From Sacculina carcini (lineage: Eukaryota > Arthropoda > Thecostraca > Sacculinidae): DNA of 64,000 nucleotides. Below are positions 1 through 64,000 of this stretch, piece by piece. Position numbers and translations under genes: made by a program. The notes beneath the pieces were generated by a model. It was not told where the DNA came from, did not search any database, and saw only the letters and a list, made by a program, of their open reading frames with translations. Numbering within the stretch: position 1 is the stretch's first letter; each line of letters begins with the position of its first letter. The stretch is taken from contig OU696593.1 of the NCBI GenBank assembly GCA_916048095.2, positions 310,001 to 374,000 of the forward strand, written 5' to 3'.

Positions 1-2024
1 GCCCTAAATGTGCCCTAAGTGTTACCTAAGTGTGCCCTAAGTGTTACCTAAGTGTTACCTAAGTGTGCCCTAAGTGTTACATAAGTGTGCCCTAAGTGTT
101 ACCTAAGTGTTACCTAAGTGTGCCCTAAGTGTTACCTAAGTGTTACCTAAGTGTTACCTAAGTGTACCCTAAGTGTTACCCAAGTGTGCCCTAAGTGTGC
201 CCTAAGTGTTACCTAAGTGTGCCCTAAGTGTTACCTAAGTATGCCCTAAGTGTTACCTAAGTGTTACCTAAGTGTTACCTAAGTGTGCCCTAAGTGTTAC
301 CTTAGTGTTACCTAAGTGTGCCCTAAGTGTTACCTAAGTGTGCCCTAAGTGTTACCTACGTGTACCCTAAGTGTTACCTAAGTGTTACCTAAGTGTACCC
401 TAAGTGTTACCTAAGTGTTACCTAAGTGTTACCTAAGTGTTACCTAAGTGTTACCTAAGTGTTACCTAAGTGTACCCTAAGTGTTACCTAAGTGTACCCT
501 AAGTGTTACCTAAGTGTTACCTAAGTGTTACCTAAGTGTTACCTCAGTGTGCCCTAAGTGTTACCTAAGTGTGCCCTAAGTGTTACCTAAGTGTTACCTA
601 AGTGTTACCTAAGTGTTACCTAAGTGTTACCTAAGTGTTACCTAAGTGTTACCTAAGTGTTACCTAAGTGTTACCTAAGTGTACCCTAAGTGTACCCTAA
701 GTGTGCCCTAAGTGTTACCTAAGTGTGCCCTAAGTGTTACCTAAGTGTTACCTAAGTGTTACCTAAGTGTGCCCTAAGTGTTACCTAAGTGTTACCTAAG
801 TGTGCCCTAAGTGTTACCTAAGTGTGCCCTAAGTGTTACCTAAGTGTGCCCTAAGTGTTACCTAAGTTTGCCCTAAGTGTTACATAAGTGTGCCCTAAGT
901 GTTACCCAAGTGTTACCTAAGTGTGCCCTAAGTGTTACCTAAGTGTGCCCTAAGTGTTACCTACGTGTGCCCTAAGTGTTACCTAAGTGTGCTCTAAGTG
1001 TTACCTAAGTATGCCCTAAGTGTTACCTAAGTGTGCCCTAAGTGTTACCTAAGTGTTACCTAAGTGTGCCCTAAGTGTTACCTAAGTGTGCCCTAAGTGT
1101 TACCTAAGTGTTACCTAAGTGTTACCTAAGTGTTACCTAAGTGTTACCTAAGTGCGCCCTAAGTGTTACCTAAGTTTGCCATAAGTGTTACATAAGTGTG
1201 CCCTAAGTGTTACCTAAGTGTGCCCTAAGTGTTACCTAAGTGTTACCTAAGTGTGCCCTAAGTGTTACCTACGTGTGCCCTAAGTGTTACCTAAGTGTGC
1301 CCTAAGTGTGCCCTAAGTGTGCCCTAAGTGTGCCCTAAGTGTTACCTAAGTGTGCCCTAAGTGTTACCTAAGTGTGCCCTAAGTGTTACCTACGTGTGCC
1401 CTAAGTGTTACCTAAGTGTACCCTAAGTGTTACCTCAGTGTTACCTAAGTGTTACCTAAGTGTTACCTAAGTGTTATCTAAGTGTTACCTAAGTGTTACC
1501 TAAGTGTTACCTAAGTGTACCCTAAGTGTTACCTAAGTGTTACCTAAGTGTTACCTAAGTGTTACCTCAGTGTGCCCTAAGTGTTACCTAAGTGTGCCCT
1601 AAGTGTTACCTAAGTTTGCCCTAAGTGTTACATAAGTGTTACCTAAGTGTGCCCTAAGTGTTACCTAAGTGTGCCCTAAGTGTTACCTAAGTGTGCCCTA
1701 AGTGTTACCTACGTGTGCCCTAAGTGTTACCTAAGTGTTACCTAAGTGTTACCTAAGTGTTACCTAAGTGTTACCTAAGTGTTACCTAAGCGTTACCTAA
1801 GTGTACCCTAAGTGTTACCTAAGTGTGCCCTAAGTGTTACCTAAGTGTGCCCTAAGTGTTACCTAAGTGTTACCTAAGTGTTACCTAAGTGTGCCCTAAG
1901 TGTTACCTAAGTGTTACCTAAGTGTGCCCTAAGTGTTACCTAAGTGTGCCCTAAGTGTTACCTAAGTGTGCCCTAAGTGTTACCTAAGTTTGCCCTAAGT
2001 GTTACATAAGTGTTACCTAAGTGT

Positions 2025-3443
2025 GCCCTAAGTGTTACCTAAGTGTGCCCTAAGTGTGCCCTAAGTGTGCCCTAAGTGTGCCCTAAGTGTTACCTAAGTG
2101 TGCCCTAAGTGTTACCTAAGTGTGCCCTAAGTGTTACCTACGTGTGCCCTAAGTGTTACCTAAGTGTACCCTAAGTGTTACCTCAGTGTTACCTAAGTGT
2201 TACCTAAGTGTTACCTAAGTGTTACCGAAGTGTTACCTAAGTGTTACCTAAGTGTTACCTAAGTGTACCCTAAGTGTTACCTAAGTGTTACCTAAGTGTT
2301 ACCTAAGTGTTACCTCAGTGTGCCCTAAGTGTTACCTAAGTGTGCCCTAAGTGTTACCCAAGTGTTACCTAAGTGTTACCTAAGTGTTACCTAAGTGTTA
2401 CCTAAGTGTGCCCTAAGTGTTACCTACGTGTGCCCTAAGTGTTACCTAAGTGTGCCCTAAGTGTGCCCTAAGTGTTACCTAAGTGTGCCCTAAGTGTTAC
2501 CTAAGTGTTACCTAAGTGTGCCCTAGGTGTTACCTAAGTGTTACCTAAGTGTGCCCTAAGTGTTACCTACGTGTGCCCTAAGTGTTACCTAAGTGTGCCC
2601 TAAGTGTGCCCTAAGTGTTACCTAAGTGTGCCCTAAGTGTTACCTAAGTGTTACCTAAGTGTGCCCTAAGTGTTACCTACGTGTGCCCTAAGTGTTACCT
2701 AAGTGTACCCTAAGTGTTACCTCAGTGTTACCTAAGTGTTACCTAAGTGTTACCTAAGTGTTACCTAAGTGTTACCTAAGTGTTACCTAAGTGTTACCTA
2801 AGTGTTACCTAAGTGTTACCTAAGTGTTACCTAAGTGTTACCTAAGTGTTACCTCAGTGTGCCCTAAGTGTTACCTAAGTGTGCCCTAAGTGTTACCTAA
2901 GTGTTACCTAAGTGTTACCTAAGTGTTACCTAAGTGTTACCTAAGTGTTACCTAAGTGTTACCTAAGTGTACCCTAAGTGTTACCTAAGTGTGCCCTAAG
3001 TGTTACCTAAGTGTGCCCTAAGTGTTACCTAAGTGTTACCTAAGTGTTACCTAAGTGTGCCCTAAGTGTTACCTAAGTGTTACCTAGGTGTGCCCTAAGT
3101 GTTACCTAAGTGTGCCCTAAGTGTTACCTAAGTGTGCCCTAAGTGTTACCTAAGTTTGCCCTAAGTGTTACATAAGTGTGCCCTAAGTGTTACCTAAGTG
3201 TTACCTAAGTGTTACCTAAGTGTTACCTAAGTGTTACCTAAGTGTGCCCTAAGTGTTACCTTAGTGTTACCTAAGTGTGCCCTAAGAGTTACCTAAGTGT
3301 GCCCTAAGTGTTACCCAAGTGTTACCTAAGTGTGCCCTAAGTGTTACCTAAGTGTGCCCTAGGTGTTACCTAAGTGTTACCTAAGTGTTACCTAAGTGTG
3401 CCCTAAGTGTTACCTACGTGTGCCCTAAGTGTTACCTACGTGT
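2025..3443. repeat. 1419-bp higher-order repeat, copy 1
   Basis: This is the first of two adjacent copies of a 129-monomer block. It matches the next copy at a constant 1419-bp offset through several rare variants: GCCC four-monomer run 2047/3466, CCGAAG 2221/3640, CCCTAGG 2521/3940, CTAAGAG 3282/4701. The match starts at about 2025, just after the monomers (2003 and 2014) that differ from the bases 1419 bp downstream. Confidence 0.9.
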
Positions 3444-4862
3444 GCCCTAAGTGTTACCTAAGTGTGCCCTAAGTGTGCCCTAAGTGTGCCCTAAGTGTGC
3501 CCTAAGTGTTACCTAAGTGTGCCCTAAGTGTTACCTAAGTGTGCCCTAAGTGTTACCTACGTGTGCCCTAAGTGTTACCTAAGTGTACCCTAAGTGTTAC
3601 CTCAGTGTTACCTAAGTGTTACCTAAGTGTTACCTAAGTGTTACCGAAGTGTTACCTAAGTGTTACCTAAGTGTTACCTAAGTGTACCCTAAGTGTTACC
3701 TAAGTGTTACCTAAGTGTTACCTAAGTGTTACCTCAGTGTGCCCTAAGTGTTACCTAAGTGTGCCCTAAGTGTTACCCAAGTGTTACCTAAGTGTTACCT
3801 AAGTGTTACCTAAGTGTTACCTAAGTGTGCCCTAAGTGTTACCTACGTGTGCCCTAAGTGTTACCTAAGTGTGCCCTAAGTGTGCCCTAAGTGTTACCTA
3901 AGTGTGCCCTAAGTGTTACCTAAGTGTTACCTAAGTGTGCCCTAGGTGTTACCTAAGTGTTACCTAAGTGTGCCCTAAGTGTTACCTACGTGTGCCCTAA
4001 GTGTTACCTAAGTGTGCCCTAAGTGTGCCCTAAGTGTTACCTAAGTGTGCCCTAAGTGTTACCTAAGTGTTACCTAAGTGTGCCCTAAGTGTTACCTACG
4101 TGTGCCCTAAGTGTTACCTAAGTGTACCCTAAGTGTTACCTCAGTGTTACCTAAGTGTTACCTAAGTGTTACCTAAGTGTTACCTAAGTGTTACCTAAGT
4201 GTTACCTAAGTGTTACCTAAGTGTTACCTAAGTGTTACCTAAGTGTTACCTAAGTGTTACCTAAGTGTTACCTCAGTGTGCCCTAAGTGTTACCTAAGTG
4301 TGCCCTAAGTGTTACCTAAGTGTTACCTAAGTGTTACCTAAGTGTTACCTAAGTGTTACCTAAGTGTTACCTAAGTGTTACCTAAGTGTACCCTAAGTGT
4401 TACCTAAGTGTGCCCTAAGTGTTACCTAAGTGTGCCCTAAGTGTTACCTAAGTGTTACCTAAGTGTTACCTAAGTGTGCCCTAAGTGTTACCTAAGTGTT
4501 ACCTAGGTGTGCCCTAAGTGTTACCTAAGTGTGCCCTAAGTGTTACCTAAGTGTGCCCTAAGTGTTACCTAAGTTTGCCCTAAGTGTTACATAAGTGTGC
4601 CCTAAGTGTTACCTAAGTGTTACCTAAGTGTTACCTAAGTGTTACCTAAGTGTTACCTAAGTGTGCCCTAAGTGTTACCTTAGTGTTACCTAAGTGTGCC
4701 CTAAGAGTTACCTAAGTGTGCCCTAAGTGTTACCCAAGTGTTACCTAAGTGTGCCCTAAGTGTTACCTAAGTGTGCCCTAGGTGTTACCTAAGTGTTACC
4801 TAAGTGTTACCTAAGTGTGCCCTAAGTGTTACCTACGTGTGCCCTAAGTGTTACCTAAGTGT
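3444..4862. repeat. 1419-bp higher-order repeat, copy 2
   Basis: This is the second tandem copy of the 129-monomer block. It ends precisely where the GCCCTAAATGT marker at 4863 opens a block resembling the start of the window. One visible difference from copy 1 is at the last TACC monomer (TACCTACGTGT at 3433, TACCTAAGTGT at 4852). The near-identity indicates a recent in-register duplication. Confidence 0.9.
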
Positions 4863-6006
4863 GCCCTAAATGTGCCCTAAGTGTTACCTAAGTGTGCCCT
4901 AAGTGTTACCTAAGTGTTACCTAAGTGTGCCCTAAGTGTTACATAAGTGTGCCCTAAGTGTTACCTAAGTGTTACCTAAGTGTGCCCTAAGTGTTACCTA
5001 AGTGTTACCTAAGTGTTACCTAAGTGTACCCTAAGTGTTACCCAAGTGTGCCCTAAGTGTGCCCTAAGTGTTACCTAAGTGTGCCCTAAGTGTTACCTAA
5101 GTATGCCCTAAGTGTTACCTAAGTGTTACCTAAGTGTTACCTAAGTGTGCCCTAAGTGTTACCTTAGTGTTACCTAAGTGTGCCCTAAGTGTTACCTAAG
5201 TGTGCCCTAAGTGTTACCTACGTGTACCCTAAGTGTTACCTCAGTGTTACCTAAGTGTACCCTAAGTGTTACCTAAGTGTTACCTAAGTGTTACCTAAGT
5301 GTTACCTAAGTGTTACCTAAGTGTTACCTAAGTGTTACCTAAGTGTACCCTAAGTGTTACCTAAGTGTACCCTAAGTGTTACCTAAGTGTTACCTAAGTG
5401 TTACCTAAGTGTTACCTCAGTGTGCCCTAAGTGTTACCTAAGTGTGCCCTAAGTGTTACCTAAGTGTTACCTAAGTGTTACCTAAGTGTTACCTAAGTGT
5501 TACCTAAGTGTTACCTAAGTGTTACCTAAGTGTTACCTAAGTGTTACCTAAGTGTACCCTAAGTGTACCCTAAGTGTGCCCTAAGTGTTACCTAAGTGTG
5601 CCCTAAGTGTTACCTAAGTGTTACCTAAGTGTTACCTAAGTGTGCCCTAAGTGTTACCTAAGTGTTACCTAAGTGTGCCCTAAGTGTTACCTAAGTGTGC
5701 CCTAAGTGTTACCTAAGTGTGCCCTAAGTGTTACCTAAGTGTGCCCTAAGTGTTACCTAAGTGTTACCTAAGTGTTACCTAAGTGTGCCCTAAGTGTTAC
5801 CTAAGTGTTACCTAAGTGTGCCCTAAGTGTTACCTAAGTGTGCCCTAAGTGTTACCTAAGTGTGCCCTAAGTGTTACCTAAGTTTGCCCTAAGTGTTACA
5901 TAAGTGTGCCCTAAGTGTTACCTAAGTGTTACCTAAGTGTGCCCTAAGTGTTACCTAAGTGTGCCCTAAGTGTTACCTACGTGTGCCCTAAGTGTTACCT
6001 AAGTGT

Positions 6007-8668
6007 GCCCTAAGTGTTACCTAAGTATGCCCTAAGTGTTACCTAAGTGTGCCCTAAGTGTTACCTAAGTGTTACCTAAGTGTGCCCTAAGTGTACCCTA
6101 AGTGTTACCTAAGTGTTACCTAAGTGTTACCTAAGTGTTACCTAAGTGTGCCCTAAGTGTTACCTTAGTGTTACCTAAGTGTGCCCTAAGAGTTACCTAA
6201 GTGTGCCCTAAGTGTTACCCAAGTGTTACCTAAGTGTGCCCTAAGTGTTACCTAAGTGTGCCCTAGGTGTTACCTAAGTGTTACCTAAGTGTTACCTAAG
6301 TGTGCCCTAAGTGTTACCTACGTGTGCCCTAAGTGTTACCTAAGTGTGCCCTAAATGTGCCCTAAGTGTTACCTAAGTGTGCCCTAAGTGTTACCTAAGT
6401 GTTACCTAAGTGTGCCCTAAGTGTTACATAAGTGTGCCCTAAGTGTTACCTAAGTGTTACCTAAGTGTGCCCTAAGTGTTACCTAAGTGTTACCTAAGTG
6501 TTACCTAAGTGTACCCTAAGTGTTACCTAAGTGTGCCCTAAGTGTGCCCTAAGTGTTACCTAAGTGTGCCCTAAGTGTTACCTAAGTATGCCCTAAGTGT
6601 TACCTAAGTGTTACCTAAGTGTTACCTAAGTGTGCCCTAAGTGTTACCTTAGTGTTACCTAAGTGTGCCCTAAGTGTTACCTAAGTGTGCCCTAAGTGTT
6701 ACCTACGTGTACCCTAAGTGTTACCTCAGTGTTACCTAAGTGTACCCTAAGTGTTACCTAAGTGTTACCTAAGTGTTACCTAAGTGTTACCTAAGTGTTA
6801 CCTAAGTGTTACCTAAGTGTACCCTAAGTGTTACCTAAGTGTACCCTAAGTGTTACCTAAGTGTTACCTAAGTGTTACCTAAGTGTTACCTCAGTGTGCC
6901 CTAAGTGTTACCTAAGTGTGCCCTAAGTGTTACCTAAGTGTTACCTAAGTGTTACCTAAGTGTTACCTAAGTGTTACCTAAGTGTTACCTAAGTGTTACC
7001 TAAGTGTTACCTAAGTGTTACCTAAGTGTACCCTAAGTGTACCCTAAGTGTGCCCTAAGTGTTACCTAAGTGTGCCCTAAGTGTTACCTAAGTGTTACCT
7101 AAGTGTTACCTAAGTGTGCCCTAAGTGTTACCTAAGTGTTACCTAAGTGTGCCCTAAGTGTTACCTAAGTGTGCCCTAAGTGTTACCTAAGTGTGCCCTA
7201 AGTGTTACCTAAGTTTGCCCTAAGTGTTACATAAGTGTGCCCTAAGTGTTACCCAAGTGTTACCTAAGTGTGCCCTAAGTGTTACCTAAGTGTGCCCTAA
7301 GTGTTACCTACGTGTGCCCTAAGTGTTACCTAAGTGTGCTCTAAGTGTTACCTAAGTATGCCCTAAGTGTTACCTAAGTGTGCCCTAAGTGTTACCTAAG
7401 TGTTACCTAAGTGTGCCCTAAGTGTTACCTAAGTGTGCCCTAAGTGTTACCTAAGTGTTACCTAAGTGTTACCTAAGTGTTACCTAAGTGTTACCTAAGT
7501 GCGCCCTAAGTGTTACCTAAGTTTGCCATAAGTGTTACATAAGTGTGCCCTAAGTGTTACCTAAGTGTGCCCTAAGTGTTACCTAAGTGTTACCTAAGTG
7601 TGCCCTAAGTGTTACCTACGTGTGCCCTAAGTGTTACCTAAGTGTGCCCTAAGTGTGCCCTAAGTGTGCCCTAAGTGTGCCCTAAGTGTTACCTAAGTGT
7701 GCCCTAAGTGTTACCTAAGTGTGCCCTAAGTGTTACCTACGTGTGCCCTAAGTGTTACCTAAGTGTACCCTAAGTGTTACCTCAGTGTTACCTAAGTGTT
7801 ACCTAAGTGTTACCTAAGTGTTATCTAAGTGTTACCTAAGTGTTACCTAAGTGTTACCTAAGTGTACCCTAAGTGTTACCTAAGTGTTACCTAAGTGTTA
7901 CCTAAGTGTTACCTCAGTGTGCCCTAAGTGTTACCTAAGTGTGCCCTAAGTGTTACCTAAGTTTGCCCTAAGTGTTACATAAGTGTTACCTAAGTGTGCC
8001 CTAAGTGTTACCTAAGTGTGCCCTAAGTGTTACCTAAGTGTGCCCTAAGTGTTACCTACGTGTGCCCTAAGTGTTACCTAAGTGTTACCTAAGTGTTACC
8101 TAAGTGTTACCTAAGTGTTACCTAAGTGTTACCTAAGCGTTACCTAAGTGTACCCTAAGTGTTACCTAAGTGTGCCCTAAGTGTTACCTAAGTGTGCCCT
8201 AAGTGTTACCTAAGTGTTACCTAAGTGTTACCTAAGTGTGCCCTAAGTGTTACCTAAGTGTTACCTAAGTGTGCCCTAAGTGTTACCTAAGTGTGCCCTA
8301 AGTGTTACCTAAGTGTGCCCTAAGTGTTACCTAAGTTTGCCCTAAGTGTTACATAAGTGTTACCTAAGTGTGCCCTAAGTGTTACCTAAGTGTGCCCTAA
8401 GTGTTACCTAAGTGTGCCCTAAGTGTTACCTACGTGTGCCCTAAGTGTTACCTAAGTGTGCCCTAAGTGTTACCTAAGTATGCCCTAAGTGTTACCTAAG
8501 TGTGCCCTAAGTGTTACCTAAGTGTTACCTAAGTGTGCCCTAAGTGTACCCTAAGTGTTACCTAAGTGTTACCTAAGTGTTACCTAAGTGTTACCTAAGT
8601 GTTACCTAAGTGTTACCTAAGTGCGCCCTAAGTGTTACCTAAGTTTGCCATAAGTGTTACATAAGTGT
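6007..8668. repeat. 2662-bp higher-order repeat, copy 1
   Basis: This 242-monomer block repeats immediately downstream. Shared markers at the 2662-bp offset are AAGTAT-GCCC (6029/8691), CTAAGAG (6186/8848), GCCCTAAATGT (6348/9010), GCTC (7338/10000), GCCATA (7525/10187) and TTATC (7821/10483). It begins after the monomer pair 5996/8658, which differs (TACC against TACA). Confidence 0.88.
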
Positions 8669-11341
8669 GCCCTAAGTGTTACCTAAGTATGCCCTAAGTG
8701 TTACCTAAGTGTGCCCTAAGTGTTACCTAAGTGTTACCTAAGTGTGCCCTAAGTGTACCCTAAGTGTTACCTAAGTGTTACCTAAGTGTTACCTAAGTGT
8801 TACCTAAGTGTGCCCTAAGTGTTACCTTAGTGTTACCTAAGTGTGCCCTAAGAGTTACCTAAGTGTGCCCTAAGTGTTACCCAAGTGTTACCTAAGTGTG
8901 CCCTAAGTGTTACCTAAGTGTGCCCTAGGTGTTACCTAAGTGTTACCTAAGTGTTACCTAAGTGTGCCCTAAGTGTTACCTACGTGTGCCCTAAGTGTTA
9001 CCTAAGTGTGCCCTAAATGTGCCCTAAGTGTTACCTAAGTGTGCCCTAAGTGTTACCTAAGTGTTACCTAAGTGTGCCCTAAGTGTTACATAAGTGTGCC
9101 CTAAGTGTTACCTAAGTGTTACCTAAGTGTGCCCTAAGTGTTACCTAAGTGTTACCTAAGTGTTACCTAAGTGTACCCTAAGTGTTACCTAAGTGTGCCC
9201 TAAGTGTGCCCTAAGTGTTACCTAAGTGTGCCCTAAGTGTTACCTAAGTATGCCCTAAGTGTTACCTAAGTGTTACCTAAGTGTTACCTAAGTGTGCCCT
9301 AAGTGTTACCTAAGTGTTACCTAAGTGTGCCCTAAGTGTTACCTAAGTGTGCCCTAAGTGTTACCTACGTGTACCCTAAGTGTTACCTCAGTGTTACCTA
9401 AGTGTACCCTAAGTGTTACCTAAGTGTTACCTAAGTGTTACCTAAGTGTTACCTAAGTGTTACCTAAGTGTTACCTAAGTGTACCCTAAGTGTTACCTAA
9501 GTGTACCCTAAGTGTTACCTAAGTGTTACCTAAGTGTTACCTAAGTGTTACCTCAGTGTGCCCTAAGTGTTACCTAAGTGTGCCCTAAGTGTTACCTAAG
9601 TGTTACCTAAGTGTTACCTAAGTGTTACCTAAGTGTTACCTAAGTGTTACCTAAGTGTTACCTAAGTGTTACCTAAGTGTTACCTAAGTGTACCCTAAGT
9701 GTACCCTAAGTGTGCCCTAAGTGTTACCTAAGTGTGCCCTAAGTGTTACCTAAGTGTTACCTAAGTGTTACCTAAGTGTGCCCTAAGTGTTACCTAAGTG
9801 TTACCTAAGTGTGCCCTAAGTGTTACCTAAGTGTGCCCTAAGTGTTACCTAAGTGTGCCCTAAGTGTTACCTAAGTTTGCCCTAAGTGTTACATAAGTGT
9901 GCCCTAAGTGTTACCCAAGTGTTACCTAAGTGTGCCCTAAGTGTTACCTAAGTGTGCCCTAAGTGTTACCTACGTGTGCCCTAAGTGTTACCTAAGTGTG
10001 CTCTAAGTGTTACCTAAGTATGCCCTAAGTGTTACCTAAGTGTGCCCTAAGTGTTACCTAAGTGTTACCTAAGTGTGCCCTAAGTGTTACCTAAGTGTGC
10101 CCTAAGTGTTACCTAAGTGTTACCTAAGTGTTACCTAAGTGTTACCTAAGTGTTACCTAAGTGCGCCCTAAGTGTTACCTAAGTTTGCCATAAGTGTTAC
10201 ATAAGTGTGCCCTAAGTGTTACCTAAGTGTGCCCTAAGTGTTACCTAAGTGTTACCTAAGTGTGCCCTAAGTGTTACCTACGTGTGCCCTAAGTGTTACC
10301 TAAGTGTGCCCTAAGTGTGCCCTAAGTGTGCCCTAAGTGTGCCCTAAGTGTTACCTAAGTGTGCCCTAAGTGTTACCTAAGTGTGCCCTAAGTGTTACCT
10401 ACGTGTGCCCTAAGTGTTACCTAAGTGTACCCTAAGTGTTACCTCAGTGTTACCTAAGTGTTACCTAAGTGTTACCTAAGTGTTATCTAAGTGTTACCTA
10501 AGTGTTACCTAAGTGTTACCTAAGTGTACCCTAAGTGTTACCTAAGTGTTACCTAAGTGTTACCTAAGTGTTACCTCAGTGTGCCCTAAGTGTTACCTAA
10601 GTGTGCCCTAAGTGTTACCTAAGTTTGCCCTAAGTGTTACATAAGTGTTACCTAAGTGTGCCCTAAGTGTTACCTAAGTGTGCCCTAAGTGTTACCTAAG
10701 TGTGCCCTAAGTGTTACCTACGTGTGCCCTAAGTGTTACCTAAGTGTTACCTAAGTGTTACCTAAGTGTTACCTAAGTGTTACCTAAGTGTTACCTAAGT
10801 GTTACCTAAGCGTTACCTAAGTGTACCCTAAGTGTTACCTAAGTGTGCCCTAAGTGTTACCTAAGTGTGCCCTAAGTGTTACCTAAGTGTTACCTAAGTG
10901 TTACCTAAGTGTGCCCTAAGTGTTACCTAAGTGTTACCTAAGTGTGCCCTAAGTGTTACCTAAGTGTGCCCTAAGTGTTACCTAAGTGTGCCCTAAGTGT
11001 TACCTAAGTTTGCCCTAAGTGTTACATAAGTGTTACCTAAGTGTGCCCTAAGTGTTACCTAAGTGTGCCCTAAGTGTTACCTAAGTGTGCCCTAAGTGTT
11101 ACCTACGTGTGCCCTAAGTGTTACCTAAGTGTGCCCTAAGTGTTACCTAAGTATGCCCTAAGTGTTACCTAAGTGTGCCCTAAGTGTTACCTAAGTGTTA
11201 CCTAAGTGTGCCCTAAGTGTACCCTAAGTGTTACCTAAGTGTTACCTAAGTGTTACCTAAGTGTTACCTAAGTGTTACCTAAGTGTTACCTAAGTGCGCC
11301 CTAAGTGTTACCTAAGTTTGCCATAAGTGTTACATAAGTGT
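8669..11341. repeat. 2673-bp higher-order repeat, copy 2
   Basis: This is the downstream copy of the 242-monomer block, but 11 bp longer. Between the TTATC marker and the AAGCG marker the offset changes from 2662 to 2673, because the TACCTAAGTGT run before AAGCG (8138 and 10811) holds one extra monomer. This is a clear whole-monomer slippage event. The last shared marker is GCCATA at 8647/11320. Confidence 0.88.
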
Positions 11342-11589
11342 GCCCTAAGTGTTACCTAAGTGTTACCTAAGTGTGCCCTAAGTGTTACCTACGTGTGCCC
11401 TAAGTGTTACCTACGTGTGCCCTAAGTGTTACCTAAGTGTGCCCTAAGTGTGCCCTAAGTGTGCCCTAAGTGTGCCCTAAGTGTTACCTAAGTGTGCCCT
11501 AAGTGTTACCTAAGTGTGCCCTAAGTGTTACCTACGTGTGCCCTAAGTGTTACCTAAGTGTACCCTAAGTGTTACCTCAGTGTTACCTA

Positions 11590-14500
11590 AGTGTTACCTA
11601 AGTGTTACCTAAGTGTTACCTAAGTGTTACCTAAGTGTTACCTAAGTGTTACCTAAGTGTACCCTAAGTGTTACCTAAGTGTTACCTAAGTGTTACCTAA
11701 GTGTTACCTCAGTGTGCCCTAAGTGTTACCTAAGTGTGCCCTAAGTGTTACCTAAGTGTTACCTAAGTGTTACCTAAGTGTTACCTAAGTGTTACCTAAG
11801 TGTTACCTAAGTGTTACCTAAGTGTACCCTAAGTGTTACCTAAGTGTGCCCTAAGTGTTACCTAAGTGTGCCCTAAGTGTTACCTAAGTGTTACCTAAGT
11901 GTTACCTAAGTGTGCCCTAAGTGTTACCTAAATGTTACCTAAGTGTGCCCTAAGTGTTACCTAAGTGTGCCCTAAGTGTTACCTAAGTTTGCCCTAAGTG
12001 TTACATAAGTGTGCCCTAAGTGTTACCTAAGTGTTACCTAAGTGTGCCCTAAGTGTTACCTAATTGTGCCCTAAGTGTTACCTAAGTGTTACCTAAGTGT
12101 TACCTAAGTGTTACCTAAGTGTTACCTAAGTGCGCCCTAAGTGTTACCTAAGTTTGCCATAAGTGTTACATAAGTGTGCCCTAAGTGTTACCTAAGTGTG
12201 CCCTAAGTGTTACCTAAGTGTTACCTAAGTGTGCCCTAAGTGTTACCTACGTGTGCCCTAAGTGTTACCTAAGTGTGCCCTAAGTGTGCCCTAAGTGTGC
12301 CCTAAGTGTGCCCTAAGTGTTACCTAAGTGTGCCCTAAGTGTTACCTACGTGTGCCCTAAGTGTTACCTAAGTGTACCCTAAGTGTTACCTCAGTGTTAC
12401 CTAAGTGTTACCTAAGTGTTACCTAAGTGTTACCTAAGTGTTACCTAAGTGTTACCTAAGTGTTACCTCAGTGTGCCCTAAGTGTTACCTAAGTGTGCCC
12501 TAAGTGTTACCTAAGTGTTACCTAAGTGTTACCTAAGTGTTACCTAAGTGTTACCTAAGTGTTACCTAAGTGTACCCTAAGTGTTACCTAAGTGTGCCCT
12601 AAGTGTTACCTAAGTGTTACCTAAGTGTTACCTAAGTGTTACCTAAGTGTTACCTAAGTGCGCCCTAAGTGTTACCTAAGTTTGCCATAAGTGTTACATA
12701 AGTGTGCCCTAAGTGTTACCTAAGTGTGCCCTAAGTGTTACCTAAGTGTTACCTAAGTGTGCCCTAAGTGTTACCTACGTGTGCCCTAAGTGTTACCTAA
12801 GTGTGCCCTAAGTGTGCCCTAAGTGTGCCCTAAGTGTGCCCTAAGTGTTACCTAAGTGTGCCCTAAGTGTTACCTAAGTGTGCCCTAAGTGTTACCTACG
12901 TGTGCCCTAAGTGTTACCTAAGTGTACCCTAAGTGTTACCTCAGTGTTACCTAAGTGTTACCTAAGTGTTACCTAAGTGTTATCTAAGTGTTACCTAAGT
13001 GTTACCTAAGTGTTACCTAAGTGTACCCTAAGTGTTACCTAAGTGTTACCTAAGTGTTACCTAAGTGTTACCTCAGTGTGCCCTAAGTGTTACCTAAGTG
13101 TGCCCTAAGTGTTACCTAAGTGTTACCTAAGTGTTACCTAAGTGTTACCTAAGTGTTACCTAAGTGTTACCTAAGTGTTACCTAAGCGTTACCTAAGTGT
13201 ACCCTAAGTGTTACCTAAGTGTGCCCTAAGTGTTACCTAAGTGTGCCCTAAGTGTTACCTAAGTGTTACCTAAGTGTTACCTAAGTGTGCCCTAAGTGTG
13301 CCCTAAGTGTGCCCTAAGTGTTACCGAAGTGTGCCCTAAGTGTTACCTAAGTGTGCCCTAAGTGTTACCTAAGTTTGCCCTAAGTGTTACATAAGTGTTA
13401 CCTAAGTGTGCCCTAAGTGTTACCTAAGTGTGCCCTAAGTGTTACCTAAGTGTGCCCTAAGTGTTACCTACGTGTGCCCTAAGTGTTACCTAAGTGTGCC
13501 CTAAGTGTTACCTAAGTATGCCCTAAGTGTTACCTAAGTGTGCCCTAAGTGTTACCTAAGTGTTACCTAAGTGTGCCCTAAGTGTACCCTAAGTGTTACC
13601 TAAGTGTTACCTAAGTGTTACCTAAGTGTTACCTAAGTGTTACCTAAGTGTTACCTAAGTGTGCCCTAAGTGTTACCTAAGTTTGCCATAAGTGTTACAT
13701 AAGTGTGCCCTAAGTGTTACCTAAGTGTTACCTAAGTGTGCCCTAAGTGTTACCTACGTGTGCCCTAAGTGTTACCTACGTGTGCCCTAAGTGTTACCTA
13801 AGTGTGCCCTAAGTGTGCCCTAAGTGTGCCCTAAGTGTGCCCTAAGTGTTACCTAAGTGTGCCCTAAGTGTTACCTAAGTGTGCCCTAAGTGTTACCTAC
13901 GTGTGCCCTAAGTGTTACCTAAGTGTACCCTAAGTGTTACCTCAGTGTTACCTAAGTGTTACCTAAGTGTTACCTAAGTGTTACCTAAGTGTTACCTAAG
14001 TGTTACCTAAGTGTTACCTAAGTGTTACCTAAGTGTACCCTAAGTGTTACCTAAGTGTTACCTAAGTGTTACCTAAGTGTTACCTCAGTGTGCCCTAAGT
14101 GTTACCTAAGTGTGCCCTAAGTGTTACCTAAGTGTTACCTAAGTGTTACCTAAGTGTTACCTAAGTGTTACCTAAGTGTTACCTAAGTGTTACCTAAGTG
14201 TACCCTAAGTGTTACCTAAGTGTGCCCTAAGTGTTACCTAAGTGTGCCCTAAGTGTTACCTAAGTGTGCCCTAAGTGTTACCTAAGTGTTACCTAAGTGT
14301 TACCTAAGTGTGCCCTAAGTGTTACCTAAGTGTTACCTAAGTGTGCCCTAAGTGTTACCTAAGTGTGCCCTAAGTGTTACCTACGTGTGCCCTAAGTGTT
14401 ACCTAAGTGTTACCTAAGTGTTACCTAAGTGCGCCCTAAGTGTTACCTAAGTTTGCCATAAGTGTTACATAAGTGTGCCCTAAGTGTTACCTAAGTGTTA
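11590..14500. repeat. Block duplicated at a 22,000-bp offset, left copy
   Basis: This matches the segment starting near 33,590 at an offset of exactly 22,000 bp for AATTG (12062/34062) and GCCATA (12156/34156, 12684/34684, 13685/35685). After about 13,870 the offset becomes 21,978 because the right copy lacks two monomers, and the marker at 14455 pairs with 36433. The ends are approximate because the flanking satellite is similar. Confidence 0.8.
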
Positions 14501-14872
14501 CCTAAGTGTACCCTAAGTGTTACCTCAGTGTTACCTAAGTGTTACCTAAGTGTTACCTAAGTGTTACCTAAGTGTTACCTAAGTGTTACCTAAGTGTTAC
14601 CTAAGTGTACCCTAAGTGTTACCTAAGTGTTACCTAAGTGTGCCCTAAGTGTTACCTACGTGTGCCCTAAGTGTTACCTAAGTGTGCCCTAAGTGTTACC
14701 TAAGTATGCCCTAAGTGTTACCTAAGTGTGCCCTAAGTGTTACCTAAGTGTTACCTAAGTGTGCCCTAAGTGTACCCTAAGTGTTACCTAAGTGTTACCT
14801 AAGTGTTACCTAAGTGTTACCTAAGTGTTACCTAAGTGTTACCTAAGTGCGCCCTAAGTGTTACCTAAGTTT

Positions 14873-17413
14873 GCCATAAGTGTTACATAAGTGTGCCCTA
14901 AGTGTTACCTAAGTGTTACCTAAGTGTGCCCTAAGTGTTACCTACGTGTGCCCTAAGTGTTACCTACGTGTGCCCTAAGTGTTACCTAAGTGTGCCCTAA
15001 GTGTGCCCTAAGTGTGCCCTAAGTGTGCCCTAAGTGTTACCTAAGTGTGCCCTAAGTGTTACCTAAGTGTGCCCTAAGTGTTACCTACGTGTGCCCTAAG
15101 TGTTACCTAAGTGTACCCTAAGTGTTACCTCAGTGTTACCTAAGTGTGCCCTAAGTGTTACCTAAGTGTGCCCTAAGTGTTACCTACGTGTGCCCTAAGT
15201 GTTACCTAAGTGTGCTCTAAGTGTTACCTAAGTATGCCCTAAGTGTTACCTAAGTGTGCCCTAAGTGTTACCTAAGTGTTACCTAAGTGTGCCCTAAGTG
15301 TTACCTAAGTGTGCCCTAAGTGTTACCTAAGTGTTACCTAAGTGTTACCTAAGTGTTACCTAAGTGTTACCTAAGTGCGCCCTAAGTGTTACCTAAGTTT
15401 GCCATAAGTGTTACATAAGTGTGCCCTAAGTGTTACCTAAGTGTGCCCTAAGTGTTACCTAAGTGTTACCTAAGTGTGCCCTAAGTGTTACCTACGTGTG
15501 CCCTAAGTGTTACCTAAGTGTGCCCTAAGTGTGCCCTAAGTGTGCCCTAAGTGTGCCCTAAGTGTTACCTAAGTGTGCCCTAAGTGTTACCTAAGTGTGC
15601 CCTAAGTGTTACCTACGTGTGCCCTAAGTGTTACCTAAGTGTACCCTAAGTGTTACCTCAGTGTTACCTAAGTGTTACCTAAGTGTTACCTAAGTGTTAT
15701 CTAAGTGTTACCTAAGTGTTACCTAAGTGTTACCTAAGTGTACCCTAAGTGTTACCTAAGTGTTACCTAAGTGTTACCTAAGTGTTACCTCAGTGTGCCC
15801 TAAGTGTTACCTAAGTGTGCCCTAAGTGTTACCTAAGTTTGCCCTAAGTGTTACATAAGTGTTACCTAAGTGTGCCCTAAGTGTTACCTAAGTGTGCCCT
15901 AAGTGTTACCTAAGTGTGCCCTAAGTGTTACCTACGTGTGCCCTAAGTGTTACCTAAGTGTTACCTAAGTGTTACCTAAGTGTTACCTAAGTGTTACCTA
16001 AGTGTTACCTAAGCGTTACCTAAGTGTACCCTAAGTGTTACCTAAGTGTGCCCTAAGTGTTACCTAAGTGTGCCCTAAGTGTTACCTAAGTGTTACCTAA
16101 GTGTTACCTAAGTGTGCCCTAAGTGTTACCTAAGTGTTACCTAAGTGTGCCCTAAGTGTTACCTAAGTGTGCCCTAAGTGTTACCTAAGTGTGCCCTAAG
16201 TGTTACCTAAGTTTGCCCTAAGTGTTACATAAGTGTTACCTAAGTGTGCCCTAAGTGTTACCTAAGTGTGCCCTAAGTGTTACCTAAGTGTGCCCTAAGT
16301 GTTACCTACGTGTGCCCTAAGTGTTACCTAAGTGTGCCCTAAGTGTTACCTAAGTATGCCCTAAGTGTTACCTAAGTGTGCCCTAAGTGTTACCTAAGTG
16401 TTACCTAAGTGTGCCCTAAGTGTACCCTAAGTGTTACCTAAGTGTTACCTAAGTGTTACCTAAGTGTTACCTAAGTGTTACCTAAGTGTTACCTAAGTGC
16501 GCCCTAAGTGTTACCTAAGTTTGCCATAAGTGTTACATAAGTGTGCCCTAAGTGTTACCTAAGTGTTACCTAAGTGTGCCCTAAGTGTTACCTACGTGTG
16601 CCCTAAGTGTTACCTACGTGTGCCCTAAGTGTTACCTAAGTGTGCCCTAAGTGTGCCCTAAGTGTGCCCTAAGTGTGCCCTAAGTGTTACCTAAGTGTGC
16701 CCTAAGTGTTACCTAAGTGTGCCCTAAGTGTTACCTACGTGTGCCCTAAGTGTTACCTAAGTGTACCCTAAGTGTTACCTCAGTGTTACCTAAGTGTTAC
16801 CTAAGTGTTACCTAAGTGTTACCTAAGTGTTACCTAAGTGTTACCTAAGTGTTACCTAAGTGTTACCTAAGTGTACCCTAAGTGTTACCTAAGTGTTACC
16901 TAAGTGTTACCTAAGTGTTACCTCAGTGTGCCCTAAGTGTTACCTAAGTGTGCCCTAAGTGTTACCTAAGTGTTACCTAAGTGTTACCTAAGTGTTACCT
17001 AAGTGTTACCTAAGTGTTACCTAAGTGTTACCTAAGTGTACCCTAAGTGTTACCTAAGTGTGCCCTAAGTGTTACCTAAGTGTGCCCTAAGTGTTACCTA
17101 AGTGTTACCTAAGTGTTACCTAAGTGTGCCCTAAGTGTTACCTAAATGTTACCTAAGTGTGCCCTAAGTGTTACCTAAGTGTGCCCTAAGTGTTACCTAA
17201 GTTTGCCCTAAGTGTTACATAAGTGTGCCCTAAGTGTTACCTAAGTGTTACCTAAGTGTGCCCTAAGTGTTACCTAATTGTGCCCTAAGTGTTACCTAAG
17301 TGTTACCTAAGTGTACCCTAAGTGTTACCTAAGTGTTACCTAAGTGTTACCTAAGTGTTACCTAAGTGTTACCTAAGTGTTACCTAAGTGCGCCCTAAGT
17401 GTTACCTAAGTTT
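14873..17413. repeat. Partial, variant copy of the supermodule
   Basis: Markers at 14873, 15401, 16523 and 17414 give spacings 528, 1122 and 891. The first two match the supermodule; the third is 44 bp (four monomers) longer than 847, with the extra monomers after the AATTG variant at 17276. Offsets from this block to copy A are a constant 14,839 bp from the GCTC monomer (15214/30053) to AATTG (17276/32115). The 550 and 88 modules are missing upstream. Confidence 0.8.
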
Positions 17414-20400
17414 GCCATAAGTGTTACATAAGTGTGCCCTAAGTGTTACCTAAGTGTTACCTAAGTGTGCCCTAAGTGTTACCTACGTGTGCCCTAAGTG
17501 TTACCTACGTGTGCCCTAAGTGTTACCTAAGTGTGCCCTAAGTGTGCCCTAAGTGTGCCCTAAGTGTGCCCTAAGTGTTACCTAAGTGTGCCCTAAGTGT
17601 TACCTAAGTGTGCCCTAAGTGTTACCTACGTGTGCCCTAAGTGTTACCTAAGTGTACCCTAAGTGTTACCTCAGTGTTACCTAAGTGTTACCTAAGTGTT
17701 ACCTAAGTGTTACCTAAGTGTTACCTAAGTGTTACCTAAGTGTTACCTAAGTGTTACCTAAGTGTACCCTAAGTGTTACCTAAGTGTTACCTAAGTGTTA
17801 CCTAAGTGTTACCTCAGTGTGCCCTAAGTGTTACCTAAGTGTGCCCTAAGTGTTACCTAAGTGTTACCTAAGTGTTACCTAAGTGTTACCTAAGTGTTAC
17901 CTAAGTGTTACCTAAGTGTTACCTAAGTGTACCCTAAGTGTTACCTAAGTGTGCCCTAAGTGTTACCTAAGTGTGCCCTAAGTGTTACCTAAGTGTTACC
18001 TAAGTGTTACCTAAGTGTGCCCTAAGTGTTACCTAAATGTTACCTAAGTGTGCCCTAAGTGTTACCTAAGTGTGCCCTAAGTGTTACCTAAGTTTGCCCT
18101 AAGTGTTACATAAGTGGGCCCTAAGTGTTACCTAAGTGTTACCTAAGTGTGCCCTAAGTGTTACCTACGTGTGCCCTAAGTGTTACCTAAGTGTGCCCTA
18201 AGTGTGCCCTAAGTGTGCCCTAAGTGTGCCCTAAGTGTTACCTAAGTGTGCCCTAAGTGTTACCTACGTGTGCCCTAAGTGTTACCTAAGTGTACCCTAA
18301 GTGTTACCTCAGTGTTACCTAAGTGTTACCTAAGTGTTACCTAAGTGTTACCTAAGTGTTACCTAAGTGTTACCTAAGTGTTACCTCAGTGTGCCCTAAG
18401 TGTTACCTAAGTGTGCCCTAAGTGTTACCTAAGTGTTACCTAAGTGTTACCTAAGTGTTACCTAAGTGTTACCTAAGTGTTACCTAAGTGTTACCTAAGT
18501 GTACCCTAAGTGTTACCTAAGTGTGCCCTAAGTGTTACCTAAGTGTTACCTAAGTGTTACCTAAGTGTTACCTAAGTGTTACCTAAGTGCGCCCTAAGTG
18601 TTACCTAAGTTTGCCATAAGTGTTACATAAGTGTGCCCTAAGTGTTACCTAAGTGTGCCCTAAGTGTTACCTAAGTGTTACCTAAGTGTGCCCTAAGTGT
18701 TACCTACGTGTGCCCTAAGTGTTACCTAAGTGTGCCCTAAGTGTGCCCTAAGTGTGCCCTAAGTGTGCCCTAAGTGTTACCTAAGTGTGCCCTAAGTGTT
18801 ACCTAAGTGTGCCCTAAGTGTTACCTACGTGTGCCCTAAGTGTTACCTAAGTGTACCCTAAGTGTTACCTCAGTGTTACCTAAGTGTTACCTAAGTGTTA
18901 CCTAAGTGTTATCTAAGTGTTACCTAAGTGTTACCTAAGTGTTACCTAAGTGTACCCTAAGTGTTACCTAAGTGTTACCTAAGTGTTACCTAAGTGTGAC
19001 CTCAGTGTGCCCTAAGTGTTACCTAAGTGTGCCCTAAGTGTTACCTAAGTGTTACCTAAGTGTTACCTAAGTGTTACCTAAGTGTTACCTAAGTGTTACC
19101 TAAGTGTTACCTAAGCGTTACCTAAGTGTACCCTAAGTGTTACCTAAGTGTGCCCTAAGTGTTACCTAAGTGTGCCCTAAGTGTTACCTAAGTGTTACCT
19201 AAGTGTTACCTAAGTGTGCCCTAAGTGTGCCCTAAGTGTGCCCTAAGTGTTACCTAAGTGTGCCCTAAGTGTTACCTAAGTGTGCCCTAAGTGTTACCTA
19301 AGTTTGCCCTAAGTGTTACATAAGTGTTACCTAAGTGTGCCCTAAGTGTTACCTAAGTGTGCCCTAAGTGTTACCTAAGTGTGCCCTAAGTGTTACCTAC
19401 GTGTGCCCTAAGTGTTACCTAAGTGTGCCCTAAGTGTTACCTAAGTATGCCCTAAGTGTTACCTAAGTGTGCCCTAAGTGTTACCTAAGTGTTACCTAAG
19501 TGTGCCCTAAGTGTACCCTAAGTGTTACCTAAGTGTTACCTAAGTGTTACCTAAGTGTTACCTAAGTGTTACCTAAGTGTTACCTAAGTGCGCCCTAAGT
19601 GTTACCTAAGTTTGCCATAAGTGTTACATAAGTGTGCCCTAAGTGTTACCTAAGTGTTACCTAAGTGTGCCCTAAGTGTTACCTACGTGTGCCCTAAGTG
19701 TTACCTACGTGTGCCCTAAGTGTTACCTAAGTGTGCCCTAAGTGTGCCCTAAGTGTGCCCTAAGTGTGCCCTAAGTGTTACCTAAGTGTGCCCTAAGTGT
19801 TACCTAAGTGTGCCCTAAGTGTTACCTACGTGTGCCCTAAGTGTTACCTAAGTGTACCCTAAGTGTTACCTCAGTGTTACCTAAGTGTTACCTAAGTGTT
19901 ACCTAAGTGTTACCTAAGTGTTACCTAAGTGTTACCTAAGTGTTACCTAAGTGTTACCTAAGTGTACCCTAAGTGTTACCTAAGTGTTACCTAAGTGTTA
20001 CCTAAGTGTTACCTCAGTGTGCCCTAAGTGTTACCTAAGTGTGCCCTAAGTGTTACCTAAGTGTTACCTAAGTGTTACCTAAGTGTTACCTAAGTGTTAC
20101 CTAAGTGTTACCTAAGTGTTACCTAAGTGTACCCTAAGTGTTACCTAAGTGTGCCCTAAGTGTTACCTAAGTGTGCCCTAAGTGTTACCTAAGTGTTACC
20201 TAAGTGTTACCTAAGTGTGCCCTAAGTGTTACCTAAATGTTACCTAAGTGTGCCCTAAGTGTTACCTAAGTGTGCCCTAAGTGTTACCTAAGTTTGCCCT
20301 AAGTGTTACATAAGTGTGCCCTAAGTGTTACCTAAGTGTTACCTAAGTGTGCCCTAAGTGTTACCTAATTGTGCCCTAAGTGTTACCTAAGTGTTACCTA

Positions 20401-23400
20401 AGTGTTACCTAAGTGCGCCCTAAGTGTGACCTCAGTGTGCCCTAAGTGTTACCTAAGTGTGCCCTAAGTGTTACCTAAGTGTTACCTAAGTGTTACCTAA
20501 GTGTTACCTAAGTGTTACCTAAGTGTTACCTAAGTGTTACCTAAGCGTTACCTAAGTGTACCCTAAGTGTTACCTAAGTGTGCCCTAAGTGTTACCTAAG
20601 TTTGCCCTAAGTGTTACATAAGTGTTACCTAAGTGTGCCCTAAGTGTTACCTAAGTGTGCCCTAAGTGTTACCTAAGTGTGCCCTAAGTGTTACCTACGT
20701 GTGCCCTAAGTGTTACCTAAGTGTTACTTAAGTGTTACCTAAGTGTTACCTAAGTGTTACCTAAGTGTTACCTAAGCGTTACCTAAGTGTACCCTAAGTG
20801 TTACCTAAGTGTGCCCTAAGTGTTACCTAAGTGTGCCCTAAGTGTTACCTAAGTGTTACCTAAGTGTTACCTAAGTGTGCCCTAAGTGTTACCTAAGTGT
20901 TACCTAAGTGTGCCCTAAGTGTTACCTAAGTGTGCCCTAAGTGTTACCTAAGTGTGCCCTAAGTGTTACCTAAGTTTGCCCTAAGTGTTACATAAGTGTT
21001 ACCTAAGTGTGCCCTAAGTGTTACCTAAGTGTGCCCTAAGTGTTACCTAAGTGTGCCCTAAGTGTTACCTACGTGTGCCCTAAGTGTTACCTAAGTGTGC
21101 CCTAAGTGTTACCTAAGTATGCCCTAAGTGTTACCTAAGTGTGCCCTAAGTGTTACCTAAGTGTTACCTAAGTGTGCCCTAAGTGTACCCTAAGTGTTAC
21201 CTAAGTGTTACCTAAGTGTTACCTAAGTGTTACCTAAGTGTTACCTAAGTGTTACCTAAGTGCGCCCTAAGTGTTACCTAAGTTTGCCATAAGTGTTACA
21301 TAAGTGTGCCCTAAGTGTTACCTAAGTGTTACCTAAGTGTGCCCTAAGTGTTACCTACGTGTGCCCTAAGTGTTACCTACGTGTGCCCTAAGTGTTACCT
21401 AAGTGTGCCCTAAGTGTGCCCTAAGTGTGCCCTAAGTGTGCCCTAAGTGTTACCTAAGTGTGCCCTAAGTGTTACCTAAGTGTGCCCTAAGTGTTACCTA
21501 CGTGTGCCCTAAGTGTTACCTAAGTGTACCCTAAGTGTTACCTCAGTGTTACCTAAGTGTTACCTAAGTGTTACCTAAGTGTTACCTAAGTGTTACCTAA
21601 GTGTTACCTAAGTGTTACCTAAGTGTTACCTAAGTGTACCCTAAGTGTTACCTAAGTGTTACCTAAGTGTTACCTAAGTGTTACCTCAGTGTGCCCTAAG
21701 TGTTACCTAAGTGTGCCCTAAGTGTTACCTAAGTGTTACCTAAGTGTTACCTAAGTGTTACCTAAGTGTTACCTAAGTGTTACCTAAGTGTTACCTAAGT
21801 GTACCCTAAGTGTTACCTAAGTGTGCCCTAAGTGTTACCTAAGTGTGCCCTAAGTGTTACCTAAGTGTTACCTAAGTGTTACCTAAGTGTGCCCTAAGTG
21901 TTACCTAAATGTTACCTAAGTGTGCCCTAAGTGTTACCTAAGTGTGCCCTAAGTGTTACCTAAGTTTGCCCTAAGTGTTACATAAGTGTGCCCTAAGTGT
22001 TACCTAAGTGTTACCTAAGTGTGCCCTAAGTGTTACCTAATTGTGCCCTAAGTGTTACCTAAGTGTTACCTAAGTGTTACCTAAGTGTTACCTAAGTGTT
22101 ACCTAAGTGCGCCCTAAGTGTTACCTAAGTTTGCCATAAGTGTTACATAAGTGTGCCCTAAGTGTTACCTAAGTGTGCCCTAAGTGTTACCTAAGTGTTA
22201 CCTAAGTGTGCCCTAAGTGTTACCTACGTGTGCCCTAAGTGTTACCTAAGTGTGCCCTAAGTGTGCCCTAAGTGTGCCCTAAGTGTGCCCTAAGTGTTAC
22301 CTAAGTGTGCCCTAAGTGTTACCTACGTGTGCCCTAAGTGTTACCTAAGTGTACCCTAAGTGTTACCTCAGTGTTACCTAAGTGTTACCTAAGTGTTACC
22401 TAAGTGTTACCTAAGTGTTACCTAAGTGTTACCTAAGTGTTACCTCAGTGTGCCCTAAGTGTTACCTAAGTGTGCCCTAAGTGTTACCTAAGTGTTACCT
22501 AAGTGTTACCTAAGTGTTACCTAAGTGTTACCTAAGTGTTACCTAAGTGTACCCTAAGTGTTACCTAAGTGTGCCCTAAGTGTTACCTAAGTGTTACCTA
22601 AGTGTTACCTAAGTGTTACCTAAGTGTTACCTAAGTGTTACCTAAGTGTTACCTAAGTGCGCCCTAAGTGTTACCTAAGTTTGCCATAAGTGTTACATAA
22701 GTGTGCCCTAAGTGTTACCTAAGTGTGCCCTAAGTGTTACCTAAGTGTTACCTAAGTGTGCCCTAAGTGTTACCTACGTGTGCCCTAAGTGTTACCTAAG
22801 TGTGCCCTAAGTGTGCCCTAAGTGTGCCCTAAGTGTGCCCTAAGTGTTACCTAAGTGTGCCCTAAGTGTTACCTAAGTGTGCCCTAAGTGTTACCTACGT
22901 GTGCCCTAAGTGTTACCTAAGTGTACCCTAAGTGTTACCTCAGTGTTACCTAAGTGTTACCTAAGTGTTACCTAAGTGTTATCTAAGTGTTACCTAAGTG
23001 TTACCTAAGTGTTACCTAAGTGTACCCTAAGTGTTACCTAAGTGTTACCTAAGTGTTACCTAAGTGTGACCTCAGTGTGCCCTAAGTGTTACCTAAGTGT
23101 GCCCTAAGTGTTACCTAAGTGTTACCTAAGTGTTACCTAAGTGTTACCTAAGTGTTACCTAAGTGTTACCTAAGTGTTACCTAAGCGTTACCTAAGTGTA
23201 CCCTAAGTGTTACCTAAGTGTGCCCTAAGTGTTACCTAAGTGTGCCCTAAGTGTTACCTAAGTGTTACCTAAGTGTTACCTAAGTGTGCCCTAAGTGTGC
23301 CCTAAGTGTGCCCTAAGTGTTACCTAAGTGTGCCCTAAGTGTTACCTAAGTGTGCCCTAAGTGTTACCTAAGTTTGCCCTAAGTGTTACATAAGTGTTAC

Positions 23401-26400
23401 CTAAGTGTGCCCTAAGTGTTACCTAAGTGTGCCCTAAGTGTTACCTAAGTGTGCCCTAAGTGTTACCTACGTGTGCCCTAAGTGTTACCTAAGTGTGCCC
23501 TAAGTGTTACCTAAGTATGCCCTAAGTGTTACCTAAGTGTGCCCTAAGTGTTACCTAAGTGTTACCTAAGTGTGCCCTAAGTGTACCCTAAGTGTTACCT
23601 AAGTGTTACCTAAGTGTTACCTAAGTGTTACCTAAGTGTTACCTAAGTGTTACCTAAGTGCGCCCTAAGTGTTACCTAAGTTTGCCATAAGTGTTACATA
23701 AGTGTGCCCTAAGTGTTACCTAAGTGTTACCTAAGTGTGCCCTAAGTGTTACCTACGTGTGCCCTAAGTGTTACCTACGTGTGCCCTAAGTGTTACCTAA
23801 GTGTGCCCTAAGTGTGCCCTAAGTGTGCCCTAAGTGTGCCCTAAGTGTTACCTAAGTGTGCCCTAAGTGTTACCTAAGTGTGCCCTAAGTGTTACCTACG
23901 TGTGCCCTAAGTGTTACCTAAGTGTACCCTAAGTGTTACCTCAGTGTTACCTAAGTGTTACCTAAGTGTTACCTAAGTGTTACCTAAGTGTTACCTCAGT
24001 GTGCCCTAAGTGTTACCTAAGTGTGCCCTAAGTGTTACCTAAGTGTTACCTAAGTGTTACCTAAGTGTTACCTAAGTGTTACCTAAGTGTTACCTAAGTG
24101 TTACCTAAGTGTTACCTAAGTGTACCCTAAGTGTTACCTAAGTGTGCCCTAAGTGTTACCTAAGTGTGCCCTAAGTGTTACCTAAGTGTGCCCTAAGTGT
24201 TACCTAAGTGTTACCTAAGTGTTACCTAAGTGTGCCCTAAGTGTTACCTAAGTGTTACCTAAGTGTGCCCTAAGTGTTACCTAAGTGTGCCCTAAGTGTT
24301 ACCTACGTGTGCCCTAAGTGTTACCTAAGTGTTACCTAAGTGTTACCTAAGTGCGCCCTAAGTGTTACCTAAGTTTGCCATAAGTGTTACATAAGTGTGC
24401 CCTAAGTGTTACCTAAGTGTTACCTAAGTGTACCCTAAGTGTTACCTCAGTGTTACCTAAGTGTTACCTAAGTGTTACCTAAGTGTTACCTAAGTGTTAC
24501 CTAAGTGTTACCTAAGTGTTACCTAAGTGTACCCTAAGTGTTACCTAAGTGTTACCTAAGTGTGCCCTAAGTGTTACCTACGTGTGCCCTAAGTGTTACC
24601 TAAGTGTGCCCTAAGTGTTACCTAAGTATGCCCTAAGTGTTACCTAAGTGTGCCCTAAGTGTTACCTAAGTGTTACCTAAGTGTGCCCTAAGTGTACCCT
24701 AAGTGTTACCTAAGTGTTACCTAAGTGTTACCTAAGTGTTACCTAAGTGTTACCTAAGTGTTACCTAAGTGCGCCCTAAGTGTTACCTAAGTTTGCCATA
24801 AGTGTTACATAAGTGTGCCCTAAGTGTTATCTAAGTGTTACCTAAGTGTGCCCTAAGTGTTACCTACGTGTGCCCTAAGTGTTACCTACGTGTGCCCTAA
24901 GTGTTACCTAAGTGTGCCCTAAGTGTGCCCTAAGTGTGCCCTAAGTGTGCCCTAAGTGTTACCTAAGTGTGCCCTAAGTGTTACCTAAGTGTGCCCTAAG
25001 TGTTACCTACGTGTGCCCTAAGTGTTACCTAAGTGTACCCTAAGTGTTACCTCAGTGTTACCTAAGTGTTACCTAAGTGTTACCTAAGTGTTACCTAAGT
25101 GTTACCTAAGTGCGCCCTAAGTGTTACCTAAGTTTGCCATAACTGTTACATAAGTGTGCCCTAAGTGTTACCTAAGTGTGCCCTAAGTGTTACCTAAGTG
25201 TTACCTAAGTGTGCCCTAAGTGTTACCTACGTGTGCCCTAAGTGTTACCTAAGTGTGCCCTAAGTGTGCCCTAAGTGTGCCCTAAGTGTTACCTAAGTGT
25301 GCCCTAAGTGTTACCTAAGTGTGCCCTAAGTGTTACCTACGTGTGCCCTAAGTGTTACCTAAGTGTACCCTAAGTGTTACCTCAGTGTTACCTAAGTGTT
25401 ACCTAAGTGTACCCTAAGTGTTACCTAAGTGTTACCTAAGTGTGCCCTAAGTGTTACCTACGTGTGCCCTAAGTGTTACCTAAGTGTGCCCTAAGTGTTA
25501 CCTAAGTATGCCCTAAGTGTTACCTAAGTGTGCCCTAAGTGTTACCTAAGTGTTACCTAAGTGTGCCCTAAGTGTACCCTAAGTGTTACCTAAGTGTTAC
25601 CTCAGTGTGCCCTAAGTGTTACCTAAGTGTGCCCTAAGTGTTACCTAAGTGTTACCTAAGTGTTACCTAAGTGTTACCTAAGTGTTACCTAAGTGTTACC
25701 TAAGTGTTACCTAAGTGTTACCTAAGTGTACCCTAAGTGTTACCTAAGTGTGCCCTAAGTGTTACCTAAGTGTGCCCTAAGTGTTACCTAAGTGTTACCT
25801 AAGTGTTACCTAAGTGTGCCCTAAGTGTTACCTAAGTGTTACCTAAGTGTGCCCTAAGTGTTACCTAAGTGTGCCCTAAGTGTTACCTACGTGTGCCCTA
25901 AGTGTTACCTAAGTGTTACCTAAGTGTTACCTAAGTGCGCCCTAAGTGTTACCTAAGTTTGCCATAAGTGTTACATAAGTGTGCCCTAAGTGTTACCTAA
26001 GTGTTACCTAAGTGTACCCTAAGTGTTACCTCAGTGTTACCTAAGTGTTACCTAAGTGTTACCTAAGTGTTACCTAAGTGTTACCTAAGTGTTACCTAAG
26101 TGTTACCTAAGTGTACCCTAAGTGTTACCTAAGTGTTACCTAAGTGTTACCTAAGTGTGCCCTAAGTGTTACCTACGTGTGCCCTAAGTGTTACCTAAGT
26201 GTGCCCTAAGTGTTACCTAAGTATGCCCTAAGTGTTACCTAAGTGTGCCCTAAGTGTTACCTAAGTGTTACCTAAGTGTGCCCTAAGTGTACCCTAAGTG
26301 TTACCTAAGTGTTACCTAAGTGTTACCTAAGTGTTACCTAAGTGTTACCTAAGTGTTACCTAAGTGTGCCCTAAGTGTTACCTAAGTGTTACCTAAGTGT

Positions 26401-29073
26401 GCCCTAAGTGTACCCTAAGTGTTACCTAAGTGTTACCTCAGTGTGCCCTAAGTGTTACCTAAGTGTGCCCTAAGTGTTACCTAAGTGTTACCTAAGTGTT
26501 ACCTAAGTGTTACCTAAGTGTTACCTAAGTGTTACCTAAGTGTTACCTAAGTGTACCCTAAGTGTTACCTAAGTGTGCCCTAAGTGTTACCTAAGTGTGC
26601 CCTAAGTGTTACCTAAGTGTTACCTAAGTGTTACCTAAGTGTGCCCTAAGTGTTACCTAAGTGTTACCTAAGTGTGCCCTAAGTGTTACCTAAGTGTGCC
26701 CTAAGTGTTACCTACGTGTGCCCTAAGTGTTACCTAAGTGTTACCTAAGTGTTACCTAAGTGCGCCCTAAGTGTTACCTAAGTTTGCCATAAGTGTTACA
26801 TAAGTGTGCCCTAAGTGTTACCTAAGTGTTACCTAAGTGTACCCTAAGTGTTACCTCAGTGTTACCTAAGTGTTACCTAAGTGTTACCTAAGTGTTACCT
26901 AAGTGTTACCTAAGTGTACCCTAAGTGTTACCTAAGTGTTACCTAAGTGTTACCTAAGTGTTACCTCAGTGTGCCCTAAGTGTTACCTAAGTGTGCCCTA
27001 AGTGTTACCTAAGTGTGCCCTAAGTGTGCCCTAAGTGTGCCCTAAGTGTGCCCTAAGTGTTACCTAAGTGTGCCCTAAGTGTTACCTAAGTGTGCCCTAA
27101 GTGTTACCTACGTGTGCCCTAAGTGTTACCTAAGTGTACCCTAAGTGTTACCTCAGTGTTACCTAAGTGTTACCTAAGTGTTACCTAAGTGTTACCTAAG
27201 TGTTACCTCAGTGTGCCCTAAGTGTTACCTAAGTGTGCCCTAAGTGTTACCTAAGTGTTACCTAAGTGTTACCTAAGTGTTACCTAAGTGTTACCTAAGT
27301 GTTACCTAAGTGTTACCTAAGTGTTACCTAAGTGTACCCTAAGTGTTACCTAAGTGTGCCCTAAGTGTTACCTAAGTGTGCCCTAAGTGTTACCTAAGTG
27401 TGCCCTAAGTGTTACCTAAGTGTTACCTAAGTGTTACCTAAGTGTGCCCTAAGTGTTACCTAAGTGTTACCTAAGTGTGCCCTAAGTGTTACCTAAGTGT
27501 GCCCTAAGTGTTACCTACGTGTGCCCTAAGTGTTACCTAAGTGTTACCTAAGTGTTACCTAAGTGCGCCCTAAGTGTTACCTAAGTTTGCCATAAGTGTT
27601 ACATAAGTGTGCCCTAAGTGTTACCTAAGTGTTACCTAAGTGTACCCTAAGTGTTACCTCAGTGTTACCTAAGTGTTACCTAAGTGTTACCTAAGTGTTA
27701 CCTAAGTGTTACCTAAGTGTTACCTAAGTGTTACCTAAGTGTACCCTAAGTGTTACCTAAGTGTTACCTAAGTGTGCCCTAAGTGTTACCTACGTGTGCC
27801 CTAAGTGTTACCTAAGTGTGCCCTAAGTGTTACCTAAGTATGCCCTAAGTGTTACCTAAGTGTGCCCTAAGTGTTACCTAAGTGTTACCTAAGTGTGCCC
27901 TAAGTGTACCCTAAGTGTTACCTAAGTGTTACCTAAGTGTTACCTAAGTGTTACCTAAGTGTTACCTAAGTGTTACCTAAGTGCGCCCTAAGTGTTACCT
28001 AAGTTTGCCATAAGTGTTACATAAGTGTGCCCTAAGTGTTACCTAAGTGTTACCTAAGTGTGCCCTAAGTGTTACCTACGTGTGCCCTAAGTGTTACCTA
28101 CGTGTGCCCTAAGTGTTACCTAAGTGTGCCCTAAGTGTGCCCTAAGTGTGCCCTAAGTGTGCCCTAAGTGTTACCTAAGTGTGCCCTAAGTGTTACCTAA
28201 GTGTGCCCTAAGTGTTACCTACGTGTGCCCTAAGTGTTACCTAAGTTTGCCATAAGTGTTACATAAGTGTGCCCTAAGTGTTACCTAAGTGTTACCTAAG
28301 TGTACCCTAAGTGTTACCTCAGTGTTACCTAAGTGTTACCTAAGTGTTACCTAAGTGTTACCTAAGTGTTACCTAAGTGTTACCTAAGTGTTACCTAAGT
28401 GTACCCTAAGTGTTACCTAAGTGTTACCTAAGTGTTACCTAAGTGTGCCCTAAGTGTTACCTACGTGTGCCCTAAGTGTTACCTAAGTGTGCCCTAAGTG
28501 TTACCTAAGTATGCCCTAAGTGTTACCTAAGTGTGCCCTAAGTGTTACCTAAGTGTTACCTAAGTGTGCCCTAAGTGTACCCTAAGTGTTACCTAAGTGT
28601 TACCTAAGTGTTACCTAAGTGTTACCTAAGTGTTACCTAAGTGTTACCTAAGTGTGCCCTAAGTGTTACCTAAGTGTTACCTAAGTGTGCCCTAAGTGTA
28701 CCCTAAGTGTTACCTAAGTGTTACCTCAGTGTGCCCTAAGTGTTACCTAAGTGTGCCCTAAGTGTTACCTAAGTGTTACCTAAGTGTTACCTAAGTGTTA
28801 CCTAAGTGTTACCTAAGTGTTACCTAAGTGTTACCTAAGTGTACCCTAAGTGTTACCTAAGTGTGCCCTAAGTGTTACCTAAGTGTGCCCTAAGTGTTAC
28901 CTAAGTGTTACCTAAGTGTTACCTAAGTGTGCCCTAAGTGTTACCTAAGTGTTACCTAAGTGTGCCCTAAGTGTTACCTAAGTGTGCCCTAAGTGTTACC
29001 TACGTGTGCCCTAAGTGTTACCTAAGTGTTACCTAAGTGTTACCTAAGTGCGCCCTAAGTGTTACCTAAGTTT

Positions 29074-32000
29074 GCCATAAGTGTTACATAAGTGTGCCCT
29101 AAGTGTTACCTAAGTGTTACCTAAGTGTACCCTAAGTGTTACCTCAGTGTTACCTAAGTGTTACCTAAGTGTTACCTAAGTGTTACCTAAGTGTTACCTA
29201 AGTGTACCCTAAGTGTTACCTAAGTGTTACCTAAGTGTTACCTAAGTGTTACCTCAGTGTGCCCTAAGTGTTACCTAAGTGTGCCCTAAGTGTTACCTAA
29301 GTGTTACCTAAGTGTTACCTAAGTGTTACCTAAGTGTTACCTAAGTGTTACCTAAGTGTTACCTAAGTGTACCCTAAGTGTTACCTAAGTGTGCCCTAAG
29401 TGTTACCTAAGTGTGCCCTAAGTGTTACCTAAGTGTGCCCTAAGTGTTACCTAAGTGTTACCTAAGTGTTACCTAACTGTGCCCTAAGTGTTACCTAAGT
29501 GTTACCTAAGTGTGCCCTAAGTGTTACCTAAGTGTGCCCTAAGTGTTACCTACGTGTGCCCTAAGTGTTACCTAAGTGTTACCTAAGTGTTACCTAAGTG
29601 CGCCCTAAGTGTTACCTAAGTTTGCCATAAGTGTTACATAAGTGTGCCCTAAGTGTTACCTAAGTGTTACCTAAGTGTTACCTAAGTGCGCCCTAAGTGT
29701 TACCTAAGTTTGCCATAAGTGTTACATAAGTGTGCCCTAAGTGTTACCTAAGTGTTACCTAAGTGTGCCCTAAGTGTTACCTAAGTGTGCCCTAAGTGTT
29801 ACCTACGTGTGCCCTAAGTGTTACCTAAGTGTGCCCTAAGTGTGCCCTAAGTGTGCCCTAAGTGTGCCCTAAGTGTTACCTAAGTGTGCCCTAAGTGTTA
29901 CCTAAGTGTGCCCTAAGTGTTACCTACGTGTGCCCTAAGTGTTACCTAAGTGTACCCTAAGTGTTACCTCAGTGTTACCTAAGTGTGCCCTAAGTGTTAC
30001 CTAAGTGTGCCCTAAGTGTTACCTACGTGTGCCCTAAGTGTTACCTAAGTGTGCTCTAAGTGTTACCTAAGTATGCCCTAAGTGTTACCTAAGTGTGCCC
30101 TAAGTGTTACCTAAGTGTTACCTAAGTGTGCCCTAAGTGTTACCTAAGTGTGCCCTAAGTGTTACCTAAGTGTTACCTAAGTGTTACCTAAGTGTTACCT
30201 AAGTGTTACCTAAGTGCGCCCTAAGTGTTACCTAAGTTTGCCATAAGTGTTACATAAGTGTGCCCTAAGTGTTACCTAAGTGTGCCCTAAGTGTTACCTA
30301 AGTGTTACCTAAGTGTGCCCTAAGTGTTACCTACGTGTGCCCTAAGTGTTACCTAAGTGTGCCCTAAGTGTGCCCTAAGTGTGCCCTAAGTGTGCCCTAA
30401 GTGTTACCTAAGTGTGCCCTAAGTGTTACCTAAGTGTGCCCTAAGTGTTACCTACGTGTGCCCTAAGTGTTACCTAAGTGTACCCTAAGTGTTACCTCAG
30501 TGTTACCTAAGTGTTACCTAAGTGTTACCTAAGTGTTATCTAAGTGTTACCTAAGTGTTACCTAAGTGTTACCTAAGTGTACCCTAAGTGTTACCTAAGT
30601 GTTACCTAAGTGTTACCTAAGTGTTACCTCAGTGTGCCCTAAGTGTTACCTAAGTGTGCCCTAAGTGTTACCTAAGTTTGCCCTAAGTGTTACATAAGTG
30701 TTACCTAAGTGTGCCCTAAGTGTTACCTAAGTGTGCCCTAAGTGTTACCTAAGTGTGCCCTAAGTGTTACCTACGTGTGCCCTAAGTGTTACCTAAGTGT
30801 TACCTAAGTGTTACCTAAGTGTTACCTAAGTGTTACCTAAGTGTTACCTAAGCGTTACCTAAGTGTACCCTAAGTGTTACCTAAGTGTGCCCTAAGTGTT
30901 ACCTAAGTGTGCCCTAAGTGTTACCTAAGTGTTACCTAAGTGTTACCTAAGTGTGCCCTAAGTCTTACCTAAGTGTTACCTAAGTGTGCCCTAAGTGTTA
31001 CCTAAGTGTGCCCTAAGTGTTACCTAAGTGTGCCCTAAGTGTTACCTAAGTTTGCCCTAAGTGTTACATAAGTGTTACCTAAGTGTGCCCTAAGTGTTAC
31101 CTAAGTGTGCCCTAAGTGTTACCTAAGTGTGCCCTAAGTGTTACCTACGTGTGCCCTAAGTGTTACCTAAGTGTGCCCTAAGTGTTACCTAAGTATGCCC
31201 TAAGTGTTACCTAAGTGTGCCCTAAGTGTTACCTAAGTGTTACCTAAGTGTGCCCTAAGTGTACCCTAAGTGTTACCTAAGTGTTACCTAAGTGTTACCT
31301 AAGTGTTACCTAAGTGTTACCTAAGTGTTACCTAAGTGCGCCCTAAGTGTTACCTAAGTTTGCCATAAGTGTTACATAAGTGTGCCCTAAGTGTTACCTA
31401 AGTGTTACCTAAGTGTGCCCTAAGTGTTACCTACGTGTGCCCTAAGTGTTACCTACGTGTGCCCTAAGTGTTACCTAAGTGTGCCCTAAGTGTGCCCTAA
31501 GTGTGCCCTAAGTGTGCCCTAAGTGTTACCTAAGTGTGCCCTAAGTGTTACCTAAGTGTGCCCTAAGTGTTACCTACGTGTGCCCTAAGTGTTACCTAAG
31601 TGTACCCTAAGTGTTACCTCAGTGTTACCTAAGTGTTACCTAAGTGTTACCTAAGTGTTACCTAAGTGTTACCTAAGTGTTACCTAAGTGTTACCTAAGT
31701 GTTACCTAAGTGTACCCTAAGTGTTACCTAAGTGTTACCTAAGTGTTACCTAAGTGTTACCTCAGTGTGCCCTAAGTGTTACCTAAGTGTGCCCTAAGTG
31801 TTACCTAAGTGTTACCTAAGTGTTACCTAAGTGTTACCTAAGTGTTACCTAAGTGTTACCTAAGTGTTACCTAAGTGTACCCTAAGTGTTACCTAAGTGT
31901 GCCCTAAGTGTTACCTAAGTGTGCCCTAAGTGTTACCTAAGTGTTACCTAAGTGTTACCTAAGTGTGCCCTAAGTGTTACCTAAATGTTACCTAAGTGTG

Positions 32001-32208
32001 CCCTAAGTGTTACCTAAGTGTGCCCTAAGTGTTACCTAAGTTTGCCCTAAGTGTTACATAAGTGTGCCCTAAGTGTTACCTAAGTGTTACCTAAGTGTGC
32101 CCTAAGTGTTACCTAATTGTGCCCTAAGTGTTACCTAAGTGTTACCTAAGTGTTACCTAAGTGTTACCTAAGTGTTACCTAAGTGCGCCCTAAGTGTTAC
32201 CTAAGTTT
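29074..32208. repeat. 3135-bp supermodule, copy A
   Basis: This is a 285-monomer unit defined by GCCATA marker monomers at 29074, 29624, 29712, 30240, 31362 and 32209, giving spacings 550, 88, 528, 1122 and 847. The identical spacing series recurs three more times. It carries the AACTG variant at 29475, GCTC at 30053 and AATTG at 32115 in the same relative places as copies B and C. A private change, AGTCTTACC, lies at about 30961. The empty insertion site is intact. Confidence 0.88.
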
Positions 32209-33589
32209 GCCATAAGTGTTACATAAGTGTGCCCTAAGTGTTACCTAAGTGTGCCCTAAGTGTTACCTAAGTGTTACCTAAGTGTGCCCTAAGTGTTACC
32301 TACGTGTGCCCTAAGTGTTACCTAAGTGTGCCCTAAGTGTGCCCTAAGTGTGCCCTAAGTGTGCCCTAAGTGTTACCTAAGTGTGCCCTAAGTGTTACCT
32401 ACGTGTGCCCTAAGTGTTACCTAAGTGTACCCTAAGTGTTACCTCAGTGTTACCTAAGTGTTACCTAAGTGTTACCTAAGTGTTACCTAAGTGTTACCTA
32501 AGTGTTACCTCAGTGTGCCCTAAGTGTTACCTAAGTGTGCCCTAAGTGTTACCTAAGTGTTACCTAAGTGTTACCTAAGTGTTACCTAAGTGTTACCTAA
32601 GTGTTACCTAAGTGTACCCTAAGTGTTACCTAAGTGTGCCCTAAGTGTTACCTAAGTGTTACCTAAGTGTTACCTAAGTGTTACCTAAGTGTTACCTAAG
32701 TGCGCCCTAAGTGTTACCTAAGTTTGCCATAAGTGTTACATAAGTGTGCCCTAAGTGTTACCTAAGTGTGCCCTAAGTGTTACCTAAGTGTTACCTAAGT
32801 GTGCCCTAAGTGTTACCTACGTGTGCCCTAAGTGTTACCTAAGTGTGCCCTAAGTGTGCCCTAAGTGTGCCCTAAGTGTGCCCTAAGTGTTACCTAAGTG
32901 TGCCCTAAGTGTTACCTAAGTGTGCCCTAAGTGTTACCTACGTGTGCCCTAAGTGTTACCTAAGTGTACCCTAAGTGTTACCTCAGTGTTACCTAAGTGT
33001 TACCTAAGTGTTACCTAAGTGTTATCTAAGTGTTACCTAAGTGTTACCTAAGTGTTACCTAAGTGTACCCTAAGTGTTACCTAAGTGTTACCTAAGTGTT
33101 ACCTAAGTGTTACCTCAGTGTGCCCTAAGTGTTACCTAAGTGTGCCCTAAGTGTTACCTAAGTGTTACCTAAGTGTTACCTAAGTGTTACCTAAGTGTTA
33201 CCTAAGTGTTACCTAAGTGTTACCTAAGCGTTACCTAAGTGTACCCTAAGTGTTACCTAAGTGTGCCCTAAGTGTTACCTAAGTGTGCCCTAAGTGTTAC
33301 CTAAGTGTTACCTAAGTGTTACCTAAGTGTGCCCTAAGTGTGCCCTAAGTGTGCCCTAAGTGTTACCTAAGTGTGCCCTAAGTGTTACCTAAGTGTGCCC
33401 TAAGTGTTACCTAAGTTTGCCCTAAGTGTTACATAAGTGTTACCTAAGTGTGCCCTAAGTGTTACCTAAGTGTGCCCTAAGTGTTACCTAAGTGTGCCCT
33501 AAGTGTTACCTACGTGTGCCCTAAGTGTTACCTAAGTGTGCCCTAAGTGTTACCTAAGTATGCCCTAAGTGTTACCTAAGTGTGCCCTA

Positions 33590-36480
33590 AGTGTTACCTA
33601 AGTGTTACCTAAGTGTTACCTAAGTGTTACCTAAGTGTTACCTAAGTGTTACCTAAGTGTACCCTAAGTGTTACCTAAGTGTTACCTAAGTGTTACCTAA
33701 GTGTTACCTCAGTGTGCCCTAAGTGTTACCTAAGTGTGCCCTAAGTGTTACCTAAGTGTTACCTAAGTGTTACCTAAGTGTTACCTAAGTGTTACCTAAG
33801 TGTTACCTAAGTGTTACCTAAGTGTACCCTAAGTGTTACCTAAGTGTGCCCTAAGTGTTACCTAAGTGTGCCCTAAGTGTTACCTAAGTGTTACCTAAGT
33901 GTTACCTAAGTGTGCCCTAAGTGTTACCTAAATGTTACCTAAGTGTGCCCTAAGTGTTACCTAAGTGTGCCCTAAGTGTTACCTAAGTTTGCCCTAAGTG
34001 TTACATAAGTGTGCCCTAAGTGTTACCTAAGTGTTACCTAAGTGTGCCCTAAGTGTTACCTAATTGTGCCCTAAGTGTTACCTAAGTGTTACCTAAGTGT
34101 TACCTAAGTGTTACCTAAGTGTTACCTAAGTGCGCCCTAAGTGTTACCTAAGTTTGCCATAAGTGTTACATAAGTGTGCCCTAAGTGTTACCTAAGTGTG
34201 CCCTAAGTGTTACCTAAGTGTTACCTAAGTGTGCCCTAAGTGTTACCTACGTGTGCCCTAAGTGTTACCTAAGTGTGCCCTAAGTGTGCCCTAAGTGTGC
34301 CCTAAGTGTGCCCTAAGTGTTACCTAAGTGTGCCCTAAGTGTTACCTACGTGTGCCCTAAGTGTTACCTAAGTGTACCCTAAGTGTTACCTCAGTGTTAC
34401 CTAAGTGTTACCTAAGTGTTACCTAAGTGTTACCTAAGTGTTACCTAAGTGTTACCTAAGTGTTACCTCAGTGTGCCCTAAGTGTTACCTAAGTGTGCCC
34501 TAAGTGTTACCTAAGTGTTACCTAAGTGTTACCTAAGTGTTACCTAAGTGTTACCTAAGTGTTACCTAAGTGTACCCTAAGTGTTACCTAAGTGTGCCCT
34601 AAGTGTTACCTAAGTGTTACCTAAGTGTTACCTAAGTGTTACCTAAGTGTTACCTAAGTGCGCCCTAAGTGTTACCTAAGTTTGCCATAAGTGTTACATA
34701 AGTGTGCCCTAAGTGTTACCTAAGTGTGCCCTAAGTGTTACCTAAGTGTTACCTAAGTGTGCCCTAAGTGTTACCTACGTGTGCCCTAAGTGTTACCTAA
34801 GTGTGCCCTAAGTGTGCCCTAAGTGTGCCCTAAGTGTGCCCTAAGTGTTACCTAAGTGTGCCCTAAGTGTTACCTAAGTGTGCCCTAAGTGTTACCTACG
34901 TGTGCCCTAAGTGTTACCTAAGTGTACCCTAAGTGTTACCTCAGTGTTACCTAAGTGTTACCTAAGTGTTACCTAAGTGTTATCTAAGTGTTACCTAAGT
35001 GTTACCTAAGTGTTACCTAAGTGTACCCTAAGTGTTACCTAAGTGTTACCTAAGTGTTACCTAAGTGTTACCTCAGTGTGCCCTAAGTGTTACCTAAGTG
35101 TGCCCTAAGTGTTACCTAAGTGTTACCTAAGTGTTACCTAAGTGTTACCTAAGTGTTACCTAAGTGTTACCTAAGTGTTACCTAAGCGTTACCTAAGTGT
35201 ACCCTAAGTGTTACCTAAGTGTGCCCTAAGTGTTACCTAAGTGTGCCCTAAGTGTTACCTAAGTGTTACCTAAGTGTTACCTAAGTGTGCCCTAAGTGTG
35301 CCCTAAGTGTGCCCTAAGTGTTACCTAAGTGTGCCCTAAGTGTTACCTAAGTGTGCCCTAAGTGTTACCTAAGTTTGCCCTAAGTGTTACATAAGTGTTA
35401 CCTAAGTGTGCCCTAAGTGTTACCTAAGTGTGCCCTAAGTGTTACCTAAGTGTGCCCTAAGTGTTACCTACGTGTGCCCTAAGTGTTACCTAAGTGTGCC
35501 CTAAGTGTTACCTAAGTATGCCCTAAGTGTTACCTAAGTGTGCCCTAAGTGTTACCTAAGTGTTACCTAAGTGTGCCCTAAGTGTACCCTAAGTGTTACC
35601 TAAGTGTTACCTAAGTGTTACCTAAGTGTTACCTAAGTGTTACCTAAGTGTTACCTAAGTGCGCCCTAAGTGTTACCTAAGTTTGCCATAAGTGTTACAT
35701 AAGTGTGCCCTAAGTGTTACCTAAGTGTTACCTAAGTGTGCCCTAAGTGTTACCTACGTGTGCCCTAAGTGTTACCTACGTGTGCCCTAAGTGTTACCTA
35801 AGTGTGCCCTAAGTGTGCCCTAAGTGTGCCCTAAGTGTGCCCTAAGTGTTACCTAAGTGTGCCCTAAGTGTTACCTACGTGTGCCCTAAGTGTTACCTAA
35901 GTGTACCCTAAGTGTTACCTCAGTGTTACCTAAGTGTTACCTAAGTGTTACCTAAGTGTTACCTAAGTGTTACCTAAGTGTTACCTAAGTGTTACCTAAG
36001 TGTTACCTAAGTGTACCCTAAGTGTTACCTAAGTGTTACCTAAGTGTTACCTAAGTGTTACCTCAGTGTGCCCTAAGTGTTACCTAAGTGTGCCCTAAGT
36101 GTTACCTAAGTGTTACCTAAGTGTTACCTAAGTGTTACCTAAGTGTTACCTAAGTGTTACCTAAGTGTTACCTAAGTGTACCCTAAGTGTTACCTAAGTG
36201 TGCCCTAAGTGTTACCTAAGTGTGCCCTAAGTGTTACCTAAGTGTGCCCTAAGTGTTACCTAAGTGTTACCTAAGTGTTACCTAAGTGTGCCCTAAGTGT
36301 TACCTAAGTGTTACCTAAGTGTGCCCTAAGTGTTACCTAAGTGTGCCCTAAGTGTTACCTACGTGTGCCCTAAGTGTTACCTAAGTGTTACCTAAGTGTT
36401 ACCTAAGTGCGCCCTAAGTGTTACCTAAGTTTGCCATAAGTGTTACATAAGTGTGCCCTAAGTGTTACCTAAGTGTTACC
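33590..36480. repeat. Block duplicated at a 22,000-bp offset, right copy
   Basis: This is the partner of the block at about 11,590-14,500. It has a two-monomer deletion near 35,871, where the left copy reads TACC-GCCC once more before the TACG monomer. The limits were judged by eye. Confidence 0.8.
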
Positions 36481-37906
36481 TAAGTGTACCCTAAGTGTTA
36501 CCTCAGTGTTACCTAAGTGTTACCTAAGTGTTACCTAAGTGTTACCTAAGTGTTACCTAAGTGTACCCTAAGTGTTACCTAAGTGTTACCTAAGTGTTAC
36601 CTAAGTGCGCCCTAAGTGTTACCTAAGTTTGCCATAAGTGTTACATAAGTGTGCCCTAAGTGTTACCTAAGTGTTACCTAAGTGTACCCTAAGTGTTACC
36701 TCAGTGTTACCTAAGTGTTACCTAAGTGTTACCTAAGTGTTACCTAAGTGTTACCTAAGTGTTACCTAAGTGTTACCTAAGTGTACCCTAAGTGTTACCT
36801 AAGTGTTACCTAAGTGTTACCTAAGTGTGCCCTAAGTGTTACCTACGTGTGCCCTAAGTGTTACCTAAGTGTGCCCTAAGTGTTACCTAAGTATGCCCTA
36901 AGTGTTACCTAAGTGTGCCCTAAGTGTTACCTAAGTGTTACCTAAGTGTTACCTAAGTGTACCCTAAGTGTTACCTAAGTGTGCCCTAAGTGTTACCTAA
37001 GTGTGCCCTAAGTGTTACCTAAGTGTGCCCTAAGTGTTACCTAAGTGTTACCTAAGTGTTACCTAAGTGTGCCCTAAGTGTTACCTAAGTGTTACCTAAG
37101 TGTGCCCTAAGTGTTACCTAAGTGTGCCCTAAGTGTTACCTAAGTGTACCCTAAGTGTTACCTCAGTGTTACCTAAGTGTTACCTAAGTGTTACCTAAGT
37201 GTTACCTAAGTGTTACCTAAGTGTTACCTAAGTGTACCCTAAGTGTTACCTAAGTGTTACCTAAGTGTTACCTAAGTGTGCCCTAAGTGTTACCTACGTG
37301 TGCCCTAAGTGTTACCTAAGTGTGCCCTAAGTGTTACCTAAGTATGCCCTAAGTGTTACCTAAGTGTGCCCTAAGTGTTACCTAAGTGTTACCTAAGTGT
37401 GCCCTAAGTGTACCCTAAGTGTTACCTAAGTGTTACCTAAGTGTTACCTAAGTGTTACCTAAGTGTTACCTAAGTGTTACCTAAGTGTGCCCTAAGTGTT
37501 ACCTAAGTGTTACCTAAGTGTGCCCTAAGTGTACCCTAAGTGTTACCTAAGTGTTACCTCAGTGTGCCCTAAGTGTTACCTAAGTGTGCCCTAAGTGTTA
37601 CCTAAGTGTTACCTAAGTGTTACCTAAGTGTTACCTAAGTGTTACCTAAGTGTTACCTAAGTGTTACCTAAGTGTACCCTAAGTGTTACCTAAGTGTGCC
37701 CTAAGTGTTACCTAAGTGTGCCCTAAGTGTTACCTAAGTGTTACCTAAGTGTTACCTAAGTGTGCCCTAAGTGTTACCTAAGTGTTACCTAAGTGTGCCC
37801 TAAGTGTTACCTAAGTGTGCCCTAAGTGTTACCTACGTGTGCCCTAAGTGTTACCTAAGTGTTACCTAAGTGTTACCTAAGTGCGCCCTAAGTGTTACCT
37901 AAGTTT

Positions 37907-40900
37907 GCCATAAGTGTTACATAAGTGTGCCCTAAGTGTTACCTAAGTGTTACCTAAGTGTACCCTAAGTGTTACCTCAGTGTTACCTAAGTGTTACCTA
38001 AGTGTTACCTAAGTGTTACCTAAGTGTTACCTAAGTGTACCCTAAGTGTTACCTAAGTGTTACCTAAGTGTTACCTAAGTGTTACCTCAGTGTGCCCTAA
38101 GTGTTACCTAAGTGTGCCCTAAGTGTTACCTAAGTGTTACCTAAGTGTTACCTAAGTGTTACCTAAGTGTTACCTAAGTGTTACCTAAGTGTTACCTAAG
38201 TGTACCCTAAGTGTTACCTAAGTGTGCCCTAAGTGTTACCTAAGTGTGCCCTAAGTGTTACCTAAGTGTGCCCTAAGTGTTACCTAAGTGTTACCTAAGT
38301 GTTACCTAACTGTGCCCTAAGTGTTACCTAAGTGTTACCTAAGTGTGCCCTAAGTGTTACCTAAGTGTGCCCTAAGTGTTACCTACGTGTGCCCTAAGTG
38401 TTACCTAAGTGTTACCTAAGTGTTACCTAAGTGCGCCCTAAGTGTTACCTAAGTTTGCCATAAGTGTTACATAAGTGTGCCCTAAGTGTTACCTAAGTGT
38501 TACCTAAGTGTTACCTAAGTGCGCCCTAAGTGTTACCTAAGTTTGCCATAAGTGTTACATAAGTGTGCCCTAAGTGTTACCTAAGTTTTACCTAAGTGTG
38601 CCCTAAGTGTTACCTACGTGTGCCCTAAGTGTTACCTACGTGTGCCCTAAGTGTTACCTAAGTGTGCCCTAAGTGTGCCCTAAGTGTGCCCTAAGTGTGC
38701 CCTAAGTGTTACCTAAGTGTGCCCTAAGTGTTACCTAAGTGTGCCCTAAGTGTTACCTACGTGTGCCCTAAGTGTTACCTAAGTGTACCCTAAGTGTTAC
38801 CTCAGTGTTACCTAAGTGTGCCCTAAGTGTTACCTAAGTGTGCCCTAAGTGTTACCTAAGTGTGCCCTAAGTGTTACCTAAGTGTGCTCTAAGTGTTACC
38901 TAAGTATGCCCTAAGTGTTACCTAAGTGTGCCCTAAGTGTTACCTAAGTGTTACCTAAGTGTGCCCTAAGTGTTACCTAAGTGTGCCCTAAGTGTTACCT
39001 AAGTGTTACCTAAGTGTTACCTAAGTGTTACCTAAGTGTTACCTAAGTGCGCCCTAAGTGTTACCTAAGTTTGCCATAAGTGTTACATAAGTGTGCCCTA
39101 AGTGTTACCTAAGTGTGCCCTAAGTGTTACCTAAGTGTTACCTAAGTGTGCCCTAAGTGTTACCTACGTGTGCCCTAAGTGTTACCTAAGTGTGCCCTAA
39201 GTGTGCCCTAAGTGTGCCCTAAGTGTGCCCTAAGTGTTACCTAAGTGTGCCCTAAGTGTTACCTAAGTGTGCCCTAAGTGTTACCTACGTGTGCCCTAAG
39301 TGTTACCTAAGTGTACCCTAAGTGTTACCTCAGTGTTACCTAAGTGTTACCTAAGTGTTACCTAAGTGTTATCTAAGTGTTACCTAAGTGTTACCTAAGT
39401 GTTACCTAAGTGTACCCTAAGTGTTACCTAAGTGTTACCTAAGTGTTACCTAAGTGTTACCTCAGTGTGCCCTAAGTGTTACCTAAGTGTGCCCTAAGTG
39501 TTACCTAAGTTTGCCCTAAGTGTTACATAAGTGTTACCTAAGTGTGCCCTAAGTGTTACCTAAGTGTGCCCTAAGTGTTACCTAAGTGTGCCCTAAGTGT
39601 TACCTACGTGTGCCCTAAGTGTTACCTAAGTGTTACCTAAGTGTTACCTAAGTGTTACCTAAGTGTTACCTAAGTGTTACCTAAGCGTTACCTAAGTGTT
39701 ACCTAAGTGTTACCTAAGTGTGCCCTAAGTGTTACCTAAGTGTGCCCTAAGTGTTACCTAAGTGTTACCTAAGTGTTACCTAAGTGTGCCCTAAGTGTTA
39801 CCTAAGTGTTACCTAAGTGTGCCCTAAGTGTTACCTAAGTGTGCCCTAAGTGTTACCTAAGTGTGCCCTAAGTGTTACCTAAGTTTGCCCTAAGTGTTAC
39901 ATAAGTGTTACCTAAGTGTGCCCTAAGTGTTACCTAAGTGTGCCCTAAGTGTTACCTAAGTGTGCCCTAAGTGTTACCTACGTGTGCCCTAAGTGTTACC
40001 TAAGTGTGCCCTAAGTGTTACCTAAGTATGCCCTAAGTGTTACCTAAGTGTGCCCTAAGTGTTACCTAAGTGTTACCTAAGTGTGCCCTAAGTGTACCCT
40101 AAGTGTTACCTAAGTGTTACCTAAGTGTTACCTAAGTGTTACCTAAGTGTTACCTAAGTGTTACCTAAGTGCGCCCTAAGTGTTACCTAAGTTTGCCATA
40201 AGTGTTACATAAGTGTGCCCTAAGTGTTACCTAAGTGTTACCTAAGTGTGCCCTAAGTGTTACCTACGTGTGCCCTAAGTGTTACCTACGTGTGCCCTAA
40301 GTGTTACCTAAGTGTGCCCTAAGTGTGCCCTAAGTGTGCCCTAAGTGTGCCCTAAGTGTTACCTAAGTGTGCCCTAAGTGTTACCTAAGTGTGCCCTAAG
40401 TGTTACCTACGTGTGCCCTAAGTGTTACCTAAGTGTACCCTAAGTGTTACCTCAGTGTTACCTAAGTGTTACCTAAGTGTTACCTAAGTGTTACCTAAGT
40501 GTTACCTAAGTGTTACCTAAGTGTTACCTAAGTGTTACCTAAGTGTACCCTAAGTGTTACCTAAGTGTTACCTAAGTGTTACCTAAGTGTTACCTCAGTG
40601 TGCCCTAAGTGTTACCTAAGTGTGCCCTAAGTGTTACCTAAGTGTTACCTAAGTGTTACCTAAGTGTTACCTAAGTGTTACCTAAGTGTTACCTAAGTGT
40701 TACCTAAGTGTACCCTAAGTGTTACCTAAGTGTGCCCTAAGTGTTACCTAAGTGTGCCCTAAGTGTTACCTAAGTGTTACCTAAGTGTTACCTAAGTGTG
40801 CCCTAAGTGTTACCTAAATGTTACCTAAGTGTGCCCTAAGTGTTACCTAAGTGTGCCCTAAGTGTTACCTAAGTTTGCCCTAAGTGTTACATAAGTGTGC

Positions 40901-41041
40901 CCTAAGTGTTACCTAAGTGTTACCTAAGTGTGCCCTAAGTGTTACCTAATTGTGCCCTAAGTGTTACCTAAGTGTTACCTAAGTGTTACCTAAGTGTTAC
41001 CTAAGTGTTACCTAAGTGCGCCCTAAGTGTTACCTAAGTTT
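37907..41041. repeat. 3135-bp supermodule, copy B
   Basis: This is the second copy of the 285-monomer unit, 8833 bp (803 monomers) from copy A, with markers at 37907, 38457, 38545, 39073, 40195 and 41042. AACTG (38308), GCTC (38886) and AATTG (40948) all hold the same offset. Private differences include AGTTTTACC at about 38585, and TACC instead of ACCC shortly after the AAGCG monomer near 39685. The empty insertion site is intact. Confidence 0.88.
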
Positions 41042-42262
41042 GCCATAAGTGTTACATAAGTGTGCCCTAAGTGTTACCTAAGTGTGCCCTAAGTGTTACC
41101 TAAGTGTTACCTAAGTGTGCCCTAAGTGTTACCTACGTGTGCCCTAAGTGTTACCTAAGTGTGCCCTAAGTGTGCCCTAAGTGTGCCCTAAGTGTGCCCT
41201 AAGTGTTACCTAAGTGTGCCCTAAGTGTTACCTACGTGTGCCCTAAGTGTTACCTAAGTGTACCCTAAGTGTTACCTCAGTGTTACCTAAGTGTTACCTA
41301 AGTGTTACCTAAGTGTTACCTAAGTGTTACCTAAGTGTTACCTAAGTGTACCCTAAGTGTTACCTAAGTGTGCCCTAAGTGTTACCTAAGTGTTACCTAA
41401 GTGTTACCTAAGTGCGCCCTAAGTGTTACCTAAGTTTGCCATAAGTGTTACATAAGTGTGCCCTAAGTGTTACCTAAGTGTTACCTAAGTGTACCCTAAG
41501 TGTTACCTCAGTGTTACCTAAGTGTTACCTAAGTGTTACCTAAGTGTTACCTAAGTGTTACCTAAGTGTTACCTAAGTGTTACCTAAGTGTACCCTAAGT
41601 GTTACCTAAGTGTTACCTAAGTGTTACCTAAGTGTGCCCTAAGTGTTACCTACGTGTGCCCTAAGTGTTACCTAAGTGTGCCCTAAGTGTTACCTAAGTA
41701 TGCCCTAAGTGTTACCTAAGTGTGCCCTAAGTGTTACCTAAGTGTTACCTAAGTGTGCCCTAAGTGTACCCTAAGTGTTACCTAAGTGTTACCTAAGTGT
41801 TACCTAAGTGTTACCTAAGTGTTACCTAAGTGTTACCTAAGTGTGCCCTAAGTGTTACCTAAGTGTTACCTAAGTGTGCCCTAAGTGTACCCTAAGTGTT
41901 ACCTAAGTGTTACCTCAGTGTGCCCTAAGTGTTACCTAAGTGTGCCCTAAGTGTTACCTAAGTGTTACCTAAGTGTTACCTAAGTGTTACCTAAGTGTTA
42001 CCTAAGTGTTACCTAAGTGTTACCTAAGTGTACCCTAAGTGTTACCTAAGTGTGCCCTAAGTGTTACCTAAGTGTGCCCTAAGTGTTACCTAAGTGTTAC
42101 CTAAGTGTTACCTAAGTGTGCCCTAAGTGTTACCTAAGTGTTACCTAAGTGTGCCCTAAGTGTTACCTAAGTGTGCCCTAAGTGTTACCTACGTGTGCCC
42201 TAAGTGTTACCTAAGTGTTACCTAAGTGTTACCTAAGTGCGCCCTAAGTGTTACCTAAGTTT

Positions 42263-45200
42263 GCCATAAGTGTTACATAAGTGTGCCCTAAGTGTTACCT
42301 AAGTGTTACCTAAGTGTACCCTAAGTGTTACCTCAGTGTTACCTAAGTGTTACCTAAGTGTTACCTAAGTGTTACCTAAGTGTTACCTAAGTGTACCCTA
42401 AGTGTTACCTAAGTGTTACCTAAGTGTTACCTAAGTGTTACCTCAGTGTGCCCTAAGTGTTACCTAAGTGTGCCCTAAGTGTTACCTAAGTGTTACCTAA
42501 GTGTTACCTAAGTGTTACCTAAGTGTTACCTAAGTGTTACCTAAGTGTTACCTAAGTGTACCCTAAGTGTTACCTAAGTGTGCCCTAAGTGTTACCTAAG
42601 TGTGCCCTAAGTGTTACCTAAGTGTGCCCTAAGTGTTACCTAAGTGTTACCTAAGTGTTACCTAACTGTGCCCTAAGTGTTACCTAAGTGTTACCTAAGT
42701 GTGCCCTAAGTGTTACCTAAGTGTGCCCTAAGTGTTACCTACGTGTGCCCTAAGTGTTACCTAAGTGTTACCTAAGTGTTACCTAAGTGCGCCCTAAGTG
42801 TTACCTAAGTTTGCCATAAGTGTTACATAAGTGTGCCCTAAGTGTTACCTAAGTGTTACCTAAGTGTTACCTAAGTGCGCCCTAAGTGTTACCTAAGTTT
42901 GCCATAAGTGTTACATAAGTGTGCCCTAAGTGTTACCTAAGTGTTACCTAAGTGTGCCCTAAGTGTTACCTACGTGTGCCCTAAGTGTTACCTACGTGTG
43001 CCCTAAGTGTTACCTAAGTGTGCCCTAAGTGTGCCCTAAGTGTGCCCTAAGTGTGCCCTAAGTGTTACCTAAGTGTGCCCTAAGTGTTACCTAAGTGTGC
43101 CCTAAGTGTTACCTACGTGTGCCCTAAGTGTTACCTAAGTGTACCCTAAGTGTTACCTCAGTGTTACCTAAGTGTGCCCTAAGTGTTACCTAAGTGTGCC
43201 CTAAGTGTTACCTACGTGTGCCCTAAGTGTTACCTAAGTGTGCTCTAAGTGTTACCTAAGTATGCCCTAAGTGTTACCTAAGTGTGCCCTAAGTGTTACC
43301 TAAGTGTTACCTAAGTGTGCCCTAAGTGTTACCTAAGTGTGCCCTAAGTGTTACCTAAGTGTTACCTAAGTGTTACCTAAGTGTTACCTAAGTGTTACCT
43401 AAGTGCGCCCTAAGTGTTACCTAAGTTTGCCATAAGTGTTACATAAGTGTGCCCTAAGTGTTACCTAAGTGTGCCCTAAGTGTTACCTAAGTGTTACCTA
43501 AGTGTGCCCTAAGTGTTACCTACGTGTGCCCTAAGTGTTACCTAAGTGTGCCCTAAGTGTGCCCTAAGTGTGCCCTAAGTGTGCCCTAAGTGTTACCTAA
43601 GTGTGCCCTAAGTGTTACCTAAGTGTGCCCTAAGTGTTACCTACGTGTGCCCTAAGTGTTACCTAAGTGTACCCTAAGTGTTACCTCAGTGTTACCTAAG
43701 TGTTACCTAAGTGTTACCTAAGTGTTATCTAAGTGTTACCTAAGTGTTACCTAAGTGTTACCTAAGTGTACCCTAAGTGTTACCTAAGTGTTACCTAAGT
43801 GTTACCTAAGTGTTACCTCAGTGTGCCCTAAGTGTTACCTAAGTGTGCCCTAAGTGTTACCTAAGTTTGCCCTAAGTGTTACATAAGTGTTACCTAAGTG
43901 TGCCCTAAGTGTTACCTAAGTGTGCCCTAAGTGTTACCTAAGTGTGCCCTAAGTGTTACCTACGTGTGCCCTAAGTGTTACCTAAGTGTTACCTAAGTGT
44001 TACCTAAGTGTTACCTAAGTGTTACCTAAGTGTTACCTAAGCGTTACCTAAGTGTACCCTAAGTGTTACCTAAGTGTGCCCTAAGTGTTACCTAAGTGTG
44101 CCCTAAGTGTTACCTAAGTGTTACCTAAGTGTTACCTAAGTGTGCCCTAAGTGTTACCTAAGTGTTACCTAAGTGTGCCCTAAGTGTTACCTAAGTGTGC
44201 CCTAAGTGTTACCTAAGTGTGCCCTAAGTGTTACCTAAGTTTGCCCTAAGTGTTACATAAGTGTTACCTAAGTGTGCCCTAAGTGTTACCTAAGTGTGCC
44301 CTAAGTGTTACCTAAGTGTGCCCTAAGTGTTACCTACGTGTGCCCTAAGTGTTACCTAAGTGTGCCCTAAGTGTTACCTAAGTATGCCCTAAGTGTTACC
44401 TAAGTGTGCCCTAAGTGTTACCTAAGTGTTACCTAAGTGTGCCCTAAGTGTACCCTAAGTGTTACCTAAGTGTTACCTAAGTGTTACCTAAGTGTTACCT
44501 AAGTGTTACCTAAGTGTTACCTAAGTGCGCCCTAAGTGTTACCTAAGTTTGCCATAAGTGTTACATAAGTGTGCCCTAAGTGTTACCTAAGTGTTACCTA
44601 AGTGTGCCCTAAGTGTTACCTACGTGTGCCCTAAGTGTTACCTACGTAGGCCCTAAGTGTTACCTAAGTGTGCCCTAAGTGTGCCCTAAGTGTGCCCTAA
44701 GTGTGCCCTAAGTGTTACCTAAGTGTGCCCTAAGTGTTACCTAAGTGTGCCCTAAGTGTTACCTACGTGTGCCCTAAGTGTTACCTAAGTGTACCCTAAG
44801 TGTTACCTCAGTGTTACCTAAGTGTTACCTAAGTGTTACCTAAGTGTTACCTAAGTGTTACCTAAGTGTTACCTAAGTGTTACCTAAGTGTTACCTAAGT
44901 GTACCCTAAGTGTTACCTAAGTGTTACCTAAGTGTTACCTAAGTGTTACCTCAGTGTGCCCTAAGTGTTACCTAAGTGTGCCCTAAGTGTTACCTAAGTG
45001 TTACCTAAGTGTTACCTAAGTGTTACCTAAGTGTTACCTAAGTGTTACCTAAGTGTTACCTAAGTGTACCCTAAGTGTTACCTAAGTGTGCCCTAAGTGT
45101 TACCTAAGTGTGCCCTAAGTGTTACCTAAGTGTTACCTAAGTGTTACCTAAGTGTGCCCTAAGTGTTACCTAAATGTTACCTAAGTGTGCCCTAAGTGTT

Positions 45201-45397
45201 ACCTAAGTGTGCCCTAAGTGTTACCTAAGTGTGCCCTAAGTGTTACATAAGTGTGCCCTAAGTGTTACCTAAGTGTTACCTAAGTGTGCCCTAAGTGTTA
45301 CCTAATTGTGCCCTAAGTGTTACCTAAGTGTTACCTAAGTGTTACCTAAGTGTTACCTAAGTGTTACCTAAGTGCGCCCTAAGTGTTACCTAAGTTT
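42263..45397. repeat. 3135-bp supermodule, copy C
   Basis: This is the third copy, 4356 bp (396 monomers) after copy B, with markers at 42263, 42813, 42901, 43429, 44551 and 45398. AACTG is at 42664, GCTC at 43242 and AATTG at 45304. A private variant, CTACGTAGGCCC, lies at about 44643. The empty site is intact. The following module (528) matches that after copy D. Confidence 0.88.
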
Positions 45398-48300
45398 GCC
45401 ATAAGTGTTACATAAGTGTGCCCTAAGTGTTACCTAAGTGTGCCCTAAGTGTTACCTAAGTGTTACCTAAGTGTGCCCTAAGTGTTACCTACGTGTGCCC
45501 TAAGTGTTACCTAAGTGTGCCCTAAGTGTGCCCTAAGTGTGCCCTAAGTGTGCCCTAAGTGTTACCTAAGTGTGCCCTAAGTGTTACCTACGTGTGCCCT
45601 AAGTGTTACCTAAGTGTACCCTAAGTGTTACCTCAGTGTTACCTAAGTGTTACCTAAGTGTTACCTAAGTGTTACCTAAGTGTTACCTAAGTGTTACCTA
45701 AGTGTTACCTCAGTGTGCCCTAAGTGTTACCTAAGTGTGCCCTAAGTGTTACCTAAGTGTTACCTAAGTGTTACCTAAGTGTTACCTAAGTGTTACCTAA
45801 GTGTTACCTAAGTGTACCCTAAGTGTTACCTAAGTGTGCCCTAAGTGTTACCTAAGTGTTACCTAAGTGTTACCTAAGTGTTACCTAAGTGTTACCTAAG
45901 TGCGCCCTAAGTGTTACCTAAGTTTGCCATAAGTGTTACATAAGTGTGCCCTAAGTGTTACCTAAGTGTGCCCTAAGTGTTACCTAAGTGTTACCTAAGT
46001 GTGCCCTAAGTGTTACCTACGTGTGCCCTAAGTGTTACCTAAGTGTGCCCTAAGTGTGCCCTAAGTGTGCCCTAAGTGTGCCCTAAGTGTTACCTAAGTG
46101 TGCCCTAAGTGTTACCTAAGTGTGCCCTAAGTGTTACCTACGTGTGCCCTAAGTGTTACCTAAGTGTACCCTAAGTGTTACCTCAGTGTTACCTAAGTGT
46201 TACCTAAGTGTTACCTAAGTGTTATCTAAGTGTTACCTAAGTGTTACCTAAGTGTTACCTAAGTGTACCCTAAGTGTTACCTAAGTGTTACCTAAGTGTT
46301 ACCTAAGTGTTACCTAAGTGTGCCCTAAGTGTTACCTAAGTGTGCCCTAAGTGTTACCTAAGTGTTACCTAAGTGTTACCTAAGTGTTACCTAAGTGTTA
46401 CCTAAGTGTTACCTAAGTGTTACCTAAGCGTTACCTAAGTGTACCCTAAGTGTTACCTAAGTGTGCCCTAAGTGTTACCTAAGTGTGCCCTAAGTGTTAC
46501 CTAAGTGTTACCTAAGTGTTACCTAAGTGTGCCCTAAGTGTGCCCTAAGTGTGCCCTAAGTGTTACCTAAGTGTGCCCTAAGTGTTACCTAAGTGTGCCC
46601 TAAGTGTTACCTAAGTTTGCCCTAAGTGTTACATAAGTGTTACCTAAGTGTGCCCTAAGTGTTACCTAAGTGTGCCCTAAGTGTTACCTAAGTGTGCCCT
46701 AAGTGTTACCTACGTGTGCCCTAAGTGTTACCTAAGTGTGCCCTAAGTGTTACCTAAGTATGCCCTAAGTGTTACCTAAGTGTGCCCTAAGTGTTACCTA
46801 AGTGTTACCTAAGTGTGCCCTAAGTGTACCCTAAGTGTTACCTAAGTGTTACCTAAGTGTTACCTAAGTGTTACCTAAGTGTTACCTAAGTGTTACCTAA
46901 GTGCGCCCTAAGTGTTACCTAAGTTTGCCATAAGTGTTACATAAGTGTGCCCTAAGTGTTACCTAAGTGTTACCTAAGTGTGCCCTAAGTGTTACCTACG
47001 TGTGCCCTAAGTGTTACCTACGTGTGCCCTAAGTGTTACCTAAGTGTGCCCTAAGTGTGCCCTAAGTGTGCCCTAAGTGTGCCCTAAGTGTTACCTAAGT
47101 GTGCCCTAAGTGTTACCTAAGTGTGCCCTAAGTGTTACCTACGTGTGCCCTAAGTGTTACCTAAGTGTACCCTAAGTGTTACCTCAGTGTTACCTAAGTG
47201 TTACCTAAGTGTTACCTAAGTGTTACCTAAGTGTTACCTAAGTGTTACCTAAGTGTTACCTAAGTGTTACCTAAGTGTACCCTAAGTGTTACCTAAGTGT
47301 TACCTAAGTGTTACCTAAGTGTTACCTCAGTGTGCCCTAAGTGTTACCTAAGTGTGCCCTAAGTGTTACCTAAGTGTTACCTAAGTGTTACCTAAGTGTT
47401 ACCTAAGTGTTACCTAAGTGTTACCTAAGTGTTACCTAAGTGTTACCTAAGTGTTACCTAAGTGTACCCTAAGTGTTACCTAAGTGTGCCCTAAGTGTTA
47501 CCTAAGTGTGCCCTAAGTGTTACCTAAGTGTGCCCTAAGTGTTACCTAAGTGTTACCTAAGTGTTACCTAAGTGTGCCCTAAGTGTTACCTAAGTGTTAC
47601 CTAAGTGTGCCCTAAGTGTTACCTAAGTGTGCCCTAAGTGTTACCTACGTGTGCCCTAAGTGTTACCTAAGTGTTACCTAAGTGTTACCTAAGTGCGCCC
47701 TAAGTGTTACCTAAGTTTGCCATAAGTGTTACATAAGTGTGCCCTAAGTGTTACCTAAGTGTGCCCTAAGTGTTACCTAAGTGTTACCTAAGTGTTACCT
47801 AAGTGTGCCCTAAGTGTTACCTAAGTGTTACCTAAGTGTGCCCTAAGTGTTACCTAAGTGTGCCCTAAGTGTTACCTAAGTGTGCCCTAAGTGTTACCTA
47901 AGTTTGCCCTAAGTGTTACATAAGTGTTACCTAAGTGTGCCCTAAGTGTTACCTAAGTGTGCCCTAAGTGTTACCTAAGTGTGCCCTAAGTGTTACTTAC
48001 GTGTGCCCTAAGTGTTACCTAAGTGTGCCCTAAGTGTTACCTAAGTATGCCCTAAGTGTTACCTAAGTGTGCCCTAAGTGTTACCTAAGTGTTACCTAAG
48101 TGTGCCCTAAGTGTACCCTAAGTGTTACCTAAGTGTTACCTAAGTGTTACCTAAGTGTTACCTAAGTGTTACCTAAGTGTTACCTAAGTGCGCCCTAAGT
48201 GTTACCTAAGTTTGCCATAAGTGTTACATAAGTGTGCCCTAAGTGTTACCTAAGTGTTACCTAAGTGTGCCCTAAGTGTTACCTACGTGTGCCCTAAGTG

Positions 48301-50124
48301 TTACCTACGTGTGCCCTAAGTGTTACCTAAGTGTGCCCTAAGTGTGCCCTAAGTGTGCCCTAAGTGTGCCCTAAGTGTTACCTAAGTGTGCCCTAAGTGT
48401 TACCTAAGTGTGCCCTAAGTGTTACCTACGTGTGCCCTAAGTGTTACCTAAGTGTACCCTAAGTGTTACCTCAGTGTTACCTAAGTGTTACCTAAGTGTT
48501 ACCTAAGTGTTACCTAAGTGTTACCTAAGTGTTACCTAAGTGTTACCTAAGTGTTACCTAAGTGTACCCTAAGTGTTACCTAAGTGTTACCTAAGTGTTA
48601 CCTAAGTGTTACCTCAGTGTGCCCTAAGTGTTACCTAAGTGTGCCCTAAGTGTTACCTAAGTGTTACCTAAGTGTTACCTAAGTGTTACCTAAGTGTTAC
48701 CTAAGTGTTACCTAAGTGTTACCTAAGTGTACCCTAAGTGTTACCTAAGTGTGCCCTAAGTGTTACCTAAGTGTGCCCTAAGTGTTACCTAAGTGTTACC
48801 TAAGTGTTACCTAAGTGTGCCCTAAGTGTTACCTAAATGTTACCTAAGTGTGCCCTAAGTGTTACCTAAGTGTGCCCTAAGTGTTACCTAAGTGTTACCT
48901 AAGTGTACCCTAAGTGTTACCTAAGTGTGCCCTAAGTGTTACCTAAGTGTGCCCTAAGTGTTACCTAAGTGTTACCTAAGTGTTACCTAAGTGTGCCCTA
49001 AGTGTTACCTAAGTGTTACCTAAGTGTGCCCTAAGTGTTACCTAAGTGTGCCCTAAGTGTTACCTACGTGTGCCCTAAGTGTTACCTAAGTGTTACCTAA
49101 GTGTTACCTAAGTGCGCCCTAAGTGTTACCTAAGTTTGCCATAAGTGTTACATAAGTGTGCCCTAAGTGTTACCTAAGTGTTACCTAAGTGTACCCTAAG
49201 TGTTACCTCAGTGTTACCTAAGTGTTACCTAAGTGTTACCTAAGTGTTACCTAAGTGTTACCTAAGTGTACCCTAAGTGTTACCTAAGTGTTACCTAAGT
49301 GTTACCTAAGTGTTACCTCAGTGTGCCCTAAGTGTTACCTAAGTGTGCCCTAAGTGTTACCTAAGTGTTACCTAAGTGTTACCTAAGTGTTACCTAAGTG
49401 TTACCTAAGTGTTACCTAAGTGTTACCTAAGTGTACCCTAAGTGTTACCTAAGTGTGCCCTAAGTGTTACCTAAGTGTGCCCTAAGTGTTACCTAAGTGT
49501 GCCCTAAGTGTTACCTAAGTGTTACCTAAGTGTTACCTAACTGTGCCCTAAGTGTTACCTAAGTGTTACCTAAGTGTGCCCTAAGTGTTACCTAAGTGTG
49601 CCCTAAGTGTTACCTACGTGTGCCCTAAGTGTTACCTAAGTGTTACCTAAGTGTTACCTAAGTGCGCCCTAAGTGTTACCTAAGTTTGCCATAAGTGTTA
49701 CATAAGTGTGCCCTAAGTGTTACCTAAGTGTTACCTAAGTGTTACCTAAGTGCGCCCTAAGTGTTACCTAAGTTTGCCATAAGTGTTACATAAGTGTGCC
49801 CTAAGTGTTACCTAAGTGTTACCTAAGTGTGCCCTAAGTGTTACCTACGTGTGCCCTAAGTGTTACCTACGTGTGCCCTAAGTGTTACCTAAGTGTGCCC
49901 TAAGTGTGCCCTAAGTGTGCCCTAAGTGTGCCCTAAGTGTTACCTAAGTGTGCCCTAAGTGTTACCTAAGTGTGCCCTAAGTGTTACCTACGTGTGCCCT
50001 AAGTGTTACCTAAGTGTACCCTAAGTGTTACCTCAGTGTTACCTAAGTGTGCCCTAAGTGTTACCTAAGTGTGCCCTAAGTGTTACCTACGTGTGCCCTA
50101 AGTGTTACCTAAGTGTGCTCTAAG

Positions 50125-50129
50125 TGTTA
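50125..50129. repeat. Target-site duplication, left copy (TGTTA)
   Basis: These are the last five satellite bases before the tail. The same TGTTA occurs at 51666-51670 after the 5' end of the element. The preceding base is G here and C on the right, so the repeat is not longer on that side. Removing the insert and one TGTTA restores the satellite reading GCTCTAAGTGT then TACCTAAGTAT, which exists intact at 991, 7338, 10000, 15214, 30053, 38886 and 43242. Confidence 0.85.
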
Positions 50130-50147
50130 TTATTATTATTATTATTA
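50130..50147 (-). repeat. (TAA)6 3' tail of the retrotransposon
   Basis: On the plus strand seven TTA triplets run from 50127 to 50147. The first (50127-50129) belongs to the satellite and target duplication, leaving six that came with the element. On the element's sense strand this is a terminal (TAA)6 followed by the target copy TAACA. Non-LTR elements of the I type are known for TAA tails. The match between the tail and the TAA at the target nick could have aided priming of reverse transcription. Confidence 0.85.
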
Positions 50148-50280
50148 ATTACAGGCAAATCCAGTAGCATGGGAAGAGTGCAAGCACTATTACCACCCTA
50201 AGGTGGCCCCATGTACCGGAAGCGCCCAAAAGATTCAGAGAGAAAGAGAGTTCGAAGAGAAAAAAGTCTAGAAAGAGAGT
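50148..50280 (-). other. Unique 3'-terminal region of the retrotransposon
   Basis: This is the higher-complexity stretch next to the TAA tail, normally the part of a LINE most conserved between copies because its reverse transcriptase recognises it. Two short hairpins are visible on the plus strand: AGTGC/GCACT with a 2-base loop at 50177-50188, and CCACC/GGTGG with a 4-base loop at 50193-50206. Farther from the tail, about 50227-50290, the plus strand is strongly purine-rich (a pyrimidine tract in the element RNA). No reading frame is supported. A recognition role for the hairpins is inference. Confidence 0.6.
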
Positions 50281-50947
50281 TGGAAAGAAAATAATAAATA
50301 AATAACAATAAATAATAAACCATCATCCGATAACAATCCATAATGTCACTCCGCCCACGTTCCTCAATAAATAATAACAATCAACAATAAATATGTGATT
50401 CATTAAAAAACAGCCATCAATAAATAAGAATAAATATTAATAAATAAGTAATAAATAACAATCAAGAACAAAACATATGATTCAAAAAAGAAACATCCAA
50501 CAATAAATATAAATATGATTCAATAAGTAACAACAACACAAATAAATATGATTCAATAAACAGCAGCAACAATAAATATGATTCAATAAACAACAACAAC
50601 AATAAATATGATTCAATAAACAGCAACAACAATAAATATGATTCAATAAACAACAACAACAATAAATATGATTTAATAAACAGCAACAACAATAAATATG
50701 ATTCAATAAACAACAACAACAATAAATATGACTCAATAAACAGCAACAACAATAAATATGATTCAATAAACAACAACAGCCAACACTGAGTAAAAGTATA
50801 ATTTAATAAATAACAACAACCAATAATAAATAGTAATAAATAGAGAGTAAAATAGGAATAAATAAAAATAAATAGAAAATATATAACAATAAGCATGAAT
50901 AAATAACAATAAATATGAATAAATAAACAATTAATAAGACTCAACAG
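50281..50947 (-). other. AT-rich 3' UTR of the retrotransposon
   Basis: This lies between the RT stop codon and the unique 3' end of the element. It consists of A/T-rich, repeat-like sequence built from AATAAATA, AACAATAA and ATATGATTCAATAA words, with an ordered 30-bp minisatellite in the middle (50518-50790). Near 50323-50370 a short higher-complexity patch interrupts it. Read as sense RNA it holds many UUAUUUAUU-type words, like AU-rich elements, though nothing shows they act. Long open frames here (for example 50462-50944 on the minus strand) come from the 30-bp repeat, whose length is a multiple of three. I do not call them genes. Confidence 0.75.
50518..50790. repeat. 30-bp minisatellite with alternating dimer pattern
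   Basis: Eight regular units start at 50551, 50581, 50611, 50641, 50671, 50701, 50731 and 50761. Each begins ATTCAATAAA (ATTT at 50671, ACTC at 50731), continues with CARCAACAAC, and ends AATAAATATG except for the last, which decays into CAACACTGAG. A degenerate 33-bp unit precedes at 50518. The R base alternates strictly G, A, G, A, G, A, G, A at 50563, 50593, 50623, 50653, 50683, 50713, 50743 and 50773. The amplified unit was therefore probably a 60-bp dimer. It lies in the 3' UTR of the LINE and was carried in with it or expanded after insertion. Confidence 0.9.
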
Positions 50948-51664
50948 TCAATTCCGCTCTTTCAGTAGCATTTCATTTACTTTGGCCTTGAATTTGTTCA
51001 AATTGTTCTGCGAGAAAGCCTCCTCCTTCAACGTGTTCCAAGTAGACACAGTGGCCGGAAGAAAGCAACGTTGGAATTGTTTTGTACGACAACGAATTGG
51101 AGCCATGCACTGGGAATGCTGTTTGGATGTAAACCGTGTGCTTCTTGCTGCCACGAAATCATCAGGAATTGACTTGCTCATCGGATGATGGTCGTTGTGC
51201 TTGATCTTGTACAGCATGCACACGCTGCTGACCTTTCGACGATGGCAAAGATCACCAAGAACCAAGTCACCACAGAGGAACTTGCAAGTTCTAACAACTC
51301 TGTTGATGAGATTGAGGTGACAATCCGCAGCAGAAGACCACACGGGGGCGCAGTACTCCAGAATTGGCAAAATGAAACAGCGAAAACAACTTTTTGAGAT
51401 TGTGCTGCTACCGAACATCCGATATGCTTTTCTTATAATTCCCAGTTTCCGCGATGCCGAACAAACTAGCTTCCGAATGTGACTCTCAAACGTGAGCTTT
51501 GAGTCTACATGTACTCCCAATATTTTGAGCTCATCACACACGTTGAGTTGGGCGTCATTTATGAGGATAGCTCCATGTGAAGGCTGAACGGTACGTGACC
51601 TAGAAACCAACAAGCATTTAGATTTGGAAGTGTTCAGCATCATATTCCACCTCTCACACCACTT
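50948..51664 (-). pseudogene. Reverse transcriptase C-terminal remnant of a LINE
   Basis: The open frame runs from the satellite junction to a TGA at 50948-50950. An internal ATG at 51643 gives 231 residues, but it is not a genuine start: the frame continues upstream as KWCERWN to the break, which matches the conserved W..W....N..K block downstream of the RT active site. From the internal Met the visible features are N4..K7/K9, the LGVxxD block at 42-47 followed by LTF..HI at 50-56, ILPILEYCAPVW at 91-102, the HRRKVSSVCMLYKI thumb-type block at 134-147, and RTKQFQR..LP...WN at 186-203. The fingers, the palm with the YxDD catalytic pair, and the endonuclease lie in the missing 5' part. No frameshift or internal stop interrupts the remnant, which suggests a fairly recent insertion. 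Similar C-termini are abundant in decapod and other invertebrate LINEs (from memory, not searched). It is not expected to yield active protein. Confidence 0.9.
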
Positions 51665-51665
51665 C

Positions 51666-51670
51666 TGTTA
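51666..51670. repeat. Target-site duplication, right copy (TGTTA)
   Basis: This is the right-hand partner of the TGTTA at 50125-50129, at the truncated 5' end of the element. It continues directly into CCTAAGTATG, the satellite variant expected next in this higher-order copy. A 5-bp duplication is short for a LINE but within the variation known for target-primed insertions. Confidence 0.85.
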
Positions 51671-54600
51671 CCTAAGTATGCCCTAAGTGTTACCTAAGTG
51701 TGCCCTAAGTGTTACCTAAGTGTTACCTAAGTGTGCCCTAAGTGTTACCTAAGTGTGCCCTAAGTGTTACCTAAGTGTTACCTAAGTGTTACCTAAGTGT
51801 TACCTAAGTGTTACCTAAGTGCGCCCTAAGTGTTACCTAAGTTTGCCATAAGTGTTACATAAGTGTGCCCTAAGTGTTACCTAAGTGTGCCCTAAGTGTT
51901 ACCTAAGTGTTACCTAAGTGTGCCCTAAGTGTTACCTACGTGTGCCCTAAGTGTTACCTAAGTGTGCCCTAAGTGTGCCCTAAGTGTGCCCTAAGTGTGC
52001 CCTAAGTGTTACCTAAGTGTGCCCTAAGTGTTACCTAAGTGTGCCCTAAGTGTTACCTACGTGTGCCCTAAGTGTTACCTAAGTGTACCCTAAGTGTTAC
52101 CTCAGTGTTACCTAAGTGTTACCTAAGTGTTACCTAAGTGTTATCTAAGTGTTACCTAAGTGTTACCTAAGTGTTACCTAAGTGTACCCTAAGTGTTACC
52201 TAAGTGTTACCTAAGTGTTACCTAAGTGTTACCTCAGTGTGCCCTAAGTGTTACCTAAGTGTGCCCTAAGTGTTACCTAAGTTTGCCCTAAGTGTTACAT
52301 AAGTGTTACCTAAGTGTGCCCTAAGTGTTACCTAAGTGTGCCCTAAGTGTTACCTAAGTGTGCCCTAAGTGTTACCTACGTGTGCCCTAAGTGTTACCTA
52401 AGTGTTACCTAAGTGTTACCTAAGTGTTACCTAAGTGTTACCTAAGTGTTACCTAAGCGTTACCTAAGTGTACCCTAAGTGTTACCTAAGTGTGCCCTAA
52501 GTGTTACCTAAGTGTGCCCTAAGTGTTACCTAAGTGTTACCTAAGTGTTACCTAAGTGTGCCCTAAGTGTTACCTAAGTGTTACCTAAGTGTGCCCTAAG
52601 TGTTACCTAAGTGTGCCCTAAGTGTTACCTAAGTGTGCCCTAAGTGTTACCTAAGTTTGCCCTAAGTGTTACATAAGTGTTACCTAAGTGTGCCCTAAGT
52701 GTTACCTAAGTGTGCCCTAAGTGTTACCTAAGTGTGCCCTAAGTGTTACCTACGTGTGCCCTAAGTGTTACCTAAGTGTGCCCTAAGTGTTACCTAAGTA
52801 TGCCCTAAGTGTTACCTAAGTGTGCCCTAAGTGTTACCTAAGTGTTACCTAAGTGTGCCCTAAGTGTACCCTAAGTGTTACCTAAGTGTTACCTAAGTGT
52901 TACCTAAGTGTTACCTAAGTGTTACCTAAGTGTTACCTAAGTGCGCCCTAAGTGTTACCTAAGTTTGCCATAAGTGTTACATAAGTGTGCCCTAAGTGTT
53001 ACCTAAGTGTTACCTAAGTGTGCCCTAAGTGTTACCTACGTGTGCCCTAAGTGTTACCTACGTGTGCCCTAAGTGTTACCTAAGTGTGCCCTAAGTGTGC
53101 CCTAAGTGTGCCCTAAGTGTGCCCTAAGTGTTACCTAAGTGTGCCCTAAGTGTTACCTAAGTGTGCCCTAAGTGTTACCTACGTGTGCCCTAAGTGTTAC
53201 CTAAGTGTACCCTAAGTGTTACCTCAGTGTTACCTAAGTGTTACCTAAGTGTTACCTAAGTGTTACCTAAGTGTTACCTAAGTGTTACCTAAGTGTTACC
53301 TAAGTGTTACCTAAGTGTACCCTAAGTGTTACCTAAGTGTTACCTAAGTGTTACCTAAGTGTTACCTCAGTGTGCCCTAAGTGTTACCTAAGTGTGCCCT
53401 AAGTGTTACCTAAGTGTTACCTAAGTGTTACCTAAGTGTTACCTAAGTGTTACCTAAGTGTTACCTAAGTGTTACCTAAGTGTACCCTAAGTGTTACCTA
53501 AGTGTGCCCTAAGTGTTACCTAAGTGTGCCCTAAGTGTTACCTAAGTGTTACCTAAGTGTTACCTAAGTGTGCCCTAAGTGTTACCTAAATGTTACCTAA
53601 GTGTGCCCTAAGTGTTACCTAAGTGTGCCCTAAGTGTTACCTAAGTTTGCCCTAAGTGTTACATAAGTGTGCCCTAAGTGTTACCTAAGTGTTACCTAAG
53701 TGTGCCCTAAGTGTTACCTAATTGTGCCCTAAGTGTTACCTAAGTGTTACCTAAGTGTTACCTAAGTGTTACCTAAGTGTTACCTAAGTGCGCCCTAAGT
53801 GTTACCTAAGTTTGCCATAAGTGTTACATAAGTGTGCCCTAAGTGTTACCTAAGTGTGCCCTAAGTGTTACCTAAGTGTTACCTAAGTGTGCCCTAAGTG
53901 TTACCTAAGTGTGCCCTAAGTGTTACCTAAGTGTGCCCTAAGTGTGCCCTAAGTGTGCCCTAAGTGTGCCCTAAGTGTTACCTAAGTGTGCCCTAAGTGT
54001 TACCTACGTGTGCCCTAAGTGTTACCTAAGTGTACCCTAAGTGTTACCTCAGTGTTACCTAAGTGTTACCTAAGTGTTACCTAAGTGTTACCTAAGTGTT
54101 ACCTAAGTGTTACCTAAGTGTTACCTCAGTGTGCCCTAAGTGTTACCTAAGTGTGCCCTAAGTGTTACCTAAGTGTTACCTAAGTGTTACCTAAGTGTTA
54201 CCTAAGTGTTACCTAAGTGTTACCTAAGTGTACCCTAAGTGTTACCTAAGTGTGCCCTAAGTGTTACCTAAGTGTTACCTAAGTGTTACCTAAGTGTTAC
54301 CTAAGTGTTACCTAAGTGCGCCCTAAGTGTTACCTAAGTTTGCCATAAGTGTTACATAAGTGTGCCCTAAGTGTTACCTAAGTGTGCCCTAAGTGTTACC
54401 TAAGTGTTACCTAAGTGTGCCCTAAGTGTTACCTACGTGTGCCCTAAGTGTTACCTAAGTGTGCCCTAAGTGTGCCCTAAGTGTGCCCTAAGTGTGCCCT
54501 AAGTGTTACCTAAGTGTGCCCTAAGTGTTACCTAAGTGTGCCCTAAGTGTTACCTACGTGTGCCCTAAGTGTTACCTAAGTGTACCCTAAGTGTTACCTC

Positions 54601-57600
54601 AGTGTTACCTAAGTGTTACCTAAGTGTTACCTAAGTGTTATCTAAGTGTTACCTAAGTGTTACCTAAGTGTTACCTAAGTGTACCCTAAGTGTTACCTAA
54701 GTGTTACCTAAGTGTTACCTAAGTGTTACCTCAGTGTGCCCTAAGTGTTACCTAAGTGTGCCCTAAGTGTTACCTAAGTGTTACCTAAGTGTTACCTAAG
54801 TGTTACCTAAGTGTTACCTAAGTGTTACCTAAGTGTTACCTAAGCGTTACCTAAGTGTACCCTAAGTGTTACCTAAGTGTGCCCTAAGTGTTACCTAAGT
54901 GTGCCCTAAGTGTTACCTAAGTGTTACCTAAGTGTTACCTAAGTGTTACCTAAGTGTACCCTAAGTGTTACCTAAGTGTTACCTAAGTGTTACCTAAGTG
55001 TTACCTCAGTGTGCCCTAAGTGTTACCTAAGTGTGCCCTAAGTGTTACCTAAGTGTTACCTAAGTGTTACCTAAGTGTTACCTAAGTGTTACCTAAGTGT
55101 TACCTAAGTGTTACCTAAGCGTTACCTAAGTGTACCCTAAGTGTTACCTAAGTGTGCCCTAAGTGTTACCTAAGTGTGCCCTAAGTGTTACCTAAGTGTT
55201 ACCTAAGTGTTACCTAAGTGTGCCCTAAGTGTTACCTAAGTTTGCCCTAAGTGTTACATAAGTGTTACCTAAGTGTGCCCTAAGTGTTACCTAAGTGTGC
55301 CCTAAGTGTTACCTAAGTGTGCCCTAAGTGTTACCTACGTGTGCCCTAAGTGTTACCTAAGTGTGCCCTAAGTGTTACCTAAGTATGCCCTAAGTGTTAC
55401 CTAAGTGTGCCCTAAGTGTTACCTAAGTGTTACCTAAGTGTGCCCTAAGTGTACCCTAAGTGTTACCTAAGTGTTACCTAAGTGTTACCTAAGTGTTACC
55501 TAAGTGTTACCTAAGTGATACCTAAGTGCGCCCTAAGTGTTACCTAAGTTTGCCATAAGTGTTACATAAGTGTGCCCTAAGTGTTACCTAAGTGTTACCT
55601 AAGTGTGCCCTAAGTGTTACCTACGTGTGCCCTAAGTGTTACCTACGTGTGCCCTAAGTGTTACCTAAGTGTGCCCTAAGTGTGCCCTAAGTGTGCCCTA
55701 AGTGTGCCCTAAGTGTTACCTAAGTGTGCCCTAAGTGTTACCTAAGTGTGCCCTAAGTGTTACCTACGTGTGCCCTAAGTGTTACCTAAGTGTACCCAAA
55801 GTGTTACCTCAGTGTTACCTAAGTGTTACCTAAGTGTTACCTAAGTGTTACCTAAGTGTTACCTAAGTGTTACCTAAGTGTTACCTAAGTGTTACCTAAG
55901 TGTACCCTAAGTGTTACCTAAGTGTTACCTAAGTGTTACCTAAGTGTTACCTCAGTGTGCCCTAAGTGTTACCTAAGTGTGCCCTAAGTGTTACCTAAGT
56001 GTTACCTAAGTGTTACCTAAGTGTTACCTAAGTGTTACCTAAGTGTTACCTAAGTGTTACCTAAGTGTACCCTAAGTGTTACCTAAGTGTGCCCTAAGTG
56101 TTACCTAAGTGTGCCCTAAGTGTTACCTAAGTGTGCCCTAAGTGTTACCTAAGTGTTACCTAAGTGTTACCTAAGTGTGCCCTAAGTGTTACCTAAGTGT
56201 TACCTAAGTGTGCCCTAAGTGTTACCTAAGTGTGCCCTAAGTGTTACCTACGTGTGCCCTAAGTGTTACCTAAGTGTTACCTAAGTGTTACCTAAGTGCG
56301 CCCTAAGTGTTACCTAAGTTTGCCATAAGTGTTACATAAGTGTGCCCTAAGTGTTACCTAAGTGTTACCTAAGTGTACCCTAAGTGTTACCTCAGTGTTA
56401 CCTAAGTGTTACCTAAGTGTTACCTAAGTGTTACCTAAGTGTTACCTAAGTGTTACCTAAGTGTTACCTAAGTGTTACCTAAGTGTACCCTAAGTGTTAC
56501 CTAAGTGTGCCCTAAGTGTTACCTAAGTGTGCCCTAAGTGTTACCTAAGTGTGCCCTAAGTGTTACCTAAGTGTTACCTAAGTGTTACCTAACTGTGCCC
56601 TAAGTGTTACCTAAGTGTTACCTAAGTGTGCCCTAAGTGTTACCTAAGTGTGCCCTAAGTGTTACCTACGTGTGCCCTAAGTGTTACCTAAGTGTTACCT
56701 AAGTGTTACCTAAGTGCGCCCTAAGTGTTACCTAAGTTTGCCATAAGTGTTACATAAGTGTGCCCTAAGTGTTACCTAAGTGTTACCTAAGTGTACCCTA
56801 AGTGTTACCTCAGTGTTACCTAAGTGTTACCTAAGTGTTACCTAAGTGTTACCTAAGTGTTACCTAAGTGTTACCTAAGTGTTACCTAAGTGTACCCTAA
56901 GTGTTACCTAAGTGTTACCGAAGTGTGCCCTAAGTGTTACCTACGTGTGCCCTAAGTGTTACCTAAGTGTGCCCTAAGTGTTACCTAAGTATGCCCTAAG
57001 TGTTACCTAAGTGTGCCCTAAGTGTTACCTAAGTGTTACCTAAGTGTGCCCTAAGTGTACCCTAAGTGTTACCTAAGTGTTACCTAAGTGTTACCTAAGT
57101 GTTACCTAAGTGTTACCTAAGTGTTACCTAAGTGCGCCCTAAGTGTTACCTAAGTTTGCCATAAGTGTTACATAAGTGTGCCCTAAGTGTTACCTAAGTG
57201 TTACCTAAGTGTGCCCTAAGTGTTACCTACGTGTGCCCTAAGTGTTACCTACGTGTGCCCTAAGTGTTACCTAAGTGTGCCCTAAGTGTGCCCTAAGTGT
57301 GCCCTAAGTGTGCCCTAAGTGTTACCTAAGTGTGCCCTAAGTGTTACCTAAGTGTGCCCTAAGTGTTACCTACGTGTGCCCTAAGTGTTACCTAAGTGTT
57401 ACCTAAGTGTGCCCTAAGTGTACCCTAAGTGTTACCTAAGTGTTACCTCAGTGTGCCCTAAGTGTTACCTAAGTGTGCCCTAAGTGTTACCTAAGTGTTA
57501 CCTAAGTGTTACCTAAGTGTTACCTAAGTGTTACCTAAGTGTTACCTAAGTGTTACCTAAGTGTACCCTAAGTGTTACCTAAGTGTGCCCTAAGTGTTAC

Positions 57601-60600
57601 CTAAGTGTGCCCTAAGTGTTACCTAAGTGTTACCTAAGTGTTACCTAAGTGTGCCCTAAGTGTTACCTAAGTGTTACCTAAGTGTGCCCTAAGTGTTACC
57701 TAAGTGTGCCCTAAGTGTTACCTACGTGTGCCCTAAGTGTTACCTAAGTGTTACCTAAGTGTTACCTAAGTGCGCCCTAAGTGTTACCTAAGTTTGCCAT
57801 AAGTGTTACATAAGTGTGCCCTAAGTGTTACCTAAGTGTTACCTAAGTGTACCCTAAGTGTTACCTCAGTGTTACCTAAGTGTTACCTAAGTGTTACCTA
57901 AGTGTTACCTAAGTGTTACCTAAGTGTGCCCTAAGTGTTACCTACGTGTGCCCTAAGTGTTACCTAAGTGTGCCCTAAGTGTTACCTAAGTATGCCCTAA
58001 GTGTTACCTAAGTGTGCCCTAAGTGTTACCTAAGTGTTACCTAAGTGTGCCCTAAGTGTACCCTAAGTGTTACCTAAGTGTTACCTAAGTGTTACCTAAG
58101 TGTTACCTAAGTGTTACCTAAGTGTGCCCTAAGTGTTACCTAAGTGTTACCTAAGTGTGCCCTAAGTGTACCCTAAGTGTTACCTAAGTGTTACCTCAGT
58201 GTGCCCTAAGTGTTACCTAAGTGTGCCCTAAGTGTTACCTAAGTGTTACCTAAGTGTTACCTAAGTGTTACCTAAGTGTTACCTAAGTGTTACCTAAGTG
58301 TTACCTAAGTGTACCCTAAGTGTTACCTAAGTGTGCCCTAAGTGTTACCTAAGTGTGCCCTAAGTGTTACCTAAGTGTTACCTAAGTGTTACCTAAGTGT
58401 GCCCTAAGTGTTACCTAAGTGTTACCTAAGTGTGCCCTAAGTGTTACCTAAGTGTGCCCTAAGTGTTACCTACGTGTGCCCTAAGTGTTACCTAAGTGTT
58501 ACCTAAGTGTTACCTAAGTGCGCCCTAAGTGTTACCTAAGTTTGCCATAAGTGTTACATAAGTGTGCCCTAAGTGTTACCTAAGTGTTACCTAAGTGTAC
58601 CCTAAGTGTTACCTCAGTGTTACCTAAGTGTTACCTAAGTGTTACCTAAGTGTTACCTAAGTGTTACCTAAGTGTTACCTAAGTGTTACCTAAGTGTACC
58701 CTAAGTGTTACCTAAGTGTTACCTAAGTGTGCCCTAAGTGTTACCTACGTGTGCCCTAAGTGTTACCTAAGTGTGCCCTAAGTGTTACCTAAGTATGCCC
58801 TAAGTGTTACCTAAGTGTGCCCTAAGTGTTACCTAAGTGTTACCTAAGTGTGCCCTAAGTGTACCCTAAGTGTTACCTAAGTGTTACCTAAGTGTTACCT
58901 AAGTGTTACCTAAGTGTTACCTAAGTGTTACCTAAGTGCGCCCTAAGTGTTACCTAAGTTTGCCATAAGTGTTACATAAATGTGCCCTAAGTGTTACCTA
59001 AGTGTTACCTAAGTGTGCCCTAAGTGTTACCTACGTGTGCCCTAAGTGTTACCTACGTGTGCCCTAAGTGTTACCTAAGTGTGCCCTAAGTGTGCCCTAA
59101 GTGTGCCCTAAGTGTGCCCTAAGTGTTACCTAAGTGTGCCCTAAGTGTTACCTAAGTGTGCCCTAAGTGTTACCTACGTGTGCCTTAAGTGTTACCTAAG
59201 TGTACCCTAAGTGTTACCTCAGTGTTACCTAAGTGTTACCTAAGTGTTACCTAAGTGTTACCTAAGTGTTACCTAAGTGTTACCTAAGTGTTACCTAAGT
59301 GTACCCTAAGTGTTACCTAAGTGTTACCTAAGTGTTACCTAAGTGTTACCTCAGTGTGCCCTAAGTGTTACCTAAGTGTGCCCTAAGTGTTACCTAAGTG
59401 TTACCTAAGTGTTACCTAAGTGTTACCTAAGTGTTACCTAAGTGTTACCTAAGTGTTACCTAAGTGTTACCTAAGTGTACCCTAAGTGTTACCTAAGTGT
59501 GCCCTAAGTGTTACCTAAGTGTGCCCTAAGTGTTACCTAAGTGTTACCTAAGTGTTACCTAAGTGTGCCCTAAGTGTTACCTAAGTGTTACCTAAGTGTG
59601 CCCTAAGTGTTACCTAAGTGTGCCCTAAGTGTTACCTAAGTTTGCCCTAAGTGTTACATAAGTGTGCCCTAAGTGTTACCTAAGTGTTACCTAAGTGTGC
59701 CCTAAGTGTTACCTAATTGTGCCCTAAGTGTTACCTAAGTGTTACCTAAGTGTTACCTAAGTGTTACCTAAGTGTTACCTAAGTGCGCCCTAAGTGTTAC
59801 CTAAGTTTGCCATAAGTGTTACATAAGTGTGCCCTAAGTGTTACCTAAGTGTGCCCTAAGTGTTACCTAAGTGTTACCTAAGTGTGCCCTAAGTGTTACC
59901 TACGTGTGCCCTAAGTGTTACCTAAGTGTGCCCTAAGTGTGCCCTAAGTGTGCCCTAAGTGTGCCCTAAGTGTTACCTAAGTGTGCCCTAAGTGTTACCT
60001 AAGTGTGCCCTAAGTGTTACCTACGTGTGCCCTAAGTGTTACCTAAGTGTACCCTAAGTGTTACCTCAGTGTTACCTAAGTGTTACCTAAGTGTTACCTA
60101 AGTGTTACCTAAGTGTTACCTAAGTGTTACCTAAGTGTTACCTAAGTGTACCCTAAGTGTTACCTAAGTGTTACCTAAGTGTTACCTAAGTGTTACCTCA
60201 GTGTGCCCTAAGTGTTACCTAAGTGTGCCCTAAGTGTTACCTAAGTGTTACCTAAGTGTTACCTAAGTGTTACCTAAGTGTTACCTAAGTGTTACCTAAG
60301 TGTTACCTAAGTGTACCCTAAGTGTTACCTAAGTGTGCCCTAAGTGTTACCTAAGTGTGCCCTAAGTGTTACCTAAGTGTTACCTAAGTGTTACCTAAGT
60401 GTGCCCTAAGTGTTACCTAAGTGTTACCTAAGTGTGCCCTAAGTGTTACCTAAGTGTGCCCTAAGTGTTACCTAAGTGTGCCCGAAGTGTTACCTAAGTT
60501 TGCCCTAAGTGTTACATAAGTGTTACCTAAGTGTGCCCTAAGTGTTACCTAAGTGTGCCCTAAGTGTTACCTAAGTGTGCCCTAAGTGTTACCTACGTGT

Positions 60601-63600
60601 GCCCTAAGTGTTACCTAAGTGTGCCCTAAGTGTTACCTAAGTATGCCCTAAGTGTTACCTAAGTGTGCCCTAAGTGTTACCTAAGTGTTACCTAAGTGTG
60701 CCCTAAGTGTACCCTAAGTGTTACCTAAGTGTTACCTAAGTGTTACCTAAGTGTTACCTAAGTGTTACCTAAGTGTTACCTAAGTGCGCCCTAAGTGTTA
60801 CCTAAGTTTGCCATAAGTGTTACATAAGTGTGCCCTAAGTGTTACCTAAGTGTTACCTAAGTGTGCCCTAAGTGTTACCTACGTGTGCCCTAAGTGTTAC
60901 CTACGTGTGCCCTAAGTGTTACCTAAGTGTGCCCTAAGTGTGCCCTAAGTGTGCCCTAAGTGTGCCCTAAGTGTTACCTAAGTGTGCCCTAAGTGTTACC
61001 TAAGTGTGCCCTAAGTGTTACCTACGTGTGCCCTAAGTGTTACCTAAGTGTACCCTAAGTGTTACCTCAGTGTTACCTAAGTGTTACCTAAGTGTTACCT
61101 AAGTGTTACCTAAGTGTTACCTAAGTGTTACCTAAGTGTTACCTAAGTGTACCCTAAGTGTTACCTAAGTGTTACCTAAGTGTTACCTAAGTGTTACCTA
61201 AGTGTGCCCTAAGTGTTACCTAAGTGTTACCTAAGTGTTACCTAAGTGTTACCTCAGTGTGCCCTAAGTGTGCCCTAAGTGTTACCTAAGTGTGCCCTAA
61301 GTGTTACCTAAGTATGCCCTAAGTGTTACCTAAGTGTGCCCTAAGTGTTACCTAAGTGTTACCTAAGTGTGCCCTAAGTGTACCCTAAGTGTTACCTAAG
61401 TGTTACCTAAGTGTTACCTAAGTGTTACCTAAGTGTTACCTAAGTGTTACCTAAGTGCGCCCTAAGTGTTACCTAAGTTTGCCATAAGTGTTACATAAGT
61501 GTGCCCTAAGTGTTACCTAAGTGTTACCTAAGTGTGCCCTAAGTGTTACCTACGTGTGCCCTAAGTGTTACCTACGTGTGCCCTAAGTGTTACCTAAGTG
61601 TGCCCTAAGTGTGCCCTAAGTGTGCCCTAAGTGTGCCCTAAGTGTTACCTAAGTGTGCCCTAAGTGTTACCTAAGTGTGCCCTAAGTGTTACCTACGTGT
61701 GCCCTAAGTGTTACCTAAGTGTACCCTAAGTGTTACCTCAGTGTTACCTAAGTGTTACCTAAGTGTTACCTAAGTGTTACCTAAGTGTTACCTAAGTGTT
61801 ACCTAAGTGTTACCTAAGTGTTACCTAAGTGTACCCTAAGTGTTACCTAAGTGTTACCTAAGTGTTACCTAAGTGTTACCTCAGTGTGCCCTAAGTGTTA
61901 CCTAAGTGTGCCCTAAGTGTTACCTAAGTGTTACCTAAGTGTTACCTAAGTGTTACCTAAGTGTTACCTAAGTGTTACCTAAGTGTTACCTAAGTGTACC
62001 CTAAGTGTTACCTAAGTGTGCCCTAAGTGTTACCTAAGTGTGCCCTAAGTGTTACCTAAGTGTTACCTAAGTGTTACCTAAGTGTGCCCTAAGTGTTACC
62101 TAAGTGTTACCTAAGTGTGCCCTAAGTGTTACCTAAGTGTGCCCTAAGTGTTACCTAAGTTTGCCCTAAGTGTTACATAAGTGTGCCCTAAGTGTTACCT
62201 AAGTGTTACCTAAGTGTGCCCTAAGTGTTACCTAATTGTGCCCTAAGTGTTACCTAAGTGTTACCTAAGTGTTACCTAAGTGTTACCTAAGTGTTACCTA
62301 AGTGCGCCCTAAGTGTTACCTAAGTTTGCCATAAGTGTTACATAAGTGTGCCCTAAGTGTTACCTAAGTGTGCCCTAAGTGTTACCTAAGTGTTACCTAA
62401 GTGTGCCCTAAGTGTTACCTACGTGTGCCCTAAGTGTTACCTAAGTGTGCCCTAAGTGTGCCCTAAGTGTGCCCTAAGTGTGCCCTAAGTGTTACCTAAG
62501 TGTGCCCTAAGTGTTACCTAAGTGTGCCCTAAGTGTTACCTACGTGTGCCCTAAGTGTTACCTAAGTGTACCCTAAGTGTTACCTCAGTGTTACCTAAGT
62601 GTTACCTAAGTGTTACCTAAGTGTTACCTAAGTGTTACCTAAGTGTACCCTAAGTGTTACCTAAGTGTTACCTAAGTGTTACCTAAGTGTTACCTCAGTG
62701 TGCCCTAAGTGTTACCTAAGTGTGCCCTAAGTGTTACCTAAGTGTTACCTAAGTGTTACCTAAGTGTTACCTAAGTGTTACCTAAGTGGTACCTAAGTGT
62801 ACCCTAAGTGTTACCTAAGTGTGCCCTAAGTGTTACCTAAGTGTTACCTAAGTGTTACCTAAGTGTTACCTAAGTGTTACCTAAGTGCGCCCTAAGTGTT
62901 ACCTAAGTTTGCCATAAGTGTTACATAAGTGTGCCCTAAGTGTTACCTAAGTGTGCCCTAAGTGTTACCTAAGTGTTACCTAAGTGTGCCCTAAGTGTTA
63001 CCTACGTGTGCCCTAAGTGTTACCTAAGTGTGCCCTAAGTGTGCCCTAAGTGTGCCCTAAGTGTGCCCTAAGTGTTACCTAAGTGTGCCCTAAGTGTTAC
63101 CTAAGTGTGCCCTAAGTGTTACCTACGTGTGCCCTAAGTGTTACCTAAGTGTACCCTAAGTGTTACCTCAGTGTTACCTAAGTGTTACCTAAGTGTTACC
63201 TAAGTGTTATCTAAGTGTTACCTAAGTGTTACCTAAGTGTTACCTAAGTGTACCCTAAGTGTTACCTAAGTGTTACCTAAGTGTTACCTAAGTGTTACCT
63301 CAGTGTGCCCTAAGTGTTACCTAAGTGTGCCCTAAGTGTTACCTAAGTGTTACCTAAGTGTTACCTAAGTGTTACCTAAGTGTTACCTAAGTGTTACCTA
63401 AGTGTTACCTAAGTGTACCCTAAGCGTTACCTAAGTGTGCCCTAAGTGTTACCTAAGTGTGCCCTAAGTGTTACCTAAGTGTTACCTAAGTGTTACCTAA
63501 GTGTGCCCTAAGTGTTACCTAAGTGTTACCTAAGTGTGCCCTAAGTGTTACCTAAGTGTGCCCTAAGTGTTACCTAAGTTTGCCCTAAGTGTTACATAAG

Positions 63601-64000
63601 TGTGCCCTAAGTGTTACCTAAGTGTTACCTAAGTGTGCCCTAAGTGTTACCTAATTGTGCCCTAAGTGTTACCTAAGTGTTACCTAAGTGTTACCTAAGT
63701 GCGCCCTAAGTGTTACCTAAGTTTGCCATAAGTGTTACATAAGTGTGCCCTAAGTGTTACCTAAGTGTTACCTAAGTGTGCCCTAAGTGTTACCTACGTG
63801 TGCCCTAAGTGTTACCTACGTGTGCCCTAAGTGTTACCTAAGTGTGCCCTAAGTGTGCCCTAAGTGTGCCCTAAGTGTGCCCTAAGTGTTACCTAAGTGT
63901 GCCCTAAGTGTTACCTAAGTGTGCCCTAAGTGTTACCTACGTGTGCCCTAAGTGTTACCTAAGTGTACCCTAAGTGTTACCTCAGTGTTACCTAAGTGTT
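51666..64000. repeat. 11-bp satellite array, right arm
   Basis: The same 11-bp satellite resumes directly after the retrotransposon and runs to the window edge, about 1,121 monomers. The register is again constant, but monomer starts now equal 2 modulo 11. This is the shift expected from a 1541-bp net insertion (140 x 11 + 1). The first monomers continue the higher-order pattern broken at 50129: AAGTAT followed by GCCC appears just after the junction, as it does after the GCTC monomer in intact copies. Monomer types and marker cassettes are the same as in the left arm. Private single-base variants include GATACC near 55518, CCCAAAG near 55797, CCCGAAG near 60483 and GGTACC near 62788. The array is cut by the window end, so its true length is unknown. 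Confidence 0.98.

Follow-up and report, generated by a model that had tools for sequence, protein, structure and literature searches.

The locus described here raises the question of how several thousand repeat units of only 11 bp can all stand in one register. The preliminary description of this DNA had reported about 62 kb of satellite around a LINE, had argued that slippage by single bases would normally scramble so short a unit, and had put forward either whole-unit exchange or a constraint on the spacing itself, for example a protein bound every 11 bp. The window, that is the whole stretch of 64,000 bp that was analyzed, corresponds to C26:310001-374000 and lies near the left end of a contig of 7.27 Mb, in a genome of 264.4 Mb in 43 contigs. 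Features are given in window positions (1 to 64,000), and positions on a contig are preceded by its handle (C26:n). The array is real, and its extent is amended to about 62.5 kb of satellite plus about 1.5 kb of a LINE-like insert, the only non-satellite sequence in the window. The two arms of the array and the insert are placed as follows:

1 to 50,129, plus strand: 11-bp satellite array (TACCTAAGTGT / GCCCTAAGTGT / ACCCTAAGTGT), in which every unit is 11 bp and units start at 1 modulo 11
50,130 to 51,665, minus strand: 5'-truncated LINE-like insert, with its 3' end on the left carrying a (TTA)n = (TAA)n tail and its head on the right
51,671 to 64,000, plus strand: 11-bp satellite array, resumed, with units starting at 2 modulo 11

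The change of phase from 1 to 2 modulo 11 across the insert, as described before, is confirmed and is explained by the net insertion of 1,541 bp (140 × 11 + 1). The array has 5,677 units in the window and contains 4,758 exact CCTAAGTGT cores. When the window was split at these cores and the distances between neighbors were tabulated, 4,756 of the 4,757 gaps were multiples of 11 (11 bp, n = 4,002; 22 bp, n = 667; 33 bp, n = 11; 44 bp, n = 76), and the sole gap of another length, 1,574 bp, spans the LINE-like insert. In a second test, a cyclic alignment that permits indels was applied to C26:290001-394000, which encloses the window, after excision of the insert. In this sample, 9,311 of 9,312 units were 11 bp long, and the single 10-bp unit lies at about C26:290,732, outside the window. 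Pairs of 10- and 12-bp units that cancel each other out, which could have mimicked a strict register, were not found within the window by this alignment. From both the core gaps and the cyclic alignment it is evident that no unit of the array within the window departs from a length of 11 bp, as had been claimed. A sample from another contig (C20:1-10000) behaved in the same way, 908 of 908 units being 11 bp long. The satellite has three common spacer forms (TA, GC and AC), and 30 monomer types were found among the 4,554 monomers of the left arm.

The strength of the earlier argument depended on treating some 5,700 monomers as so many independent tests. Of the 5,677 units in the window, 5,244 belong to exact duplicates that span 30 units (330 bp) or more, and 4,887 to duplicates of 50 units or more, whereas in three first-order Markov controls, scored at the 30-unit threshold only, no unit did so. 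The window has 46 maximal exact repeats with a length of 990 bp or more, the longest of which is an exact match of 189 units (2,079 bp) between two copies that lie 36,444 bp apart:

15,236 to 17,314, plus strand: longest exact duplicate, copy 1
51,680 to 53,758, plus strand: longest exact duplicate, copy 2

Blocks of 40 units had a median identity of 1.0 to their best match elsewhere in the window, and a Lempel-Ziv parse of the window gave 179 phrases, where one Markov control needed 746 and one unit shuffle 925. A limited set of copied blocks has thus been pieced together to make up the window; its monomers are not independent, and for this reason the argument from their number fails, the effective number of independent histories being in the hundreds or fewer, as judged from the 179 phrases. 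A higher-order repeat of fixed length was considered and rejected, because long lags rise barely above background (in the left arm the top lag is 22 bp with 0.922 and the second 33,242 bp with 0.906, the median being 0.884) and because copy distances are variable, the members of the 46 longest copy pairs being separated by 129 to 4,465 units.

The changes that distinguish copies from each other were followed in near-identical blocks of the C26 samples, which were compared through exact anchors of 132 bp with at most 12 variants per anchor and shifts of up to 330 bp. This comparison yielded 85 distinct whole-unit indels, 49 single substitutions and 1 off-register indel, while 1,309 divergent pairs were left unclassed; the whole-unit indels had sizes of 1 to 30 units, 30 units being the ceiling of the search. 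With anchors of 220 bp, 35 whole-unit indels, 39 substitutions and 1 off-register indel were obtained, and 975 pairs were unclassed. Unit types on C26 were counted in two samples. In the larger, of 12,943 units, the insert and incomplete units at the ends were the only sequence set aside. The smaller, of 12,350 units with 54 types of substitution, further lacks most of C26:1-10000, some 20 bases on the borders of the insert and of the 10-bp unit, and one unit whose core had more than two mismatches. In the larger sample, 55 distinct types of substitution and 4 of off-length unit were present; a substitution is borne by about 15% of C26 units, and 7 of 12,943 (0.05%) are off-length. Combined with the 54 substitution types of the smaller count, off-length types make up 4 of 58, with a 95% interval of 1.9-16.7%. 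Substitutions were found at each of the nine core positions, and 18 substitution types were seen once in the 12,350 units. In the same 12,350 units, 22 rare two-base spacers of 7 kinds were found, to be compared with 4 off-length units in or beside the spacer in the larger sample, a rough comparison since the samples differ and 3 of these 4 units lie in the part of C26:1-10000 that the smaller count omits. Many of the rare 1-bp changes fall in the short C and T runs of the unit. As mutational events, sub-unit indels therefore show no clear deficit relative to substitutions.

These results are best explained by a register that is kept because blocks of whole units of a short-unit satellite are copied and deleted, and we consider it very probable that this account is correct and that no spacing constraint is needed. 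Whole-unit exchange, the first of the two options considered earlier, is supported both by the long exact duplicates across most of the window and by the whole-unit length differences between near-identical blocks. Under this account, the array would grow and turn over through copying and deletion of whole-unit blocks, for which unequal sister-chromatid exchange, gene conversion and break-induced copying between well-aligned 11-bp repeats are candidate routes, and few mutational histories would lie behind the many monomers. Slippage on an 11-bp repeat shifts the strands by 11 bp, and the longest homopolymer of the consensus unit is CCC, so that the premise of a short unit normally scrambled by single-base slippage is a weak one. 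Because the unit is free of long homopolymers, one-base indels would enter only rarely, and most of them would then be lost through random block turnover. The locus may serve as a clean worked case in which block copying makes strict register over thousands of short units possible without a constraint on spacing.

In order to compare the observed number of off-length units with a neutral expectation, arrays were simulated at assumed indel:substitution ratios of 0.07 and 0.15. With the lower ratio and 61 or 34 substitution types, a stretch of 5,677 units without any off-length unit occurred in 8% or 46% of 24 runs, respectively; raising the mutation input reduced such clean stretches to 0 or 4% of runs, and with the higher ratio they occurred in 0 to 8%. 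The 15% of substituted units and the count of substitution types were not reproduced together by any of the settings simulated. When four types were drawn from the copy-number spectrum of the substitutions, a total of 7 copies or fewer was obtained with p = 0.045. Off-length units may therefore have been amplified somewhat less than expected, a mild shortage at p of about 0.05, and a weak bias against their spread is possible, for example through mismatch repair of looped heteroduplexes during exchange.

Arrays of short repeats of such length are difficult to assemble, and the strict register might in principle reflect real 1-bp indels that were smoothed away by assembly or polishing, or long duplicates that were built by the assembly. 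Four of the seven off-length units of C26 fall in the first 2.4 kb of the contig, where read support may be lower, and many off-length units among the matches listed are close to where C28 and C30 begin, so that the same may apply to them. Against this stand the 18 once-seen substitution types retained in 12,350 units and the variants retained genome-wide, where exact neighbor pairs are spaced by 11 bp in 486,287 cases, by 10 bp in 116 and by 12 bp in 82, which amounts to 198 off-length spacers (about 0.04%), the patterns used detecting only those indels that fall in the spacer and adjoining runs between exact cores. Since rare variants are retained, consensus calling is no general eraser of them, and we regard an origin of the pattern in the assembly as improbable.

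If, instead, the 11-bp spacing were selected, for example through a protein that binds every unit from the same side of the helix, units of other lengths would be purged, and their genome-wide rarity and the slightly low copy numbers of the off-length types on C26 relative to those of the substitutions would be as expected. In an array phased by a protein, off-spacing units should be absent or should not be amplified. Yet single arrays on C8, C20, C22 and C27 have 10- or 12-bp units in about 10 to 30 copies. One 12-bp spacer form occurs 27 times on C22. Among the matches listed, one 10-bp form occurs 30 times on C27, with 8 pairs that are 912 bp apart, and one off-length form occurs 10 times on C20, in two groups of five separated by exactly 2,333 bp; on these three contigs it is the positions and spacings of the matches, and not fetched sequence, that point to block copying. 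On C8, 15 ten-bp matches were among those listed, and all 8 of the 8 that were fetched carry an identical pair of units of 10 and 28 bp, which moves the register by 5 modulo 11 each time, the loci on C8 and C10 having been chosen because they hold an off-length unit and not being a random sample. On C30, an insert of 176 bp with a register shift of 9 is present seven times, the other six copies each differing from the first at 2 places. These copies are 845 to 1,890 bp apart and their spacing is always 9 modulo 11, so the intervening satellite gains or loses whole units only and the register shift is carried along. The LINE-like insert in the window likewise moves the register, by 1, and substitutions at all nine core positions also speak against selected spacing. 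Arrays of the 11-bp satellite can thus carry register shifts and pass them on to copies, which speaks against any strict requirement on spacing; selection on spacing is probably absent, and the constraint suggested earlier, unsupported by these sister arrays, is in our judgment very improbable. Under whole-unit block copying, rare off-length units with countable copy numbers offer a route to measuring the turnover of a satellite.

The unit contains CCTAA, and there are hints of a kinship between the satellite and TTAGG telomere repeats. TTAGG triplets are plentiful in this genome (11,678 + 12,284 genome-wide, compared with 48 + 44 for the reversed control), and all the places listed among the matches are on C1; such an excess would point to an arthropod. 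At 8 of 10 junction sites, short tracts of (CCTAA)n border directly on the satellite and share its CCTAA phase; one of these 8 has a variant unit, and two of the ten sites, both on C43, are perhaps one duplicated site. The satellite might then have been born from (CCTAA)n and might still exchange with it, with arrays near ends forming a recombination-maintained buffer or backup telomere and the 11-bp step being left over from, or needed for, pairing with the DNA of the telomere or with proteins that bind it; we offer this as a long shot which, if true, would bear on how chromosome ends are buffered. That the unit is itself a diverged or alternative telomeric repeat (CCTAA + GTGTTA) made by telomerase, its fixed length reflecting an 11-nt template, is hardly credible, even though CCTAA is joined in phase, several arrays are close to contig ends and insect telomere motifs of more than 5 bp are reported in the available text of PMC11354137, such as (TTAGGGATGG)n in Cimex, since a single template would not be expected to yield long copied blocks with three spacer forms and 55 types of substitution, TTAGG triplets are abundant, CCTAA or a rotation of it would occur in an 11-mer by chance with a probability of about 10% by our own estimate, the common CCTAA makes in-phase joining likely through recombination alone, on C2 the neighboring TTAGG tracts are antiparallel to the CCTAA of the satellite, and a satellite patch lies deep within that contig.

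Maintenance by copying and deletion of whole-unit blocks places the satellite among known systems. Like the Drosophila satellites of 5-10 bp covered in the available text of PMC8122249, it combines a very short unit with long head-to-tail arrays, homogenization by turnover and presence on many chromosomes or contigs; unlike the centromeric satellites reviewed there, it has an 11-bp unit with TA, GC and AC spacers and is often near contig ends. In Smith's unequal-crossover model, as outlined in the same text (PMC8122249), periodic arrays arise and persist by crossover without sequence selection, and the present array resembles this in being periodic, probably without selection on sequence. It differs from the model in also having copies of 1-2 kb that are up to about 49 kb apart, so that exchange between adjacent units would probably have to be supplemented by gene conversion or nested block copying. 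With higher-order repeat arrays it shares the copying of many-monomer blocks as units, but it has no single block length, as the 129 to 4,465 units between copies indicate. The CCTAA/TTAGG pentamer and the in-phase junctions recall (TTAGG)n and non-canonical telomere motifs of insects, whereas the mosaic of variant units in long arrays does not, and chromosome capping is only putative here. In a literature search by 9-10-mers, the unit was not recognized in the titles of the matches listed, which look like papers on primers, viruses or unrelated subjects; in searches by topic, no title among the matches listed names the satellite. We class the 11-bp satellite as a further short-unit satellite of an already known type.

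The distribution of the satellite is consistent with this assignment. All eight 10-kb samples that were read between C26:1 and C26:510,000 are filled by the satellite, and the array is presumably continuous between them; in the C26 samples at 700,001, 1,000,001 and 2,000,001 it is absent. Places with the satellite were found on at least 22 of the 43 contigs, small contigs included. The starts of C26, C20 and C30 lie in satellite, a contig end possibly being only the point where assembly stopped, and the arrays among the matches listed on C4, C8 and C10, contigs of known length, are within about 0.5 Mb of a contig end. C2 has an internal patch, at 9.63 Mb in a contig of 13.9 Mb. The strand relative to the nearest end is mixed among the matches listed, being plus at the start of C26 and minus at the start of C27. 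With its long head-to-tail array, its many copies on several contigs and its homogenization by turnover of units and blocks, this is, in its mechanism, a short-unit satellite of the ordinary kind, and it is often located close to the ends of contigs.

The insert that interrupts the array in the window contains or is flanked by the following features:

50,125 to 50,129, no strand: TGTTA, left copy of a 5-bp flanking repeat (target-site duplication or microhomology)
50,498 to 50,778, no strand: 30-bp tandem repeat, 9.3 copies, within the 3' part of the insert
50,948 to 51,667, minus strand: open frame of 239 aa, from translation
51,666 to 51,670, no strand: TGTTA, right copy of the 5-bp flanking repeat (target-site duplication or microhomology)

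When the flanks were rejoined without the 1,541 bp, an empty-site junction of 66 bp was obtained that has 7 exact copies elsewhere in the window, and the junction has six equivalent cut points, corresponding to the 5-bp repeat TGTTA. The 239-aa frame resembles what we take to be the C-terminal part of ORF2 of a non-LTR retrotransposon; a comparison of this frame with Pfam returned no reverse transcriptase match and one unrelated match, under its cut-off. We call the insert LINE-like because of its 3' tail, its 5' truncation, the duplication at its flanks, its dispersed relatives and this reading of the protein. Of the 40 places scored among 1,101 candidates for relatives, 35 are more than 500 kb from the start of their own contig (right ends not all being known), and the family does not seem to be targeted to the satellite. 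The relatives in these 40 places are 99-100% identical to the insert, and the insertion therefore looks recent.

At 8 of 10 junction sites, short (CCTAA)n tracts join the satellite in a shared CCTAA phase. The 10 sites include two in a stretch of contig C43 of the same assembly (L028):

C43:764-790, minus strand, (CCTAA)n-satellite junction
C43:4199-4225, minus strand, (CCTAA)n-satellite junction

In-phase junctions of this kind are possibly a sign of satellite kinship or exchange with telomere repeats. Contig C2 starts with 5,000 N, followed by a more diverged form of the satellite (C2:5001-8000, L020) that is broken up by TTAGG tracts running antiparallel to the CCTAA of the satellite; 7,500 N stand at the start of C1 and likewise of C40. 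Among the matches listed, TTAGG triplets with a spacing of 24 bp also occur internally at C1:1241822-1241980, indicating that TTAGG belongs to an interstitial minisatellite as well. A short satellite patch at C2:9627971-9628111, internal and distant from both ends of this 13.9-Mb contig, counts against a purely terminal distribution of the satellite.

Within the satellite of C30:1-10000 (L026), a non-satellite insert of 176 bp is present in seven copies, each of the second to seventh showing 2 differences relative to the first:

L026, positions 306, 2196, 3085, 4227, 5072, 5961 and 6850, copies of the 176-bp insert

In the array at C27:173636-216483, 10-bp units form 8 pairs at a distance of 912 bp (among the matches listed), apparently reflecting another copied block with a register shift. 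Off-length units are also dense close to some contig starts, among the matches listed those of C26, C28 and C30:

C26:1488-2316, dense off-length units
C28:1027-24821, dense off-length units
C30:8850-31261, dense off-length units

Either array edges are less homogenised or consensus quality is lower there.

A tandem repeat lies within the LINE-like insert, in its 3' part:

window 50498-50778, tandem repeat with AATAAATATGATTC, unit of 30 bp, 9.3 copies
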